A stretch of DNA of 64,000 nucleotides from Halichondria panicea (Eukaryota > Porifera > Demospongiae > Suberitida > Halichondriidae). The translations under genes and the position numbers were made by a program. Positions 1 to 64,000 of the stretch are shown here, one piece after another. Position 1 is the stretch's first letter. Every line of letters begins with the position of its first letter. The DNA is taken from assembly GCF_963675165.1 (NCBI RefSeq), contig NC_087377.1, forward strand, positions 9,193,122-9,257,121, written 5' to 3'. Under the pieces are notes generated by a model that made no database searches, had not been told where the DNA came from, and worked only from the letters and a program-made list of their open reading frames with translations.

Positions 1-1189
1 TTTATTTATGTGAAACCGTACTTGCTTTACTCTTTTTGAAGAATGTTGAAATTGGCACTTGACTTGGTCTCTTCCTGTTACTCATTGTTGTATAATAAGT
101 AAGTCTGGTTGAACATAATTACCACAATCAAAGCTGCATGACCACTGGACACACACATGGATGTGGCCCATCTTGTATCCAATTAATTACTGCTTACTAT
201 GCAGTTTTTGCAACGCGATCAGTTGAAAAAGAGTAAAGAAGCTGCCACTGCTTTTAGCTAAGTTCTGTTCCTTCTAGAGTGGACTACATGCAGGTATTGA
301 CATTACTACATAAGTAGAATAGGTAAAACATGACTGTAAATGACTGTAGATTGCTAAAAATCAATTTTAATATTTTGAGCAAAGGGGGGTTCCTTTGCTC
401 CCTTGGATCTCCCCCTGGATCCGCCTCTGCTGGGCATGCTGTTACCTTGTCTGATCATGCTGAGAGAATGTGAGACATGGATGAGGTCCTTTTATTCCAA
501 GTTCCTGGTCAATATGAATTGTAAATGAACTGTAACATAATAGTATGATATAGATCCAGTTATAGGGTTGCCTGCTTGCTCACTTTCTAGCCAGTCAGCT
601 CTCATCACATAGACATCCGGTTGCTGGGTGGGGCTCGAAAATAATGACTGCATTATAGGCGCATTCTCGAATATAAGCGTATAGAGCTTGCTATGGACCC
701 CAAAAGCGCACGCGCTAATAATCCAGTTTCTACGGTAAGCTTGTTGGAGACTAGAAAGCTGCTCGGTCAATGGCTATTTGTGCTACATGTATTAATTACT
801 GTAACACACTGTAACGCAATTTTATGGCTGCCCTATACTGCATGGTATCCTCAGTGACCAAGCAGCACAAATTATAGACTGGTACTGTTACAGTATTGGA
901 AGTTTAAACATTATAGCCATTGAGTGGGGCTCCACTGCTCAGAATATACTTCTCTAGGGGGGAGGCCCTAAATCACTATGGAGGGCCTAGGTTGCTAACG
1001 AAATAGGGCCCCCCCTAACACCCCAAATCGCAATGAGGGGAGCCCCATATCACTTTTACACCGGTAAGCCACAATGATATACCATAATTATTGCATATAG
1101 AATAGATAAGGAATAATCACGTGCGTGGACTTCCATTTCCAATCCCTCTCTTCCTTAATTTATGCCACATGCACACAACAAATAAAACT
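1..1189. other. Non-coding stretch with GC-rich repeat remnant
   Basis: I see no gene here. About 952-1065 is a GC-rich fragment (runs of G and C, an ATATCRC-type box, ACACCGGT) that resembles the better preserved repeat at 4911-5212. A short stretch near 1136-1152 matches the subterminal TTTCCAATCCCTCTC box of the 7-bp-duplication element family (25336-26883), so it is probably a solo end. Confidence 0.4.
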
Positions 1190-1930
1190 ATAGAGCACTA
1201 AAGTGCAAACCTTGGCTGGTGACATGATAATAAAGAAACCAGAAGAGTGATAATGCAGTGCATGTAGCATGTATGACTAGCACAGCAACTCAAGAGCTAA
1301 ACCAGACTGGAGGCTAGACTGGAAACCACTCCCCTTCTCTCAGGAGAAAGGGACTGGCAAGCTGCCGTGTTGAGAGTTGTCCCAGTGCGTGAAGAATGTC
1401 ACGCTGCCACAAGAATGTAAACGTCACAAATACTCATGTGCCACCGCCCACACGCTAACTATTACTGCACAAAATATTACCGGCCTCGAGTATAAGTACA
1501 TTCACTGGCGGTCTGTTATCGAGGCTGAGCTAATATCACCCACGCATTACGCATTTTGTGGTTTGTTCTAATTGCATTTCAACGGCAACTTGACAGTCCC
1601 CAGAGCCCAGAGCGAAGGGAGTGGTTTCCAGTCTAACTAGAGGCATGCTGAAACATTGAGTGGTACATGTCACATGAGACATGCACTGTGGACTGGGATC
1701 ACAGCAAAGAAGCCTGGAGTCTTAGACTTAGAGAGGTATGGCTCCTGCCAGGCTTGAGTATACAGGATACAGAGTCAGCCAACAACCAGTCACAATATTA
1801 GCTTTCTACTATTCAATTGTTCCTGGTACGGGATCACTTCAGCTGCAAATACGTAGTCAGCAGGAGCTAGATCTAGATAATTCTAGCTTTCTACTTTAGT
1901 GACCCTGTTCCTGGTACAGGATCACTTCAG
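1190..1930 (+). repeat. Dispersed repeat, filled copy (continues at 2959)
   Basis: This segment is similar, in reverse orientation, to 49676-50096. Shared landmarks include the boxes GCACTAAAGTGCAAACC, TGACATGATAATAAAG and CTTTCTACTTTAGTGACCC. Compared with that copy, this one is interrupted twice: by 1315-1635 and by 1931-2958. Both insertions are missing from the other copy, so it serves as an unoccupied reference. No coding potential is visible. Confidence 0.65.
1315..1635. mobile_element. MITE with TAGACTGGAAACCAC ends
   Basis: About 320 bp with inverted ends TAGACTGGAAACCACTCCCC / GGGAGTGGTTTCCAGTCTA. It is absent from the paralogous repeat at 49.7-50.1 kb, which supports insertion. The flanks CTGGAGGC and CTAGAGGC may be an imperfect 8-bp target duplication. 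A relative with the same end sequence lies at 62227-62455. The short open frame inside it is not conserved and I do not regard it as a gene. Confidence 0.65.
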
Positions 1931-2958
1931 GGGTTGTTATAAAACAGGGAATGAGAAGTGAGGAAATGAGAAATGAGGAAATAAGAAATAGGAAATGAGG
2001 AAATGAAGAAATGAGAACGAGAAATGAGCTGTTAGGCAGAGCATATCTATGGGCAGAGCAAGTCTGAAGACAAAGCTAACATCTACTGAGCTACAGGTAC
2101 GTACCTCCTGACAAGTCTCCTGGTGCTCTGCCACCATACAGAACTTATGTTCCTCTGGTACACGGTGTGACACTCTCTACCTCTATCTACTTGTGTGCCA
2201 TGTACAACTGGCATGGTTCAGACATCAGATCTACCTACGTAACGGTACTTACATGTACTGTCCTACAGTCCCACAGTCTCAAACAATTTACCTATGCGTG
2301 GATATACTGGCAATACATTCACTGATTTCACAATCCGGTGGGCAAGTGATAGTCAATGGACTGGACTCAATGTCAACATCTACATGTAAGTAACAGCAAA
2401 GAAACCTCCAAAACTGTTTGTCAAACCAAGCAAATTCTAATGATCTGCCAGTTCTGTCGTAAAGCTGCAGGAAGTAATGACATTAGTACACTGTACTGGT
2501 ATCATATCCAATTTCGCTACAGGGTGAAGAAAGCAATTCCCATTACCATTCTCACAAGCAATGCCTAGTGAAAGCTGATGCTACCTTTAATGAAGAAAGC
2601 TCACTGTGCCATCTGAAGCGATGGTAAAATTTAATTCTTACAATGTGTCCGACAACCTGTACTGTGTGGAGGTGCCACTATAATTATATATTTGATAACT
2701 AAATACTTAGTCACCTACTAGCTTCTTGACTGATATCAGTCATTACTTTTGTGCATCTATATAATTATTATTATTATAACAATGTCATAATTATTTGTGA
2801 TGAAAATTAATGCCATGGTGATGATCGTAACCATAAATATATTATTATTTTTCTATTTCTTATTTCTTCATTTCCTCATTTCCTATTTCTTATTTCCTCA
2901 TTTCCTCATTTCTTATTTCTCATTTCCTCATTTCTCATTCCCTGTTTTATAACAACCC
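1931..2958. mobile_element. 1.03-kb DNA element, 9-bp target duplication
   Basis: Inverted ends begin GGGTTGTTATAAAACAGGG and continue into mirrored purine/pyrimidine minisatellite arms, (GAAATGAG)-like on the left and (CTCATTTC)-like on the right. The element is flanked on both sides by TCACTTCAG (1922-1930 and 2959-2967). The paralogous repeat near 49.68 kb has the unoccupied site. A 9-bp duplication is typical of Mutator-like elements; the assignment is inferred, and no transposase is visible inside. Confidence 0.8.
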
Positions 2959-2967
2959 TCACTTCAG

Positions 2968-3646
2968 CTGCAGAGGAGGTACGACACGCGGTTAAGCTCA
3001 TGTGGCTGCTATTTCTTGATTGAAGGCAAGAAAGACAAAAAAAGTCGTTAAAATGCGTCACTTGAAAGATACACGCAAACCAAATCCACTATCAAAGTAC
3101 ACAGTCTTGAATGATATGATATTCATGCACAAGTTAATGAGATTCATAATCCTTTTGTTCAAGCTACATTTTGCTCGCTTTTATTAGACAACGAACTGAA
3201 AGCTGCCACTATCAAAAGTACTAACTTGTTGTGTGGAGGCTACCCATGCTGTAAACGCAGTGCTAGAACATCCAGGTAAGCAGACCCAGTCACAAGCTTG
3301 TTAGCTTTTGCTCGACAATAAAGCTTTAACATCAAAATCTGCCACTATTTATTTATTAAATTAGCTAATTAGAGCTAAGTCCTCCCTTCTCTACGGAAGC
3401 CCATTAGGGACATCCCCAGGTCATTAATTCTCAAGGTTCAAGTTTTAAATTTCTCCAGGTCCAACTCAAAATTTCTGTCGCTGAATCTGTTGACAGCTAG
3501 TTGTGTTTGGTGTCTATGATGGTTACTGGACCTAACCTTATCAGCACATAATACCCATACTAGCTAGATCCGCCTAGATCTAGTCATGTTTTTTGCTGAG
3601 TCAGCAAAAACGAAAAGCAATTTGGCCTGGAATGTCATTAAAAGGT
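2968..3646. other. Non-coding, dispersed repeat fragments
   Basis: No gene seen. About 3180-3360 resembles the repeats at 17276-17450 and 49388-49640 (shared boxes: aaagctttaacatc, aaatctgccac). The stretch 3601-3646 belongs to a repeat whose uninterrupted copy is at about 63684-63765. Confidence 0.35.
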
Positions 3647-3652
3647 CATAAT

Positions 3653-4811
3653 TATGGCGCAATATTAGTGCCAAAATTAGAGTATATACGTATTTGTATC
3701 TAGGGGGTACTCTTTTTGTAAACTGGTATAGAAAATAAACATTCAGGGGTACACTTTTTATCACTTGGGGATACTCTTATCAGTTTAGGTACACAAATAA
3801 TTCTTTTGAGGGTACCTACTCTTCCATATTATAATGACCTGAAGAGTACCCTCAAATATATTTTCCATACTGAACTAAAAAGAGTACCCTCAAATAAAAA
3901 GAGTACACCCTCAAATAAAAAGAGTACCCCCAAATAATTTCTAAGGTTAAAGTTCACGTACTTTAACCTCTACGTGTATTTCTATTTAGAGCGCATCCTT
4001 AGACTTGAGTACGTTTTGTCCATGTAATAAAAGCACCATAATTATAATTTTTTTATCTAGTCTCATAAAAATTAATAATAATTATCATAAGGGATCTGAT
4101 GAAGGCCTTCCCACTTCTTCAGAAGCTAAGGTAGGTGTACAAAATCTACTCGCAACTGTATGGTCTCGCCACCAGCATGTCCTCTAAAGATAGCGTGTGC
4201 TAGAATTTACATAGCCCAGGGCTTCTGCCTCTGTTTGACTCAACGAGCCATCAACAATATCAGTCAACAGTTCTCTATAAATCAGCTATCAGCAGCTTCC
4301 AGCGTAGTTACACCAGACTTCCAAGGGACTGTTCAATAACCATAAAGATTAATATCAGCAGCTTCCAGCGTAGTTTAATACACCAGACTTCCAAGGGACT
4401 GTTCAATGATTAATATTGCTCACAATTCTAAGGGGCGCTCTAAATAGAAATACAAGCCACACCTCTAAGTAGAGGTTAAAGTGCGTGTACTTTAACCTTA
4501 GAAATTATTTGGGGGTACTCTTTTTATTTGGGGGTACTCTTTTTATTTGAGGGTACTCTTTTTATTTGAGGGTATATACTCTTTTTATTTGAGGGTACTC
4601 TTTTTAGTTCAGTACTCTTCAGGTCATTATAATATGGAAGAGTAGGTACCCTCAAAAGAATTATTTGTGTACCTAAACTGATAAGAGTATCCCCAAGTGA
4701 TAAAAAGTGTACCCCTGAATGTTTATTTTCTATACCAGTTTACAAAAAGAGTACCCCCTAGATACAAATACGTATAATATACTCTAATTTTGGCACTAAT
4801 ATTGCGCCATA
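3653..4811. mobile_element. 1.16-kb element with minisatellite arms, 6-bp duplication
   Basis: Long inverted arms start TATGGCGCAATATTAG and carry mirrored tandem copies of a GGGGTACTCTTTTTATTTG-like unit. Arms cover about 3653-4000 and 4426-4811. The flanking hexamer CATAAT occurs at 3647-3652 and 4812-4817. The same host repeat is present without the insertion at about 63691-63765, where a single CATAAT joins the two flanks. No transposase is encoded, so the element is non-autonomous. Confidence 0.85.
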
Positions 4812-4910
4812 CATAATTAGTGAAAGTTCAAGTGATGTCCGACCTCCTCTGGAAGTCCCTTTTCTCCTGCCCCCGTCCAATCAGAGAAAAGGGAGTGGCT
4901 TGCGAGTCTA

Positions 4911-5212
4911 AGGTCCCCCCCCTATAAACACCTCAAATCGCTAGCTTTTTAGGGCTGGCCGGGGGCCCCAAAAGGACCATATACTATATAGTATACTATA
5001 TAGTATATCGCTTCTACACCGGTGTAGCCTCGATTCCAGGCCGTATTTTAATCGGCCTTGAATCGAGGCTAACACCGGTGTAGAAGCGATATGGGGCTCC
5101 CCCCATTTCAGGGCCCCCGGGCCCTAAAACGCTACTAAAACGCTAGCGATTTGGGGCCCCCCCACGGCCCTATTTCACTAGCGCTTTGAGGCCCGATATG
5201 GGGCCCTCACTT
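4911..5212. repeat. GC-rich palindromic repeat
   Basis: Blocks of GGGGCCCC type flank a palindrome, ATATCGCTTCTACACCGGTG with its reverse complement, which is interrupted by the 47-bp element 5025-5071. A related fragment is at 952-1065. A run of alternating ATACTATATAG lies at 4980-5006. No gene seen. Confidence 0.5.
5025..5071. mobile_element. 47-bp TAGCC-family element, 9-bp duplication
   Basis: A complete miniature element consisting of little more than its two ends: TAGCCTCGATTCCAGGCCG, a short AT spacer, and the inverted end. It is flanked by ACACCGGTG at 5016-5024 and 5072-5080. Removing the element and one flank copy restores a near-perfect palindrome, so insertion was at the palindrome centre. 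Confidence 0.85.
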
Positions 5213-5655
5213 ATAACTTCAGAGCCTCCAAGTATACGGTTTTTTCCGTATTTATACGGATTTCTGTCTTCTAATACGGTTATACGGAATTAACTGCAAA
5301 AATACGGATATACATGTAGATCTAGAAGACTAGAAGTGACCTTTTGTCAGCTTACAGAATAAGTTAACTGGCCTTATAGTTGACAGTGAAGGATCTAGTA
5401 GCATCCATACAGCTGTAGTAGCTCTATGCTCTATACTAGTAGTGAAAGACAGCTATAATTTATAAAGCCAAGTCTCGCTTACCACGCCCCTTTATTGAAG
5501 GGGCGGGGCAATTACAAAGCCACTAAACAGCATTTCACTAAACACTAAACAGCATTTCATCTCATTTTCATGTTTTGTACTGAAAATCATCATACAGAAA
5601 AATGAGCTGATTAATACTGAAAAGAAAAGTCTCTACTTGGAGGCTCTGTAACTTG

Positions 5656-5855
5656 NNNNNNNNNNNNNNNNNNNNNNNNNNNNNNNNNNNNNNNNNNNNN
5701 NNNNNNNNNNNNNNNNNNNNNNNNNNNNNNNNNNNNNNNNNNNNNNNNNNNNNNNNNNNNNNNNNNNNNNNNNNNNNNNNNNNNNNNNNNNNNNNNNNNN
5801 NNNNNNNNNNNNNNNNNNNNNNNNNNNNNNNNNNNNNNNNNNNNNNNNNNNNNNN
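5656..5855. other. Assembly gap (200 N)
   Basis: Exactly 200 Ns, the usual placeholder for a gap of unknown size. It lies just 3' of the last readable exon of the Mesh-like gene on the minus strand, so that gene's sushi, membrane and tail exons may be missing here. Confidence 0.99.
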
Positions 5856-5888
5856 TGGGTATAGAATTAAGAAATGTGCATTGCTTAC

Positions 5889-6129
5889 TTGGTCGGGAAA
5901 TGTTCACAATATCTTCAAACTCCTGTCCTCCATTGAGGGTCGAGAGTCCGACCATGGTGTTTTCAGTCGTGGCTATATCAAACCGACAGAAAAAGTCATC
6001 CCCACAGAGGTCATCTGCTTCCTGCTCTAAGGATGGATTAGAAAATACTACCTCGAATGTCGGTGTAGTTAGCCCAGCTCTCACCCTCAGGATATGTGAA
6101 AAGACTGTCTTGTGGCCTGTTAATACTCC
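5889..6129 (-). pseudogene. Mesh-like exon 8: post-VWD segment
   Basis: Acceptor ACATGTAG, donor GTAAGC. WSINRPQDSLFTYPEGESW followed, after a one-base shift, by ADDLCGDDFFCRFDIA matches the segment after VWD in SUSD2/Mesh proteins. Further exons would lie in the gap or below 5655, where only a short open stretch (VTEPPSRDFSFQY) is readable. Confidence 0.65.
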
Positions 6130-6300
6130 CTACATGTAACATCATAATTATTAACGTTAACAAACGAAAATAGTACAAAGCTGACACCTATTGAGTTCAA
6201 CCGCATAATGATCTATATTACCTACACAAAGTTAATGCCAGATTTGGGGAGGGCAGAGAGTATCATAATTTTTTTCGTGGCTACATTATAATATACTCAC

Positions 6301-6846
6301 ACGTAACTCCAAACATTTCATGGATGGTCTTCAAGTCCGCATCCAGTGAAAGGGGATTCCCGGTACGTGGTGTGAGGTCATCAGCTGTGTCCCCATTGTA
6401 GTTTCCTATTAACCCTTGGGTTCGTCCTTTCCATAAAATGGGAAAACTCACTAACAGAATTGATAAGAAACCATTCTCTTCTCTGACTTCAATATACGCT
6501 CCGCTATTGAATCTCGCAAAAAGTTTATTTCCGTCTTTTTCGACAGCCACTCCATTGAATTGTTGAAGAGACACTTCAGTAAAATCGATAAATGTTCCAT
6601 TTATAAGAGCATCAGGGTCATCGGAAAAACCAACTTGAAATTGGATTATACTAGAACCGTCGGTCATAGCAACAGCGGAGAAGACAGAAGCTCCAATTGG
6701 GTCTCCCTGAGGATTCACAGCTTGGGTCATTCGTCCCTGAAATGAGAAGATGTCATCCACTTGAGCTATCAGGTACTCTCCCTTGCCGTTAAAGGTGTAC
6801 TTAAATCCATCCAGAGTCACAATGTGGGGATCTCCATAGACACACG
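6301..6846 (-). CDS. Mesh-like exon 7: VWD domain
   Basis: A 546-base exon, phase 1 to 1, acceptor TTATATGCAG, donor GTGAGT. It opens CVYGDPHIVTLDGFKYTFNG, the hallmark of von Willebrand factor type D, and includes GLIGNYNGDTADDLTPRTG near its end. The exon is open throughout, in contrast to its neighbours. Confidence 0.9.
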
Positions 6847-7013
6847 CTGCATATAATAATGGGGAAAACTGTATACATCGTTAAGTCATCACTATCTAAC
6901 AATAATTATAGACCTAACAATAATTATGGACCACTATAATTATATATAGATCTATATACATGTACAAGGGAGGAAAAAGTTCTTTCTAGATCTTTATCTA
7001 TGATTATACTTAC

Positions 7014-7234
7014 CAGGATTGGGTGGGTTATATCCTTCTCCATTGTCTGAAGGACGCTTCTGATAATAGGCATCACAATTACTAAGTGGTCCAAAGCAGC
7101 AGAGAAAAGCAGGAAGGACATCTTCTAGGAAATGGCCCAGAAAATTTTGTGGGGAAACTTGTCAACTGAGCCTCCTCCTGGGGCACCCACCAACAGGTTT
7201 CCACTTTTTTCATAACAACATTGCTGTCCAGCAC
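7014..7234 (-). pseudogene. Mesh-like exon 6: AMOP C-terminal half
   Basis: Acceptor GTCCCTCAG, donor GTAAGT. GAGQQCCYEKSGNLL is a strong AMOP signature. After a one-base shift the frame continues LEDVLPAFLCC, LSNCDAYY and RPSDNG, the usual bridge to VWD. The last codon is completed in phase by the VWD exon. Confidence 0.8.
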
Positions 7235-7457
7235 CTGAGGGACTATATAGAGAAAATACTAGTTGTGACGAAGTGTACTCTATAATAATGATATAGTGTA
7301 TATTTAGTAAGGACCATAATAATTATTATAATAAGTTGCAAACACCACTCTAATTCCTCTGTAACATCGATCATTAACTAGCCACCCTGCTTTTCCTAAG
7401 CAGTTGCATGCATGGTTTTTGCCATATAAAAAACTGGTACTGAAAATATCCATCCAC

Positions 7458-8430
7458 CTTGCCTCTCTTGATCTGAAGCATGTCTCTGATCCAATGTGAA
7501 AGACGTATCTGCTTAAAAATGATATTTATACCAGAATCCTCAACAAAGCCACTATTAAATAGCCTAACTTGAGTGACCCTAGGTGGACAAGGGAGGAGTT
7601 CATCAAGAAGGTTTTTACCGATACCTGTAGGCTGATCATTGCACCAAGCTTCACATCTTAATCGGAGATTATTACTACTCATGTAATACAGAATTGGTGT
7701 CCACAGAGTTACTCTATTTACCAACAATCGAACAATCGGCCTTCTTCGTTGCATAACATCTCCAGAAAACTCTCCAATCCTAACTTGAATTGCAATTGGT
7801 CGTACAGCCATGTTATTATTGGTACGCACACTGAGAATTGGGAATTACCACATTTGCTTGCCCAACATTTGGTAAACCTGACGCTAGTATCTCAACATCT
7901 TCCCATTCTCCTGTGTTCATATCAAACTCAACAAGAACAATATTGACTTTGTAGAAGGACGGGTCTTCGGCATGAGAGGGAAGAAGATTAAAAGGATTCC
8001 AAGTTATTAAGATTTCGGTTTGAGGAAGAATGACTGGAGTGTTCAAATTGTGCTGTACCTCAGTACTGTCTTCAATGTGTACTGGAAAAGGAATAGCCCC
8101 ACATGCATGCGCGCAGTGTAACATAATTATTAAATTAAAGAATGCACGGTGACGAGAGTTATACATAACTAAAATGCTTCAACGTGAAGTATTGCATATA
8201 CTTCACGTATATAATTATTATAATTATGCACTTAATTACTATAAATAGCTTACATATAATTGCTACAAGACTGTAATTTTGTTCGTATATACCTGCATAG
8301 AATCGAGTGCCAATGTCATACTTCAACGTTCCATTCTTATTTGTGACAACGACACGAAGAGTTTTCGATCCAGGCTCTAAAAATGCCGGTGACACACAAA
8401 CAGCCACAACAGTTGGATTCTCATCTAGCT
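7458..8430 (-). pseudogene. Mesh-like exons 4-5: E-set and AMOP start
   Basis: Exon 8430-8293 (phase 1 to 1) encodes an Ig-like E-set strand pattern (VCVSPAFLEPGSKTLRVVV). Exon 8081 onward continues it (ILITWNPFNLLPSHAEDP), then a one-base shift near 7826 leads into an AMOP domain (CEAWCNDQ, LLPCPP, then after another shift ETCFRSRE). The border near 7458 is the least certain of the gene. Confidence 0.65.
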
Positions 8431-8919
8431 CTAAAAGCCCCACATTGTAGAACACAATAGTTAGGTAGAGAGTATTTTGGTACCAGCAAACAGTAGAGTG
8501 TAACTAGCTACTCACTAAACTGCTCTTCTTGGGCACTTTGTAAAATTGCGAACACGTGTTAAACTCTTTGCTATGGGTGGACGCAGAGCAAAGGAGGTAC
8601 GACACGGGTATATACGTACCTCAATTAGGTAGGCTTGGTTACGTGCAACATTCAACAGTAGAGTCATTGTTGAACGTGACTAAAATACGTAAGGGTATAT
8701 ATCATTCTTCTGGGGGTTGGACGTATATTACGCCCTGAGGCATCAAATTAGTATTGCCAGTAAACTATATACCAGTGAAAAATGTAAAAATATATGTTGT
8801 AACGGGATTGGAGTTATGCTCTCGCCGAATTTCTTGTTTCCACGCTTTTGATGTTCCCGCGGCCAATCCTAGCAACTGAAAATGTTTTGTGGGACTTGTG
8901 TATATAAATTAAGGCTTAC

Positions 8920-9219
8920 TATTTTCCATGTCCTCAGGGTCAGAGCATCGTGCAATATCACCGTTGACTTGAAATGTCCATACGCCCGGTATATTCACAT
9001 TGGTAGTGGAATCAATATTCATGATTAGTGAGCCTGGCACACTAAAGAACCTCTTCCCATCACCAGCATTGAATCCAACTTGTGCAGGGGTTCCCCCAAA
9101 TCCATTGGTGCTCCCTGAGGCATCTTCTTTGGTCTATTGCATCTCACCATCAGCGTATATAAGAACTTGACAAAAGAGGAAGTTCCATCTGTCATAAGCA
9201 CACACTGAAATGTTGCAAT
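8920..9219 (-). pseudogene. Mesh-like exon 3: NIDO, second half, frameshift and stop
   Basis: Acceptor CGAGACACAG, donor GTAAGC. The frame opens with TFQCVLMTDGTSSFVKFLY, then two extra bases shift it. The restored frame contains a TAG where the family has the Trp of MQW, and continues through [14 protein letters not shown] and FSVPGS. The exon sits between two opposing arms of a MITE family (about 8800-8890 and 9262-9370). Confidence 0.8.
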
Positions 9220-9718
9220 CTGTGTCTCGGAGAAAGGTGAAAAGTTAATTAAATACAGCATTTTGCACTGTGAAAATTGCTATGAAAATTGCTAGGAAAT
9301 TGGGAACCACTTGAACATTTCTATAGGATTGGCCGCGGGCAAGCACCAAAGAGTATCAAAACAAGCGAGGAGGAGACAAACCATCACAATGTCTTTATGT
9401 GATGCATGACAAGTGTATGCATGCATTGATTGTTCATTGATTGTTCATGACAGTACATTACTCTTGCGAAAGAAATCTTTAAGGAAGAACACATTTGCAA
9501 TGTAAAAAATTGCTAGGATTGGCTTACGGAGGAACCACAACTAGAAGTGTGGAACAAAAAGCGGGAGAGACCCGTAAGTCAATCCGTGAACAAGCCGATT
9601 TAACAATGCAAATAATTATATACTTGTTTATAATTCCACGTAATTTAATCGAACGTGAAGTAATGTAAGGGGACCATGTTAACATATACATGGATGCCAT
9701 TGATAATTTTGTTTGCTA

Positions 9719-10515
9719 ATTATGCCTCGAGGCGTAGCCGCCGAGGGATACGGTAAAGCTGACTGTGTGTGTGTGTGTGTGTGTGTATTCCAGCTGTAAC
9801 TGCTCAACGGTTGCAATGCGACGAAAACTAACAGCTTCTATAGGCTTCTAGCCACGTTCTCTTGGATTTTGATTTGGGGATTGACAAGATCTGTTAAAAC
9901 TGCTAGCTATAGTAGCCATTGTGAACTTGATCTCTTTGGACACACTCTTTAATTATTCCTGTGGATGTAATGCGCATGCGCGCTCATCCCCAAACGCTAG
10001 AGAATCCAGTGCAGTGGCAGAATCATCTTATTTCTTTTTCTTGAGGTCCTGGTGTATACCGGTAAGCCACAAAACAAATGATACCATATAGACTAGATAA
10101 CAATAGATACATGTACACAAGTCTTTTCTTCTCAGTATTAATATAGATAGATACACACTCTCTGCTTGTTTAATACTATACTGTCTGTGCTTAAATTCTC
10201 TCTTACACTGTGCCTTTGACAAAGGTTTGGCTACAGGCCATTCAAATAACATGCAGTTGCTTCAGTATCATTGATTTAATTATGTGATTGATCATCTCAC
10301 AGACTACTGACTATATGCCTTTGACAAAGGGTTTGCTCCCACTGTTTGGCTACAGCCCATTTAAGATGATCAGTATACACTAGGACACCCCTTTCTTGTG
10401 AAACAATCAGAGCACATTGCTAGCTCTTATAACACTCTAATATTTTTGAGCGAAAGCAAAAAACACATGGCGAGAGGCATTAGCAAGCGCACGCTTGCAA
10501 CACTCGTTAATTAAT
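9719..10515 (+). repeat. ~0.8-kb dispersed repeat, copy 1
   Basis: Begins TGCCTCGAGGCGTAGCCG, contains a GT microsatellite (9764-9786), the boxes CTCAACGGTTGCAATGCGACG and GGATGTAATGCGCATGCGCG, and ends near TGGCGAGAGGCATTAGCA. Other copies: 20513-21440 (same orientation) and 62808-63640 (reverse). Non-coding. Confidence 0.8.
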
Positions 10516-11252
10516 TTTGAGGAATGAACACACAATTATAGAACCTATAATTATTCTGCTGTTGTAGCAAAAGCTCACTGTATATCGTAAATTTTAACCA
10601 ATCATATAAGCTAAAGGTGCCGTGTTTTAAATGCTTGGTAAGTCTGATTGCATGGTAATGTCCGAGAATGAGACCTGCACGCATGCTGTAGAGGAAGGAG
10701 CTGTACAACAACTGAACTGCTGCATCTGCGTGCATTTACGGGCATGTCACAGTCATGCCCATCTCATAAGTGATATAATGAACACTAAAATACATAATTA
10801 TTACAAACAGTAATGATTTTCGTGAGTCAAACCTAAGAGGTCATGCGTCGGTGATCAGAACATATCCATGCATTGTCCAGGGTTTTATTTCTTCGGAACT
10901 GTTATTTGTTTGGAATTGGAATCTTTACGCATAGAAAAACCCAAGCATTATTGCTGATTGCGCATGCTATAGAAATGGGCGAGATCACGACTTAGTAATA
11001 ACAAACCATGCAGTGTTGCAAGTGTATAGTTTATAAACAGAGCTGCGCTAGTGCTGATAGCTAAATTAGTTTAATAGTTGTCTGCATGTCAGGCCAGGGG
11101 GGTGCTCAAGCCCACTGATAAGCTCCCTGCTAGACACGCTACTAACCAGCAACTTCATCTGAAAGCAATCTAGATATTGAGGTTAGACTATTTTTAAGTG
11201 CTCTATTAATTTCTGTGTCGTCAAAGTTGAATCGCAATTGCATGTAATAATG

Positions 11253-11309
11253 TAGCCTCCTTCACAAGGCCTAAACAATTCAAGGAAGAGCGGCCTGGGA
11301 TCGAGGCTA
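11253..11309. mobile_element. 57-bp TAGCC-family element
   Basis: Starts TAGCCTCC and ends GGCCTGGGATCGAGGCTA. The flanks GTAATAATG (11244-11252) and GTAATGATG (11310-11318) match at 8 of 9 bases, an aged 9-bp duplication. Confidence 0.65.
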
Positions 11310-11393
11310 GTAATGATGCTATACACGCTTGCAATCTATGTTTAAGAATAACTATTGTTATATAGAACACGCTCTTTTTCAATATATACCTAC

Positions 11394-11657
11394 CCGGTCA
11401 GTGTGTCCAACTCTATCCCAAGTGGCAATGAAAACAAAAATTGGAAGGAATCTTCTCGAAAAAAACGTCATTATATCGTTTCTAGCTTGTCTTAGAACAT
11501 CGTTATCTCGTGTCTCCCTGTAGTACACAGTACCTGTTCCATTTGTATCCACGTCAGCCCAATAGGGGGCAATCAGAAACAATCCGGACAACGGAAATGA
11601 TTGAGGAGTGACAGTTGAGACTGCAGCATCAAAGGAGATAACTCCATTTGGGTTCAC
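11394..11657 (-). CDS. Mesh-like exon 2: NIDO, first half
   Basis: 88 codons between acceptor CTACTCCAG and donor GTAGGT, phase 0 at both ends. The text VNPNGVISFD, LIAPYWADVDT and VYYRET is typical of NIDO domains of nidogen, Mesh and SUSD2. Intact, without stops. Confidence 0.8.
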
Positions 11658-12057
11658 CTGGAGTAGCAAAATATGTATAGAGCATTAATAGTTGTGAGGG
11701 ACCCGCATTGCTATCGGTATAATTATAGGTATATTGGAGTGCAATCAGATCGATAGCAAAAAATACACAGAATGGACCACAAACATATTTTCAATGAACA
11801 AGCAAATGAGACTGAATTGTTTGAAGGTGAAAGTAAGTGTCAGTGTATAGTCAATAATAAATTAAGTAAAACCGACTGCTATGGTATCAAAAACACACCT
11901 TTTTATAAGCGCCACAATTATATTCTACAAGCGTTTCTTTTCTTTGTACACCTAGTTCAGTCTGCATGAGTTGGCATAAACTACGGTTAACACTAAGCTT
12001 GCATACTTGAAAAAGGTTAGCATTATGGTGTCGCTGTTGGTAACACAAATAACTTAC

Positions 12058-12261
12058 AAACAGGTTAGTATACTGCTTTTCGAAGTAAGAGAATGAGCCA
12101 AACTGTAGAGTGATCTGTTCAGATGATCCATCATCGTTTGAGGGCACAGTCGTATCCCCTGAATTTTGTCCAAAGGAATAAAACTCCTCCCGTGGAATAG
12201 CCAGCAAACAAGTCACAAATGACAGCAAAAAGATGATTGTCTTTTTAGATCTACCTTCCAT
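12058..12261 (-). CDS. Mesh-like exon 1: signal peptide
   Basis: The start ATG at 12261 opens 68 codons ending at donor GTAAGT. After MEGRSKK comes a hydrophobic core (IIFLLSFVTCLLA), a clear signal peptide, then the FYSFGQNSGD start of the NIDO region. Upstream in-frame codons add an implausible N-terminus, so I chose this Met. The exon ends in phase 0, matching exon 2. Confidence 0.75.
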
Positions 12262-12514
12262 GGTTCTCAAAGTTGTAGAATCAGTCACCTGGCCGAGATC
12301 CCAGAGCAGAGGAGGCAATTTCAGTGCACTAATCCGGTCCTGTAACTCTACATGTACCCATAAACCGCATGCTGGTAGCCACTGACCACATGAATGCGCA
12401 GCCCAGGTTGACCACAAACCACAAGTTTTAATGCTCAAAAACACTTAACAGTTGTAGCTGTAGGGTGCACTGCCATTAATTTTGTCTCAATTAATCTGCA
12501 TGAACGTTTACAGA

Positions 12515-12651
12515 GATTTCAGGTTGGTTGGCAGAAGTTAAAAGTTGAAGTGCAGCCATCTCACACTGTGTATGTTTTACTTCACTAATCCAATTAGTGG
12601 TCATGGTTGACTGCACTTTAACTTTTAACTTCTGCCAACCAATTTGAAATC
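12515..12651. mobile_element. 137-bp hairpin MITE
   Basis: Two ~40-bp arms (GATTTCAGGTTGGTTGGCAG and its inverse, then a shared TTAAAAGTT block) surround a ~55-bp loop. It would fold into a long hairpin. It lies upstream of the Mesh-like gene start. Confidence 0.6.
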
Positions 12652-12722
12652 CTCTATATCAATGATATAATTATCTCTAAGCTTGAAATTATAGGTGTTA
12701 ATAATCATAATCATGGGATGGA

Positions 12723-12828
12723 TTAGCCTCGGTCCCAGGCCGATTTTTTTTTAATAGAACGAAGTTGAAAAATACTAGTAGGCGACCTAGCGTTCAATTG
12801 GAGACGGATCGGCCTGGGGTCGAGGCTA
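12723..12828. mobile_element. 106-bp TAGCC-family element, 9-bp duplication
   Basis: Ends TAGCCTCGGTCCCAGGCCGA and the inverse GATCGGCCTGGGGTCGAGGC. Perfect 9-bp duplication GGGATGGAT at 12714-12722 and 12829-12837. Confidence 0.85.
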
Positions 12829-12921
12829 GGGATGGATTTTAAATCAGTAAAAAACTGGGATCGTATAGATATGAGAATATCAAGTATTTTATCACATGAT
12901 GGTTTTTTTAGGTAACTGATA

Positions 12922-13236
12922 ATTGCAATGTAAAAAAATTGCTAGACTTGGATGCATGGGGAAACACCAAAAAGTGTTGAAACAAGAAAGCAGACGATTA
13001 GATTAGGTTGCACTAAAACCCCACAAATAATTGGAGAAGTAAACCTCATCCCACCATGGAGCAATGTGAAAAATTGCAATCCATATTTTTTGGTGCTTTT
13101 CCAGAACACTCGCAAATTTCGCAAAAATGTACATATTCAAACGTTATAACAGATTGGGCTCTCTAGCTCATTTCCACGTTTTTGGTATCTCCCCAGTCCC
13201 CAAGCCAATTCTAGCAAATTTTGTGCAGATTGCAAC
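12922..13236. mobile_element. ~315-bp MITE with ATTGCAATGTAAAAAA ends
   Basis: Left end ATTGCAATGTAAAAAAATTG, right end GCAAATTTTGTGCAGATTGC. The inner arms match as GGGGAAACACCAAAAAGTG and its approximate inverse. Partial copies occur at 8800-8890, 9262-9370, 9490-9600 and 47811-47850 (inside a receptor B intron). Confidence 0.6.
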
Positions 13237-14890
13237 ATACTTTTTTTTCAGAAAAATGTGATAGCAACAAAACATGAGACATTCTCGGAATTTTTGACTG
13301 GTTTATAAATCAATGCTCTAAAGGTGTGTCGATGACGACGATGAGACTATAAATAATTATCGACCCCCCCCCCCCATTGACAGTAAATACAGTAAATAAT
13401 AATTATTAATAACAATTCTATAGCTGTGTTGTAGTTGAGTTCGTATTACCATTCAATGCGGCATTTTCGGCAGACCAAGACGGAGATATCACGAATAGTC
13501 TAGTAGAGAAAAAATGGATCTATTCTTGATTCCATGCAGGCTGCAGGAAAGTCGAGCTATATATAATTATAATTAGCAGAGCCATTCTACATAGTAGCAT
13601 ACGATGCATGCATGGTAGTTTAATAATTATTATAACTCACCATAATTCTAGTAGTTAGCTTTGCAGCTTTGAGTGATATAGAAGTATATTATGCTTGACC
13701 AATTGTGTTGGTTTGAATAATACTTATACTGTATTTGGGTGGTATTAGCACTGCATGTTATTAGAGGTGTGCCGCTTTTAGCCACATTTTGGGGGATTTG
13801 TATTACCGTATTGTAATGTTTTGGACTTATTCCTAACCTGGTATTTACCTTATTGATTTTTGTAGTCATATCCGGTTGGGCATTGCGCTCTGCGCAGCCG
13901 GCTGTATTGTTCAACTTATTATGCAATGTTTTGTAATCACCTGAGTCTCGATAATATATGATCTTTTAACCAAGACAATAAAGATAGCCGTGTGCACAGC
14001 AATAGTGTAGCAGTAAACCTAGCTACTACATAACACGTATATAATTATTAAATGCTAGAAATATTATATGCAAGCGTGAAATAATATTATTATGGCAAGA
14101 ACGTTATGCGATATTTATTTTATGCTCTCGTTAAATCATGGTCAGTGCAGTTTAGCGAGCGAAGTGGCTGCATTTCAGAAAATAGCAGTGGCTAAAATAA
14201 TTATTCATCTAATGACTATTATTATAATTTGCGGTACAGTACGATAATGACTTGTAAATTGAGTTGTACATGTATGATGTACCCTTACATGCACGAGTCA
14301 CACCGGCTCATAAGAAAACAATCGGGTATAGACAATTTGAGAGAAAAAATTAATTTGGAAAGGCCTATATAGCCAGAACGCAAGCAAGAACGCTTAGGTT
14401 AGATCGCAAAGTCTCGCTCAACATTTCACCCAAAAATGAGAAAATAATGAAGGAATATTAAGGGATTAGCTGTTGCTAAATTTCTTGTCCTAACAATGTT
14501 ACACCTTGCAAAATGTTTTTTAGTCTGATATAAAATTATGATAATTACGCAGGGACTCTAATATTAATTTTGACTAATTTTGTACAGCTTAGGATAGCAA
14601 CGTTGAATCAATTGCCGTAGACTAATTTTGTAGTTTTAATTTCCGTATGATGCTCTTCAATACGAAAATAACCCGCTATATCGTTTTTTGCAATGCAATA
14701 CAACTTCACTGCATATAGGCGATTGAAATGGAGAAATTGTGAAGAATTATAGACACACAAGCACTTTCCTTTATTGGGACGGAACTCAGCGTCGATTAAT
14801 CACACCCAAAATTAATTGCTTAAGTAAATGTACATGTAATTCTTGCATGGTCATGTACCGTAGTTTTGTACAAACTATCTATTTACTAAA
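13237..14890. other. Non-coding AT-rich stretch
   Basis: No gene seen. Contains a C run at about 13365-13375. A segment near 14570-14690 is repeated imperfectly at 15255-15365 (shared box: tacgaaaataaccc), on either side of the pogo-type MITE. Confidence 0.35.
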
Positions 14891-14892
14891 TA

Positions 14893-15249
14893 CAGTAGAC
14901 TCTCGTTAATCCGGCCACCCTTGGGACAGTATTTACAGCTTGGCTGAAATAGCGAGGTGACTGCATTTCAGAAATAGCCGCAGCTAAAAATGACCCTACC
15001 TCGAATCTAGTGACTAATTTTGCGGCTCTGTTTCAAGGATAATGAATCATTACTTTCCATATCCAATTTTGTCTGCCACACCACACCCAAAACATCATAC
15101 CCGGCCGTAAAAAACCTACTTTGGGAAAGCCACACAACCAACCGGTTTATGGAATAGCGAGTGGCCGCAACAAGTTTTGTGTAGTAAACATCTGGCTAAC
15201 AATCTGTGCCATACTAAATGGCCGTACTGTAGAGAGTGAGAGTCTACTG
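14893..15249. mobile_element. pogo/Tigger-type MITE, CTCGTTAATCCGG subfamily
   Basis: Ends CAGTAGACTCTCGTTAATCC and GAGAGTCTACTG, with TA on both sides (14891-14892, 15250-15251). These are the termini and target duplication expected of pogo-like members of the Tc1/mariner group. A degraded pogo transposase is present at 39.0-40.5 kb. Non-autonomous. Confidence 0.75.
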
Positions 15250-15757
15250 TATTCGTACAGCTCAGGATAGTGACGTTACATCTATAATTATTATGCCAGA
15301 AAAATTTGCTGTTTTAATATTTGTACGTGCTCTACTGATACGAAAATAACCCACTATATGGGTACGTAGGTTGTGTGCACAATTCAATACAGAGACAAAT
15401 AATTTATCTGAGGTGTAAAACTTCACTAAGTTGAAACGTAATTATGGGCGAGCATAAAATTAATAATAATTATCCTAAACAGTCAACACACACTCGCGCA
15501 CTTTCTTAGCGATCTTGAGACTCTTCACTTTATTCTCAAACTTAGCTGACTGTATCTGTACAGGATGAAGGACATTATTAACCCTACTCAAGAGTATAAA
15601 AATATACATTTAGAATAGACTACTCGTTGGCGCTATAAAAATGAAAGTATCGTGGGTGCTGATCTATCGGTATACATGGATCCGAACAAATTAATACAAC
15701 ACTTTTTGCTTGTATGCAGGGAACGGTGCAAAAGAGTGGGAAAAGGTTGACTATTAA

Positions 15758-15783
15758 TAAGGGTTAGGGTTAGGGTTAGGGTT
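15758..15783 (+). repeat. Interstitial telomere-type repeat (TTAGGG)
   Basis: About four uninterrupted copies of TTAGGG, the metazoan telomere unit, in an otherwise ordinary non-coding region. Too short and isolated to be a chromosome end. Confidence 0.9.
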
Positions 15784-15862
15784 GCAGCCACCAATAGTTA
15801 GTGCTAATGGTACAGAGAGCAAATTACTAATTTTTATACGTGAAAGTGAAGTTAGTATAATC

Positions 15863-16452
15863 AAAATTGTTTGCTAAACACGAACTAGCCACAAATATAT
15901 AAGCCATAACTCTAGACAGAAGCGTTTTGTTTCAAATCCACAAATCAAATAAACTAAAAGCAAAGCTATTACTTGTATTTGTATTGCAACCATAGAACAT
16001 TTCCAACAATAGTTTGCTAAACATGAACTAGCCACAAATATATAAGCCATAACTCTAGACAGAAGCTTTTTGTTTCAAATCCACAAATCAAAAGCAAAGC
16101 TATTACTTGTATCTGTATTGCAACCATAGAACATTTCCAACAATAATGCAAAATTGTTTGCTAAACACGAACTAGCCACAAATATATAAGCCATAACTCT
16201 AGACAGAAGCTTTTTGTTTCAAATCCACGAATCAAATAAACTAAAAGCAAAGCTATTACTTGTATCTGTATTGCAACCATAGAACATTTCCAACAATAAT
16301 GCAAAATTGTTTGCTAAACACGAACTAGCCACAAATATATAAGCCATAACTCTAGACAGAAGCTTTTTGTTTCAAATCCACGAATCAAATAAACTAAAAG
16401 CAAAGCTATTACTTGTATCTGTATTGCAACCATAGAACATTTCCAACAATCA
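15863..16452 (+). repeat. Tandem array, about four 143-153-bp units
   Basis: Units begin near 15864, 16007, 16151 and 16304 with AAATTGTTTGCTAAACACG and end in CATTTCCAACAATAATGC. The copies are very similar, differing mainly in small deletions, which suggests recent amplification or gene conversion. No open frame persists through the units. Confidence 0.9.
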
Positions 16453-19400
16453 TGCACTGACACACACAAACACATGCACTATACGTATATATATGCCTCT
16501 GACGTGCATGCCCATGCATTGATGTATATTGATGGTATTGGATGTTACCAGGATAAAGAAGTTGAGAGTTAGTATAACTAATAGTATTAAGGCTCTGAAC
16601 ACATTGACACTTCCTTCACATACATGCATAACTGTTTGCTAACATTAGCTTTACCATAAACTGTGCACTCCCATTTGGCTAACATGCACACTGTCACTTA
16701 CTTAGCACAGACTATCTTGCCACATTATACTTCCTCTCCAGTAGTACAAATTCACCTCATGTAGTTATCCACTGGCTCATCCTTCAACCAGTGCTCCCCA
16801 TCCTGCACATGTGTGGGCGTGTGGAGGGAGTGGTTAAAGGTAAATGCACTGTAAATACGTAAATAGGTTGGAAATATACTTTTGGTTTGGAAACAAACTT
16901 AAAGAGTTCTACTTTTGCATTTGAAATGATATGGGGTGTATTAAGGAGTAGCATGCATACTTACTTTGTGGTACATGATTAAAAATAATAATAGCAAACA
17001 TTTTCCACCTTAGGGTTTAGCCAGATATAGAAATTATAACGAGACGTTCTGGATTAATTAATTATCAACCCTCACTGGCACATGGACCAACAAAGTGACC
17101 CAAGCCGGTAATGGGGGCCACTATAATTATTGATTAGGTACTTAATCGCATGTTGTCCTATTATTCACTGTGATTCGTAGAGTGGATTAATCAATCGCAT
17201 ATCAGTAATTAACGTCATTAACGACGTGCAATTACTGCCTTGACGACGTGTAGCTCTAGTTCAACGTGCAAGTTTAGGCTTCTTAGTTTTTATACAACAA
17301 CGAAGCTTTAACATCGAAATCTGCCAATATTAAAACTAATAATTTGTCGTGTGGAGGCATCCAGGTGAATAGACTCACATGTCACACACAAATAAACTAA
17401 CCAACGGACTACTATACCGCCCACACGCGCCTCGGGTAATGAATGTTGTTCACGAGTCTCAGCTCTCAACGGTGCAGCTAGCAAGCTAGACAACACCCAT
17501 TTTTTCCAGCTGTAGAAAGTAAGCGGCACCATAATTTACCATTTTTAAGGCGCCACATTAAAATAATTAGGTTGGTAAAGGTGGCTCTATTAGGAGGTTG
17601 ATAAATTAGTTTCGAGGCTGGATGGCGCATCTTTAGAGGGGCGCCTTCTAATTGGAGGTAAAAAACAGTTTTGAAAATGGACTGTGCATGCAGCTCTTGG
17701 TCTTCCAACAGGCCTATATGTACGTAGGTTGCACAGTTTGTTTTGGCTTGGGGGCTGCCCAAAATGTGGAAGGAATAATTCTGTGATCTGTTTGCTCATT
17801 TTACCTCTATATACCGCATCTTTAGAGGGTCGCCTAAAAAGAGCTTATATTATGGTAGGCGCTAGGCACCAGCTGGGCTAAACGCAAATTTTGCCACTCA
17901 AGTGAATTATTTTTTTGGGCGCTGTACTGAATTACATCATGGTATGGTAGTGCTACATAGACTGACATGCATGCATCACAATGGACTCGAGTAAGGCAAT
18001 GTATTGTATAGTACAACAGACTTCAAAAACAAGCCTTGCAGCTGTTACCTTTTTTGAATTCCTAGCCAAGTGTCCACATATGTCTTTGCTTTGCTTGTGA
18101 TGTATCATCCATAGTGATAGATCTAGTGTCTCTATGCGCTATGCTGTCCTGGGATGTACAAATTCTCTATCAAACCACAGCCACAGCAGAGCCACGAGGT
18201 TAATTCTTGCACATGCCCATGAATGAAAACATGGCGTCTATAGATAGGCTTGTGAGTAAGCATCACCAGGAGATAGCTGAACTTTATAATGATAGAAGTG
18301 ATCTGAGTGGATGATTATAACTGGAAAGTGCAGTGTGAGAGTATTAAATACTAAGGTTTGGCAAATCTGGTGTTGACTAGACTATGTCTTGTTCTAGATG
18401 ATTATTAACTTTCACATTCTTTCATTCCAGAATCCTTGCTATTAAGATATGAAAACGAAGGACGGCTATAAAGTGTCAGACGTACACTGAGTGGTCAACT
18501 CATCACAGGCATGCAGAGATCACGGAATGCATGGGAGCTGTATAGATCTACTAACTACAGTATTGTGGATATTGAGTTCAAGAAATTATTTTGGAGGATG
18601 AGGCTTAGCCTCTAGCCTCGATCATCGACACCATGGAAGACAGTCTTTTGGTGAAGGTAAAACAACTGTAGGTATATACAAAAAGGTGCATGGGCTGTAA
18701 TCATTATTTTTGTCATTCTTATCGTCCCCCAACACATGCATGCACCAGGAGTTATGTGGTCAATTATGGCTTCATTTAGTCTTTTTCTGGTTCACTGGTA
18801 TATGCCATGGACTTTTAACGTAGCTGGTTCTATGATATGCATACAGTAAACTATGACAAAGTTGTGGCATCATTAAAAGGACCATTCTTTAGTGCGGTAC
18901 ATTGTCTTGTACACAACTTTGTTGTTTCATTATTCATTTTTGGGTTGTGCGTAATTATATAATTGGGTACAAGTTCTGTTCACATGTTGTTTACATTAGA
19001 GCCGTACTGCTGGTTGGGTTATACTGTGAGTGTCATGCATAATTATATTTGTCCCATAATTAAACACTTATAGAGCTGCATGGAATAGTTTAAATTCAAG
19101 TTGAGCAGTGAGTCCTAGCTATAATGTCTATATAATTATGGGCATGCATGTAAACTGGTTTGAAGGTTTTGACTGTTGCACTCTGTGTGTCTCATGTGAA
19201 TAGCATTTTGTAAGACATCTACTTGCAAAACATGTCATTTACTGATTGGCGTGCATGTGAGTTATTCACATGCATAATATAGCTGACGGTTCGAACCGTC
19301 AAGTGAATTGGTAGTGACAAATTGCAATTATTATAACTTTTTCTCCTGACAACAAATGCTGCATGCATGGTGATCTGCCACACAGGTCTAAGTAGTACAA

Positions 19401-20512
19401 GGATTCCATGCAAAGGTCCTCATTTTATTAACCTGAGGCTATACATAATTATCATAAAGCATACACCAGATTGCAAAATTGCAATAATTATAGTCACACT
19501 ATAACAATGTATCTCTGATTGGCTGCTTCCATAACTTGGCCCTTGGTCAAAAACATTCACTATGTATCATGCACAGCATGCAGACACACTAAGTTTGCAC
19601 CCATATATAAACTATCCATATCAAGACTTTCATGCTGAGTGTTTGTTCATTTTAAGAGGATGTACAAAAGGTATCACTATACGGGGGGGGGGGGGGGAGT
19701 TTGGCTTTTCACCTCTCATTCTATCAGACTCAATGAAAGCACCACAGGTGGTGATGCCTCGGTGGAAGCTTTTTCGACATATAAAGCTATAAAACAATGA
19801 TTGTTGCTTAAAAGGACGTTATACAGTTACTGTACAGCTATAGTTTAATTTTCAAACTTATAATAATAATTATAATATATAGGGGCCAAAAAGTAAAGCC
19901 GACAGCCTTCAATTTTGCCAATATTCATGCAGATCAGATGCGATACTTACATTATGTAAGATGACTCCTACTGGACTACATGTACACAAGTTGCATGAAT
20001 GATACCTTATTTCATCGTGCCATAGTGATACAATTCAATTAAACTTGTTTTGAATGAACTGTATAGACAGAACAGGAACCAACTATACCATTTTTGGAGT
20101 CCTAAACATAATATTATTATTGTGGTGGCACTGCATGTAAACACATACAACTTCAACTACTGTAAACACAACATAATGCGTACTAATTACAACGCCACTA
20201 ACAATTTATTAGGATTTTCCAGTGGCACACAAAACCTATAAAATTCCAGTTTGGCGTTTATAATTATTACAGTGATGCTTAGCAATAGAACGTATAGAAT
20301 ACTAGTTGCTGGTTATTATAGATCAGTTGTACATGCATGTGACCTCGATTTAAGGCTGTATTTCACCTATACATCAGCAAATAATAATTTATACTTTTCT
20401 TTGCGCTCAATTAGTGTTTGCGATTATACGCCCAGTTCCCTAATAATCTTAAACTTCTTGCAGAAAAGCTATAGGGTGGGCGTATTTATTAGTTTTAACA
20501 CTTAGACTTAAT
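16453..20512. other. Non-coding stretch with repeat fragments
   Basis: I find no supportable gene. About 17276-17450 is another copy of the repeat at 49388-49640. A G run sits at 19683-19697. Short ATGs in good context at 18231 and 18634 were considered and rejected. The rest is AT-rich without periodic structure that I can see. Confidence 0.35.
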
Positions 20513-21440
20513 TATGCCTCGAGGCGTAGCCGCACGAGGGATACGGTAAAGCTGACTGTGTGTCTGTGTGTCTGTTCCAGCTGTAACTGCTCAACGGTTG
20601 CAATGCGACGAAAACTAACAGCTTCTATAGGCTTCTAGCCACGTTCTCTTGGATTTTGATTTGTGGATTAGCAAACTAAAGCTTCTTTCTCGAGTTATGG
20701 CTAGTTTGACTCACATTGAAGGCTGTTGCAGTCTCTTCAGAATCTTTCATAGCATCATCTGTCCGCACAAACTTTCTATTCAACATATGAGTTAGCCTTG
20801 CACTAAAGCGCTAGCTTTTTGTTAGCTACAAGACTCAGAAAATACCTGTTAAAACAGCTAGCTAGCAGTAGCCATTTGTGAAATTGATCTCTTTGGACAC
20901 ACCCTTTAATTATTCCTATGGATGTAATGCGCATGCGCGCTCATTCCCCAGACCAGATCCTGGCAGAATCATATTTTTCTTGAGGGCCTGGTAAGCCACA
21001 AAACACTACTATAGATAACAATATGTATGTACACAAGTCTTTTCTTCTTAAATATTATAATTATACACTGCATGAACTACAGATCCAATTTTCTTCTTTC
21101 TTGAGGTCCTGGTATTAAATCCACATAATACAACAATAGATGCATGTAATAAGTCTTTTCTTCTCAGTGACTTTATATAGATAAGCTAACTTTATGAAAT
21201 AATTATGCACTTCCGCTTATAATTAATTGAAAACAAAATCTTCTTCTTTGTTGCTTCCTAGATCCTTGAGGTCCTGGTATAAGCAGCCACAAAACACAAC
21301 AATGATACCATAATTATACAATTGCAAGTCAGTTTTAGACAGATTATTTTATACACTTTTTCCTCTTCTATACTTTCTCTTCTATACTTTTGAGCGAAAG
21401 CAAATCATGGCGAGAGGCATTAGCACAGCGCCAGCTTGAA
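20513..21440 (+). repeat. ~0.9-kb dispersed repeat, copy 2
   Basis: Same family and orientation as 9719-10515: starts TGCCTCGAGGCGTAGCCG and ends near GCGAGAGGCATTAGCACAGC. It retains a middle part (box CATAGCATCATCTGTCCGC) that copy 1 lacks but the reverse copy at 62808-63640 has, so copy 1 carries an internal deletion. Confidence 0.8.
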
Positions 21441-22236
21441 CACTAGTTACTGGTCATTGTTTAGTTACAATAGTTTGTGTTAGGAATGTTTATTAGTAAT
21501 TATCTCTGTTGAGTTTCCTGGAGCAGAGCCTCCCTTAGTATAGTCTTTTGTTTTGTACTATAGTTCTTTGTTGTAAAGAGGCCCTGCGCGTCTCTGTGCA
21601 CTATACCCTGCATGCATGTTCTGTTTTGTCAGTGTCTTTCTGTGATCTCTATTGTTACCTGAAACTCTGTCAAATTCAACTTGCTTGTCGCTTACTAGCT
21701 ATAGCTCAAACTGCTGTGCATCAGATCTCTTGCCAATAGTATTTTCTCGAGGGTACGGTGTGTGCTATGTGTGCTTGTCATGTTTGTGGTTTTATTGCAT
21801 CTGGTGTGGTTGGTTTTAATTAACAGGAAATGAGATTTACAGGAAGTGGTGTCACTTTGATACCCTTCCCTCAGTGACAAACCAGAAACATGAATTTCAT
21901 TAACAGTGGGCCTCAATACTAGGAGACTTGAAAAGCAAGGAGTTTGGCCAGTTGCTGGTGTTTTTTGCTGCACAGGTGAGCCTCGATTCCAGGCCTATAT
22001 ATATATAAAGTAGATCCAATTATAGCCGGAACAATTATATTTTAGCTGCATGTGTTGTATTTATATTATAGCTATAGCATCTGTAGTTGAGTTTGTGCCA
22101 TTCAGTGCCTCCCCTCATTCTTATCTCTTAAATGTCCACAGGTTGTTTGACATGAGGCTGTTAATAGGTGCCATAATATGTCTGCTTGCAACGCTCCAGG
22201 AAGCCGTCTCCCAAGACGTACGTTGCAGCCACTGTA

Positions 22237-22532
22237 TACTACAACCTCGATTATCCGGCCCTCCATTATCCGGAACCTCGATTATCCGGCTTGACAATAT
22301 AATTTTTTTTAATGGGCGTGTCCCTTAAATGCGCGCATGCGCATTGCAGCTGTTACCATGGAGATAGGCCTGCTTATCTTCTGCGCGTGCGTAGACAACC
22401 ATGCGGCACTGCTGTTTATCAATTAAGTGGGTGGATCAAGGCGTGGTTTATCTATTCGATTATCCAGCATATTCAGTTATCCGGCCTGCCTCTGGAACCA
22501 TGCAAGGTGTCTGGATAATCGAGGTTTTACTG
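22237..22532. mobile_element. pogo/Tigger-type MITE, CCTCGATTATCCGG subfamily
   Basis: Ends ACAACCTCGATTATCCGG and GGATAATCGAGGTTTTACTG; the box CTCGATTATCCGG occurs twice at the left. The second copy is at 55782-56083, with shared interior GGGCGTGTCCCTTAAATGCG. Pogo-like termini; non-autonomous. Confidence 0.75.
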
Positions 22533-22742
22533 TATTGAGCTATAAGGCCACACCAAATTAATCTTATGATGTAGTAGTCATGATCAGAGTTCAAATTGGC
22601 CACGTGATCTATCAAAACGTAGTGAGGCAGTGACTTGTTATGGTGTTGTGTGACTCTGTTAGTGGGTTTTAATTACTACCGGGTCTATTATTGGTGATAG
22701 TTTGTGGCTTCACTAATCTAAGGCCTTAGGCTAAATTCCCAA

Positions 22743-22800
22743 TTATTATACTAAGGCGTAGCTGCACGAGGAATACGGTAAAGCTGTTCATGTGTGTGCA
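22743..22800 (+). repeat. Fragment of the GCGTAGCCG dispersed repeat
   Basis: A short piece (GGCGTAGCTGCACGAGGAATA) similar to the left end of the 9719-10515 family. The rest of that repeat is missing. Confidence 0.5.
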
Positions 22801-23429
22801 TAATTATAGCCTCGTTTGATGACTACTATGAATCTATGTGCTAATTATTGTTGTTGGCAGTAGGTGAGGCAGCTTGGCAGCCAACACAGGAAGATGCATC
22901 ACACACACTGCACCTAATCCAGGTCACGTGCACTGAGTAGTAAGCATAGTAAAACGAACCACTAATTCCATTTGCGCAAACATTGGCGGATAGGAAGCTA
23001 TCTAGGAACACGAACAAACATGCACAACACCTCAGAATTAGCCCTTTGTTTACTCACAGCTAAATCGCTTCTGACCTAATCTGATCCACCTGGGTTAATT
23101 GGCTAATCCGGATTACAACCCAGTTTACACGAACGCGGATAGATCAGATTAAAGGCCTCGTGTAAACCGGGTGTGCATTTGTGTCTGTTCCCGACCTAAA
23201 TTACCGACACCCCTAACCCTCCGCAAGCATCCTGTTCGTCGAAGAATGTCTATGGCCCAGTCCACACTCTTAGCTGAGACCTGTGTTGTCAACCCAGGGT
23301 TTATTATCCTGGTCTTCGTCTGTTTATCCTTGCGGATCTCTGATTCGGTCTCAATTTTCGAAACTACCTCTTGAGGTCTGTGGTCTCACCACATTGAAGG
23401 TAGAACCTCCTGACCTTTTTGCCAATCTA

Positions 23430-23880
23430 ATGGCTGATGTTTACCCAATCGCCACCAAGTCACGAAAGTAAAGTTAAAAGTGCAACGTCTACTTGGTGAA
23501 AGAATTATCAAATCCAGCAAACCTCCCTGGAGGGCTCAAGTTGTGGTTATACCCACAATAAAACCACAAGAATTAAGAGAATAGTTATTGACTACTCGCA
23601 AACTATATCACTCTTCTGTATGCTTTTCCCTTACTCCACATTGACGACACTCTATAGCCCAATATCGTGGTTTTTAGCACCATCGATCTACGCAGTCCAT
23701 AGCATTATAGGTCGGTATATTAAGGAAAATGACAAACCTTGCACGGCCTTCCAAGCTGGTGATGCATTGTATTAGCTCACACGTATCATCAAGTACCCTT
23801 TGGGGTAATGAACGGAGTGGAGTGTTTTCAGAGAATCGTGGCTGATGAAAGTGAAACGCCTACCTTTTTACAACCGTAAC
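23430..23880 (+). pseudogene. Ty3/gypsy-type reverse transcriptase remnant
   Basis: Across the three forward frames the usual order of gypsy RT motifs can be followed: IATKSRKYS, then ERIIKSSKPPWRAQVVV, a VIDYSQ block, FSTIDLRS and PFGVMNGVECFQRIV. Each is separated by frameshifts or stops, so the fragment is long dead. The catalytic YxDD block is not found. No LTRs are recognised nearby. The downstream retroelement piece at 24080-24660 appears to be from another family. Confidence 0.65.
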
Positions 23881-24079
23881 CATAATTACGTGGAAAGACT
23901 CAAGAAGAGCACTACGAAAATATAAAATGTACCCACCTAGCCAAAAATGTCAAAAGTGTTTTAAAACTGGCTATATTTAGTTACATAGTCAGGGAAGGAG
24001 AAGCCAGATCAGACCCTGAACCCCTACAACCCCTTTTGTAGCTCTCTCGGCTTGTAGATTTTCCAGTAGCCAATACTTT

Positions 24080-24660
24080 CAGCGAACAGCTAAGAAAATG
24101 CACGTTTGGATATATCGGCCAATGGTGTCTGGGGGGGAAGATTCCAAAAAACATACTTTGATGTGAGAGTGTTCAACCCCTCCAACAGAAACCAGTCACA
24201 TGCAGCAACATACAGAAAACACGAACTGGAAAAGAAACGGGCTTATCAGCAAAGAGTCCAGGAAGTTGAACACTCCTCTTTCACACCATTAGTTTTATCC
24301 GTTACAGGAGGCATGGGCGTAGAAGCATCACTCTTCTACAAACGCCTGAGCTCACTACTTGCCCAGAAATGGGACATCACCTACAATAAAACTCTATGCT
24401 GGCTAAGATGTCGCCTAACCTTCTCCCTCCTACGCTCAGCCATCCAAGCAATTAGAGGTGCAAGATCGTCGGTGGGACATGCAGCCAGGACACCCATTGA
24501 GATCGACCTGATCTCAGCAGAATCCCATCTCAGGACAGTAATTAATATTAACAATAATTATCTACTATTTTACATGCCATCACTGTACATGCCATTAATT
24601 CCTCTAATAATTATTTTTACCCCACCTGGGGCCTGCAAAAAAAACAAAAAAAAAAAACTA
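24080..24660 (+). pseudogene. Retroelement ORF 3' end with A-rich tail
   Basis: An open segment of about 130 codons reads ANGVWGGRFQKTYFDVRVFNP, then EVEHSSFTPLVLSVTGGMG, then LCWLRCRLTFSLLRSAIQ. I recognise this as the C-terminal region of reverse-transcriptase-bearing retroelements common in cnidarian and sponge genomes. A nuclease-like fold for the D..VRVFNP part is my guess. An A-rich tract follows at 24638-24658. The 5'-truncated insertion at 43502-43890 ends in the same protein block. Confidence 0.6.
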
Positions 24661-24770
24661 TACTATCCTGTGGCCGCCCACGCACGTCTCGGGTAATTAC
24701 AAACAAACCAGACGACTACTATAACCCGTGGCCGCCCACGCGCCTCGGGTTAACGACTACTATAGATCTA

Positions 24771-26974
24771 GACCCATTGCAGTGGGTGTGGTTATGACGT
24801 TACGCTTTGATAATTCAATGATAGCCGCCATTTTGGGGTACCACATCAAACAGATTTGTGTAATTTACAGGTAAAATAGTGATTTTTGTACTTATTATAT
24901 TGTGGAAATCCTAGTAGTAGGGATAAAGACAAGAACTTCTACTGACTCCCAAGTCAAAAAGACAAAGAATTAGAGCTGAGCAGCCTGATACATGGAGAAT
25001 GGCTTGTGTATTTTCTGCAGTTTTGCTGTTCCTGTAACTTTTCATAGAATGTTCAATTCAGTTCATACTTGCACACACATGTCACAAATCATATAGCTAA
25101 CACACATAAACTTGAAAATAACTCTATGTCATTGCAATGTGCACATTTCCACTAGTACAGAGCCATCTTTTCACTCCTTGTTTTCAGCCGCATTTTGAAA
25201 GATCTAGCCCAATAATGATATCTAGCTTGTTCAGGTACTTCTTCTTGCCACCTTGGTCTTGTTTTGAAGATAAATAACCTTCTACAAAAGGTATCTTTTT
25301 GGTGCTAAATACTAGCCAAATCGTGTTCATTGTACCATAGATGTAGGAGAGAGGGATTGGAAACGGAAGTGGGCCTCGGAAAACATCCGCGCCTCGCTTT
25401 CTTGTCTTCTTTTCTTGCCTCAAATGATTATAAGCTACTCATCATGTAATACAGTGAAAGAAGGGTGAAAGAGACACAATCAACAGTGCATTGGTACATG
25501 GTAATAGTAAGGAGAATGTGCAGAGGCTCTAGTGGTATTGGATACTTGTTTTACAGTAGATATAAAATCATTAGAGGATGCTTAGTTGAAATTGTGAAGG
25601 TATTTGTGACTGTCAGAGGCTTCTCTTTTGCTGCCAACTTAAATGAAAAAGAAAACCATCAAGAAGTCTACTAGTTTGAGGCAATAACCATGATCATTCA
25701 CATGACAAGATACATAATACACCATGTAATACATAATTCTTTCTTAAATAACTTTTGATGAATCAATTGTACGAAGTTTCTACTAGTTAGGCTGATGAGC
25801 GTACATTTCAATTTCCCATTCCAATCTAGTATATACACTTGGAGACAGCAAAACACTCCACAGCACTGCCAGTTGCTTTTAAAGTGTAAAATGAGTGGGA
25901 TCAAACCAAACAATATTAACAAAAACTTACACGATAAAAATAATTAAAATTATGATTAGTTTAGCACTAGTTAATCAGACAGTCTTAGATGGAGAGAAGC
26001 TGGTGAGGTATACAAGGGTGTATATAGTCGGAACAGCCGGTAACATGTACGAGGGTGGTGATGTGTATAATTATATAGGGGTGTAGAGAGGAGGGGTAAA
26101 TTCTTTTGTCTTCTTTTCTTCAGCGTACTCAGTAAGTTTCGGCTTGCGAGGTATTGCTATATAAAATATAGATGAAACAGCATTTGTAGTAGATAATTAT
26201 CTCGGGCCTACAGGCCCTTTCACCACAATCTACTACCGGGCCAATAACAATTATGAGGTAAAAATAGGTGACTACACATTCATGCACACAAAAGCTATAC
26301 ATCCACCTGATCCAAAACTAATGCTTTTGGGGTGATCACCAATCATAAGGGAATGTGTGCCTAAAATTTAAATTTCTGTAACGCTTAGCGTATTCCCAAA
26401 AAAGGATCTTTAGTGGTGCTTTTTAATTCAACTTTTTTCTAGTACTAAATTCTACCATTGATTCTACCAGCTGATGTACGACTAATTTTCTTTGGCTTGG
26501 GGTGATACCACATGATTTACCAATAAGCAGACCAAAGTATACGACCTAAACATTAATCATTTCAGAGAAAAAGGGATAAATGTGTACAATACAAGATTAA
26601 ACTGACCTAAATTCCATGAAGAAGATAGTTGCAACGGTAAATAGAGCTTGAACAATGGTTATTCACTATCTATATAAAGCACAGTTGCACTGGATACTGG
26701 AGAACTTTACAGAATACTAGTGACAACTCAGAAAATCCTAGACTTCCAATAATCTCAGTTACCGCGAAGTTCCTGGGGAATAGATTAGCCATCATTAGGC
26801 GAGGCGCGGATGTTTAATCGAGGTCATACGTGAGGTACATTGAAATCTACTTCCGTTTCCAATCCCTCTCTCCTACATCTATGATTGTACGTAAAAGTCT
26901 GCTGCTGGTATATACCTCAAAATGGCTGACATTCCAATGACATCATTATTAATTACGTCACTGCAATGGGTCTA
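24771..26974. mobile_element. ~2.2-kb inverted-repeat element containing 25336-26883
   Basis: Inverted ends ACCCATTGCAGTG at about 24771 and 26962-26974, with nearby GACGTTACG / TACGTCA boxes and opposed CCATTTTGGGG/CTCAAAATGG boxes. Both sides are also flanked by a GTGGCCGCCCACG repeat. It is interrupted by the 1548-bp element below. No coding region recognised. Confidence 0.5.
25336..26883. mobile_element. 1548-bp DNA element, 7-bp duplication
   Basis: Perfect 35-bp inverted ends beginning CATAGATGTAGGAGAGAGGG, with a second conserved inner block (ACATCCGCGCCTCGC). Flanked by ATTGTAC at 25329-25335 and 26884-26890. The termini share GGGATTGGAAACG with the ends of 33945-38812, which also has a 7-bp duplication, so the two form one family. 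A 7-bp duplication fits few named superfamilies and I do not assign one. No transposase is recognisable. Confidence 0.85.
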
Positions 26975-27150
26975 TACCCGTGGCCGCCCACGTGCACCTT
27001 GGGTAATTATTAGACATTATATGGAAAAGGCTATAATTATCTGTCCTGTCAGTTTCCACAATTTACTAGTAATTCTTTGCGAGTAAATAAGGCTGACAAA
27101 AAAACAATACTTTAATTGTCACAGTAAGCTATATGACAGACTCATTAAAA

Positions 27151-27404
27151 CTAACTGAACTGCACATGTCCATAAGCAACGTTCCCCTGAGTGTGGGGTT
27201 CTGGCTTAATCTTAATACTGTCCGGCTCTTCATATATGACAGGTGGTTGTCTCATTTCAGTTTCAGTTTGCAGAGTTACTTTCTCAGACCTCCTGTACTT
27301 GTTCACTGCCAGCACAATGAGGACACCAATAGAGACTCCAACAACTAGGGTCGGCAGGAACGTCAGGACAAATGTGAGAGCAATTACAGCTTCTCGGGAC
27401 AAAG
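27151..27404 (-). CDS. Receptor A membrane helix and cytoplasmic tail exon
   Basis: Acceptor TATTTCTAG; phase 1 joins the sushi exon's last base to give Ser. Hydrophobic FLPTLVVGVSIGVLIVLAV is followed by the stop-transfer NKYRRS. Tail tyrosines lie in NKYRR, VIYEEPD and VAYGHV. The last fits the ITIM consensus (I/V/L/S-x-Y-x-x-L/V/I). Nothing like this tail is present in receptor B. Confidence 0.8.
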
Positions 27405-30400
27405 CTAGAAATAGAAGCACGACATGCATCAATTATACAGTAGACTCTCGTTAATCCGGTCACCCTCGGCACATGCAATTTGGCCGCAATAGCGAGGTGG
27501 CTGCATTTCAGATTATAGCCGCGGCTAAATAGCGGTATCGCCTCGAATCTATATTGCACCGCGCCTGTCGTACCTCCTCTGGGCTCGGGCTAGCCTCGAG
27601 ACCAGGCCGATTAAAATACGGCCTGGTCTCTATTGCATGGGTGATAGTGCACATGCAAGAATCTGGGTAACTCGTTATACTTAGTAAACCTTTGTAAAAT
27701 TATACCGTAAACTAGTTTATTTACTAGTTTCTTTCCGTATTAATTTTAACAAATACTTGTCTCCTGTGAAGCTGTGGCTTATGCTCTCTATTGCGTTGTC
27801 AAGAAGATTTGCTGGCTAGCTGTGGCCCTCTATGGTGTTGTCGAGGAGGCTTGCACACTAGTCTGAAGCCAGAAGAAGCTCTCATTTGTACAGAAATAAA
27901 ATCATGACCATCCAACCATCATAGAGGTATGAGAGCCTCTTCTGGTTTCAGACTAGTGTGCAAGCCTTCTCGACAATACCATAGAGTGCCGCAGCTAGCT
28001 AGCTAGGCTATAAAGCACATAGTAGATAATACGTGGACGTCTATGGACTAGCCTATGATTAATTACACATGCAATAGATACCAGGCCGTATTTTAGTCGG
28101 CCTGAATTCGAGGCTAGGCTCGGGCCAGAGGAGGTACAACAGGCTTGCAGTTTTCATCGGCTAAACTACACCCTAAACGACATACAGTATAGCAAGTATA
28201 ATTATTTCGGGGATATAAATGTACTGCGAACATTTATAACCGCAAATTTAAAATCGCATGTATGCATGCATATATACTGCAAATTAAAAGGCTGCATGCT
28301 ATTCCACGAAAATTAAATCCGCGAAAACCATTCTAAAGGCATTTCCGCGAAAATTTATACCCTCGAAATAATTATACTGCTATATCGGCTGTAATAATGT
28401 ATCACATAGTTTGGGGCAGCCAGAACAGACCAGTATATACAGGTGGCCGCATTTCAGGATGAGTTTATACAGCAATGATCCAGCTAGCCAATGAAACTAC
28501 AGTATGTCGAGGTGACCTTAATTCAGAGATTAGCGGACAGTCTACTGTACCCAATTTCTACCATAAAAACAATATTTGGTAATGATTTGCATGGCTATAA
28601 AGTGTGCATGTTGTAACTTCGGGACAATAGGAAAGGTATATCACTGTGTTTGCTGAGTAGCTTTGAAAAAATAATATTATTATCAGCCCAACAAATGATG
28701 ACATATTGCTAGCGTACTCTCATTAATCTGGTCACCCTTAGAACAGTGCTGCACTAGTGGGTAGTCTCAAGCCAGACTCCTCCCCGAGTCTGGCTAGTCT
28801 GAGGGCCAGACCTAATAGCTCGGGGGCAAAATCAAGAGAGCTATAGGATTAGGTCTGGAGACTCCTGCAGCATTTCCGTGTGCTCTAGTGGAATGTGGCC
28901 AGAGCCAATGAAATGCATATCCTATATGTCATGTAATTTTTAACCCAATGAAATGCAAGTATTGCCTCTGTGGAATATTTGGATGCAGCCAATGAAATGA
29001 GAGTATTGCTACATCGACTCTTTTTTTATAACCTTCAATATCACAGCACACGGAAGTGCTGCAAGAGTCTCCAGACCTATTTCTCTCTTCCCACGCCCCC
29101 CTCTGAGAAAAGATCTGGCCCCCAGAATAGAGTCTGGCATAGAGCAACTTTTCTTGTTTATCAGTTTCGCAAAAATGCAATGACATAATCAGATGATGTG
29201 TTATGTTATGTACCTTGTGTCATCACATGAAATTACAAGCGGAAATATGGGCATGGTGACGAGGCTAAAACTGGCCAGCTATTATCTCTACTCTCATAAT
29301 TATACAGATTTAGTGGGTGCTGGCACATCTACGCCCACGTATATGCCCACACACACGTTACTAGAGCTATGAAACTACCTCAGTGCTGGAGAGACCAGGG
29401 GCGTAGGCAGGAATTTGAGGAAGGGGGGGCTGAGCGCCGAAGTTTTCGGTGACCGGAAGCCACACCCCCTAATTAATGGCTCATTGCGCATGTGCAAGAA
29501 ATAGCCACACCTTGCTTCGATTAATAATACTGCTAAAGCTAGCTAGCTAGCTAGCCGTAGCTAGTTGCACTAAAGAATCAAAGTTACTAGTATAGTATAG
29601 CTAGCTCTTGGACATGCTGTTTGTCTGCCACTAATCTATACCAGTATCTAATTCCCAGGCTGAAGACTCATCAGAGAAGGTGGGGCTCTTAGTGTAGTTT
29701 TTGCAGAGAAAGGGGGGGCTGGAGCCCCCAAAGCCCTCCCCCTCCCTACGCCCCTGGAGACACAGATCTTCACAAAATTATACAAACTACTGCACTCCAA
29801 GTATGTAGACGAAAGGATGACGAGAACAGATTTTACAGTTGATTTTCATCCTCTAGTTAAAAGATACGGTGGCCAAGAAGGGTCACCTGCATGCCTTCGC
29901 CTACCGCCACAATGAACTGCGCGCGGATGTTTTGTTAACCCACGCGCTTAATTCTAAACGCTCGCAGTAAACACATTAACCGCGCGCGCGGTTAAACAAA
30001 GAGCCGCCAACAAAATTTAAGACCATGCAGTCTGCACAAGGTCAAAGATCAATCAAACATGTCCTGCAGTCTGCATCGATAGCCAAGGAATACCTTGCGT
30101 TAATTAGAATCCAGATATAATTTATTGACCTTTGACCTTGTGCAGACTGATCTTAAAATTTGTTGGCGGCTCTTTGTCCGTGCAGTGTGTCTCGTACCGC
30201 GATCGTTTATATTTAAGAGCGTACGGTCAACAAAAACTCTGCGCGCTTAGAATTAAAGCGCGCGCTGTTCATTGTGGCGGCAGGTGGAGGCGGATGACCC
30301 TTCTCGGCCACCGTAAAAAGAAGTTCCGTCTCAGTAACCACTGCAGTAGAGCTATGGACTTGATTGATTGTTTGCAGGTGCACTATACAAAGCTCTTCAA

Positions 30401-33400
30401 TATTACAAAGAGCTCTTGTTGTAAAATCCCTGTTATCTATTATGAGAATTTTTGTCATGACACACCCACTAGAGAAAAATCTAGACCGTATATATGGACA
30501 AAGTCAGCTCGTAACTCTGTTCACCTTAGGTAGTTATAGCAGCATGCTAAATATAGACCAAGTCCTGTACGTAGATAGTCAGATCGAACACTTTATCTAA
30601 TGCTACTAGCGTACGTGTACGCTAGAATATAAATTAAGATGTAAGCCTGTAAGACCACGTCTCAAATCGCGTACGAGAAAACTTTTATCGTTGTGGCAGC
30701 TCAATAGAAGAGCCGTTTGTTGGTAGCCTGAAGAGAAGAGATAGGTAACGCTAGAGCTACAGACAGCACTGACAATGTGAGTGGTGAGATCGAACTTCTT
30801 TTGTTAGAGGATGAAAATCAACGGTAAATCTGTTTTCATTATCCTTTCCTCTCTATTTTTGGAGTGCACACTCATGTGGTTATCTGGCTGCATCTTTGCC
30901 GGTAAGATAAGTCAAATTGTCGTGTTGTGTAAATTTGTAACATTGCTCTCTCCCAAAATTATGTAATGGTGGTCGTCCGCTGTTGCCAGGGAGCCGTAGT
31001 AGTTTGTTGCTTCATAATTCTGTGAAGGATCTGTGTCTCTCCTGCAGAATCTTGCGAATCTGATTGGAGACGTCAATTTTTGATATCTGATCAAGAAAAA
31101 TCCCCAGACCATCTCCCTCTCCTATCATATCACGTGCACTCAGGCCCCAGACTATATTTAGCGAGGTGGCTGCAAAGTGGCATGGCCGCGGCTAATATGC
31201 CTCGAATTTAGATTAATATATGGTTCTGTTTCAAGGGGTGTATCCGGCGTGTCCATTAAACATCTGGTTTGGGGCTTACTAGTATACGAAATAGCGAGGT
31301 GACAGGGCAAGTATTGTACAGTAATGATGCCGAACAAAAATGGCCGTTATAATTTATTGAGGTGACCATAGAGCCAGATTAATGAGAAGTATATACAGGG
31401 CATTCTAAGGCTTGTTCACTCCACACTCACATGGTGTAGGTTCACACAGAACAGTTCCACTCCATGTACCGTCGCTCTGGCACTCTCTGGACGGAGATGA
31501 GGTAGATATGAGTTGGTAACCTTGGTTGCAGAAAGATTGTGCAGTGTGATTGGCTCCAGGGACTTTCCCAGTGTAGCACACACTTCCATTACGGATCGTG
31601 ATACCACCAGCAAAACCTTCCATTAGACACACCTCTGAGGTTTGTATTACACTCGTCAGTTCAGCTACACTACACCCTGCAGTGATGTAATTAATGATCT
31701 CCTAATATTCTTATACATATACACAGGAGTGCAATCATGCACTCCTGATATACATAACTCACTTGAGCGGAACGTTCCCATCACATCAAATGTTAGCCCT
31801 CCTTGGTTGAAATGAATAGAATAACAATAATTGGTTTCAGGCTGTATGGACGTTAGTGTAACTGTCAGAGTATCTCTAGCCATGCCATTAGCTGACATCC
31901 AAGTGCTGGTGTTACAAACTCCTGAGGTCACAGCCAAATCTTGGAAACTACTAGGGTCCGGGAGATAAGCGGACACAATAGCATTAGAGTCCACTATAAC
32001 AACTGTCACAGTCACCAACGAAGAAATACTGGCTGGCACTATAAAAACAAAACAACAATTATTTTTTGTTTCAAAACAATCCAACTCACATTTGAAGGGT
32101 GTCACAGATCGTCCACTTCCTATTCCGTTGGAAACTGTCACAGTCACGTTTAAGTCATTGCTGGGAAGACTATCACGTGCGAAGATAGTCTGGTACTGAC
32201 ACAGGGTGGCATTACAGTTGCCTATGGAAACCACTTTTGGATCACCGACGGTTTGTACAGAGTAAGTAACTACAGGAGACAAACCAGGAGCAACCTCGAC
32301 AAAAGTCTGCATGTGGGGAGGGGTTCTCAAGTACTTAAAATCCTATATAGTCGCATGAGGTTTGACAATCACTTACCACTGTTGGGAATGTGATAGTAAG
32401 AGAGTCGAGGCTGTCACCAGAATACACTACCTGTCCACTGACATCACTAGCAAGAGGGGGGGGTGGTTCTGGAGAGTCACTATGCCACACTCATCCCATA
32501 ATTATATATAGCCCTTACTCACCTGTTAAACTTAGCATGACGGGAGTGCTGACGCTTCCAGGTTGTCCAGTACACAAGGCAGCCCTCACCATAACGGAGC
32601 AGCTTTGTCCAGCGGCAGTCCAATCAGAGCACACTCCTGACATGCTGGAGCTGACCGAACAAGAGCCTCCACAATCTGAGACGACATCATATGAGAAGGA
32701 GGTTCCACAGTCGCTAGTTGGCTTCTCCCAGGTTAAAGTGAATGTGGACAAACCAACGTCAGTTACTACCAGGCTAGTGGGGGGAGGGGGCGGATCTGTG
32801 GGGGTGTGTGTGTACCGCAAGTTAGGCAACTAATAGGGATTACATGTACATAATTATTATCAGGACTCGAGTGCATGAATATTCATGCACTCCTGTTATT
32901 ATGTATAGTAACACTGTTTACCTGCTACTCTTAATGTATGGTTTCCAATCGTATCAAGCGGACCATCTCTGAAACATTGAACAGTTTGACCATTCATGGT
33001 CGAGCTGATATTAATTGACAACTGAGATGTAAAACAGTTTGGGGTAACACTGGTGTTCACTGAAGTACCAACACCTTCTATAGCTCCATTGTTACAGGAT
33101 CTCATGGATGTAAAGCGACTGTGGGTCAATGTAACAATATCTCCATTTGCTGGACAGTCAAAGCTAGTCCCTGTCCATTCAGTGACAACTCCACCAGATA
33201 CAGTACAAGTGTACGTCTCCACATCCCCAGGACAGAAACACTCTCTTCCAATGGGGAGGGTGGGGAGCACTAAGGTATCACCGGCTCCTGGGAAACACGG
33301 AAAAGATTAAACTGGCATGCAACGTATGTATAATTATGTAGAGTTGACCATGGTTCAATTCTAAAGGGTTTGGCCAGCTGGGATCGACCAAAGCAAACAG

Positions 33401-33492
33401 CTAGACCTAAGCTTACCATGCACAATCAATGTTGCTCCAAAAATGATAGGTCCGAGTAGATCTAGAGTAAACCACTGAAGATCAGCCACCAT
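27151..33492 (-). CDS. Receptor A: Ig-like/FN3/sushi single-pass receptor
   Basis: Eight exons: 33492-33417, 33287-32922, 32795-32523, 32468-32377, 32306-32090, 32038-31763, 31676-31431, 27404-27151. All borders are GT-AG and all phases agree. Predicted protein: hydrophobic leader (LLGPIIFGATLIVH), a Cys-rich Ig-like domain, an FN3 domain opening with a proline run, two further beta-sandwich exons, a sushi/CCP domain with four Cys, one membrane helix, and a ~50-residue tail ending VAYGHVQFS. Many N-x-S/T sites suggest a glycosylated surface protein. The last intron is 4 kb and full of transposons. The gene is open throughout. It is an inverted near-duplicate of receptor B. The ligand and function are unknown. 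Confidence 0.85.
27591..28116. mobile_element. 526-bp TAGCC-family element, 9-bp duplication
   Basis: Starts TAGCCTCGAGACCAGGCCGA, ends TCGGCCTGAATTCGAGGCTA. Perfect duplication GGCTCGGGC at 27582-27590 and 28117-28125. The pre-insertion site is a palindrome (TACCTCCTCTGG and its inverse). Inside is a long hairpin (about 27814-28004, arms containing GGCTTGCACACTAGTCTGAA). Confidence 0.85.
28188..28384. mobile_element. ~197-bp MITE with TATAGC ends
   Basis: Ends TATAGCAAGTATAATTATTT and AAATAATTATACTGCTATA, with an interior of mirrored GCGAAAATTTATACC-type blocks. Related to 53392-53591 and to a fragment near 41735-41770. Confidence 0.6.
28851..29078. mobile_element. Hairpin element with AGGTCTGGAGACTC arms
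   Basis: Inverted arms AGGTCTGGAGACTCCTGCAG and CTGCAAGAGTCTCCAGACCT enclose repeated AGCCAATGAAATG units. No coding region. Confidence 0.55.
29396..29756. mobile_element. 361-bp MITE with CAGGGGCGTAGG ends
   Basis: Ends CAGGGGCGTAGG / CCTACGCCCCTG with adjoining G- and C-rich blocks. GAGAC is present on both sides (29391-29395, 29757-29761). The ends resemble hAT or Transib MITEs; the 5-bp flank would favour Transib, but the assignment is tentative. Confidence 0.7.
29791..30864. mobile_element. ~1.07-kb inverted-repeat element, interrupted
   Basis: Arms of about 110-120 bp begin TGCACTCCAA (left, 29791) and its inverse (right, about 30864). They share ACAGATTTTACAGTTGATTT and CATCCTCTA blocks. 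The left arm is split by 29865-30315 and resumes after it (AAAAGAAGTTCCGTCTCAG), which matches the right arm. No certain target duplication. Confidence 0.6.
29865..30315. mobile_element. 451-bp element, TACGGTGGCC ends, 6-bp duplication
   Basis: Inverted arms starting TACGGTGGCCAAGAAGGGTC and including GAGCCGCCAACAAAATTT and a GCACAAGGTCAAAG box. AAAAGA flanks both ends (29859-29864, 30316-30321). Inserted in the arm of 29791-30864. The open frames across it are products of its own symmetry. Confidence 0.7.
31145..31390. mobile_element. Degraded pogo-type MITE fragment in receptor A intron
   Basis: Contains AGCGAGGTGGCTGCA, CGCGGCTAATATGCCTCGAAT and a GGTGACCATAGAGCCAGATTAATGA-type right end, all in the order seen in the 14893-15249 subfamily. 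A left-end fragment of the same subfamily is at 28720-28745. Confidence 0.5.
31431..31676 (-). CDS. Receptor A sushi (CCP) exon
   Basis: 246 bases, phase 1 to 1. SVCYTGKVPG, SFCNQGYQL, RECQSDGTW and TVLCEP give the four Cys and the Trp of a sushi domain. Receptor B's counterpart (47856-48032) is clearly more diverged than the other exons. Confidence 0.85.
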
Positions 33493-33865
33493 GATAAATC
33501 GGCCGCTCGTACGCCAACACAGCACTTGCAAAATTGATTTATTTTTGCTACTATATATATAGAGCTCTTGATGTAATGTTCCTATGAGCCAAACGAGACT
33601 TGCAACCAACGTTGTGTTCCGGAGTTAGAGTTAACTTTCCAGCGCTGCCGAAAGTACATAGATCTATATTCAGCCAATTGCATGTATTTCCGGCACAACG
33701 ATCTTCTCTAGAGTATGGAGGCACGATCCAGCTAAGATTAACTTCTAGTAGTAGCTAACTATGTCTACTAGCTGCATGCAAAATATGAAACTCTGTGGTG
33801 TAGCTGTTCCGCTACTAGCCACGCTTTTTTCTCACAAATCTTGATTGAAATTCGACCACGCACAT
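31712..33865 (-). repeat. Inverted duplication arm A (receptor A 5' part)
   Basis: 31712-33290 matches 46236-47790 in reverse, including introns, at roughly 97% or better by eye. 33430-33865 (exon 1 and upstream) matches 42727-43128. In arm A the two blocks are 130 bp apart; in arm B they are separated by 3.1 kb of other sequence. Confidence 0.9.
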
Positions 33866-34705
33866 TGCTTTCAAAACTATCTTGCCACGTGGATAAATCG
33901 AAAGTGCTACTGTGTGAGACGTGTTTCCAGGTACTAGGTGCTTCCATAGATAGTAAATATGGAACGCCAAATCCGCCAACATTTTTGCAATGTAATTCAC
34001 ATGAATAAATTGTGTATCAGAACGTACACAAGAACGTTTGTCAGATCGATTACTAGAACGTTTCTGGAAACGATTATCATTATGTGTGTACACAGACAGA
34101 ACGATTATCAGAACGTACACAACAACGTACGGCCTCGAGGTTAACGTGGTGCTCGAGGCGCAGTACACAAGAACGTTTGTCAGATTTGAGCTAGAACTAG
34201 CCTCGACTCCAGCCCCTTGAATAGTGGGCCTGGTATTTACTGTTGGCGCGTGGGTGGACAATTAATTTATTATTTACCGTATTTATCTCATTGAACGTTA
34301 AAACAGTATTTTATCTTATTGTGGATAAAGAACAGAAAAAAGAAAAAGGAGAGGCTACCTCTTGTATATACTGTATATAGACAGAGACAGCTAAGTAAAA
34401 CATCAGCTCTGTAGATTTATTCATTAACTTGAGGCTCGGATCGGATACACACTCAGCCGACAAGTTAATCTCATAAGAAATTAGTTAAACCTGTGGGTAA
34501 AAAATAAATGTGGATAAGTACAGTGGCTGTGACGTAACATAATGTGAGGACTACTTATTGATTTACACAATAGATTTACCATTGAAAGCACTATCCATTA
34601 ATACACACTCAAGCAACAAGTCCCTCGGATCGGATACACACAAGTCCCTCGGATTGTAAACACATTCAGGCCACACAGTTCTCGGATCAGATACCACGTA
34701 CTTAC

Positions 34706-35101
34706 TCTGTGACCAATTTTCGGCAAATGTCACAACAATACTTCCTTCCAGAGAGAATGGCACTGAACGTCGAACAGACACACCAACACTTTGAAGATGG
34801 CTTCACTCAGAGAAACAAGAGGAGAAATCACCATCACAACACTTCTTTCATCACAACACTTCTTTCAGAGAGAGGTGCACTGGTCCTGTCAAGCTTCACA
34901 TCAATCAAGAAAGGGAGTGTCTGGAAAGCAGATGGACTTGCTCTGGGACTTGCCATAGCCGGTCGGTACGGTACCCACATAAACACCAGCGTACAGACAC
35001 TTCAACGCCTCCAGCTGCTTGTTTTTCAAGACTAGACCTGGTTTTCCAACACAGGATAACGCGTACGCGAGAGCAGAAGAGAAGGTAGCAGCCATATCCA
35101 T
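34706..35101 (-). pseudogene. RecQ-like (SF2) helicase N-terminal fragment
   Basis: From ATG at 35101 the frame reads LVLKNKQLEALKCLYAG (the region before motif I), then VGTVPTGYGKS, an intact Walker A motif. After frame changes it continues FQTLPFLIDVKL, VVMVISPLVSL (motif Ia) and LQSVGVSV. This order fits RecQ/WRN-type superfamily 2 helicases that unwind DNA using ATP. A 17-base tandem duplication and other indels break the frame, and no DEAH, III-VI or RQC parts follow, so it is a non-functional fragment. It ends at a possible donor GTAAGT. It lies wholly within a transposon. The same protein segment is in the element at 45098-45658. Confidence 0.7.
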
Positions 35102-35115
35102 TACACAACTTGGAC

Positions 35116-35584
35116 TAGTCTCATGAATCAGCCGCTGTTCTTTTGGAACCACCGTCTGAGCACTCTTGTCATGAAGTCATTTCAAAATGGAATGTTGATT
35201 GCTCACAAAACCAATGGAATGTAATTAAATTCGTGATCTTACGCCCACACATATTTCCTAATTGTTATACAAATTGCCAAGCGAAGGCATCTCTCTCTAC
35301 TTGTGTTTTGCTGTGGTGCTAAATCTGTGCCCAAGGACCCCTGTTTGCCTTGCTTATGCTTCGTAGCAGCTTCTATGTATGAAGTGTTTACCATGCGTAA
35401 TGCATGCGTAATGATTATCCAAATGCGTTGAGCAAAGTGCAGTTCTTTGCTGCCTCCAAGTTCATCACCTGACTGGACTTCTGCAATTTGATTGGTCAAG
35501 ACGGAATTCTGTCTTGGCACATAAAACGATGACAAGAGTGCTCAGACGGTGGTTCCAAAGAACGGCGGCTGATTCATGAGACTA
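35116..35584. mobile_element. 469-bp MULE-like MITE, 9-bp duplication
   Basis: About 55-bp inverted ends starting TAGTCTCATGAATCAGCCGC. Perfect duplication AACTTGGAC at 35107-35115 and 35585-35593. Inserted immediately upstream of the helicase fragment, inside 34198-35851. Not the same termini as the TAGCC family despite the same duplication length. Confidence 0.85.
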
Positions 35585-36276
35585 AACTTGGACTAGAGTT
35601 CTTTTTTCAATGACATCATTATAAATGAAACGGATATCAATGTTTTACAACTAAATGCGGAATAAGAATACTGATAAATATACTACAATTTACAATTACC
35701 AAGGTTCTTGGTAATTCTGGCGCATGCGTAAACAGATTTCGATTTATATCTGTCTACCCGTTTTGTACTTACCTCGTTTCGCCATAAAGGCTAAAAAAAA
35801 AAAAAAAATGTATACCAGGCCGCCTTTCTCAGCGGCCTGGAATCGAGGCTAAGCTAGAACGTTACTGCTGACAGGCGTTCGCCGCCCTCGGTAGTTATAA
35901 TTATACATGTGAGGTTAAAGGTCATCATAAAAAAGAATATTGGATCATCCTACAATGTGGAGAATATTCTCACTGTATGTGAAGAAGTGCTTACTTGTAT
36001 AAGTGGATGTGTTAGCTGTGGAATTATGAATGAAGGTGAGTTAAACTACATAATTATAGAGGGCAATATGGGATTAATTAGCACCAGTAACAAGCAATGG
36101 CAAGGCCTCTAGCTCTAATTGCAAAAGGCAAAGCCAAGCTCGCCAGTGCTTGTTACGAGTATCCCTGGATGAGTAATAATATTTAATAGGCCAGGCAAAG
36201 TAGATTAATACCGTACTTCTAAATAAGCGCTTTTCCTTTTCGAGACTACCTCGTATACTGCCACGGTACTAAGAAA

Positions 36277-36822
36277 TACTCAGGTACATTAAGGACTAGA
36301 CTGGGACCAGCAATTATTGTTGATTCAGCGAAAACGAAGCTCCGCCCACGATTTTTACTATCAATTGTGCAGTAAAAATGGAGCTTTGCTGCTCTAATCT
36401 TTAGCTCAAATTCCGGAGCATAAAACCTTAGTTTAAGTGTTTACTTTTTAGTGCAGTAGTTAGTTCAAAGCTATATATACAGGCACTACTGTTAGCGCCT
36501 AACAGTGGGATCAGCTAAAGGTGAAATTTTCTAAATAAAGTACTTTTTCAGCTTAATATTTTGCATGTAAAGGCTAATAACTTACTTTTCATTGATCCCA
36601 CTGCTAGGCGCTAACGGTAGTGCCTGTATATAGCTTTGAACTAACTACTGCACTAAAAGGTAAACACTTAAACTAAGGTTTTAGGCTCCGGAATTTGAGC
36701 TAAAGATTGGAGCAGCAAAACTCCATTTTTACTGCACAATTGATAGTAAAAATCGTGGGCGGAGCTTCGTTTTCGCTGAATCAACAATAATTGCTGGTCC
36801 CAGTCCTTAATGTACCTGAGTA
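36277..36822. mobile_element. 546-bp near-perfect palindrome (foldback MITE)
   Basis: Arms of about 230 bp, starting TACTCAGGTACATTAAGGAC, match almost base for base around a ~80-bp centre. The RNA or single strand would form a very long hairpin. I find no convincing target duplication. It may be a young foldback element or an inverted duplication. Confidence 0.75.
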
Positions 36823-38124
36823 GCCAATATGATGGGATAAATTTCCAGGTGGCGCCTTATTAGAAGGGGGCCTCTAGTACGGTAGTAGTTTCTCATCACA
36901 TGGTTTTTGAAAGCCATGAGGTCATTATTCATTATGATAACAGTGCATTACAGAAACAAACATTACATCATCAGAAATTGAACCTTTCGGTTTCTACTGT
37001 ATTAACGTAACTTAAATTAACGCCACGTAACTTATTAATTATAGACCACTCCATTGGCTTTAGTCGTTTCTAACGATCTGCCTCATAATTATGTATTTTT
37101 GTATTATCCATTCTCTCTTACCCTAGATCTGTTGACACCTATTGAAACAGCATTAGAGTTGCTGTCACAAATAAAAGAGTGGTGTCCACCTTCCCTGATA
37201 CCTGTCTGTAGTCAGTTAGTCCAATCAATGGTTGAAATCGAGATCCGAAGAAGTGCAGTTGATTGTGCAGCTCCCTATGTGCATTTTCATTTCTAAATAT
37301 TTTTGCCCACCACAAATACAATGAAAATTTGACGCATGCGCAGACAACTAGTACCAGGCCTGGCCTAACCGTTATAAAAGCGAAAACTCGGCCTGGGATC
37401 GAGGCTAACACGCGTCGTGATAATCGTTTCCAGAGACGTTCTAGTGATCTATCTGACAAACGTTATTGTGTACGTTCTGATTAATCGTTCTGTCTGCGTA
37501 CACACGTCCTGATAATCGTTTCCAGAAACGTTCTAGTAATCGATCTGACAAACGTTCTTGTGTACGTTCTGATAATCGATTTATTCATGTGAATTACATT
37601 GCAAAAATGTTGGCGGATTTGGCATTCCATAAGTAAAGGAAAGGGATTGGAAACGCATTACGTCATATGTCACCATCCTACTTATGGATTGTAGCCTCGA
37701 TTACAGGCCCTCCATTGCGGCGTAAATCGAAGCCACATGGTATAATTATGAGAGCATCTCAAGCTGGAGCCCTAAGCATGTCTAAGCTCATACTGTGGAC
37801 AGTGTAGTTAAAGGATAAGGGCTTCATGATGGCATCCATATCAGTAAAAAAAGCTAGATCTATTTTAGTTACATAATTATAAACTCGACAACAATGTATT
37901 TATTATCTTACTAAACTCCCTTTGTGAGTCTTGACACTAATCATAAGTGTAATACTGTACTCTAAGGGATGTCAATAAATTATATTATATAATGTTTAAA
38001 GTAAGTGGTTGCAAAACTACAGTGTATACACACAAGCAAAAATAAACATGTATATAATTATGTATACTTAATGATGAGGTGACAGGTGAGGTTACTAAAT
38101 GTCTTATGGATGACATTGTTGAAT

Positions 38125-38226
38125 TCATGTCTTCCTAGATGCTTTTGTTTTGTTGAGAGAGAGTGGGATCTGGTTAACGGTTGAGGAGGACTTGCACCTT
38201 TTCTTACGAGCTGTTTGCTTCACATC
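38125..38226 (-). CDS. Possible terminal exon inside the 7-bp-duplication element
   Basis: A strong acceptor (CTTTTTTTAG) is followed by 33 open codons rich in Lys/Arg (DVKQTARKKRCKSS) and a TGA. It could be the last exon of a protein once encoded by the element that contains it, or chance. No family is recognised. Confidence 0.25.
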   Translation of the reverse strand, partial: DVKQTARKKRCKSSSTVNQIPLSLNKTKASRKT

Positions 38227-39018
38227 CTAAAAAAAGACAATTAATTAATCACTTTAAAAAACATGATATAAAAGTTGCTGTAAATCACGAATAGATGCCC
38301 TGATCACTCCAAAATCAGTTGCATACTACATTCTAGCATGAGTACTACAATAATATAAAATACAACATTTTTTACTTAAAGCAGATGGTAACTCACTAAT
38401 CCATGCAATATGAGGCTTATGCTACATATCATACTATAGCTCTATTATGTAAGAACAAGATTCTCTCATGTAACCAATCCATAATACCTTACATTGAGCA
38501 ATAGAGCTTCTGTAAACAACTCACCCTAACTTTCAAGGTTTAAAAACACTTTTTGGGGTGCAATACACCATCCAAACTTTATGGGACCACTACCATTGGA
38601 AAGCTTATGTTTTTATGTACCCAAACAGCTTACTTGATTGGCTTGAACGCTGAAAGAATGATCTTGAAGTCCAAAAATATAGCTCAAAAAACAACAAATG
38701 ACCTTTTGACTAACAATGAATAACATCCGTAAGTAGGATGGTGACACACAAGCTCTGTTGAAAACATTGGTGCACGTGATGCGTTTCCAATCCCTTTCCT
38801 TTACTATCTATGGTGCTTCTAGGCTCGCTTCTAGGTAATTAATGAGCTAGCTAGCTTCATGGCCATAATTTGTATCTATGTTTTGGCAATGGTTTACAGT
38901 GTGCTTGTAGTGTTGTATAAATAACAACAGCTTCACTTCACTTTGAGACAAACTTAGAACCCCACAATTATGGTGCTGAACATTTATTTTTGTCTTTGCT
39001 TATTCTGTAGGTTACATA

Positions 39019-40490
39019 TGGCTGAAGTACCGCTAAAAGAAAGAATATTTTATAGCCGTACTAAGAAAGCTGCGACTGTATGTGAAGTTAACTCAAAAAA
39101 TCGCCCACCCTCATATACAAGCATTGGGATTTGAAAACCGTAAGCACTGCTTGTTCAGCTATTAGAAATGGTACGTTGAGTCAACGACGTGCTGCTGAAG
39201 AATATGGTATTCCTAGGTCCACACTGGGCGATTACTATCGAGGAAGCACTCTTCCTGGTGCCAAAAGTGGCCCAAACAAGTATCTCTCTGATGCAGAAGA
39301 AGCAGAACTGACCAGGTTCTTGATTAGATGTGCCTCTGTTGGCTTTCTTAAAACCAGAAGTAATGTAATTGCAATTGTGCAAAGAGTGTGCGACCGTAAA
39401 GGAGTCAAGACAGTCACTCATGGTTGGTATGAAAGCTTCACAAAGCGACACTCAGAACTAGTTTTGCGAATTCCTGCTAAATTGTCTGTAGCAAGAGCAA
39501 AAGCCACGGATCCAGAAGTTATTTCGAGTTACTTTGACATGTTGGAGAAGGTTCTAGTAGAGTATGACCTTCTAGACACACCAGCACATATTTTTAATGT
39601 TGACGAGACAGGCATGCCTCTGGACCACCATCCTCCAAAAGTTGTTTGCAAAAAAAAGGAATGAAAAATCCTTCATGTATCACGAGTGGAAAAAAGACCC
39701 AAATAACTGTAGTTGCATGTGTCAGTGCTGCTGGTTACTGTACCCCCGATGGTTATCTGGAATGGGAAGTCCATGCACCCTGACATGGCAGCTGGTGAAG
39801 TTCATGGGACGTTGCATGCTTTCTCTGATAATGGGTGGATTGACACTGAGCTTTTCGACGTCTGGTTTAATAACTTATTTCTACGTTATGCCCCTGCTGT
39901 TCGTCGCTATTGATGGATGGACACAGCACACACTATTCACCTGAAACCATCCGTATTGCAGCAAAGCAAAAAGTTATTCTCTTTATTCTTCCCCCTAATA
40001 CTACGCACCTGTTGCAGCCACTTGATAGGGGATTTTCGGTCCCCTTAAAATTCGCTATAGTCATAAATATTTGGCCCAAAATCCAGGCAAGGTGCTCAGC
40101 AGATTCCCGTTTAGCAGTCTGTTTAAGAAGGCGTGGGTTCAGGCACTAACAATGGTAAATGTTCAGTCCGGATTTGAAACAACAGGAGTGTATCCACTTG
40201 ACAGGAGTAAAATCATGCCACCTGAGTATCTTGAGGAAAGCGTTTTGGAAGAAGATGTGGATGGGTTGCCATTTCTGCCATTGTTGACTCCGTCACGAAA
40301 GTCGTACTCCCGAAAAGAAACTGATGTTCCTAGAAAAGAAACTGATGCTTCCAGAAACTACACATATCCAACTGCTGGAAGACCCCTTAAAGAAATTTTA
40401 ACTTACCCTGAGCCAAGCTTCCAACAATCAAGCCGAGAAAGACATCTAGAGTGGCAACATCTTCAGAAGAAAGACAAAAAATGGAATTAA
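39019..40490 (+). pseudogene. pogo/Tigger-type DDE transposase, frameshifted
   Basis: From MAEVPLKERIF a frameshift leads to a psq-type helix-turn-helix (SQRRAAEEYGIPRSTLGDYY), a CENP-B-type DNA-binding region and the DDE_1 core. The three catalytic acidic residues can be found in IFNVDETGM, LLMDGHSTH and HLLQPLDRG, each in a different frame. The C-terminal part FKKAWVQALTM..SGFETTGVYPLDRSK is typical of pogo-like enzymes. At least four frameshifts and a stop make it inactive as written. It could once have mobilised the pogo-type MITEs seen across the window. The termini of its own element are not identified. Confidence 0.85.
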
Positions 40491-40659
40491 AGGAAGTGGA
40501 TAAAACAAGAGAAATTCCGAAAAAAGCAAAATAAGTACATCAGAGAATTAAAGAAAAGTAAGTCCGAATATTACACGTAGATATATTATTATGATTGCTG
40601 TCACAATACAAATTGTCGTGTTCCTTTATACGTCATGCAGTCGTGTACATGTACATAGA

Positions 40660-42581
40660 TCCTCCGGATAACTGGTCAGATACCCTATGTGATACGTATA
40701 CATTCAGTGGCGGTGGTTTTGAGAGTTCTCCTCTTAGTACATGTGAGTTGTCACAATGTATACATGTATATCTACACATGTGGATTGACCTTCTCAATTA
40801 ATTAGTCCAAGCTCACCCAGTGAAAAGCAGTGGAAAAAGTTCTACAACCACCATCAAATCTACACCGTTTAGGACACATGCTGGTGAGTAATGTGCATGT
40901 GCATGTACATGTATATGTGTGAGTCTCATTGTTGTGTTACTACGTGATTCTGGTGTGCATTTATAGGAGTGAGTGTTCAGACTGGGAGAAAGAAGACAGG
41001 TTTGTATTGTGTACATGCATGTATTGTACTTACTGTGTAAAATGCAGCTCCAGACGACCAAGCTCCTGTCGTTGTCGTTGACCCTAAGAGCCTATAGTGA
41101 AAAGCAGTGAGAAAAATGCTACAAGGAACGTAAAATGTATGCGCGTTGAGATACCTACTGGTGAGTGATGCACATGTATGTGTCTCATTGTTGTATTATT
41201 ACGTGAAAAGAAGGCAGGATTGTATTGTGTACATACATGTTATTGCACCAATAAAATGCAGCTCCAGACGACCAAGCTCCTGTCGTTGTCGTTGACCCTA
41301 AGAGCCCAGTGAAAAGCAGCAGGGAAAGTGCTACATGTACAAGGAATGTCAAATCTACGCGCTCTAGAACACGTGCTGGTGAGTAATGTGCATGTGCATG
41401 TACTTGTATATGTGTGGGTCTCATTGTTTTGTTACCACGTGATTCTGGTGTGCATTTATAGGAGTGAGTGTTCAGACTGGGAGAAAGAAGACAGGTTTGT
41501 ATTGTGTACATGCATGTATTGTACTGACTGTATAAAATGCAGCTCCAGACGACCAAGCTCCTGTTGTTGTCATTGATCCTGAGAGCCCAGTGAAAAGCAG
41601 CGGGGAAAGTGCTGCAAGGAATGTCAAATCTACGCCCTTTAGTACACGTGCTGGTGACTCAAAGGCATATAAGGTAAATAATGTATTACTTGTGCAGTTA
41701 CACTCCAGAGGATAATATCATAGAGTTGTATATCATACAGCGGGTAATTTTCGTGGGGTAAGATATTTGTTATGATCGATGCTCTATGAGCATCTTGTTA
41801 TGTATGTCATTGTATCTGTAGGTACACTTTCAAGTATCCAATGAATCATTGCTTGATGACTCAGAAACAAATCCGTGCATTGGGTTAGTGATCTTGGTCT
41901 CTCTCTTTATGCCCTTCAACGTAATGCTTGGCTGTCAGCAAATCATATTTCTGCTGCAAATATGCTGCTCAGAAGAGAATTCCCTCATCAAAACGGACTT
42001 CAAGATACTATGTACTTGCTCGAAAATCTCCAGTGGAGATCGTCAGCTCATGAATTTGTGCAAATAATTCATATTGAAGGATTTCATTGGCCGTGCTTAT
42101 CAAATAAATTATCATCTGATGCAAGTGAAATACAGCTGTATGACAGTCTTCACATAGAACCTGGCCCTACCATTATTGAACAGTCTTGCACGATTCTCCA
42201 TTGTATGAAAGACCTTTTCACAATCCAAGTTGTGAATGTTCAACTTCAGTATACTGGTGATTCTTGTGGTTTGTTTGCCATCGCTATGGCTTATGATTTA
42301 TGTTCTGGTCGAAACCCTTTGAAAATCAGCTACGATGATGAGAGTTCATCTGGAGCGTTGCTTCAACAATCGTGAACTGTCACGCTTCCCACGAGCTGCA
42401 AAAAAAGGGATTGCCCCAAGACAATAGTCGCAAAACGCAGGTTCCTGTATACTGTAGTTGCCGATATTCTGATGTGGAAGTCACATCGAGGTTTGGGGAT
42501 ATGGCGTCATGTGACAGTTGCAGTAAATGGTACCACCAGGATTGCTCAAAAAACATGGTTTTGTATGTCGTGAGCCAGTAG
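40660..42581 (+). CDS. C48 (Ulp1-like) protease plus PHD-finger protein, probably transposon-borne
   Basis: Downstream of the transposase in the same orientation. It starts with linker exons (a 117-base exon repeated up to four times, 40.8-41.67 kb), then from 41820 a C48 cysteine-protease domain: WVSDLGLSLYALQ, IIHIEGFHWPCLSN (catalytic His), LYDSLHI (Asp), and GDSCGLFAIAMA (catalytic Cys). It ends with a PHD finger with YCSC, MASCDSCSKWYHQDC Zn ligands. There is one frame change near 41875, and the reading passes from protease to PHD through another (about 42372). C48 domains cut SUMO-like conjugates. Fusions like this are frequent in cnidarian and sponge repeats. Exact exon limits, and whether it is intact, are uncertain. 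Confidence 0.6.
40807..41673 (+). repeat. Tandem duplication of a 117-base exon with its introns
   Basis: About four copies, 210-283 bp apart. In the clearest copy the exon is 41262-41378, with an acceptor AAAATGCAG before it and a donor GTGAGT after it. Each encodes APDDQAPVVVVDPKSPVKSS then a basic TRNVKSTRSRTRAG-like end. Phase 1 at both ends means any number of copies keeps the frame. The second copy is shortened. The last exon (41543-41673) reads on to AGDSKAYK before a GTAAAT donor. Confidence 0.75.
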
Positions 42582-42726
42582 TAATAATATATTGTTTTTA
42601 TGTTCTTTTTGTAGTCTATTTTGTCTATTTTGTCTGTGTTACCATATAATCGTTGAGGATTAATTGCTCTTATAATAGTTGGAGCGGTTTGGAATCGAGG
42701 CTAATGATGTTGTAACCTGCAATGGG

Positions 42727-43128
42727 GCGTGGCCGAATTTCAATCCGGTAGATTTGTGAGAAAAAAGCGTGGCTAGAAGCGGAAGAGCTGCACCACAGAG
42801 TTTCATATTTTGCATGCAGCTATAGTAGACATAGCGCTAGTTAGCTACTACTAGAAGTTAATCTTAGCTGGATCGTGCCTCCATACTCTAGAGAAGATCG
42901 TTGTGCCGGAAATACATGCAATTGGCTGAATATATGTACTTTCGGCAGCGCTGGAAAGTTAACTCTAACTCCGGAACACAACGTTGGTTGCAAGTCTTGT
43001 TTGGCTCATAGGAACATCACATCAAGAGCTCTATATAGTAGCAAAAATAAATCAATTTGCAAGTGCTGTGTTGGCGTACAAGCGGCCGATTTATCATGGT
43101 GGCTGATCTTCAGTGGTTTACTCTAGCA
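42727..43128 (+). pseudogene. Orphaned copy of receptor exon 1 and upstream region
   Basis: Matches 33430-33865 in reverse. The ATG at 43099 opens MVADLQWFTL exactly as in receptor A, but the match stops after ten codons and a stop follows (AV then TAA). It is therefore a beheaded relic of receptor B's original 5' end. Its promoter-proximal sequence may still be intact. Confidence 0.8.
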
Positions 43129-43496
43129 GTGTAAAACGTGTGCACTGCTTCATAATATATAATGCTCTAGCTAGTATAGATCTAGTATGGATAATTATCA
43201 AGTAATGGTTAGGACTAGGGCCTAGGGGGGGACAAGTTTAAATCGTGGGAGCATCAGTCTATTATTAGTAACCCCTCTCCACTTCTGAATCTAGTCTCGC
43301 GAGCCACGTCTGCTCGGAGACTACACTTAATCATAGATACTATAAATTCTATGACTTAATTAATCCTCCGACAGGGGTTATAAAAGTTTTTGCAAACAGT
43401 GGCCTAAGTATAGGATAGACTACACCTAAGAGTAGAATAATTATGCGTCTATGTAACCTCCGCGGTTGCGGTTAGCCCGAGGCGCATGGTCTATCT

Positions 43497-43501
<5 letters not shown>

Positions 43502-43533
<32 letters not shown>

Positions 43534-43890
43534 GTAAGTATTATAATACTTATTGCAAGTGAGAAGATAAAAGACAAAAGACAAAACAAAAAAACAAACC
43601 AAGAAAAAACAACAAAAACATGTGACATAATTTTATAAAGTTCCTGGGTGAAAACACATGTTTCAGACCGATAGCACCCGGCCTTCTTGAGTTGCTAGGT
43701 CAATAGTGCCAGTGTCTAAGGCCTTCCATGGTGTGGTGGTGGTGAATGACTTCCTAGAGCCTCTGATGCACATAATCTCTGATCTTATGAGGGAGAAATT
43801 TAGCCTACATCTCATCCAATTCAGAGTTGTGCTGTATGTTTTGTCCTGTTTCTCTGCCAGCATTGAAGCTAGTTTCTTGTAGACAATATG
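43502..43890 (-). mobile_element. 5'-truncated poly(A) retroelement insertion
   Basis: Minus-strand insert ending in a 32-base A tail (the T run at 43501-43532). Perfect 15-bp duplication TGGTCTATCTAACTT at 43487-43501 and 43891-43905. The insert opens in mid-ORF (YKKLASMLAEKQ, LNWMRCRLNFSLIRS) and has a stop and 3' UTR before the tail. These are the hallmarks of target-primed reverse transcription by a non-LTR element. The ORF block matches 24080-24660. Confidence 0.85.
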
Positions 43891-43905
43891 TGGTCTATCT
43901 AACTT

Positions 43906-44639
43906 GGACTTCTGCGCATGCGCGAGGCGTGGTTATAAAAAGCCAGGTTTGGTGCGTAGCAACAGAAATTGAATTTGTGCGAGCTGGACGAGCTGGAGAG
44001 CTGTGAGAGACACCAGTTGACAGAAAAAGACAAGAAGACGGCTTCAAAACAACGAAAAAACTTAGTAGAGCTTGTGAAACGCTTGTTGAAGATACTGGAA
44101 AGAACAGACAAGTAAAAAGAACCTAGAACTGACTGCAACACTACAAGAAGAAGAATGAAGCTCTGTGGTGGAGTGGAGGGGGGTATAGAGCAGACTGGAC
44201 CGGCATGGAACCTTAAAAAAAACTCAATAAAAAGTGTCAAGTGATTGCTGAAGTGTTTTTGATGCTTCCTGGCCCCCCTTGCCCATGCCCAACTGGAAAA
44301 AGCAATACAAAGCAACAGTGGACATGGAAAGAATGGATATTGACTGAACAAACTATTGCATTCTGTGTTTTTTATAATGTTTTTGTCATCTTCTTGTCAC
44401 TTTCACTAAAAATGTCATTCCAACTTTTGAGAACTTCCTGCAAATTATTTGTCACTTCCTGTAGAATATGCGCCCATTTCCTGTAGAATTGGCGCCCATT
44501 TCCTGTAGAAATGTAATCTAATGTTTTTAGCCAATCAGACCAATTACAGATGATGTAATGTAGTCTAATATTAGATGTGCTAGACTTATGTGTAGACCTA
44601 CGTCTCCAGCTAGCTAGTGCAGTCAATCTAGTATTAAAG
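43906..44639. other. Non-coding region upstream of receptor B
   Basis: No gene recognised. It presumably holds the promoter of receptor B as now organised. A short repeated motif (CATTTCCTGTAGAA) occurs at about 44460-44510. Confidence 0.35.
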
Positions 44640-44759
44640 ATGGTGCCGGTGGTAAGTGGCCTATTTTGGGCTAAAATTCGTATAGATTATTTAATGTTCC
44701 ACAGGTAATCACCTACTTACTGTTCATGTTAGGGACATTCTTCCTCGTTCTACAGCCAG
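44640..44759 (+). CDS. Receptor B 5' exons: new signal peptide
   Basis: ATG at 44640 (context AAGATGG), four codons to donor GTAAGT, then acceptor TTCCACAG and 55 bases to donor GTATGT. Together they give MVPVVITYLLFMLGTFFLVLQP, a good signal peptide, ending in phase 1 as exon 3 requires. This replaces the receptor A leader. Confidence 0.6.
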
Positions 44760-47700
44760 GTATGTTGGATGCTGTTTGTGTGTGGTGGTATCAAATTTCA
44801 TGGTGATCAGCATAAGCAACTGCCTTTTTTGTATAGAATCTGTCTAGTTTATAGGCTGAAGTAGCGTTATCCCTAGGCCGAGTTGTATCAAAATAACGCT
44901 AGGTCGCCAACTAGGCGCTAGGTGTGGGGAAGGTTGTATCTTGGCATGGTTGGAATTCGCTCTTTTTTGCTTTTTTGGCGATTTCTAATCGCCAGTAAAA
45001 TGAACGTGGTGTACGTGTGGATATTTCTCCGTAATCTACCGTAAGCACAAATAGCTGTGTGTATAATAATAATACTTGTAGAAAGCTAGCTAGCTAGTAG
45101 CCTCGGTCCCAGGCCGATTTTTTTTAATAGAACAAAGTTGAAAAATACGGCCTGGTATTGATTGTATCTGGGCGTGGCAGGAACCGGAAACCAAAGCAAA
45201 GATTCTTCATACTTTGTTTCCTGTCATATTTCCCCGTATAAGTTTAATACCGTAATTTTGCTCCGCGTATGCTCTTAAGTAACTGAAATCTAGCCATCGA
45301 TTATCTAGCTAGCTAGCTACTGCAAGTTTAAGTTATTCAGATTAACGTATACATTGTCTGCTTCACAAGAAGGCCCCACTCTCATTACAGAACAGGCCCA
45401 GCTCTTGTCAGAAGGAAGAAACGTCTTTGCCATGGTTTTCAACACGGTATGGCAAGTCTCTTGCTTTCACTCACTGCCCTTTGTGATGGACTACAAACTA
45501 GTAGGTAGACCAACACTGCCGGCCCTTGTTGACAGGTGTGTTGTTCTTGCAAATCTCTCTGCTTCTTGTTTTTTGGTTCCTAACCACGCCCAGATACAAT
45601 CAACACCAGGCCTAGTTGTCAGCCTAGCTAGAAACAACTCGGTCTGGAATCGAGGCTAGCTAGCTAGGTACTTAGATCTAGGCGGTAACTATCAAACAAG
45701 AAGGCCTCCCTCAATGAGCATCGACTCCTTCAATACAGCCTCGTGGAATGGCTACTATTACTCTACATTACCAAGAGTAGGTACGAAGAGAAGATCAATA
45801 GCTGTACACAAACACAATCGCACGTGATAAAGTATTGTGCTAGTAAATGTTGTTTTTAGGGGTTTGGGAATTGATAGTTGCGAACAATGACATCATGAGG
45901 CTAGCTAGTCGTTCGCGTTTGGCGTTCAAAGTTGCTCACTGCCCACTGATAGCAGGGGACATTACTTCAATCTAATCACAACGATTACAAATAGTCGAGT
46001 TGATCCTCTTCACTTGCACTCTTTACTCACAGTATAGATTTTTATGTACAGCTATCTGTAGTTAGACACTCTTCTCTTATCAGACGATACAGTCATACTG
46101 GTGAATTAAAAGCCAAATATTTGCTAAACCAAAAATTTTAATTTCCTACATTGTCTCGCAACCGTAGTATTCAATATGTGAAGTGAAATGGTGGTTGGAG
46201 TCTTTCAATTCACATATCTCTAATTTACATGAAACCAGGTGAAGGTACCTTAGTGCTCCCCACCCTCCCCATTGGAAGAGAGTGTTTCTGTCCTGGGGAT
46301 GTGGAGACGTACACTTGTACTGTATCTGGTGGAGGAATCACTGAATGGACAGGGACTAGCTTTGACTGTCCAGCAAATGGAGGTATTGTTACATTGACCC
46401 ACAGTCGCTTTACATCCATAAGATCCTGTAACAATGGAGCTATAGAAGGTGTTGGTACTTTAGTGAACACCAGTGTTACCCCAAACTGTTTTACATCTCA
46501 GTTGTCAATTAATATCAGCTCGACCATGAATGGTCAAACTGTTCAATGTTTCAGAGATGGTCCGCTTGATACGATTGGAAACCATACATTAAGAGTAGCA
46601 GGTAAACAGTGTTACTATACATAATAACAGGAGTGCATGAATATTCATGCACTCGAGTCCTGATAATAATTATGTACATGTAATCCCTATTAGTTGCCTA
46701 ACTTGCGGTACACACACACCCCCACAGATCCGCCCCCTCCCCCCACTAGCCTGGTAGTAACTGACGTTGGTTTGTCCACATTCACTTTAACCTGGGAGAA
46801 GCCAACTAGCGACTGTGGAACCTCCTTCTCATATGATGTCGTCTCAGATTGTGGAGGCTCTTGTTCCAGCATGTCAGGAGTGTGCTCTGATTGGACTGCC
46901 GCTGGACAAAACTGCTCCGTTATGGTGAGGGCTGCCTTGTGTACTGGACAACCTGGAAGCTTCAGCACTCCCGTCATGCTAAGTTTAACAGGTGAGTAAG
47001 GGCTATATATAATTATGGGATGAGTGTGGCATTGTGACTCTCCAGAACCACCCCCCCCTCTTGCTAGTGATGTCAGTGGACAGGTAGTGTATTCTGGTGA
47101 CAGCCTCGACTCTCTTACTATCACATTCCCAACAGTGGTAAGTGATTGTCAAACCCCATGCGACTATATAGGATTTTAAGTACTTGAGAACCCCTCCCCA
47201 CATGCAGAGTCCTGTCGATGTTGCTCCTGCTTTGTCTCCTGTAGTTACTTACTTTGTACAAACCGTCGGTGATCCACAAGGGGTCAGCTGTAATGCCACC
47301 CTGTGTCAGTACCAGACTATCTTCGCACGTGATAGTCTTCCCAGCAATGACTTAAACGTGACTGTGACAGTTTCCAACGGAATAGGAAGTGGACGATCTG
47401 TGACACCCTTCAAATGTGAGTTGGATTGTTTTGAAACAAAAAATAATTGTTGTTTTGTTTTTATAGTGCCAGCCAGTATTTCTTCGTTGGTGACTGTGAC
47501 AGTTGTTATAGTGGGCTCTAATGCTAGTGTGTCCGCTCATCTCCCGGACCCTAGTAGTTTCCAAGATCTGGCTGTGACCGCAGGAGTTTGTAACACCAGC
47601 ACTTGGATGTCAGCTAATGGTATGGCTAGAGATACTCTGACAGTTACACTAACGTCCATACAGCCTGAAACCAATTATTGTTATTCTATTCATTTCAACC

Positions 47701-49142
47701 AAGGAGGGCTAACATTTGATGTGATGGGAACGTTCCGCTCAAGTGAGTTATGTATATCAGGAGTGCATGATTGCACTCCTGTGTATATGTATCCGACTAG
47801 AAAAACATTTGCAATGTGAAAAATTGCTAGGATTGGCCAGGGGTAGGGCTGGTAGATGAATCTGGAACACAGTCTATACTATGTATTGTACATGTTCATG
47901 ACGTTGTAACGGACACTGCACAAACGTTATGTAACCAAGGTTACCAGGTCTCATCCACCTCCTTTCCATCCCGAGTATGTCAGAGCGACAGTAGCTGGAG
48001 TGGAACTATTGTTGAGTGTATAGATTACCCCCGTCAGTGTATAAGTTTATTAAATGATTATGTTCTCTCGGGTGTACTTGTATAATTATATTAATTGTTA
48101 CTCCATGTCTTGTAGCCCTTATAGTTCCGACTTGGGTTATTGTTGTCACTGTATGTGTGGTTATCTTCTTTGCTGTTGGAATTATCGTGGGAATTTTGCT
48201 TACTCTATTCTGTCGGATTTGTGTACATGGAATTCAACAAAGTAAGTTTGTTTGGTAGTCCTACAGACTGCAAGAGTTAAACTACATGGTGATTATTCAT
48301 TGCAGGAAAGTGCGGCACTCTACTGCTGGTTATTCTTCTTATAATCGTGTTTGGCCTTGGAATTGGTATTCTCATTGGCTACTGCTGTGTGAAGAACAAG
48401 AAAGGTACATTGTGTACCCATACAACTGGTCTGCCTAGCTACTACTCAGAGAAAGATGGCAAGGAGCACTTGGAGTCTCAAGAAATAAAGTGAGTAACTA
48501 TATTTTTCTTACTCCTTCAATTTTTGTTACTATAGTCCACCTCCCGTCGACTCCCTGTATGCCGACCCCAACACCATTGAGCATCAGTCAGCCCCGGGCA
48601 CTGAGGACCAGTACGCCATGGTCGATAGAAAGGTCAAAAAGAACACAAAGCCAAAACCAACTCCACCAGAGGCTCTGTATCAGGTACTACTGTTTGCAGT
48701 ATAAAATGCATGCACTTGCTGTACCTTCTAGTTGTAGACTGATGTGTTTGTGTTCATCCTAAAATGTAAATTACCTGATGCTACCCTTAGTGCCTTGACT
48801 CTGTACAGCACTAACATGTACCAACATGTACCAGCCTCACAGCACCAGTATTATGTGTTCCGATGCTTGCTTCGGTCACTACTATTGTATATTATGCACT
48901 ACTGTTTTGTCTTCCTTATCTAGGACCCTAACAAGATTGAGCACGAGACCGCTGCCTCCGGAGATACTTACGCTGTGGTGGACAAGGCCAAGAAGTCCTC
49001 CAAGAAAGAAGGAGGGCCGGACGTGGTTCCACCAGCCAGCGAAGGGGTGAGTAGAGATGGTCTTGTCTGGTATGCAGTTGCTATTTCTATTGTAATGTGC
49101 ATGTACCTTGAATGTGTATGTGTCTAGGAAAGATTAGAGTAG
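44640..49142 (+). CDS. Receptor B: Ig-like/FN3/sushi receptor with tyrosine tail
   Basis: Thirteen exons: 44640-44651, 44705-44759, 46239-46601, 46728-46991, 47046-47137, 47208-47415, 47467-47742, 47856-48032, 48116-48241, 48306-48489, 48536-48683, 48924-49046, 49128-49142. All are GT-AG and all phases agree, ending ERLE-stop. Protein: signal peptide (VITYLLFMLGTFFLVLQ), Cys-rich Ig-like, FN3, two beta-sandwich exons, sushi, one or two membrane helices, then a tail with two similar tyrosine cassettes. The ectodomain is nearly identical to receptor A; the 5' exons and tail are unrelated. Intron 2 holds a TAGCC transposon. Probable glycosylated surface receptor; function inferred only. The first two exons are the least certain. 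Confidence 0.8.
45098..45658. mobile_element. 561-bp TAGCC-family element with helicase fragment
   Basis: Ends TAGCCTCGGTCCCAGGCCGA and GGTCTGGAATCGAGGCTA, with longer matching arms (TGTATCTGGGCGTGG). Duplication GCTAGCTAG at 45089-45097 and 45659-45667; the target is itself a CTAG run, so the duplication is less decisive here. Lies in receptor B intron 2. Confidence 0.75.
45361..45540 (+). pseudogene. RecQ-like helicase fragment, second copy
   Basis: TEQAQLLSEGRNVFAM, then in a shifted frame a Walker A-like TRYGKSL (first Gly replaced by Arg), then FHSLPFVMDYKL. This is the same region of the same kind of helicase as at 34706-35101, though only distantly similar in sequence. Broken by frameshifts and confined to the transposon 45098-45658. 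The long open frame over it is misleading. Confidence 0.6.
46236..47790 (+). repeat. Inverted duplication arm B (receptor B ectodomain)
   Basis: Mirror of 31712-33290. Introns 2 and 5 (the latter between 47415 and 47467) appear identical between arms, while exons carry substitutions and three in-frame length differences. The match ends at about 47790, 50 bp beyond the exon ending at 47742. Confidence 0.9.
48116..48489 (+). CDS. Receptor B membrane-helix exons
   Basis: Exon 48116-48241 encodes VIVVTVCVVIFFAVGIIVGI and basic CRICVHG; it is phase 1 to 1 and can be skipped without a frame change. Exon 48306-48489 encodes a second helix (LLLVILLIIVFGLGIGILIG) and KNKKG. If both are used, the tyrosine tail would lie outside the cell, so they are more likely alternatives. 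Confidence 0.75.
48536..49142 (+). CDS. Receptor B cytoplasmic tail exons
   Basis: Two consecutive exons carry the same layout: SLYADPNTIEH then QYAMVDRKVKK, and LYQDPNKIEH then TYAVVDKAKK. Both are followed by a Pro-rich spacer. YAMV and YAVV could serve as SH2-binding or endocytic tyrosine motifs. They do not meet the strict ITIM pattern, as Asp is at position -2. The final exon adds only ERLE. Confidence 0.75.
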
Positions 49143-49387
49143 TATGTACATGTAGCTTTCTGTATCCTTTGCATTGTGTGTACATGTAATTGCATGGATA
49201 GATTATTTTTCTCTTTGTCAACTTACATGTACACACATGGGATGAAGTATCATTAGAGTAAAACTTAAAGAGTTCAAGTACTTGTGAGTACTAGTTGAGT
49301 CAGCTGTGTACTATTGTAACAGCACGACTGTTCCCAGTACCTCTTTAGAGGTCAACAGAAGCCTTACTAAACACAATACTGTGATTA

Positions 49388-49640
49388 TTACCCGAGGCCG
49401 TGCCGCGGCCAGCGGGTATAGTAGTCTGTTGGTTTGTTTGTTTGTTTGTTTGTTTGTGATGGGGTTTTCTACTCACCTGGATGCCATAGCGCTGCGTTTG
49501 CAGCATAGATAGCCTTCACACAACAATATCTTGATTTAAATAGTGGCAGATTTTGATGTTAAAGTTTCTTTGTCGAATAAAAGCGAGCAAAAGCTAAACT
49601 TGCCCGTTGGCAGCTGCTAACTACACGCGGCCTTTATTCG
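49388..49640. repeat. Dispersed repeat with TTTG microsatellite
   Basis: Runs from ATTACCCGAGGCCGTGCC to a TCGAATAAAAGCGAGCAAAAG end, with (TTTG)n at about 49430-49457. Partial copies are at 3180-3360, 17276-17450, 24660-24760 and 26975-27010. Confidence 0.55.
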
Positions 49641-49675
49641 AGATACCCTATGTTACATTGTGATTTTTCCACATG

Positions 49676-50096
49676 GGTTACTTACAGCTGACGTGATCCT
49701 GTACCAGAAACAATGGAACAGGGTCACTAAAGTAGAAAGCTAGAATTACTACCTCTGCTGACTAGGTATTTGCAGCTGATTGATCCCGTAACATGAATAA
49801 GGGCCAAGAAAGTAGAATTGTGACTGGTTGTTGACTGACTCTGGATCCTATACTCTAGCCTGGAAGGAGCCATACTTCTCTTAGTCTAAGACTCAAGGCT
49901 TCTTTGCTGTGATCCCAGTCCACAGTGCATGTCTCATGTGACATACTCAATGTTTCAGCATCCCTACAGTCTGGTTTAGTTTTATTGCTCTTGAGTTGCT
50001 ATGCTAGTCATACATGCTACATGCACTGCATTATCACTCTTCTGGTTTCTTTATTATCATGTCACCAGCCGAGGGTTTGCACTTTAGTGCTCTAGT
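49676..50096 (-). repeat. Dispersed repeat, unoccupied copy of 1190-1930/2959
   Basis: Reverse-oriented paralogue of 1190-1930 that lacks both insertions found there. The joins read CCAGACTGTAGGGATGC and GGATCACGTCAGCTG. Confidence 0.7.
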
Positions 50097-50101
50097 GAAC
50101 A

Positions 50102-50788
50102 TAGTACTGCCCTTTGCAGCTCACTTGGAAGTTTAGGGCAAATAGTAAATTGCAAAAAACCACTTAAGATAAGTGTAACAGTTTACGTAAGTAAACCACA
50201 ATACTATAGAGCAAGGGACCAAGTTTGGAATAGACCAGATCTTTATGTTTTGTTGTTGTAGTTTTTCACGCTATTTGTTATAGCTCACGTAAGCTCACGT
50301 GAAGTTTTGGCAAATAGTATTACAAAAAACCACTTGAGGTACTAAGTGTAACAGTTTACAGCTAAACCACAACTTGGCCAAATCTCTATCTATAAGTACT
50401 AAGTTTGGGCTGTAGGAGTAGCTTGATTACGACATAACTACCTGTTCGTCTAGCTATTTTTAAAATTGTTGACTGAGAAACAGCCTGCTGCTGAACCAGT
50501 CTCCAATTCTCTGCCACAATGACATAGTACGCCACTTAACTCCTCTTGATAAGGATTAGTTTTTCATGGTTACCCAACTAGTAGTTTATGCTGAATACTG
50601 TACTAGGTATAGCTAGATCTATATATCCACATAGAGATCTGAATCTTCTGTTCCAAAATTTAAACTTGGTCCCTTGCTCTATAGTATTGTGGTTTACTTG
50701 TGTAAACTGTTACACTTGTCTCAAGTGGTTTTTTGCAATTTACTATTTGCTCCAAACTTCCAAGTGAGCTGCAAAGGGCAGTACTGTA
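50102..50788. mobile_element. ~690-bp inverted-repeat element
   Basis: Arms of about 150 bp, starting TAGTACTGCCCTTTGCAGCT and including GGTTTTTTGCAATTTACTAT. A third partial copy of the arm sits in the middle (about 50285-50370). No clear target duplication. Confidence 0.6.
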
Positions 50789-50899
50789 CATGTACACAAT
50801 ACAAACGTGCATGTTATCAGTGACCTTATCTTCCCCAATGCTCATATTGGTGTACGTGTTTAGGAAGGAAGGGAAACCATAGTTTTTCTCTGGGTACTA

Positions 50900-51025
50900 T
50901 GTTATGGTTAGAACATGGGCATGAGGTATCTATGTATTATAGTGTCCCAAAGCTCGAGGGCTTTAGCCCGAGGGATGAGGGACACTATAACCATAGATAC
51001 CGAATGCACATGTTCTAACTGATTT
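50900..51025. mobile_element. ~125-bp hairpin MITE
   Basis: Arms GTTAGAACATGGGCATGAGG and its near inverse, ATAGTGTCCC near the centre, and an inner palindrome CTCGAGGGCTTTAGCCCGAG. Compact foldback structure. Confidence 0.55.
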
Positions 51026-51234
51026 AGATCCCAAAACCTATTGGCTACTAGAAATGCACTAGCTTAGCAACAGTCAACCTATATAAACAGCCAACCTAGC
51101 AACTGCATCATTATTCTTTTGAAAACTAATATCTGAAGTTGGCATCTCTGTGTCTCTACTAAATCTGTGGTCTCTATTCAAGTCAACCGGCCTGTTCCTT
51201 CACCTAAGTTTGCAGGATGGACAAAATTATAGTC

Positions 51235-51550
51235 CTAGCTCCACCCACAAAACTTAAACATCCAGCTCCTCCCCCAGTTTTGCAGCAAACAAGCCCAGCA
51301 CACTTCCCAAGAAACGAGCGGCTCGTACTACTCGAAAGGAAGACACCTAAGCTATAATTTGCAGCAAACAAGCCCAGCAAACGAGCGGCTCCTATACTAC
51401 TCTTGAACAAACCGAAAGGAACTTTAGGAAGAAGCCAAAGCTGAATCCCAGCACTTCCATACATCCAGCTCCTCCCCCATGCAGCCTTGCAGCAAAAAAG
51501 CACAGCACACTGCCCAAAAAACGAGCGTCTCCTACTACTCTCGAACAAAG
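51235..51550. repeat. Short tandem-like repeats (GCAGCAAACAAGCCCAGCA)
   Basis: Three imperfect copies of a unit with GCAGCAAACAAGCCCAGCA and AACGAGCGGCTCCTACTACT. No gene recognised. Confidence 0.5.
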
Positions 51551-51560
51551 TCAAAAAAAG

Positions 51561-53170
51561 AAACTAGAGCTTCTCTCTTTCATTCTAGTTCTGTTATTAT
51601 ATTACTAGACAAAGCATCTAGCTACAATAATTTTTATGTTATTACATGTATCTTCTTGTAAATCACAATACAATGTGCAATGTTGTAGTTGTAGTTTGTA
51701 GCCCAGAGCAATCTATAGTACCGGTACTATAGCTCATAGTTCCCTGCTAAATACCCTCAAATGGGATCTAATAATTTTGGTAGTTTATATTCAATAAGTT
51801 TATTGCCATCTTGTGAATGCTCATGTGCTAGGAAAACATGGCATGCCCAGCACAAAGTTACCATTTATAGCCAGCTAGTGCGGTATAGCAACTGTTCCTA
51901 ATAAGTAACTCTCTGATCATACAACTCTTTCCCTATTGATTGTGCACGTGCCCCTTTCAAAGAATATTCATTCTCAATCTAATGACATGGTGTTTGTCTT
52001 GACCACTGTCTAATGGATGAATGTTTGTGTGTTCATGAGAGGATCCAGTAGCACAAACAGTGCGACTAGAGTCACTTTCACTTTCCTGCTGTTGAATACA
52101 GCTGTTTTCTTGTTAGCAACACCACTGTGAATTGAGATACACGGTTACCATTGAGTGAATTTCCCGCCTAGCTGACCTTAATACAATTAACCTATTGTCA
52201 TAATGACGTGCTTTCTCACCTGCCAATTGCGGGTGTGTGTGTGTGTGTGTGTGTGTGTCTATTGCCTTAGTAGCGTTTGTTTTTTATTGTGAATTTACGT
52301 TAATAATAGTACACGTAAGACATTCCTCTATGGCGCATAGTATTGGTTGCTAATCAGCCCTGTTAGTAAGTGTGTGTCCTCTTGTGCGTTGTCTGCCGCT
52401 CTCTTTTTGCATTAGGTTGCATAGAATACCTTCAGTTTCAGTGATAGTGGCTCTGGTGTTCCCTGGTGTGCATGTTTGTTGTCATGTAAACAGCTTTATT
52501 CATAGAATGTACTCATAAATCCACCCCTAATGTTTGTGTGTACATGATTTAGGGGTAGATTTAAGAGAACGTGATAAAACCTTCCGTTGCTCCTTGATAG
52601 CGGTACCATTGTGAATTGCAGTTGTCATAACTAGCCTCTGACCTTCATTTCCAAAGAAAGTGATCATGCTTTCTGGTTTTTGATACAACACTGATTTCTC
52701 TGTATACATGTACATGACTTAGATAGTGAAAAGTTAGCGTAATAGAACCATAAATTGAAGCATCAACTCATAATTATGATTTAACACATTTTTGCTAAAA
52801 GGTGACTATGAGTGGTTACTTGCCAACCATTTGACACTACTGTGAGATGTATAAACACCCACTTTAGTAGTGGTACCCTAAGTACTTGGTTGTCATGTGC
52901 AATTGTTAATCATGGGTCAGCAGTTATTTACTAGCACCTTTACTGTATCGTATACAATGTGTACTGCGTGCCATTCACATGTACATTGTACAGTACTACC
53001 CCAGCCCACGTTAGTCAGCACACAGCTGTGGTAATATCCCTGCTTTCTTATAGTTATGGTCATGAATCAGGTATCATATTTCATGTGCAAATGTGTAGGG
53101 TGTGGCTGGCCAATATTCATAGCCATATAGAGCTGACCTTTGACAATAACACTCTTACAGTGCTTTTCAA
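51561..53170. other. Non-coding stretch
   Basis: No gene seen. A (GT)n microsatellite lies at 52232-52258. Confidence 0.4.
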
Positions 53171-53301
53171 TCACAGTTGAATGTTGAAATGAGTACTCAC
53201 AATACAAGCCACTAAACCATAAAGCTGTGACAGCCACACCTAGACTCATGCAGCTTTGTGGTTTAGTGGCTTGTCATAGAGTGTACTCATTTCAACATAG
53301 A
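53171..53301. mobile_element. 131-bp hairpin element
   Basis: Arms ATGTTGAAATGAGTAC and ACAAGCCACTAAACCA with their inverses. Short loop at about 53225-53250. Confidence 0.55.
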
Positions 53302-53391
53302 ATGATCTTCAACCTACTTGAATACATAACATTCATACACACATGTGTTGCACCCAATAGCCAGCCAGTGGCTGTGCAATGTTCCTTACCG

Positions 53392-53591
53392 TATAGCGGG
53401 TAATTTTCAGGGGACAAAATATTCGTGGTTCAGCAATATTGAGACATTTCGTGGGTAATATTTCCGTGGTTGCTGCTTGCACTACAGGTAAAGGTAGGCA
53501 AGGTCGCTTCATTCGTGGGTAAAATATTTGTGGTCAGACCTCCAACCACGAAAACAACGAATATTTTGTCCCACGAAAATGACACGCTATA
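53392..53591. mobile_element. 200-bp MITE with TATAGCGGGTAATTTTC ends
   Basis: Ends TATAGCGGGTAATTTTCAGG and the inverse CACGAAAATGACACGCTATA, with mirrored ACAAAATATTCGTGG blocks. Related to 28188-28384. Confidence 0.65.
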
Positions 53592-54296
53592 ATTATGTAG
53601 TTTAATGCAATTAAACGTAGTTAACGCCAAGTATGAGCCGCGGGTTAAGTCGAGTGTTGAGCATGCACGTGGTGGACCACGTGGTAGTATCAGTCGCATG
53701 TGTCAGAAAAGAAGGCAAACTGATATTTCCCGCCCACCCGCCCCTTTAGTTGAGTGTTTATAGTGTGCTTTAAGTTTTCCTCCGGCTAGGTCTCCTAGCC
53801 ATGATCAGCGTTCTTCCGCAGGGGGGGATTAATTAAGGGGAGCTGTTATGAATACCCAGCTTCCTTGTGATCACCCTATACATAGCTATGAATAAGATTT
53901 GCCCTAAACAGGGTAAACATGAATAACCATCTGTCTACTTATGTTCATGTTTTCATTTCTTATGCTGAAAGCTAACATTCAAGTTTGCTTAACAGATGTC
54001 CATTGTCTAAATAGCAATGGTAAACAAGTTCTGTTATTATGTCTGATCATAATAACATTCATTCTGACATTATACAGCTACCATTACACTAATCATTACA
54101 CTGTAGTGTACTGTATAGTAAAGGGCCACACTTGAAATATCTATGTATAGCTGGGTATCCAACTTCTGCGCTTTTACAATAGTTATCGTTGTTAATGGAC
54201 TTGCTAATGTGTTTATGCAAAAAAATTATTGTATAAACCATTATTTTACTATAATTATTGCCTATGCACACACACACATACACATTCACCACTTAG

Positions 54297-54398
54297 CTGA
54301 CCTATGCTCTGAGCAGCAAACGTCCAAAGCCAGGCAGTGGTCGACAGGCACCCCAACAACCCGGAGAATATCCAAAAGAACATCCTGTGGAGTATTGA
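54297..54398 (+). CDS. Possible alternative 3' exon of receptor B
   Basis: Acceptor CACCACTTAG, then 33 codons and a TGA: LTYALSSKRPKPGSG and QQPGEYPKEHPVEY. Phase 0 would follow directly on the exon ending at 49046 in place of ERLE. Pro-rich with three tyrosines, as in a signalling tail. It is 5 kb away and supported only by phase and composition. Confidence 0.3.
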   Translation: MTYALSSKRPKPGSGRQAPQQPGEYPKEHPVEY

Positions 54399-54545
54399 AG
54401 CGTGGATCATGGCAACACCTCTCAGCTGTAAACAAGAGAACATCGATTTAAGAAACGAACAAAAGAGTAACTCTGTTGCTAGGTTATATTTGACTTGATT
54501 GTAGGTGTGTATAGTGTAGCTAGTTAGCGTTGTAGTAATAAGCAC

Positions 54546-55779
54546 GAGATGCTGAAAATAAAATTACGTGTGAACACAGTCATCCCCTACCCCTAACCCT
54601 CCTTTATAACCTCTCATTACTAGTATGGGTGTTTTTGTACCGTCATGCAGAGTAGACAATTTATTTACTGATTTATAACAGTCCTGGGGGACATTAAAAA
54701 TGTTATTGAATGTCAATTTCCGTGGATCATAGCATGCTGGGTTGAGGATAGGCATGGCTTTACTAGAATATTATATGTTATAGGTAAAGATCATTCAGAG
54801 TCAAAGTCAAATTATTGTAGCAGGTATTAATGGGTAAAGATCAACATTGTTAGATGCTCCTATTAAATGATCATGAGCACATGCACCAGCATGCATGCTC
54901 TTTTCATGCAGCATCACATCCATAAGTGTTATATAGTGTGGTGAGTTGTTCTGTACACATTTATATATATACACTTGTATGTACATAATTATATATCCCT
55001 CAATCATGATGCAACTTTACATGTATACGCTGATACTGGCATGACTCAGGTTAAGGTGTTGTTGTGATGATGGGATGAAAAGAACAACCTAAAAAAAGCT
55101 AGCCAGATTTCGTCGTGATCACGATGAAAAACAACAAACGTCTATACCTGCTTAGCTAGCGCCAGGCCTCTGCACCCTACCATGCATTGGGATATTTGAT
55201 TGAGGTGAGTGATTATCAATTGTAATGGATGCTTTGTGTCAATTGTAAATTCAGAGGTGATAATCGAGATACATGATCTTCAGTAAGACAGATTCCCTGC
55301 ATGTCATTCAACATTTCCCGGACCCCCTTGTCACTATCCCTAAATCGACATGTATAGGCATTGGCGGATTATGCTAGCATAATTATTATTTAAATATATA
55401 CTCCTGAGCATTGAGAATAATGCTCGGCTTTAACGAGAAAAACGAGAAGTTTGAAAGCAAAAAACTGCCAAAAGTTTTGTTTTATCAACAGATCGAATAT
55501 TGTAGAAGACTTGCCTGTACAGCTGGCTGCTATGTAATACAATTAGTGAACATAACATATTGACGATGTAACTAATCATACATGCTTAGTTTTTTGTGTA
55601 CTTCATTAATTCCTGAAATTCTGTTTTATATGCTGTGACTCTGACTCTTCATTAGACTCCTAAACTCAATGTGAATTACTTCATGCAGAATCAATCTATA
55701 CATTGAGGAGAATAACTAAAGAATATAAATACGTAGGTCACCACCAATTCAGCAAGGCCTATCGATGTGCATACCCATC
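54546..55779. other. Non-coding stretch
   Basis: No gene and no recognised repeat. AT-rich with scattered short palindromes (ATAATTAT type) as elsewhere in the window. Confidence 0.4.
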
Positions 55780-55781
55780 TA

Positions 55782-56083
55782 CAGTACAACCTCGATTATC
55801 CGGCCCTCCATTATCCGGAACCTCGATTATCCGGCTTGGCAGTTTTATTTTTATCAGATTAGAAAATGGGCGTGTCCCTTAAATGCGCATGCGCGTTACA
55901 GCTGTTACCATGGAGACATGCCTGCTTATCTTCTACGCATGCGCAGATATAACCATGTGGCACTGCTGTTTATTAATAAAGTGGGTGGATCAAGGCGTGG
56001 TTTATCTATTCGATTATCCGACATATTCACTTATCCGGCCTGCTTCTGGAACCAAGGTGTCCGGATAATCAAGGTTCTACAGT
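55782..56083. mobile_element. pogo/Tigger-type MITE, CCTCGATTATCCGG subfamily, copy 2
   Basis: Close relative of 22237-22532 over its whole length. Left end CAGTACAACCTCGATTATCC after TA; the right end has diverged (GGATAATCAAGGTTCTACAG). Confidence 0.75.
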
Positions 56084-56739
56084 ACTAAACTTTATTGTAA
56101 AGTAATCAAAACACTTACAGTGGAATCCATATTGCTTACACAAATTCCAAAACACTGAAAAATTAACTTAGCATTGAATCATTAATTTAAAATCATTTTC
56201 CTATAATTTTAGTGCCTACGGTATATAAAGGTTTTATTTGCCTTTTATAAGCTATAAGGTGAACAGGTTAAGAAAATACATGCTCCCGCGGCAAAAATGT
56301 AATGTACCTAGCAAGAACATTTTTAATAACCGACAGTTGAATGCATAATTATAGTCTTTACAGAAAGACTCCAGCCAGCTGCTCAAGGATTACTTAAGGG
56401 CTTCCATTGGTTTCTAGTGCAAAATACAGATTGTGGTGAAAATAATGACTCACAAGCTGGAAATACCAGGCACGTATAAATTTCCAACCAAAGTTGTCTC
56501 ATTGCTAATAATTATTCTACCAATTTTGAGCATTATGGACGTGGCCTAATTTTAGTCGTCCTCACTTAATGATGATTGCAACGTAGTGCGCAGTGTAGTA
56601 ATTATAATTATGCACTTTTATGAGCTAAAAGTTAATACTTGCACCAGCACACAGCAAGTATATTTATCACTGAATGATAAATGGACCCATTAAATGCAAC
56701 TTTAAGTACAAATGCATTGTACAGAATCAGCCTAACACA

Positions 56740-57887
56740 TATGAGGGGTGAGTAGTGCCAAAAGGAGGATGTTTTTAGGAGGGGGGTGTTTGTTTGGTGG
56801 CGGCGGCTTAACCTCGAAGGTGTCGGCGGGTGTTTACTTGCTGGCGGCGGCTTAATTTCGAAGGTGGCGGCGGGTATTTAATAGGTGGCGGCAGCTTAAC
56901 CTCGAATGTGGCGGAGGCTGTTTCCTTCTTCTATCTATGGTGGCGGCATGGAGTGTAGAGACTCTATCTACGGTGGCGGCGGCTTAACCTCGAGGTTACG
57001 TCGGGTTTTACTTGGTGGAGGCGGCTTAGCCTCGAATATATTAATGTGGATGTGAATAAGATAATGTTGGACCACTTGACCTTTAACTAATTAAAGTTAT
57101 CTTGGCAGACTACTTCTCAAGCTTGTTTTTAGTGTCTGGGAGGGATTGTGGAGTGGTCAAGACCAGTCCAGACAGTTGCTCTAGCGCTGACCTGATATCA
57201 GGCTGCTCATGGTCTCGAGGCTAGCTAGCACAGGAGCAACCCTCTGTTTCTCTATTAGCTAAGGTCAAGTGGTTCTAACCTCATCTATATTCACGGCTGG
57301 CCTTTACATTTTCGAGGCTAAGCCGCCGCCACCAACCACATTGCCGTCACCAACTGACACTCGCCGCCACCCTGGAGGTTAAGCCGCCGCCAACAACTGA
57401 CACCTGCCGCCACCCTCGAGGTTAAGCCGCCACCACCAAGTAAACACCGCCGCCTCCTAATGCACCTATCAATGTCAAGCCCCACCCCTGACATACGGGC
57501 AGTATAGGGGCATTAGTAGGGGGTTATACTGCTTTTAGCACTCACTTTCCCCCCAACACAGGGGCTTTTGCATCAACATTTTTCCCAGCAATTTTGAGGG
57601 CGGGGCCAATGTTTGCGCATGCGCATCATAAAGTTGCCATGTGTTAGATTAGCTGACAAAAAAATCTAAATCCCCTGTTAATCCCCAGTGTACCCCCACC
57701 ATATATACAAGGGATTGATAGGGGATTATACACATGAGGAACCCCCACCCATTGGGCATTCATTAATTGAAAATGTATAATCCCCACCCAATCCCCTATA
57801 CTGCCCGTATATCAGGGGTGGGGCTTGACATTGATAGGTGCATAACACAGCAAATTCGTTTTCTTTTGGCACTATTCACCTCTCATA
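56740..57887. mobile_element. 1.15-kb element with GGCGGC minisatellite arms, 6-bp duplication
   Basis: Ends TATGAGGGGTGAGTAGTGCC and the near inverse (GGCACTATTCACCTCTCATA). Left arm carries repeated GGTGGCGGCGGCTTAACCTC units, right arm the inverse. AACACA flanks both sides (56734-56739, 57888-57893). The right arm is interrupted by 57461-57842. Confidence 0.75.
57461..57842. mobile_element. 382-bp PIF/Harbinger-like MITE, TAA duplication
   Basis: About 50-bp inverted ends starting TGCACCTATCAATGTCAAGC. TAA on both sides (57458-57460, 57843-57845), as expected for Tourist-like MITEs. Confidence 0.7.
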
Positions 57888-58806
57888 AACACATAGCTCA
57901 CAATCATGTACATATACCTAACCAACCTTTGCAGTCTGTGAACTCTCAGTATTCTGGCTAGGCCTTATCTTGTCACTCTTTGTTATGATGTGCAAATCCC
58001 AATTTTTGTTAATTGTTTGCGGCCCCAATTTTATATACATAATACTCCGGAAGTGAATTTATGGCTGTGGTTACCAAATTATACCACAATACTATTTATT
58101 GTTATAGTAGCCTCAATAATTTTCGTGGGAAGAGATTATATGCATGGTTGCATTTAGCAGCCAGGTTGTGTATTGATTGATAAGACGAATTCTTATAATT
58201 ATTGTGTCTACATGCATGCATGTCTGTTCTTCATAATTAAAGAGAGTAACAAGCACTAAGGTTGTGTATGCGCAAGTAAGGTATACGGTTAGTGTGTTTG
58301 TGTAGAATTGCTATACAGCTGCTCCAGGGTCAATGAAGTGAAAGTAAGAGCTTTTATTGGCTTCTAGTAATTATGTTTTCAATTTTGTGGGTTTGCAAAA
58401 TACAGCTTCGTTCTTAATACTTTGAGGCCATTGCAGTCTTTTCAGAGTTGTGCGTAGCAAAATCTGTTGCCTAAGTAGGCTTGCACTAGCGAAATAGCTA
58501 GGGCAGAGTAGTAGCTGCAAGAGTGGGCGGAATTGACTTAGCCCACTAATTAGCGTTTCTTTCAAGGATACAATCCAAAAGTGAGAGAGAGAGTATCGAA
58601 AAAGTAGATTACACTTGGATTGGTGAGTGTGCAAATTCCAAGCCCATGACAGATACAGGAAGTCACGTTGCTCTCTGCATACATCTGATGCACAGTACGC
58701 CTACGTTCGATATACTCTTGATACATCTCAATGCTGTAGTGCGCACTTCGTCTTGTGATAAGTAAGACGCATGGAATGCAATAAAATTAATGCATATGCA
58801 AAATGT

Positions 58807-59146
58807 TACAGTAGGTCCGGCTCTCTGAAAAATCAGTCACCTCGACATACCGGTTGTTTCGTTTGGCACTGATTGCTAGCTTGATCTTTACTGCACAAAA
58901 CTCGCTCGGCCACTCGCTAGCTCCTTCGTATAGGTAATTTTACATGTTTATTACGGCCGGATATGACGTTTTGGGTGTGATTTGGCAGATAAATTGGATT
59001 GCACTTTAAATAAGGAGCATTAGATTCAGGGTAGGGTCATTTTTTAACTGTGGCTATTTTCTGAAAAGCAGCCACCTCGCTATTGCAACCAAACTGCACT
59101 GTCCCAATTGCAAGGGTTACCATGCAGAGTAGCAAGTGTCTACTAT
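58807..59146. mobile_element. Degraded pogo-type MITE
   Basis: Left TACAGTAGGTCCGGCTCTCT, right AGTGTCTACTATA, interior boxes GCAGCCACCTCGCTATTGC and CACCTCGACATACCGG. Same subfamily as 14893-15249, more decayed. Confidence 0.5.
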
Positions 59147-59899
59147 ATTATAAGATACCAATTTATAAGCCTGAAGAGTCAAAATGTCTCGTGTTAAAGT
59201 GACTTTTATCACACTGCACTGGTATAGCCGTCATGAGATAGGCCATTCTTTTTTCTCCCCATTATATTGTATTCTTGAAACATGTACCGTAAATATCCGA
59301 TTATTCTCATCAAATATCCGACATAATAATTTAAGACGTAAACACAACACAAACTGACACAAAACTAGTGACTCTCAGTGTTATTTTGCTGACTTGGTAA
59401 TATTCTCCTTCAGCCATTGTCTTGCTGTGAGGACGTCGTTATGCAATTAAAATACGGCCAAAAATCGACATTGATGCCTACTATTAATTCCCACTTATTC
59501 TAAAATTATTCCCGCACAATTGATCAGGGCCTAGTATGGGTTATTCAATTGTTCTCACCTGTCCATAAACATTTATATCACCTGTGTTTCCAAAGCCTGC
59601 CTATTATTCTCGTGATAGATATAGCATGAGACAGAGTAATTTATGAAATATGCAGGCACAAGCACAATTGAGGGTGAAGCCCCTGATGAATTATGCTCGG
59701 AATAATTTTAAATAGCATAATAGGAATGATATTCATTTTGGTAAAGATCATTACATTAAGTTTTGCATAACGACGTTTTCATGACAAAAATTCTGAAGGT
59801 CAATATTCAGTTCAAGCATGGATAAAAAAAACATATAGGGGGAAGCTTCCTTCTCAAACTGCTCAGTTTCCCCTAAGCGAAAAAAATGACATTATTAGA

Positions 59900-60003
59900 A
59901 GCTGTTAGTTTTCTTCGCATTGCAACCGTTGAGCAGTTATAGCTGGAAAACACAGACACACAGCTTTACCATATCCCTCGTGCGGCTACACCTCGGGGCA
60001 TAA
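59900..60003 (-). repeat. Fragment of the GCGTAGCCG dispersed repeat
   Basis: Reverse-oriented piece (GAAGCTGTTAGTTTTC, GCATTGCAACCGTTGAGCAG, CGTGCGGCTACACCTCG) of the 9719-10515 family. Confidence 0.7.
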
Positions 60004-60049
60004 TTATGAATACCATAATTATGCTTACATACATGTATAATTATATATG

Positions 60050-60265
60050 CATCCACTTTGTTGTTACGATTGATATATGCTGTTAGTCCTTTAGCATGTG
60101 GAAGAAATGCTGTTCCCGGTATTATAAGAATGGGTGACAGGTGCATGTGCTGAGAAAACGTGACCTAAATTCTGCATGACTTCCTGTTATAACAGGTGGA
60201 ACAAATTCACAATGCAAAGTGCGCAATAGATTGCTGTTGTGTTATTTAATCTGATTCATAAGGCT
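60050..60265 (+). repeat. Direct repeat, copy 1 of 2 (second at 61740-61995)
   Basis: Shared order of blocks: AGAAATGCTGTTCC, CCTAAATTCTGCATGACTTC and ACAATGCAAAGTGCGCAATA. Copies are 1.7 kb apart and moderately diverged. No gene seen in either or in the region between them. Confidence 0.6.
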
Positions 60266-62226
60266 GTGTGCTTTGTGGAGACCATTCACCATTATACTAA
60301 CTATTCACCAGTACTATAAGTGTGTGTATATTCTAGCTATGAAGTAATGCACATAATTATATAGCTGACCATGCACATTAATTGTATATAAGGCATGTTA
60401 TAATGCGTATGAAATATTGCCTATATAATAGTAATTATTTTTTATCCTTATCAGTGTTTATCTCTCATTGGAGCTCAATTAATTGGACTACTTCTATAAT
60501 GGGTATGTTTCTTCTTATGTTGTATAACTGTTGCATGCGCTACATGTATGTAATAGCATAGATTGATTGGCGTGGTATAGTAGATTGTGGTCAAGGGCCG
60601 TTATAAATAGGCCTGAGATCACTACAAGGGCCAATATAAGCTGACCATACAATCTATAATAGTCGATCATAATTTCTCCTTTTAATCTGCTGAAAAGCAT
60701 TGAAGCACATAATTATATATATTCTTTCTCATTCAGCATATTCTTTTTATCCCTGTTATAACTTGATTATCGTGCATGTCTAATTGTGCTCAGTGACTAC
60801 TATTTGATTATAACGTAATAGTGTAGTGCATGCATGCATGCACTACACTGCATGGCTGTACATGTGCCCAGAGGAGTTGGACTGGGTCAAAAGGTCACTG
60901 AATTAATCACTGAGCTTATGTTTTGGCAGTAATTTGCAAGTGTGACTGCTTGTCGCACCCTGATTCTTGTGATAAATTAGCCTTTTCATGTTACTGCTGC
61001 TGCAAATTAGTTAACTTTTAGCTACTGCGCCCCTACAAGAGAAAGCGTGCAGTCTAGGGGTGACCTCACACAAAGGTCGTTGTTCTGTCATGTCAAACTT
61101 GTAGTATTATTAGACAGTTTACAGTAAGCTTATGTAATAGATAGCTCATGTGATGTATGATGTCATTATTGATTTTACCCATGCATGTGTTGAATAGTAA
61201 AAACTAGCTAATCTTATCTAGATACATCGAAGCTCTAGATCATAAGAACCACACATTACAAAACTAACCTCTGACCTTTAGAAAGTAAAGAGCTACAGCG
61301 GTTTTCAGAGTTATTGCATCTCTATTGAAGCCCATTAGGGCAATTCACTTCCTAGGTAAAGGTCACCACTAAGTCGGAAGTGAGGCCTCGTGGAAGTATC
61401 GAAGTGAAGGCGATCGGGAATCCATATCTATATGTATCTTGTTCCCAGAATGAAAAGGTGGCCTGCTAGCTAGAAAAGAGCTTGGTAAATAGGTTCAAGG
61501 TTCAAGTATTTCTTAATAAAGGCTTCGTGACCAACCTCCTCTGGGCTGTGTCTTTGGGACACCAGCACATGGTATTTTGTATCGCCATGCATTTTGAATT
61601 AAAAGGCTCACCATAGTGTCAGTCTGTACACAGCTGCATGCACGTTGATCCTCCACATGCATGCAGGGTCTGGAGGCAGTTCATCAAGAAGCTATATTAG
61701 TGTAAATTTCCTGGTATATGGTGGCTGTGCTTTAATTATACGAACAACGTATTTATGTATATAACTATTATGCATTCACTTTGGTGATACGAGATTGATG
61801 CTGTTAGAATCGTTTAGCATGCATGCATGGGGAAGAAATGCTGTTCCTAGTGTCAACATAAGAATGTGTGCGTATAATTATACTGAGAAAACTTAACCTA
61901 AATTCTGCATGACTTCCTGCTATAAACAGGTGTGACAAATCTACAATGCAAAGTGCGCAATAATAGATACTGTTGTGTTAGTTAATCTGATTCATAGAAA
62001 CATGTCTGTACAGACTGGAAGCGACTTGGCCTATCCAAGTTTTCGCTGGATAATAGGCCCATGGCCATCTGTTAGTGTGTGTAATTAGTTTGAATCAGTC
62101 TCCTTGTTTGTTCATGCGTTACACACCCTTTTACCTGACGCACTTTGATGTCTGACGGAGTTCGGCGACTTACTATATATACATATAGCTATAATTATTA
62201 CATGGCTAATATAAACATGCAGTTTA

Positions 62227-62455
62227 TAGACTGGAAACCACGTTCCTTTCTTTTGGGAATTCGAAAGAGGACTGGCCAGCTAGGTGACTATCAATGACTC
62301 GTCCCAAAGGAATGTTTGGAATGTAACTACCGTGACACAGGAAACCACACCCTTTTCACTGGACCACTTCCGCAAAATTTAGTACAAAGAAGAGTTGTTG
62401 ATAGTCACCTGGCCAGTTCGCTTTCCGAAAATAAATGGGCGTGGTTTTCAGTCTA
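62227..62455. mobile_element. MITE with TAGACTGGAAACCAC ends, copy 2
   Basis: Left TAGACTGGAAACCACGTTCC, right GGGCGTGGTTTTCAGTCTA, with inner mirrored CTGGCCAGCTAGGTGACTAT blocks. Same terminal sequence as 1315-1635, different interior. Confidence 0.6.
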
Positions 62456-62807
62456 CGCTATTCAGTCTATTTATTGGCCCGGTATAGTAGCAAAGGTCAT
62501 TATGCCAGAGATCACTATCTACTAAAAGGGTTGATACCAGGAGCACATGATGGGAAGGAGCATTCAACTGTGTAGAATAGCTTGTTGTCTAAGTGACCAA
62601 ATAATTAGTTAATGCCCAGCCAGAGTGCAATATATGGCATGTTGCACGAGGGCGCCTGCAATAACTATAGCTTGTTGCCCAATGACGTTAAACTCGTCTG
62701 ACTGGTCATATAAATCGTAATAAAAGACATGTGTTTTGAAGGAATTTAGTGTATTCATTATAGTTTGCTGAATTCCATAGTAAATTTTTAGGTTTTCTTA
62801 CCACTTC

Positions 62808-63640
62808 TAGTTTTACTAGTGTTCAAGCTGGCGCTGTGCTAATGCCTCTCGCCATGTTTTTGCTTTCGCTGAAAAGTATTAGAGTGTTATATTAGTTTCT
62901 ATAATGAATTTTATATTAAAGTTAGCTTATCTATATAAAGTCACTGAGAAGAAAAGACTTATTTACATGCATCTATTGTTGTATTATGTGGCTTACCAGG
63001 ACCTCAAGAAAGAAGAAAATTGATTCTTCCAGGATCTGTGTAGTTCAGTGTATATAATATCTAAGAAGAAAAGACCTGTGCACATGCATATTGTTATCTA
63101 TATTGTTATATGGTAGTGTTTTGTGGCTTACCAGGCCTTCAAGACAAAGATGATTCTGCCAGGAGGTCTTGGATATTATTTCTCACACATGGGGAATGAG
63201 CGCGCATGCGCATTACATCCACAGGAATAATTAAAGGGTGTGTCCAAAGAGATCAATTTTCACAATTAATGGCTACTGCTAGCTAGCTGTTTTAACAGAT
63301 ATTTTCTGAGTATTGTAGCTAACAAAAAGCTAGCGCTTTAGTGCAAGGCTAACTCATATGTTGAATAGAAAGTTTTTGCCGACAGATGATGCTATGAAAG
63401 ATTCTGAAGAGACTGCAACAGCCTTCAATGTGAGTCAAACTAGCCATAACTCGAGAAAGAAGCTTTAGTTTGCTAATCCACGAATCAAAATCCAAGAGAA
63501 CGTGGCTAGAAGCCTATAGAAGCTGTTAGCTTTCGTCGCATTGCAACCGTTGAGCAGTTACAGCTGGAACAGACACACACACAGACACACACACACTCAG
63601 CTTGTATCCCTCGTGCGGCTACGCCTCGAGGCATAAAAAG
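62808..63640 (-). repeat. ~0.83-kb dispersed repeat, copy 3 (reverse)
   Basis: Reverse copy of the 9719/20513 family, with a CA microsatellite near 63575-63597 corresponding to the GT run of copy 1. Includes TAATGCCTCTCGCCATG at one end and CGTGCGGCTACGCCTCGAGG at the other. Confidence 0.8.
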
Positions 63641-63683
63641 TAGTAACCTATAAAAGGGACCAAATGAGTTATTGGGTGGGATG

Positions 63684-63765
63684 GTGGCAAAAACGAAAAG
63701 CAATTTGGCCTGGAATGTCATTAAAAGGTCATAATTAGGGAAAGTTCAAGTGATGTCCGACCTCC
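63684..63765. repeat. Unoccupied site for the 3653-4811 element
   Basis: Reads CGAAAAGCAATTTGGCCTGG, then TCATTAAAAGGTCATAAT, then TAGGGAAAGTTCAAGTGATG without interruption. The same two flanks at 3600-3652 and 4812-4860 are split by the 1.16-kb element. Confidence 0.85.
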
Positions 63766-64000
63766 TCTGGGATGGTGGGGCATAAGTCCCAAATGGACAT
63801 CTACTGCATTTACACACAGTGCAAGTGCATATAATAGCAATATATGGTTGCCATGGTAGTGATGCAACATGCCATATACTGAGCACTGGATTGCTTTGAT
63901 CTGCCCACTCACTATAGTTACATGTAGTTGTAAACTATGAATATATTATTGCCAATATACTTACATTCAGAGAAATGCTGCTGTGTTGTCAGCTTAATTG

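Follow-up and report, generated by a model that had tools for sequence, protein, structure and literature searches.

Receptor genes A and B of the sponge Halichondria panicea: a candidate pair with matched Ig exons and differing tails in a large clustered locus

The analyses reported here show that receptors A and B, two oppositely oriented genes within a 64,000-nucleotide stretch of Halichondria panicea DNA (NC_087377.1, positions 9,193,122 to 9,257,121; hereafter the window), share an inverted, near-identical ectodomain block and end in tails of unrelated sequence. We propose, with a probability of roughly 0.55, that they are a pair within a large, clustered locus of receptors with type I membrane topology, in which the Ig domain is kept matched by gene conversion and the tails are of differing class and signal. 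The preliminary description had suggested an early-branching animal; the genome contains Wnt genes and only three nuclear-receptor DNA-binding exons, which fit a sponge.

Architecture of receptors A and B

Receptor A lies on the minus strand (33492-27151; 8 exons, 599 aa) and receptor B on the plus strand (44640-49142; 13 exons, 687 aa), and at the spans previously claimed both spliced models are open, with GT-AG borders (Table 1). Each encodes, in order, a signal peptide, an Ig domain, three FN3-like domains, a Sushi domain, a membrane segment and a tyrosine-bearing tail; the ectodomain exons are of phase 1-1, with the exception of the second FN3, which is split 1-0/0-1. The N terminus of B (exons 1-2) is hydrophobic. 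An Ig fold for the first domain is suggested by a conserved C-W-C pattern, by the residues invariant in an alignment of 25 family sequences (C6, C15, W25, C32, C52, S75, G87 and C92), and by a PDB profile search in which 34/34 matches up to E 10 were Ig or CD3 chains, the best E being only 0.015. Pfam ig matched 1/25 family members (E 0.032), and the AlphaFold2 model, built from two near-identical sequences only, was poor (pLDDT 36.6). The third FN3 domain of A was modelled with a mean pLDDT of 70.6, and all four of its Foldseek matches with E <0.001 were FnIII domains (best E 6.7e-4, TMq 0.61-0.67); the Pfam fn3 match to the B copy of FN3 domain 1 was weak and under the cut-off (E 0.0061), and the second FN3-like domain of A is named from its position and pattern.

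That the ectodomains are inverted copies, as first described, is confirmed by one dominant inverted repeat (97.25% over 1565 columns, E=0), although the arms end immediately before the Sushi exon, which lies outside them and in B is short in its first half. A second inverted piece (92%) links 33462-33868 (-) with the orphan copy upstream of B, a relic of the inverted duplication. Within the arms 27/1203 exon sites differ versus 2/354 intron sites (p 0.043), with 19 non-synonymous and 4 synonymous codons; in the pair 9068/9105, 4/276 intron sites differ and the codon changes are 17 non-synonymous and 11 synonymous. We do not claim that the A/B arms are under strong positive selection, since the numbers are small and 9068/9105 does not repeat the pattern. 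The whole arm of the window pair appears to be young.

Beyond the arms, the contrast in tails noted earlier was borne out, with VAYGHV in A and a duplicated tyrosine cassette in B (YADP..YAMV, then YQDP..YAVV; that is, YxxP plus YxxV). The membrane segment of B is present, but as two consecutive TM exons (the second at about 48306-48404) and not as the single exon previously given. The second may be split from its linker (TM2 48306-48404, linker 48450-48489); the read-through version meets a stop in the 9105 relative.

Table 1. Features of receptors A and B and of the inverted arms, in window positions
Feature	Position	Strand	Evidence or remark
Receptor A exon 1, start codon and signal peptide	33417..33492	-	open frame, GT donor, phase 0-1
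Receptor A exon 2, N-terminal Ig-like domain	32922..33287	-	AG-GT, phase 1-1
Receptor A exon 3, FN3 domain 1	32523..32795	-	spliced model
Receptor A exons 4 (32377-32468) and 5 (32090-32306), FN3-like domain 2	32090..32468	-	spliced model
Receptor A exon 6, FN3 domain 3	31763..32038	-	spliced model, AlphaFold2, Foldseek
Receptor A exon 7, Sushi domain	31431..31676	-	Pfam PF00084, E 3e-05, over cut-off
Receptor A exon 8, transmembrane segment, type I tail (VIYEEP, VAYGHV) and stop	27151..27404	-	model; related tails elsewhere
Receptor B exons 1 (44640-44651) and 2 (44705-44759), signal peptide	44640..44759	+	AG-GT, phases 0-0, 0-1
Receptor B exon 3, Ig-like domain	46239..46601	+	95% aa identity to A
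Receptor B exons 4-7, three FN3-like domains	46728-46991, 47046-47137, 47208-47415, 47467-47742	+	spliced model
Receptor B exon 8, Sushi domain, first half shortened	47841..48038	+	Pfam PF00084, E 6.4e-06
Receptor B transmembrane exon TM1, phase 1-1 cassette	48116..48241	+	spliced model
Receptor B transmembrane exon TM2 and linker	48306..48489	+	read-through or split
Receptor B type III tail exons	48536-48683 (YADP, YAMV), 48924-49046 (DP of YQDP, YAVV), 49128-49142 (stop)	+	spliced model; related tails elsewhere
A arm of the 97% inverted repeat	31713..33277	-	self-blastn
B arm of the 97% inverted repeat	46246..47792	+	self-blastn
Orphan 92% copy of the 5' flank of A and a truncated signal exon, upstream of B	42719..43126	+	self-blastn

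Matched Ig exons across the receptor locus

Three tail classes can be distinguished, namely type I (as in A), type II (ITIM-rich) and type III (as in B), and all tail matches listed lie on C1, at 8.6-12.9 Mb. A genome search for further copies, as had been proposed at the outset, returned seven type I/type III pairs with matched Ig exons including that of the window, which rules out that the window pair is unique. In other words, 7/12 type III genes have within 80 kb a type I gene whose Ig exon is 88-99% identical in DNA; five of the seven pairs are arranged head-to-head, as in the window, and two in tandem. Ig-exon DNA identity is 98.1% for A/B, 98.8% for 9068/9105, 96.9% for 9402/9412, 97.8% for 9470/9489 and 98.7% for 9718/9792, and for these five the next best Ig reaches only 57-86%. 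It is 88.1% for 10034/10039 and 94.0% for 9530/9537; the latter are not mutual best partners, 9530 being slightly nearer to 8953 (III) and 9537 nearer to 9666 (III). Three Ig copies are without an open frame: 10034 (III), 9537 (I) and 9609 (II). An Ig exon and the closest tail downstream of it in the same orientation were assumed to form one gene for 9470, 9489, 9718, 9792, 9530, 9537 and 9587, and likewise for 8918, 9666, 9609, 9653, 9434, 9499, 8783 (whose label is doubtful) and 8790.

In a test made post hoc, after the pattern had been noticed, 7/12 type III tails had a head-to-head type I neighbour versus 2.5 expected by shuffling (p 0.003). Head-to-head neighbours with unmatched sequences also occur, in the ectodomains of 8945 (I)/8953 (III) and in the Ig exons of 9666/9718. 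This and the shuffling tests below used 55 tails, with the weak match C1:10052774 omitted and double matches to one tail merged; the type II label of weak matches in that list is taken from the tail similarity search listings.

Evidence that the Ig exon has its own history comes from synonymous codon changes, which in 9402/9412 number 1/106 in the Ig exon core versus 44/315 in three other ectodomain stretches (p 3.3e-5), and in 9178 (I)/9612 (II), genes 430 kb apart, 1/120 codons in the Ig exon versus 44/368 elsewhere (p 3.8e-5). Since the Ig exon is nearly free of synonymous change and the other exons have diverged, we argue that it has been copied between differently tailed genes. Such restriction to the Ig exon was found in 2/4 gene pairs whose remaining exons were compared codon by codon; for the window pair and for 9068/9105, similarity extends along the whole arm, which recent duplication would explain equally well. 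Pair 10034/10039 shows 86% identity in the Ig block and 77% in the remainder. Moreover, 9178 and 9068 are close outside the Ig exon (dS 0-0.10) and differ within it (dS 0.27), and the Ig exon therefore appears to move independently. The dN/dS comparisons covered Ig exons in 15 gene pairs and other exons in six combinations plus 9402/9412.

Tail classes and a proposed mechanism

The ITIM consensus is [SIVL]xYxx[ILV]. As a sequence motif it is present in 6/6 complete type I tails, one of them the 9064 relic with a stop, in a count that leaves out a seventh tail incomplete at the sequence edge; A carries one copy, VAYGHV. Type II tails have three each (3/3). Neither an ITIM nor an ITAM was found in 5/5 type III tails, two of which were covered in the first tail exon only, and because there is no ITAM, calling type III ‘activating’ is a guess. 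Exons in SHP order, two SH2 and one phosphatase, are found at C3:8406287-8404573 (-). The paired-receptor reading first offered for A and B is supported in part, and at the level of sequence strongly, by recurring matched Ig exons, homogenisation in two gene pairs and the ITIM in 6/6 complete type I tails.

We suggest that gene conversion may copy the Ig exon, or the whole arm, between pair members that differ in the class of their membrane and tail exons, and that both members may bind the same ligand through the N-terminal Ig domain. Ligand binding would lead to phosphorylation of the ITIM on type I (and on the longer type II), and the phosphorylated ITIM would recruit an SHP-like SH2-SH2-phosphatase, damping the cell; type III, phosphorylated at YxxP and YxxV, would recruit SH2 adaptors and give an opposing or distinct signal. 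Conversion would hold the pair matched as the ligand, microbial or allogeneic, changes.

The locus might instead encode fast-evolving adhesion receptors whose ectodomains and tails are recombined by segmental duplication, conversion and exon shuffling, with no logic of opposing signals behind the combinations; the tails would be interchangeable adaptor-docking segments. Adhesion proteins often have FN3 and Sushi stalks, and random tail assignment fits the reciprocal-best Ig pairs: when tail labels were shuffled among 31 genes, 9/13 such pairs with any tail difference gave p 0.61 and 6/13 of type I/III gave p 0.06, so that the idea of best Ig partners always differing in tail was not significant. 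There are also pairs that share a tail class and have near-identical Ig exons (9434/9609, both II, 99.7%; 8990/9666, both III, 98.4%). We nevertheless hold this account to be rather unlikely, given the post hoc excess of head-to-head type I/type III neighbours, the two gene pairs in which the Ig exon alone is homogenised and the rest of the ectodomain diverges, and the ITIM consensus, which is kept in the complete type I and II tails read and absent from the type III tails read.

Relation to known recognition systems

The combination of a shared ectodomain with different signalling tails is familiar chiefly from immune receptors of vertebrates. The putative paired receptors of the Xenopus CEACAM family have, in the part of the account available, few or no synonymous changes in the ligand-binding N exon, with conservation confined there, and a non-random opposite transcriptional orientation (PMC5112662). 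The sponge pairs resemble them in both respects, but the Xenopus system is a vertebrate one whose activating members carry ITAM or ITAM-like motifs, whereas the sponge receptors have FN3/Sushi stalks, and their type III tail lacks an ITAM. Primate Siglec-11 and Siglec-16, inhibitory and activating respectively, lie head-to-head about 9 kb apart with N-terminal exons homogenised by gene conversion, according to the sections available (PMC5701461). Orientation and N-terminal homogenisation are again shared with the sponge pairs; the Siglecs differ in being a single pair, in the ITAM-bearing adaptor of the activating member and in their sialic-acid-binding domains.

Among invertebrates, the fester co-receptor (FcoR) family of Botryllus schlosseri combines Ig and Sushi domains with tails bearing ITIM, hemITAM or YxxI/L/V motifs (PMC12065747, as far as available to us). 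It is similarly large and clustered, with tyrosine-motif tails and paired genes, but it belongs to a chordate, FF and FcoR are different, related molecules and not one Ig on two tails, and conversion of an Ig exon is unmentioned in the portion of that account available (PMC12065747). A further possibility, following the proposal made for FF/FcoR, is an allorecognition complex in which one pair member is the ligand of the other, or the two form a heterodimer, instead of competing for a single external ligand. The large, clustered locus and the pairing of Botryllus FcoRs with fester-family genes in polymorphic haplotypes, reported in the same partial source (PMC12065747), agree with it; yet FF and FcoR there represent two different related families, and the partners here are near-identical in Ig, which makes it improbable. 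That the assembly set two haplotypes of one gene side by side, the refutation named in the preliminary description, fits arms 97% identical with introns differing at 2/354 sites but is very improbable, as the tails and most of the flanks of A and B are unrelated, the copies are oppositely oriented with different signal exons, and matched Ig exons recur on both tail types in six further pairs at varying identity.

For the preferred reading, a conversion-matched pair, two further systems offer partial likenesses. The Hydractinia Alr proteins are homophilic allodeterminants; they share with the sponge locus clustered candidate allorecognition genes, ITAM/ITIM motifs and a non-bilaterian host, and differ in that matched pairs with differing tails are undescribed in the material available on them. 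The Geodia cydonium adhesion molecule and other sponge Ig proteins carry surface Ig-like domains tied to adhesion and recognition, and paired tail classes or clustered inverted pairs are likewise undescribed in what is available there. The open-licence papers among the matches listed include none on such pairs in sponges, which is not proof of absence, and the conversion-matched paired receptors in the literature found, as far as those sources extend, are vertebrate.

Conversion-matched paired receptors are taken as a sign of an arms race or of self/non-self tuning. Here the signature, namely a matched recognition exon, an ITIM versus a non-ITIM tail, and opposed orientation, recurs in the genome of a sponge, and if it holds, paired-receptor logic arose far earlier or twice. 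Tentatively, the locus may be a sponge recognition complex, in which a single chromosome carries Ig/FN3/Sushi receptors by the dozen and a mobile Ig exon passes between inhibitory and non-inhibitory tails. It would then amount to a germline paired-receptor system of non-vertebrate origin, and could be the long-sought self/non-self locus. The locus is also a concrete, sequence-defined candidate for sponge recognition.

Similarity of Ig exons between genes with different tails

The comparisons presented here lead us to read the N-terminal Ig-like domain exons (Ig exons) of this receptor family as copied between genes with different tails, on the strength of a conversion signature in two gene pairs (related genes are named by position on contig C1; tail class I is that of receptor A, III that of receptor B, and II a longer, ITIM-rich class). 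In 9402(III)/9412(I), synonymous codon changes number 1/106 in the Ig exon core vs 44/315 in three other ectodomain stretches (P=3.3e-5), with dS 0.013 in the core against 0.21–0.51 in the other stretches; the 93 % block (5165–5546 of stretch L033) corresponds to the Ig exon span, and outside this exon 9412 shares 81 % with its partner but 85 % with another type I gene, 8945. Likewise, 9178(I) and 9612(II), ~430 kb apart, show 1/120 synonymous changes in the Ig exon vs 44/368 in other exons (P=3.8e-5), and apart from its Ig exon 9178 matches 9068. Since loss of synonymous change from one exon alone is not expected of purifying selection, copying of that exon would account for both cases. In 10034/10039 the Ig block matches at 86 % and the remainder at 77 %. 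The window pair and 9068/9105 are similar along the entire arm, so that recent duplication and conversion are indistinguishable there, and for 9470/9489, 9718/9792 and 9530/9537 the Ig exons alone were read. Differences within the window pair (2/354 intron vs 27/1203 exon sites, P=0.043; 19 non-synonymous and 4 synonymous codon differences) hint at fast ectodomain change; the exon-over-intron excess was not repeated in 9068/9105.

When the Ig exons of 31 genes were compared as DNA, 7/12 type III genes had a type I gene with a matched Ig exon ≤80 kb away. The preliminary description had proposed a genome search for further copies, and matched I/III pairs do recur: seven including the window pair, five head-to-head and two tandem.

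Matched type I/type III pairs and the identity of their Ig exons
Pair	Ig exon DNA identity	Arrangement	Remark
Window pair A/B	98.1 %	head-to-head	
9068/9105	98.8 %	head-to-head	
9402/9412	96.9 %	head-to-head	
9470/9489	97.8 %	head-to-head	
9718/9792	98.7 %	tandem	
9530/9537	94.0 %	tandem	each gene slightly closer to another Ig exon
10034/10039	88.1 %	head-to-head	

Type III genes 8918, 8953, 8990 and 9666 carry the 9537 Ig type at 93–96 % but are more distant in position, and the 9587 Ig exon is nearest, at 86–87 %, to those of 8945 (I, compared over just 189 bases) and 9653 (II). Counter to the pattern, 8945/8953 are head-to-head yet unmatched, and the Ig exons of 9666/9718 are unmatched. Three Ig copies (10034, 9537, 9609) lack an open frame. 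Same-tail reciprocal-best Ig partners also occur (9434/9609, 8990/9666, 8918/8953, 9013/9438), and with tail labels shuffled among the 31 genes the different-tail excess among such partners was not significant (9/13, P=0.61) and that of I/III partners borderline (6/13, P=0.06). Shuffling gave 2.5 type III tails expected to have a head-to-head type I neighbour vs 7/12 observed (P=0.003), in a test devised after the pattern was seen and with only 5/7 such neighbours Ig-matched. The evidence from arrangement is stronger than that from tail difference among Ig partners. Two further head-to-head Ig exons (L049, L050), 0.6 kb apart and 95 % identical, lie upstream of a type II (doubtful) and a type I tail.

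Gene models and ectodomain of receptors A and B

That the ectodomains of A and B are inverted copies, as first noticed from the sequence alone, is borne out by self-comparison of the window, at C1:9193122–9257121, in which their arms form the single dominant inverted repeat; the likeness stops before the Sushi exon. Both receptors have GT–AG exon borders and the order signal, Ig-like, three FN3-like, Sushi, membrane and tail, the ectodomain exons being phase 1-1 modules except for the split second FN3. The signal exon of B is unlike that of A, the first half of its Sushi is short, and a relic of the 5' end of A is present; inverted duplication followed by rebuilding at the 5' side of B is the likely history. 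Between the receptors lie ORFs, the first with a Psq helix-turn-helix and a weak Tc5-like domain, that are probably a DNA transposon, and a PHD-finger-like ORF that is possibly a piece of another mobile element.

Sushi exceeds the Pfam cut-off in both receptors; fn3 is weak in the window (E 0.0061) and exceeds the cut-off in relative 8990, and structure comparison supports the third FN3, the second being putative. In the Ig-like domain a C-W-C pattern is conserved across 25 relatives in the family alignment, Pfam ig matches 1/25 members, and all 34 matches in a PDB profile search were Ig or CD3 chains, albeit weak (best E 0.015); its AlphaFold2 model is of low confidence (pLDDT 36.6).

Coordinates of receptors, repeats and associated features
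Feature	Location	Position	Strand	Details
Receptor A	window	33492 to 27151	minus	8 exons, ORF 599 aa
Receptor B	window	44640 to 49142	plus	13 exons, 687 aa
Inverted repeat arms	window	31713–33277; 46246–47792		97.25 % over 1565 columns, introns included
Relic of A 5' end	window	42719–43126		92 %; includes truncated signal exon
Consecutive membrane exons of B	window	48116–48404		
Psq/Tc5-like ORFs	window	39092–40490		Psq, Pfam E 9.5e-11
PHD-finger-like ORF	window	42342–42581		E 7.9e-5, just below cut-off
Further repeats by self-comparison (88 % inverted pair; large palindrome; direct repeats)	window	20512–21194 / 62917–63636; 36277–36822; 15857–16456		
Ig exon L049	C1	8787749–8788048	minus	
Ig exon L050	C1	8788641–8788919	plus	
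Type I tail adjoining 9068	C1	9064725–9064958	minus	in-frame stop
SHP-like phosphatase	C3	8406287–8404573	minus	exons for two SH2 domains and a phosphatase domain, in order
SH2-domain exons	C1	8613183–8613344; 8635968–8636129; 10829789–10830022		within/beside receptor locus; two near type II tails
Tyrosine-phosphatase domain	C1	8933949–8934550		inside receptor locus, among matches listed

Tail classes, membrane exons and proposed signalling

Type I tails share one exon with the membrane segment and carry IYEEP/IYEDP plus the ITIM-consensus [VL]AYGHV in 6/6 complete tails read, one of them the additional tail at 9064, possibly a relic; a seventh (9412) was read in part. Each type II tail read (9013, 9438, 9612) has three ITIM-consensus motifs. 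Type III tails carry YADP then YAMV or YTIV and, where a second exon was read, YQDP plus YAVV or YTVV; neither ITIM nor ITAM, by consensus motif, was found in the 5/5 read (B, 9105 and 8990 in both tail exons, 9402 and 8953 in the first only). Searching the assembly (131 Mb, 39 contigs) placed at least 12 type III tails at C1 8.92–10.03 Mb and, by our own sorting of I from II, at least 23 type I and at least 20 type II tails at C1 8.6–12.9 Mb; Ig exons akin to that of A, or to those of two further ectodomain types, were located at C1 7.8–13.0 Mb and C8 0.83–0.91 Mb.

In B, 9105 and 9402, which span two ectodomain clades, two membrane exons follow in succession, readable as 1-1 cassettes, and similar paired exons were placed in 4/4 type II genes modelled. 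One clear membrane exon was found in each of the type III genes 8990 and 8953, and none in 10034. Since use of both would place the tail outside the cell, alternative use by splicing is likely, or else an unusual topology.

We suggest that type I and III partners would bind a common ligand, that types I and II may damp the signal through an SHP-like phosphatase, for which exons were found on C3, and that the YxxP and YxxV sites of type III may pass a distinct, possibly activating, signal. Tyrosine-phosphatase domains are greatly expanded; among the matches listed, most are on C4, in many places from 0.04 Mb.

Comparison with known systems

The genome search returned ten exon matches to Wnt, spread over about four genes, together with three exons for zf-C4, pointing to an animal in which nuclear receptors are very scarce. 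This fits a sponge; Amphimedon has two nuclear receptors.

The paired CEACAM receptors of Xenopus are reported to have lost synonymous differences in the N exon only and to be oppositely oriented (PMC5112662), comparable to what is seen here, and human SIGLEC11/16 lie head-to-head at a distance of ~9 kb, their N-terminal exons having undergone conversion (PMC5701461). The Botryllus FcoRs likewise combine Ig and Sushi with ITIM or YxxI/L/V tails, but differ in that the partner belongs to a different family (PMC12065747). We suggest that this sponge locus works like a paired-receptor system. It is a candidate rather than an established member of that class: no ITAM was found in the partner tails read, and full membership would entail a common ligand and co-expression.
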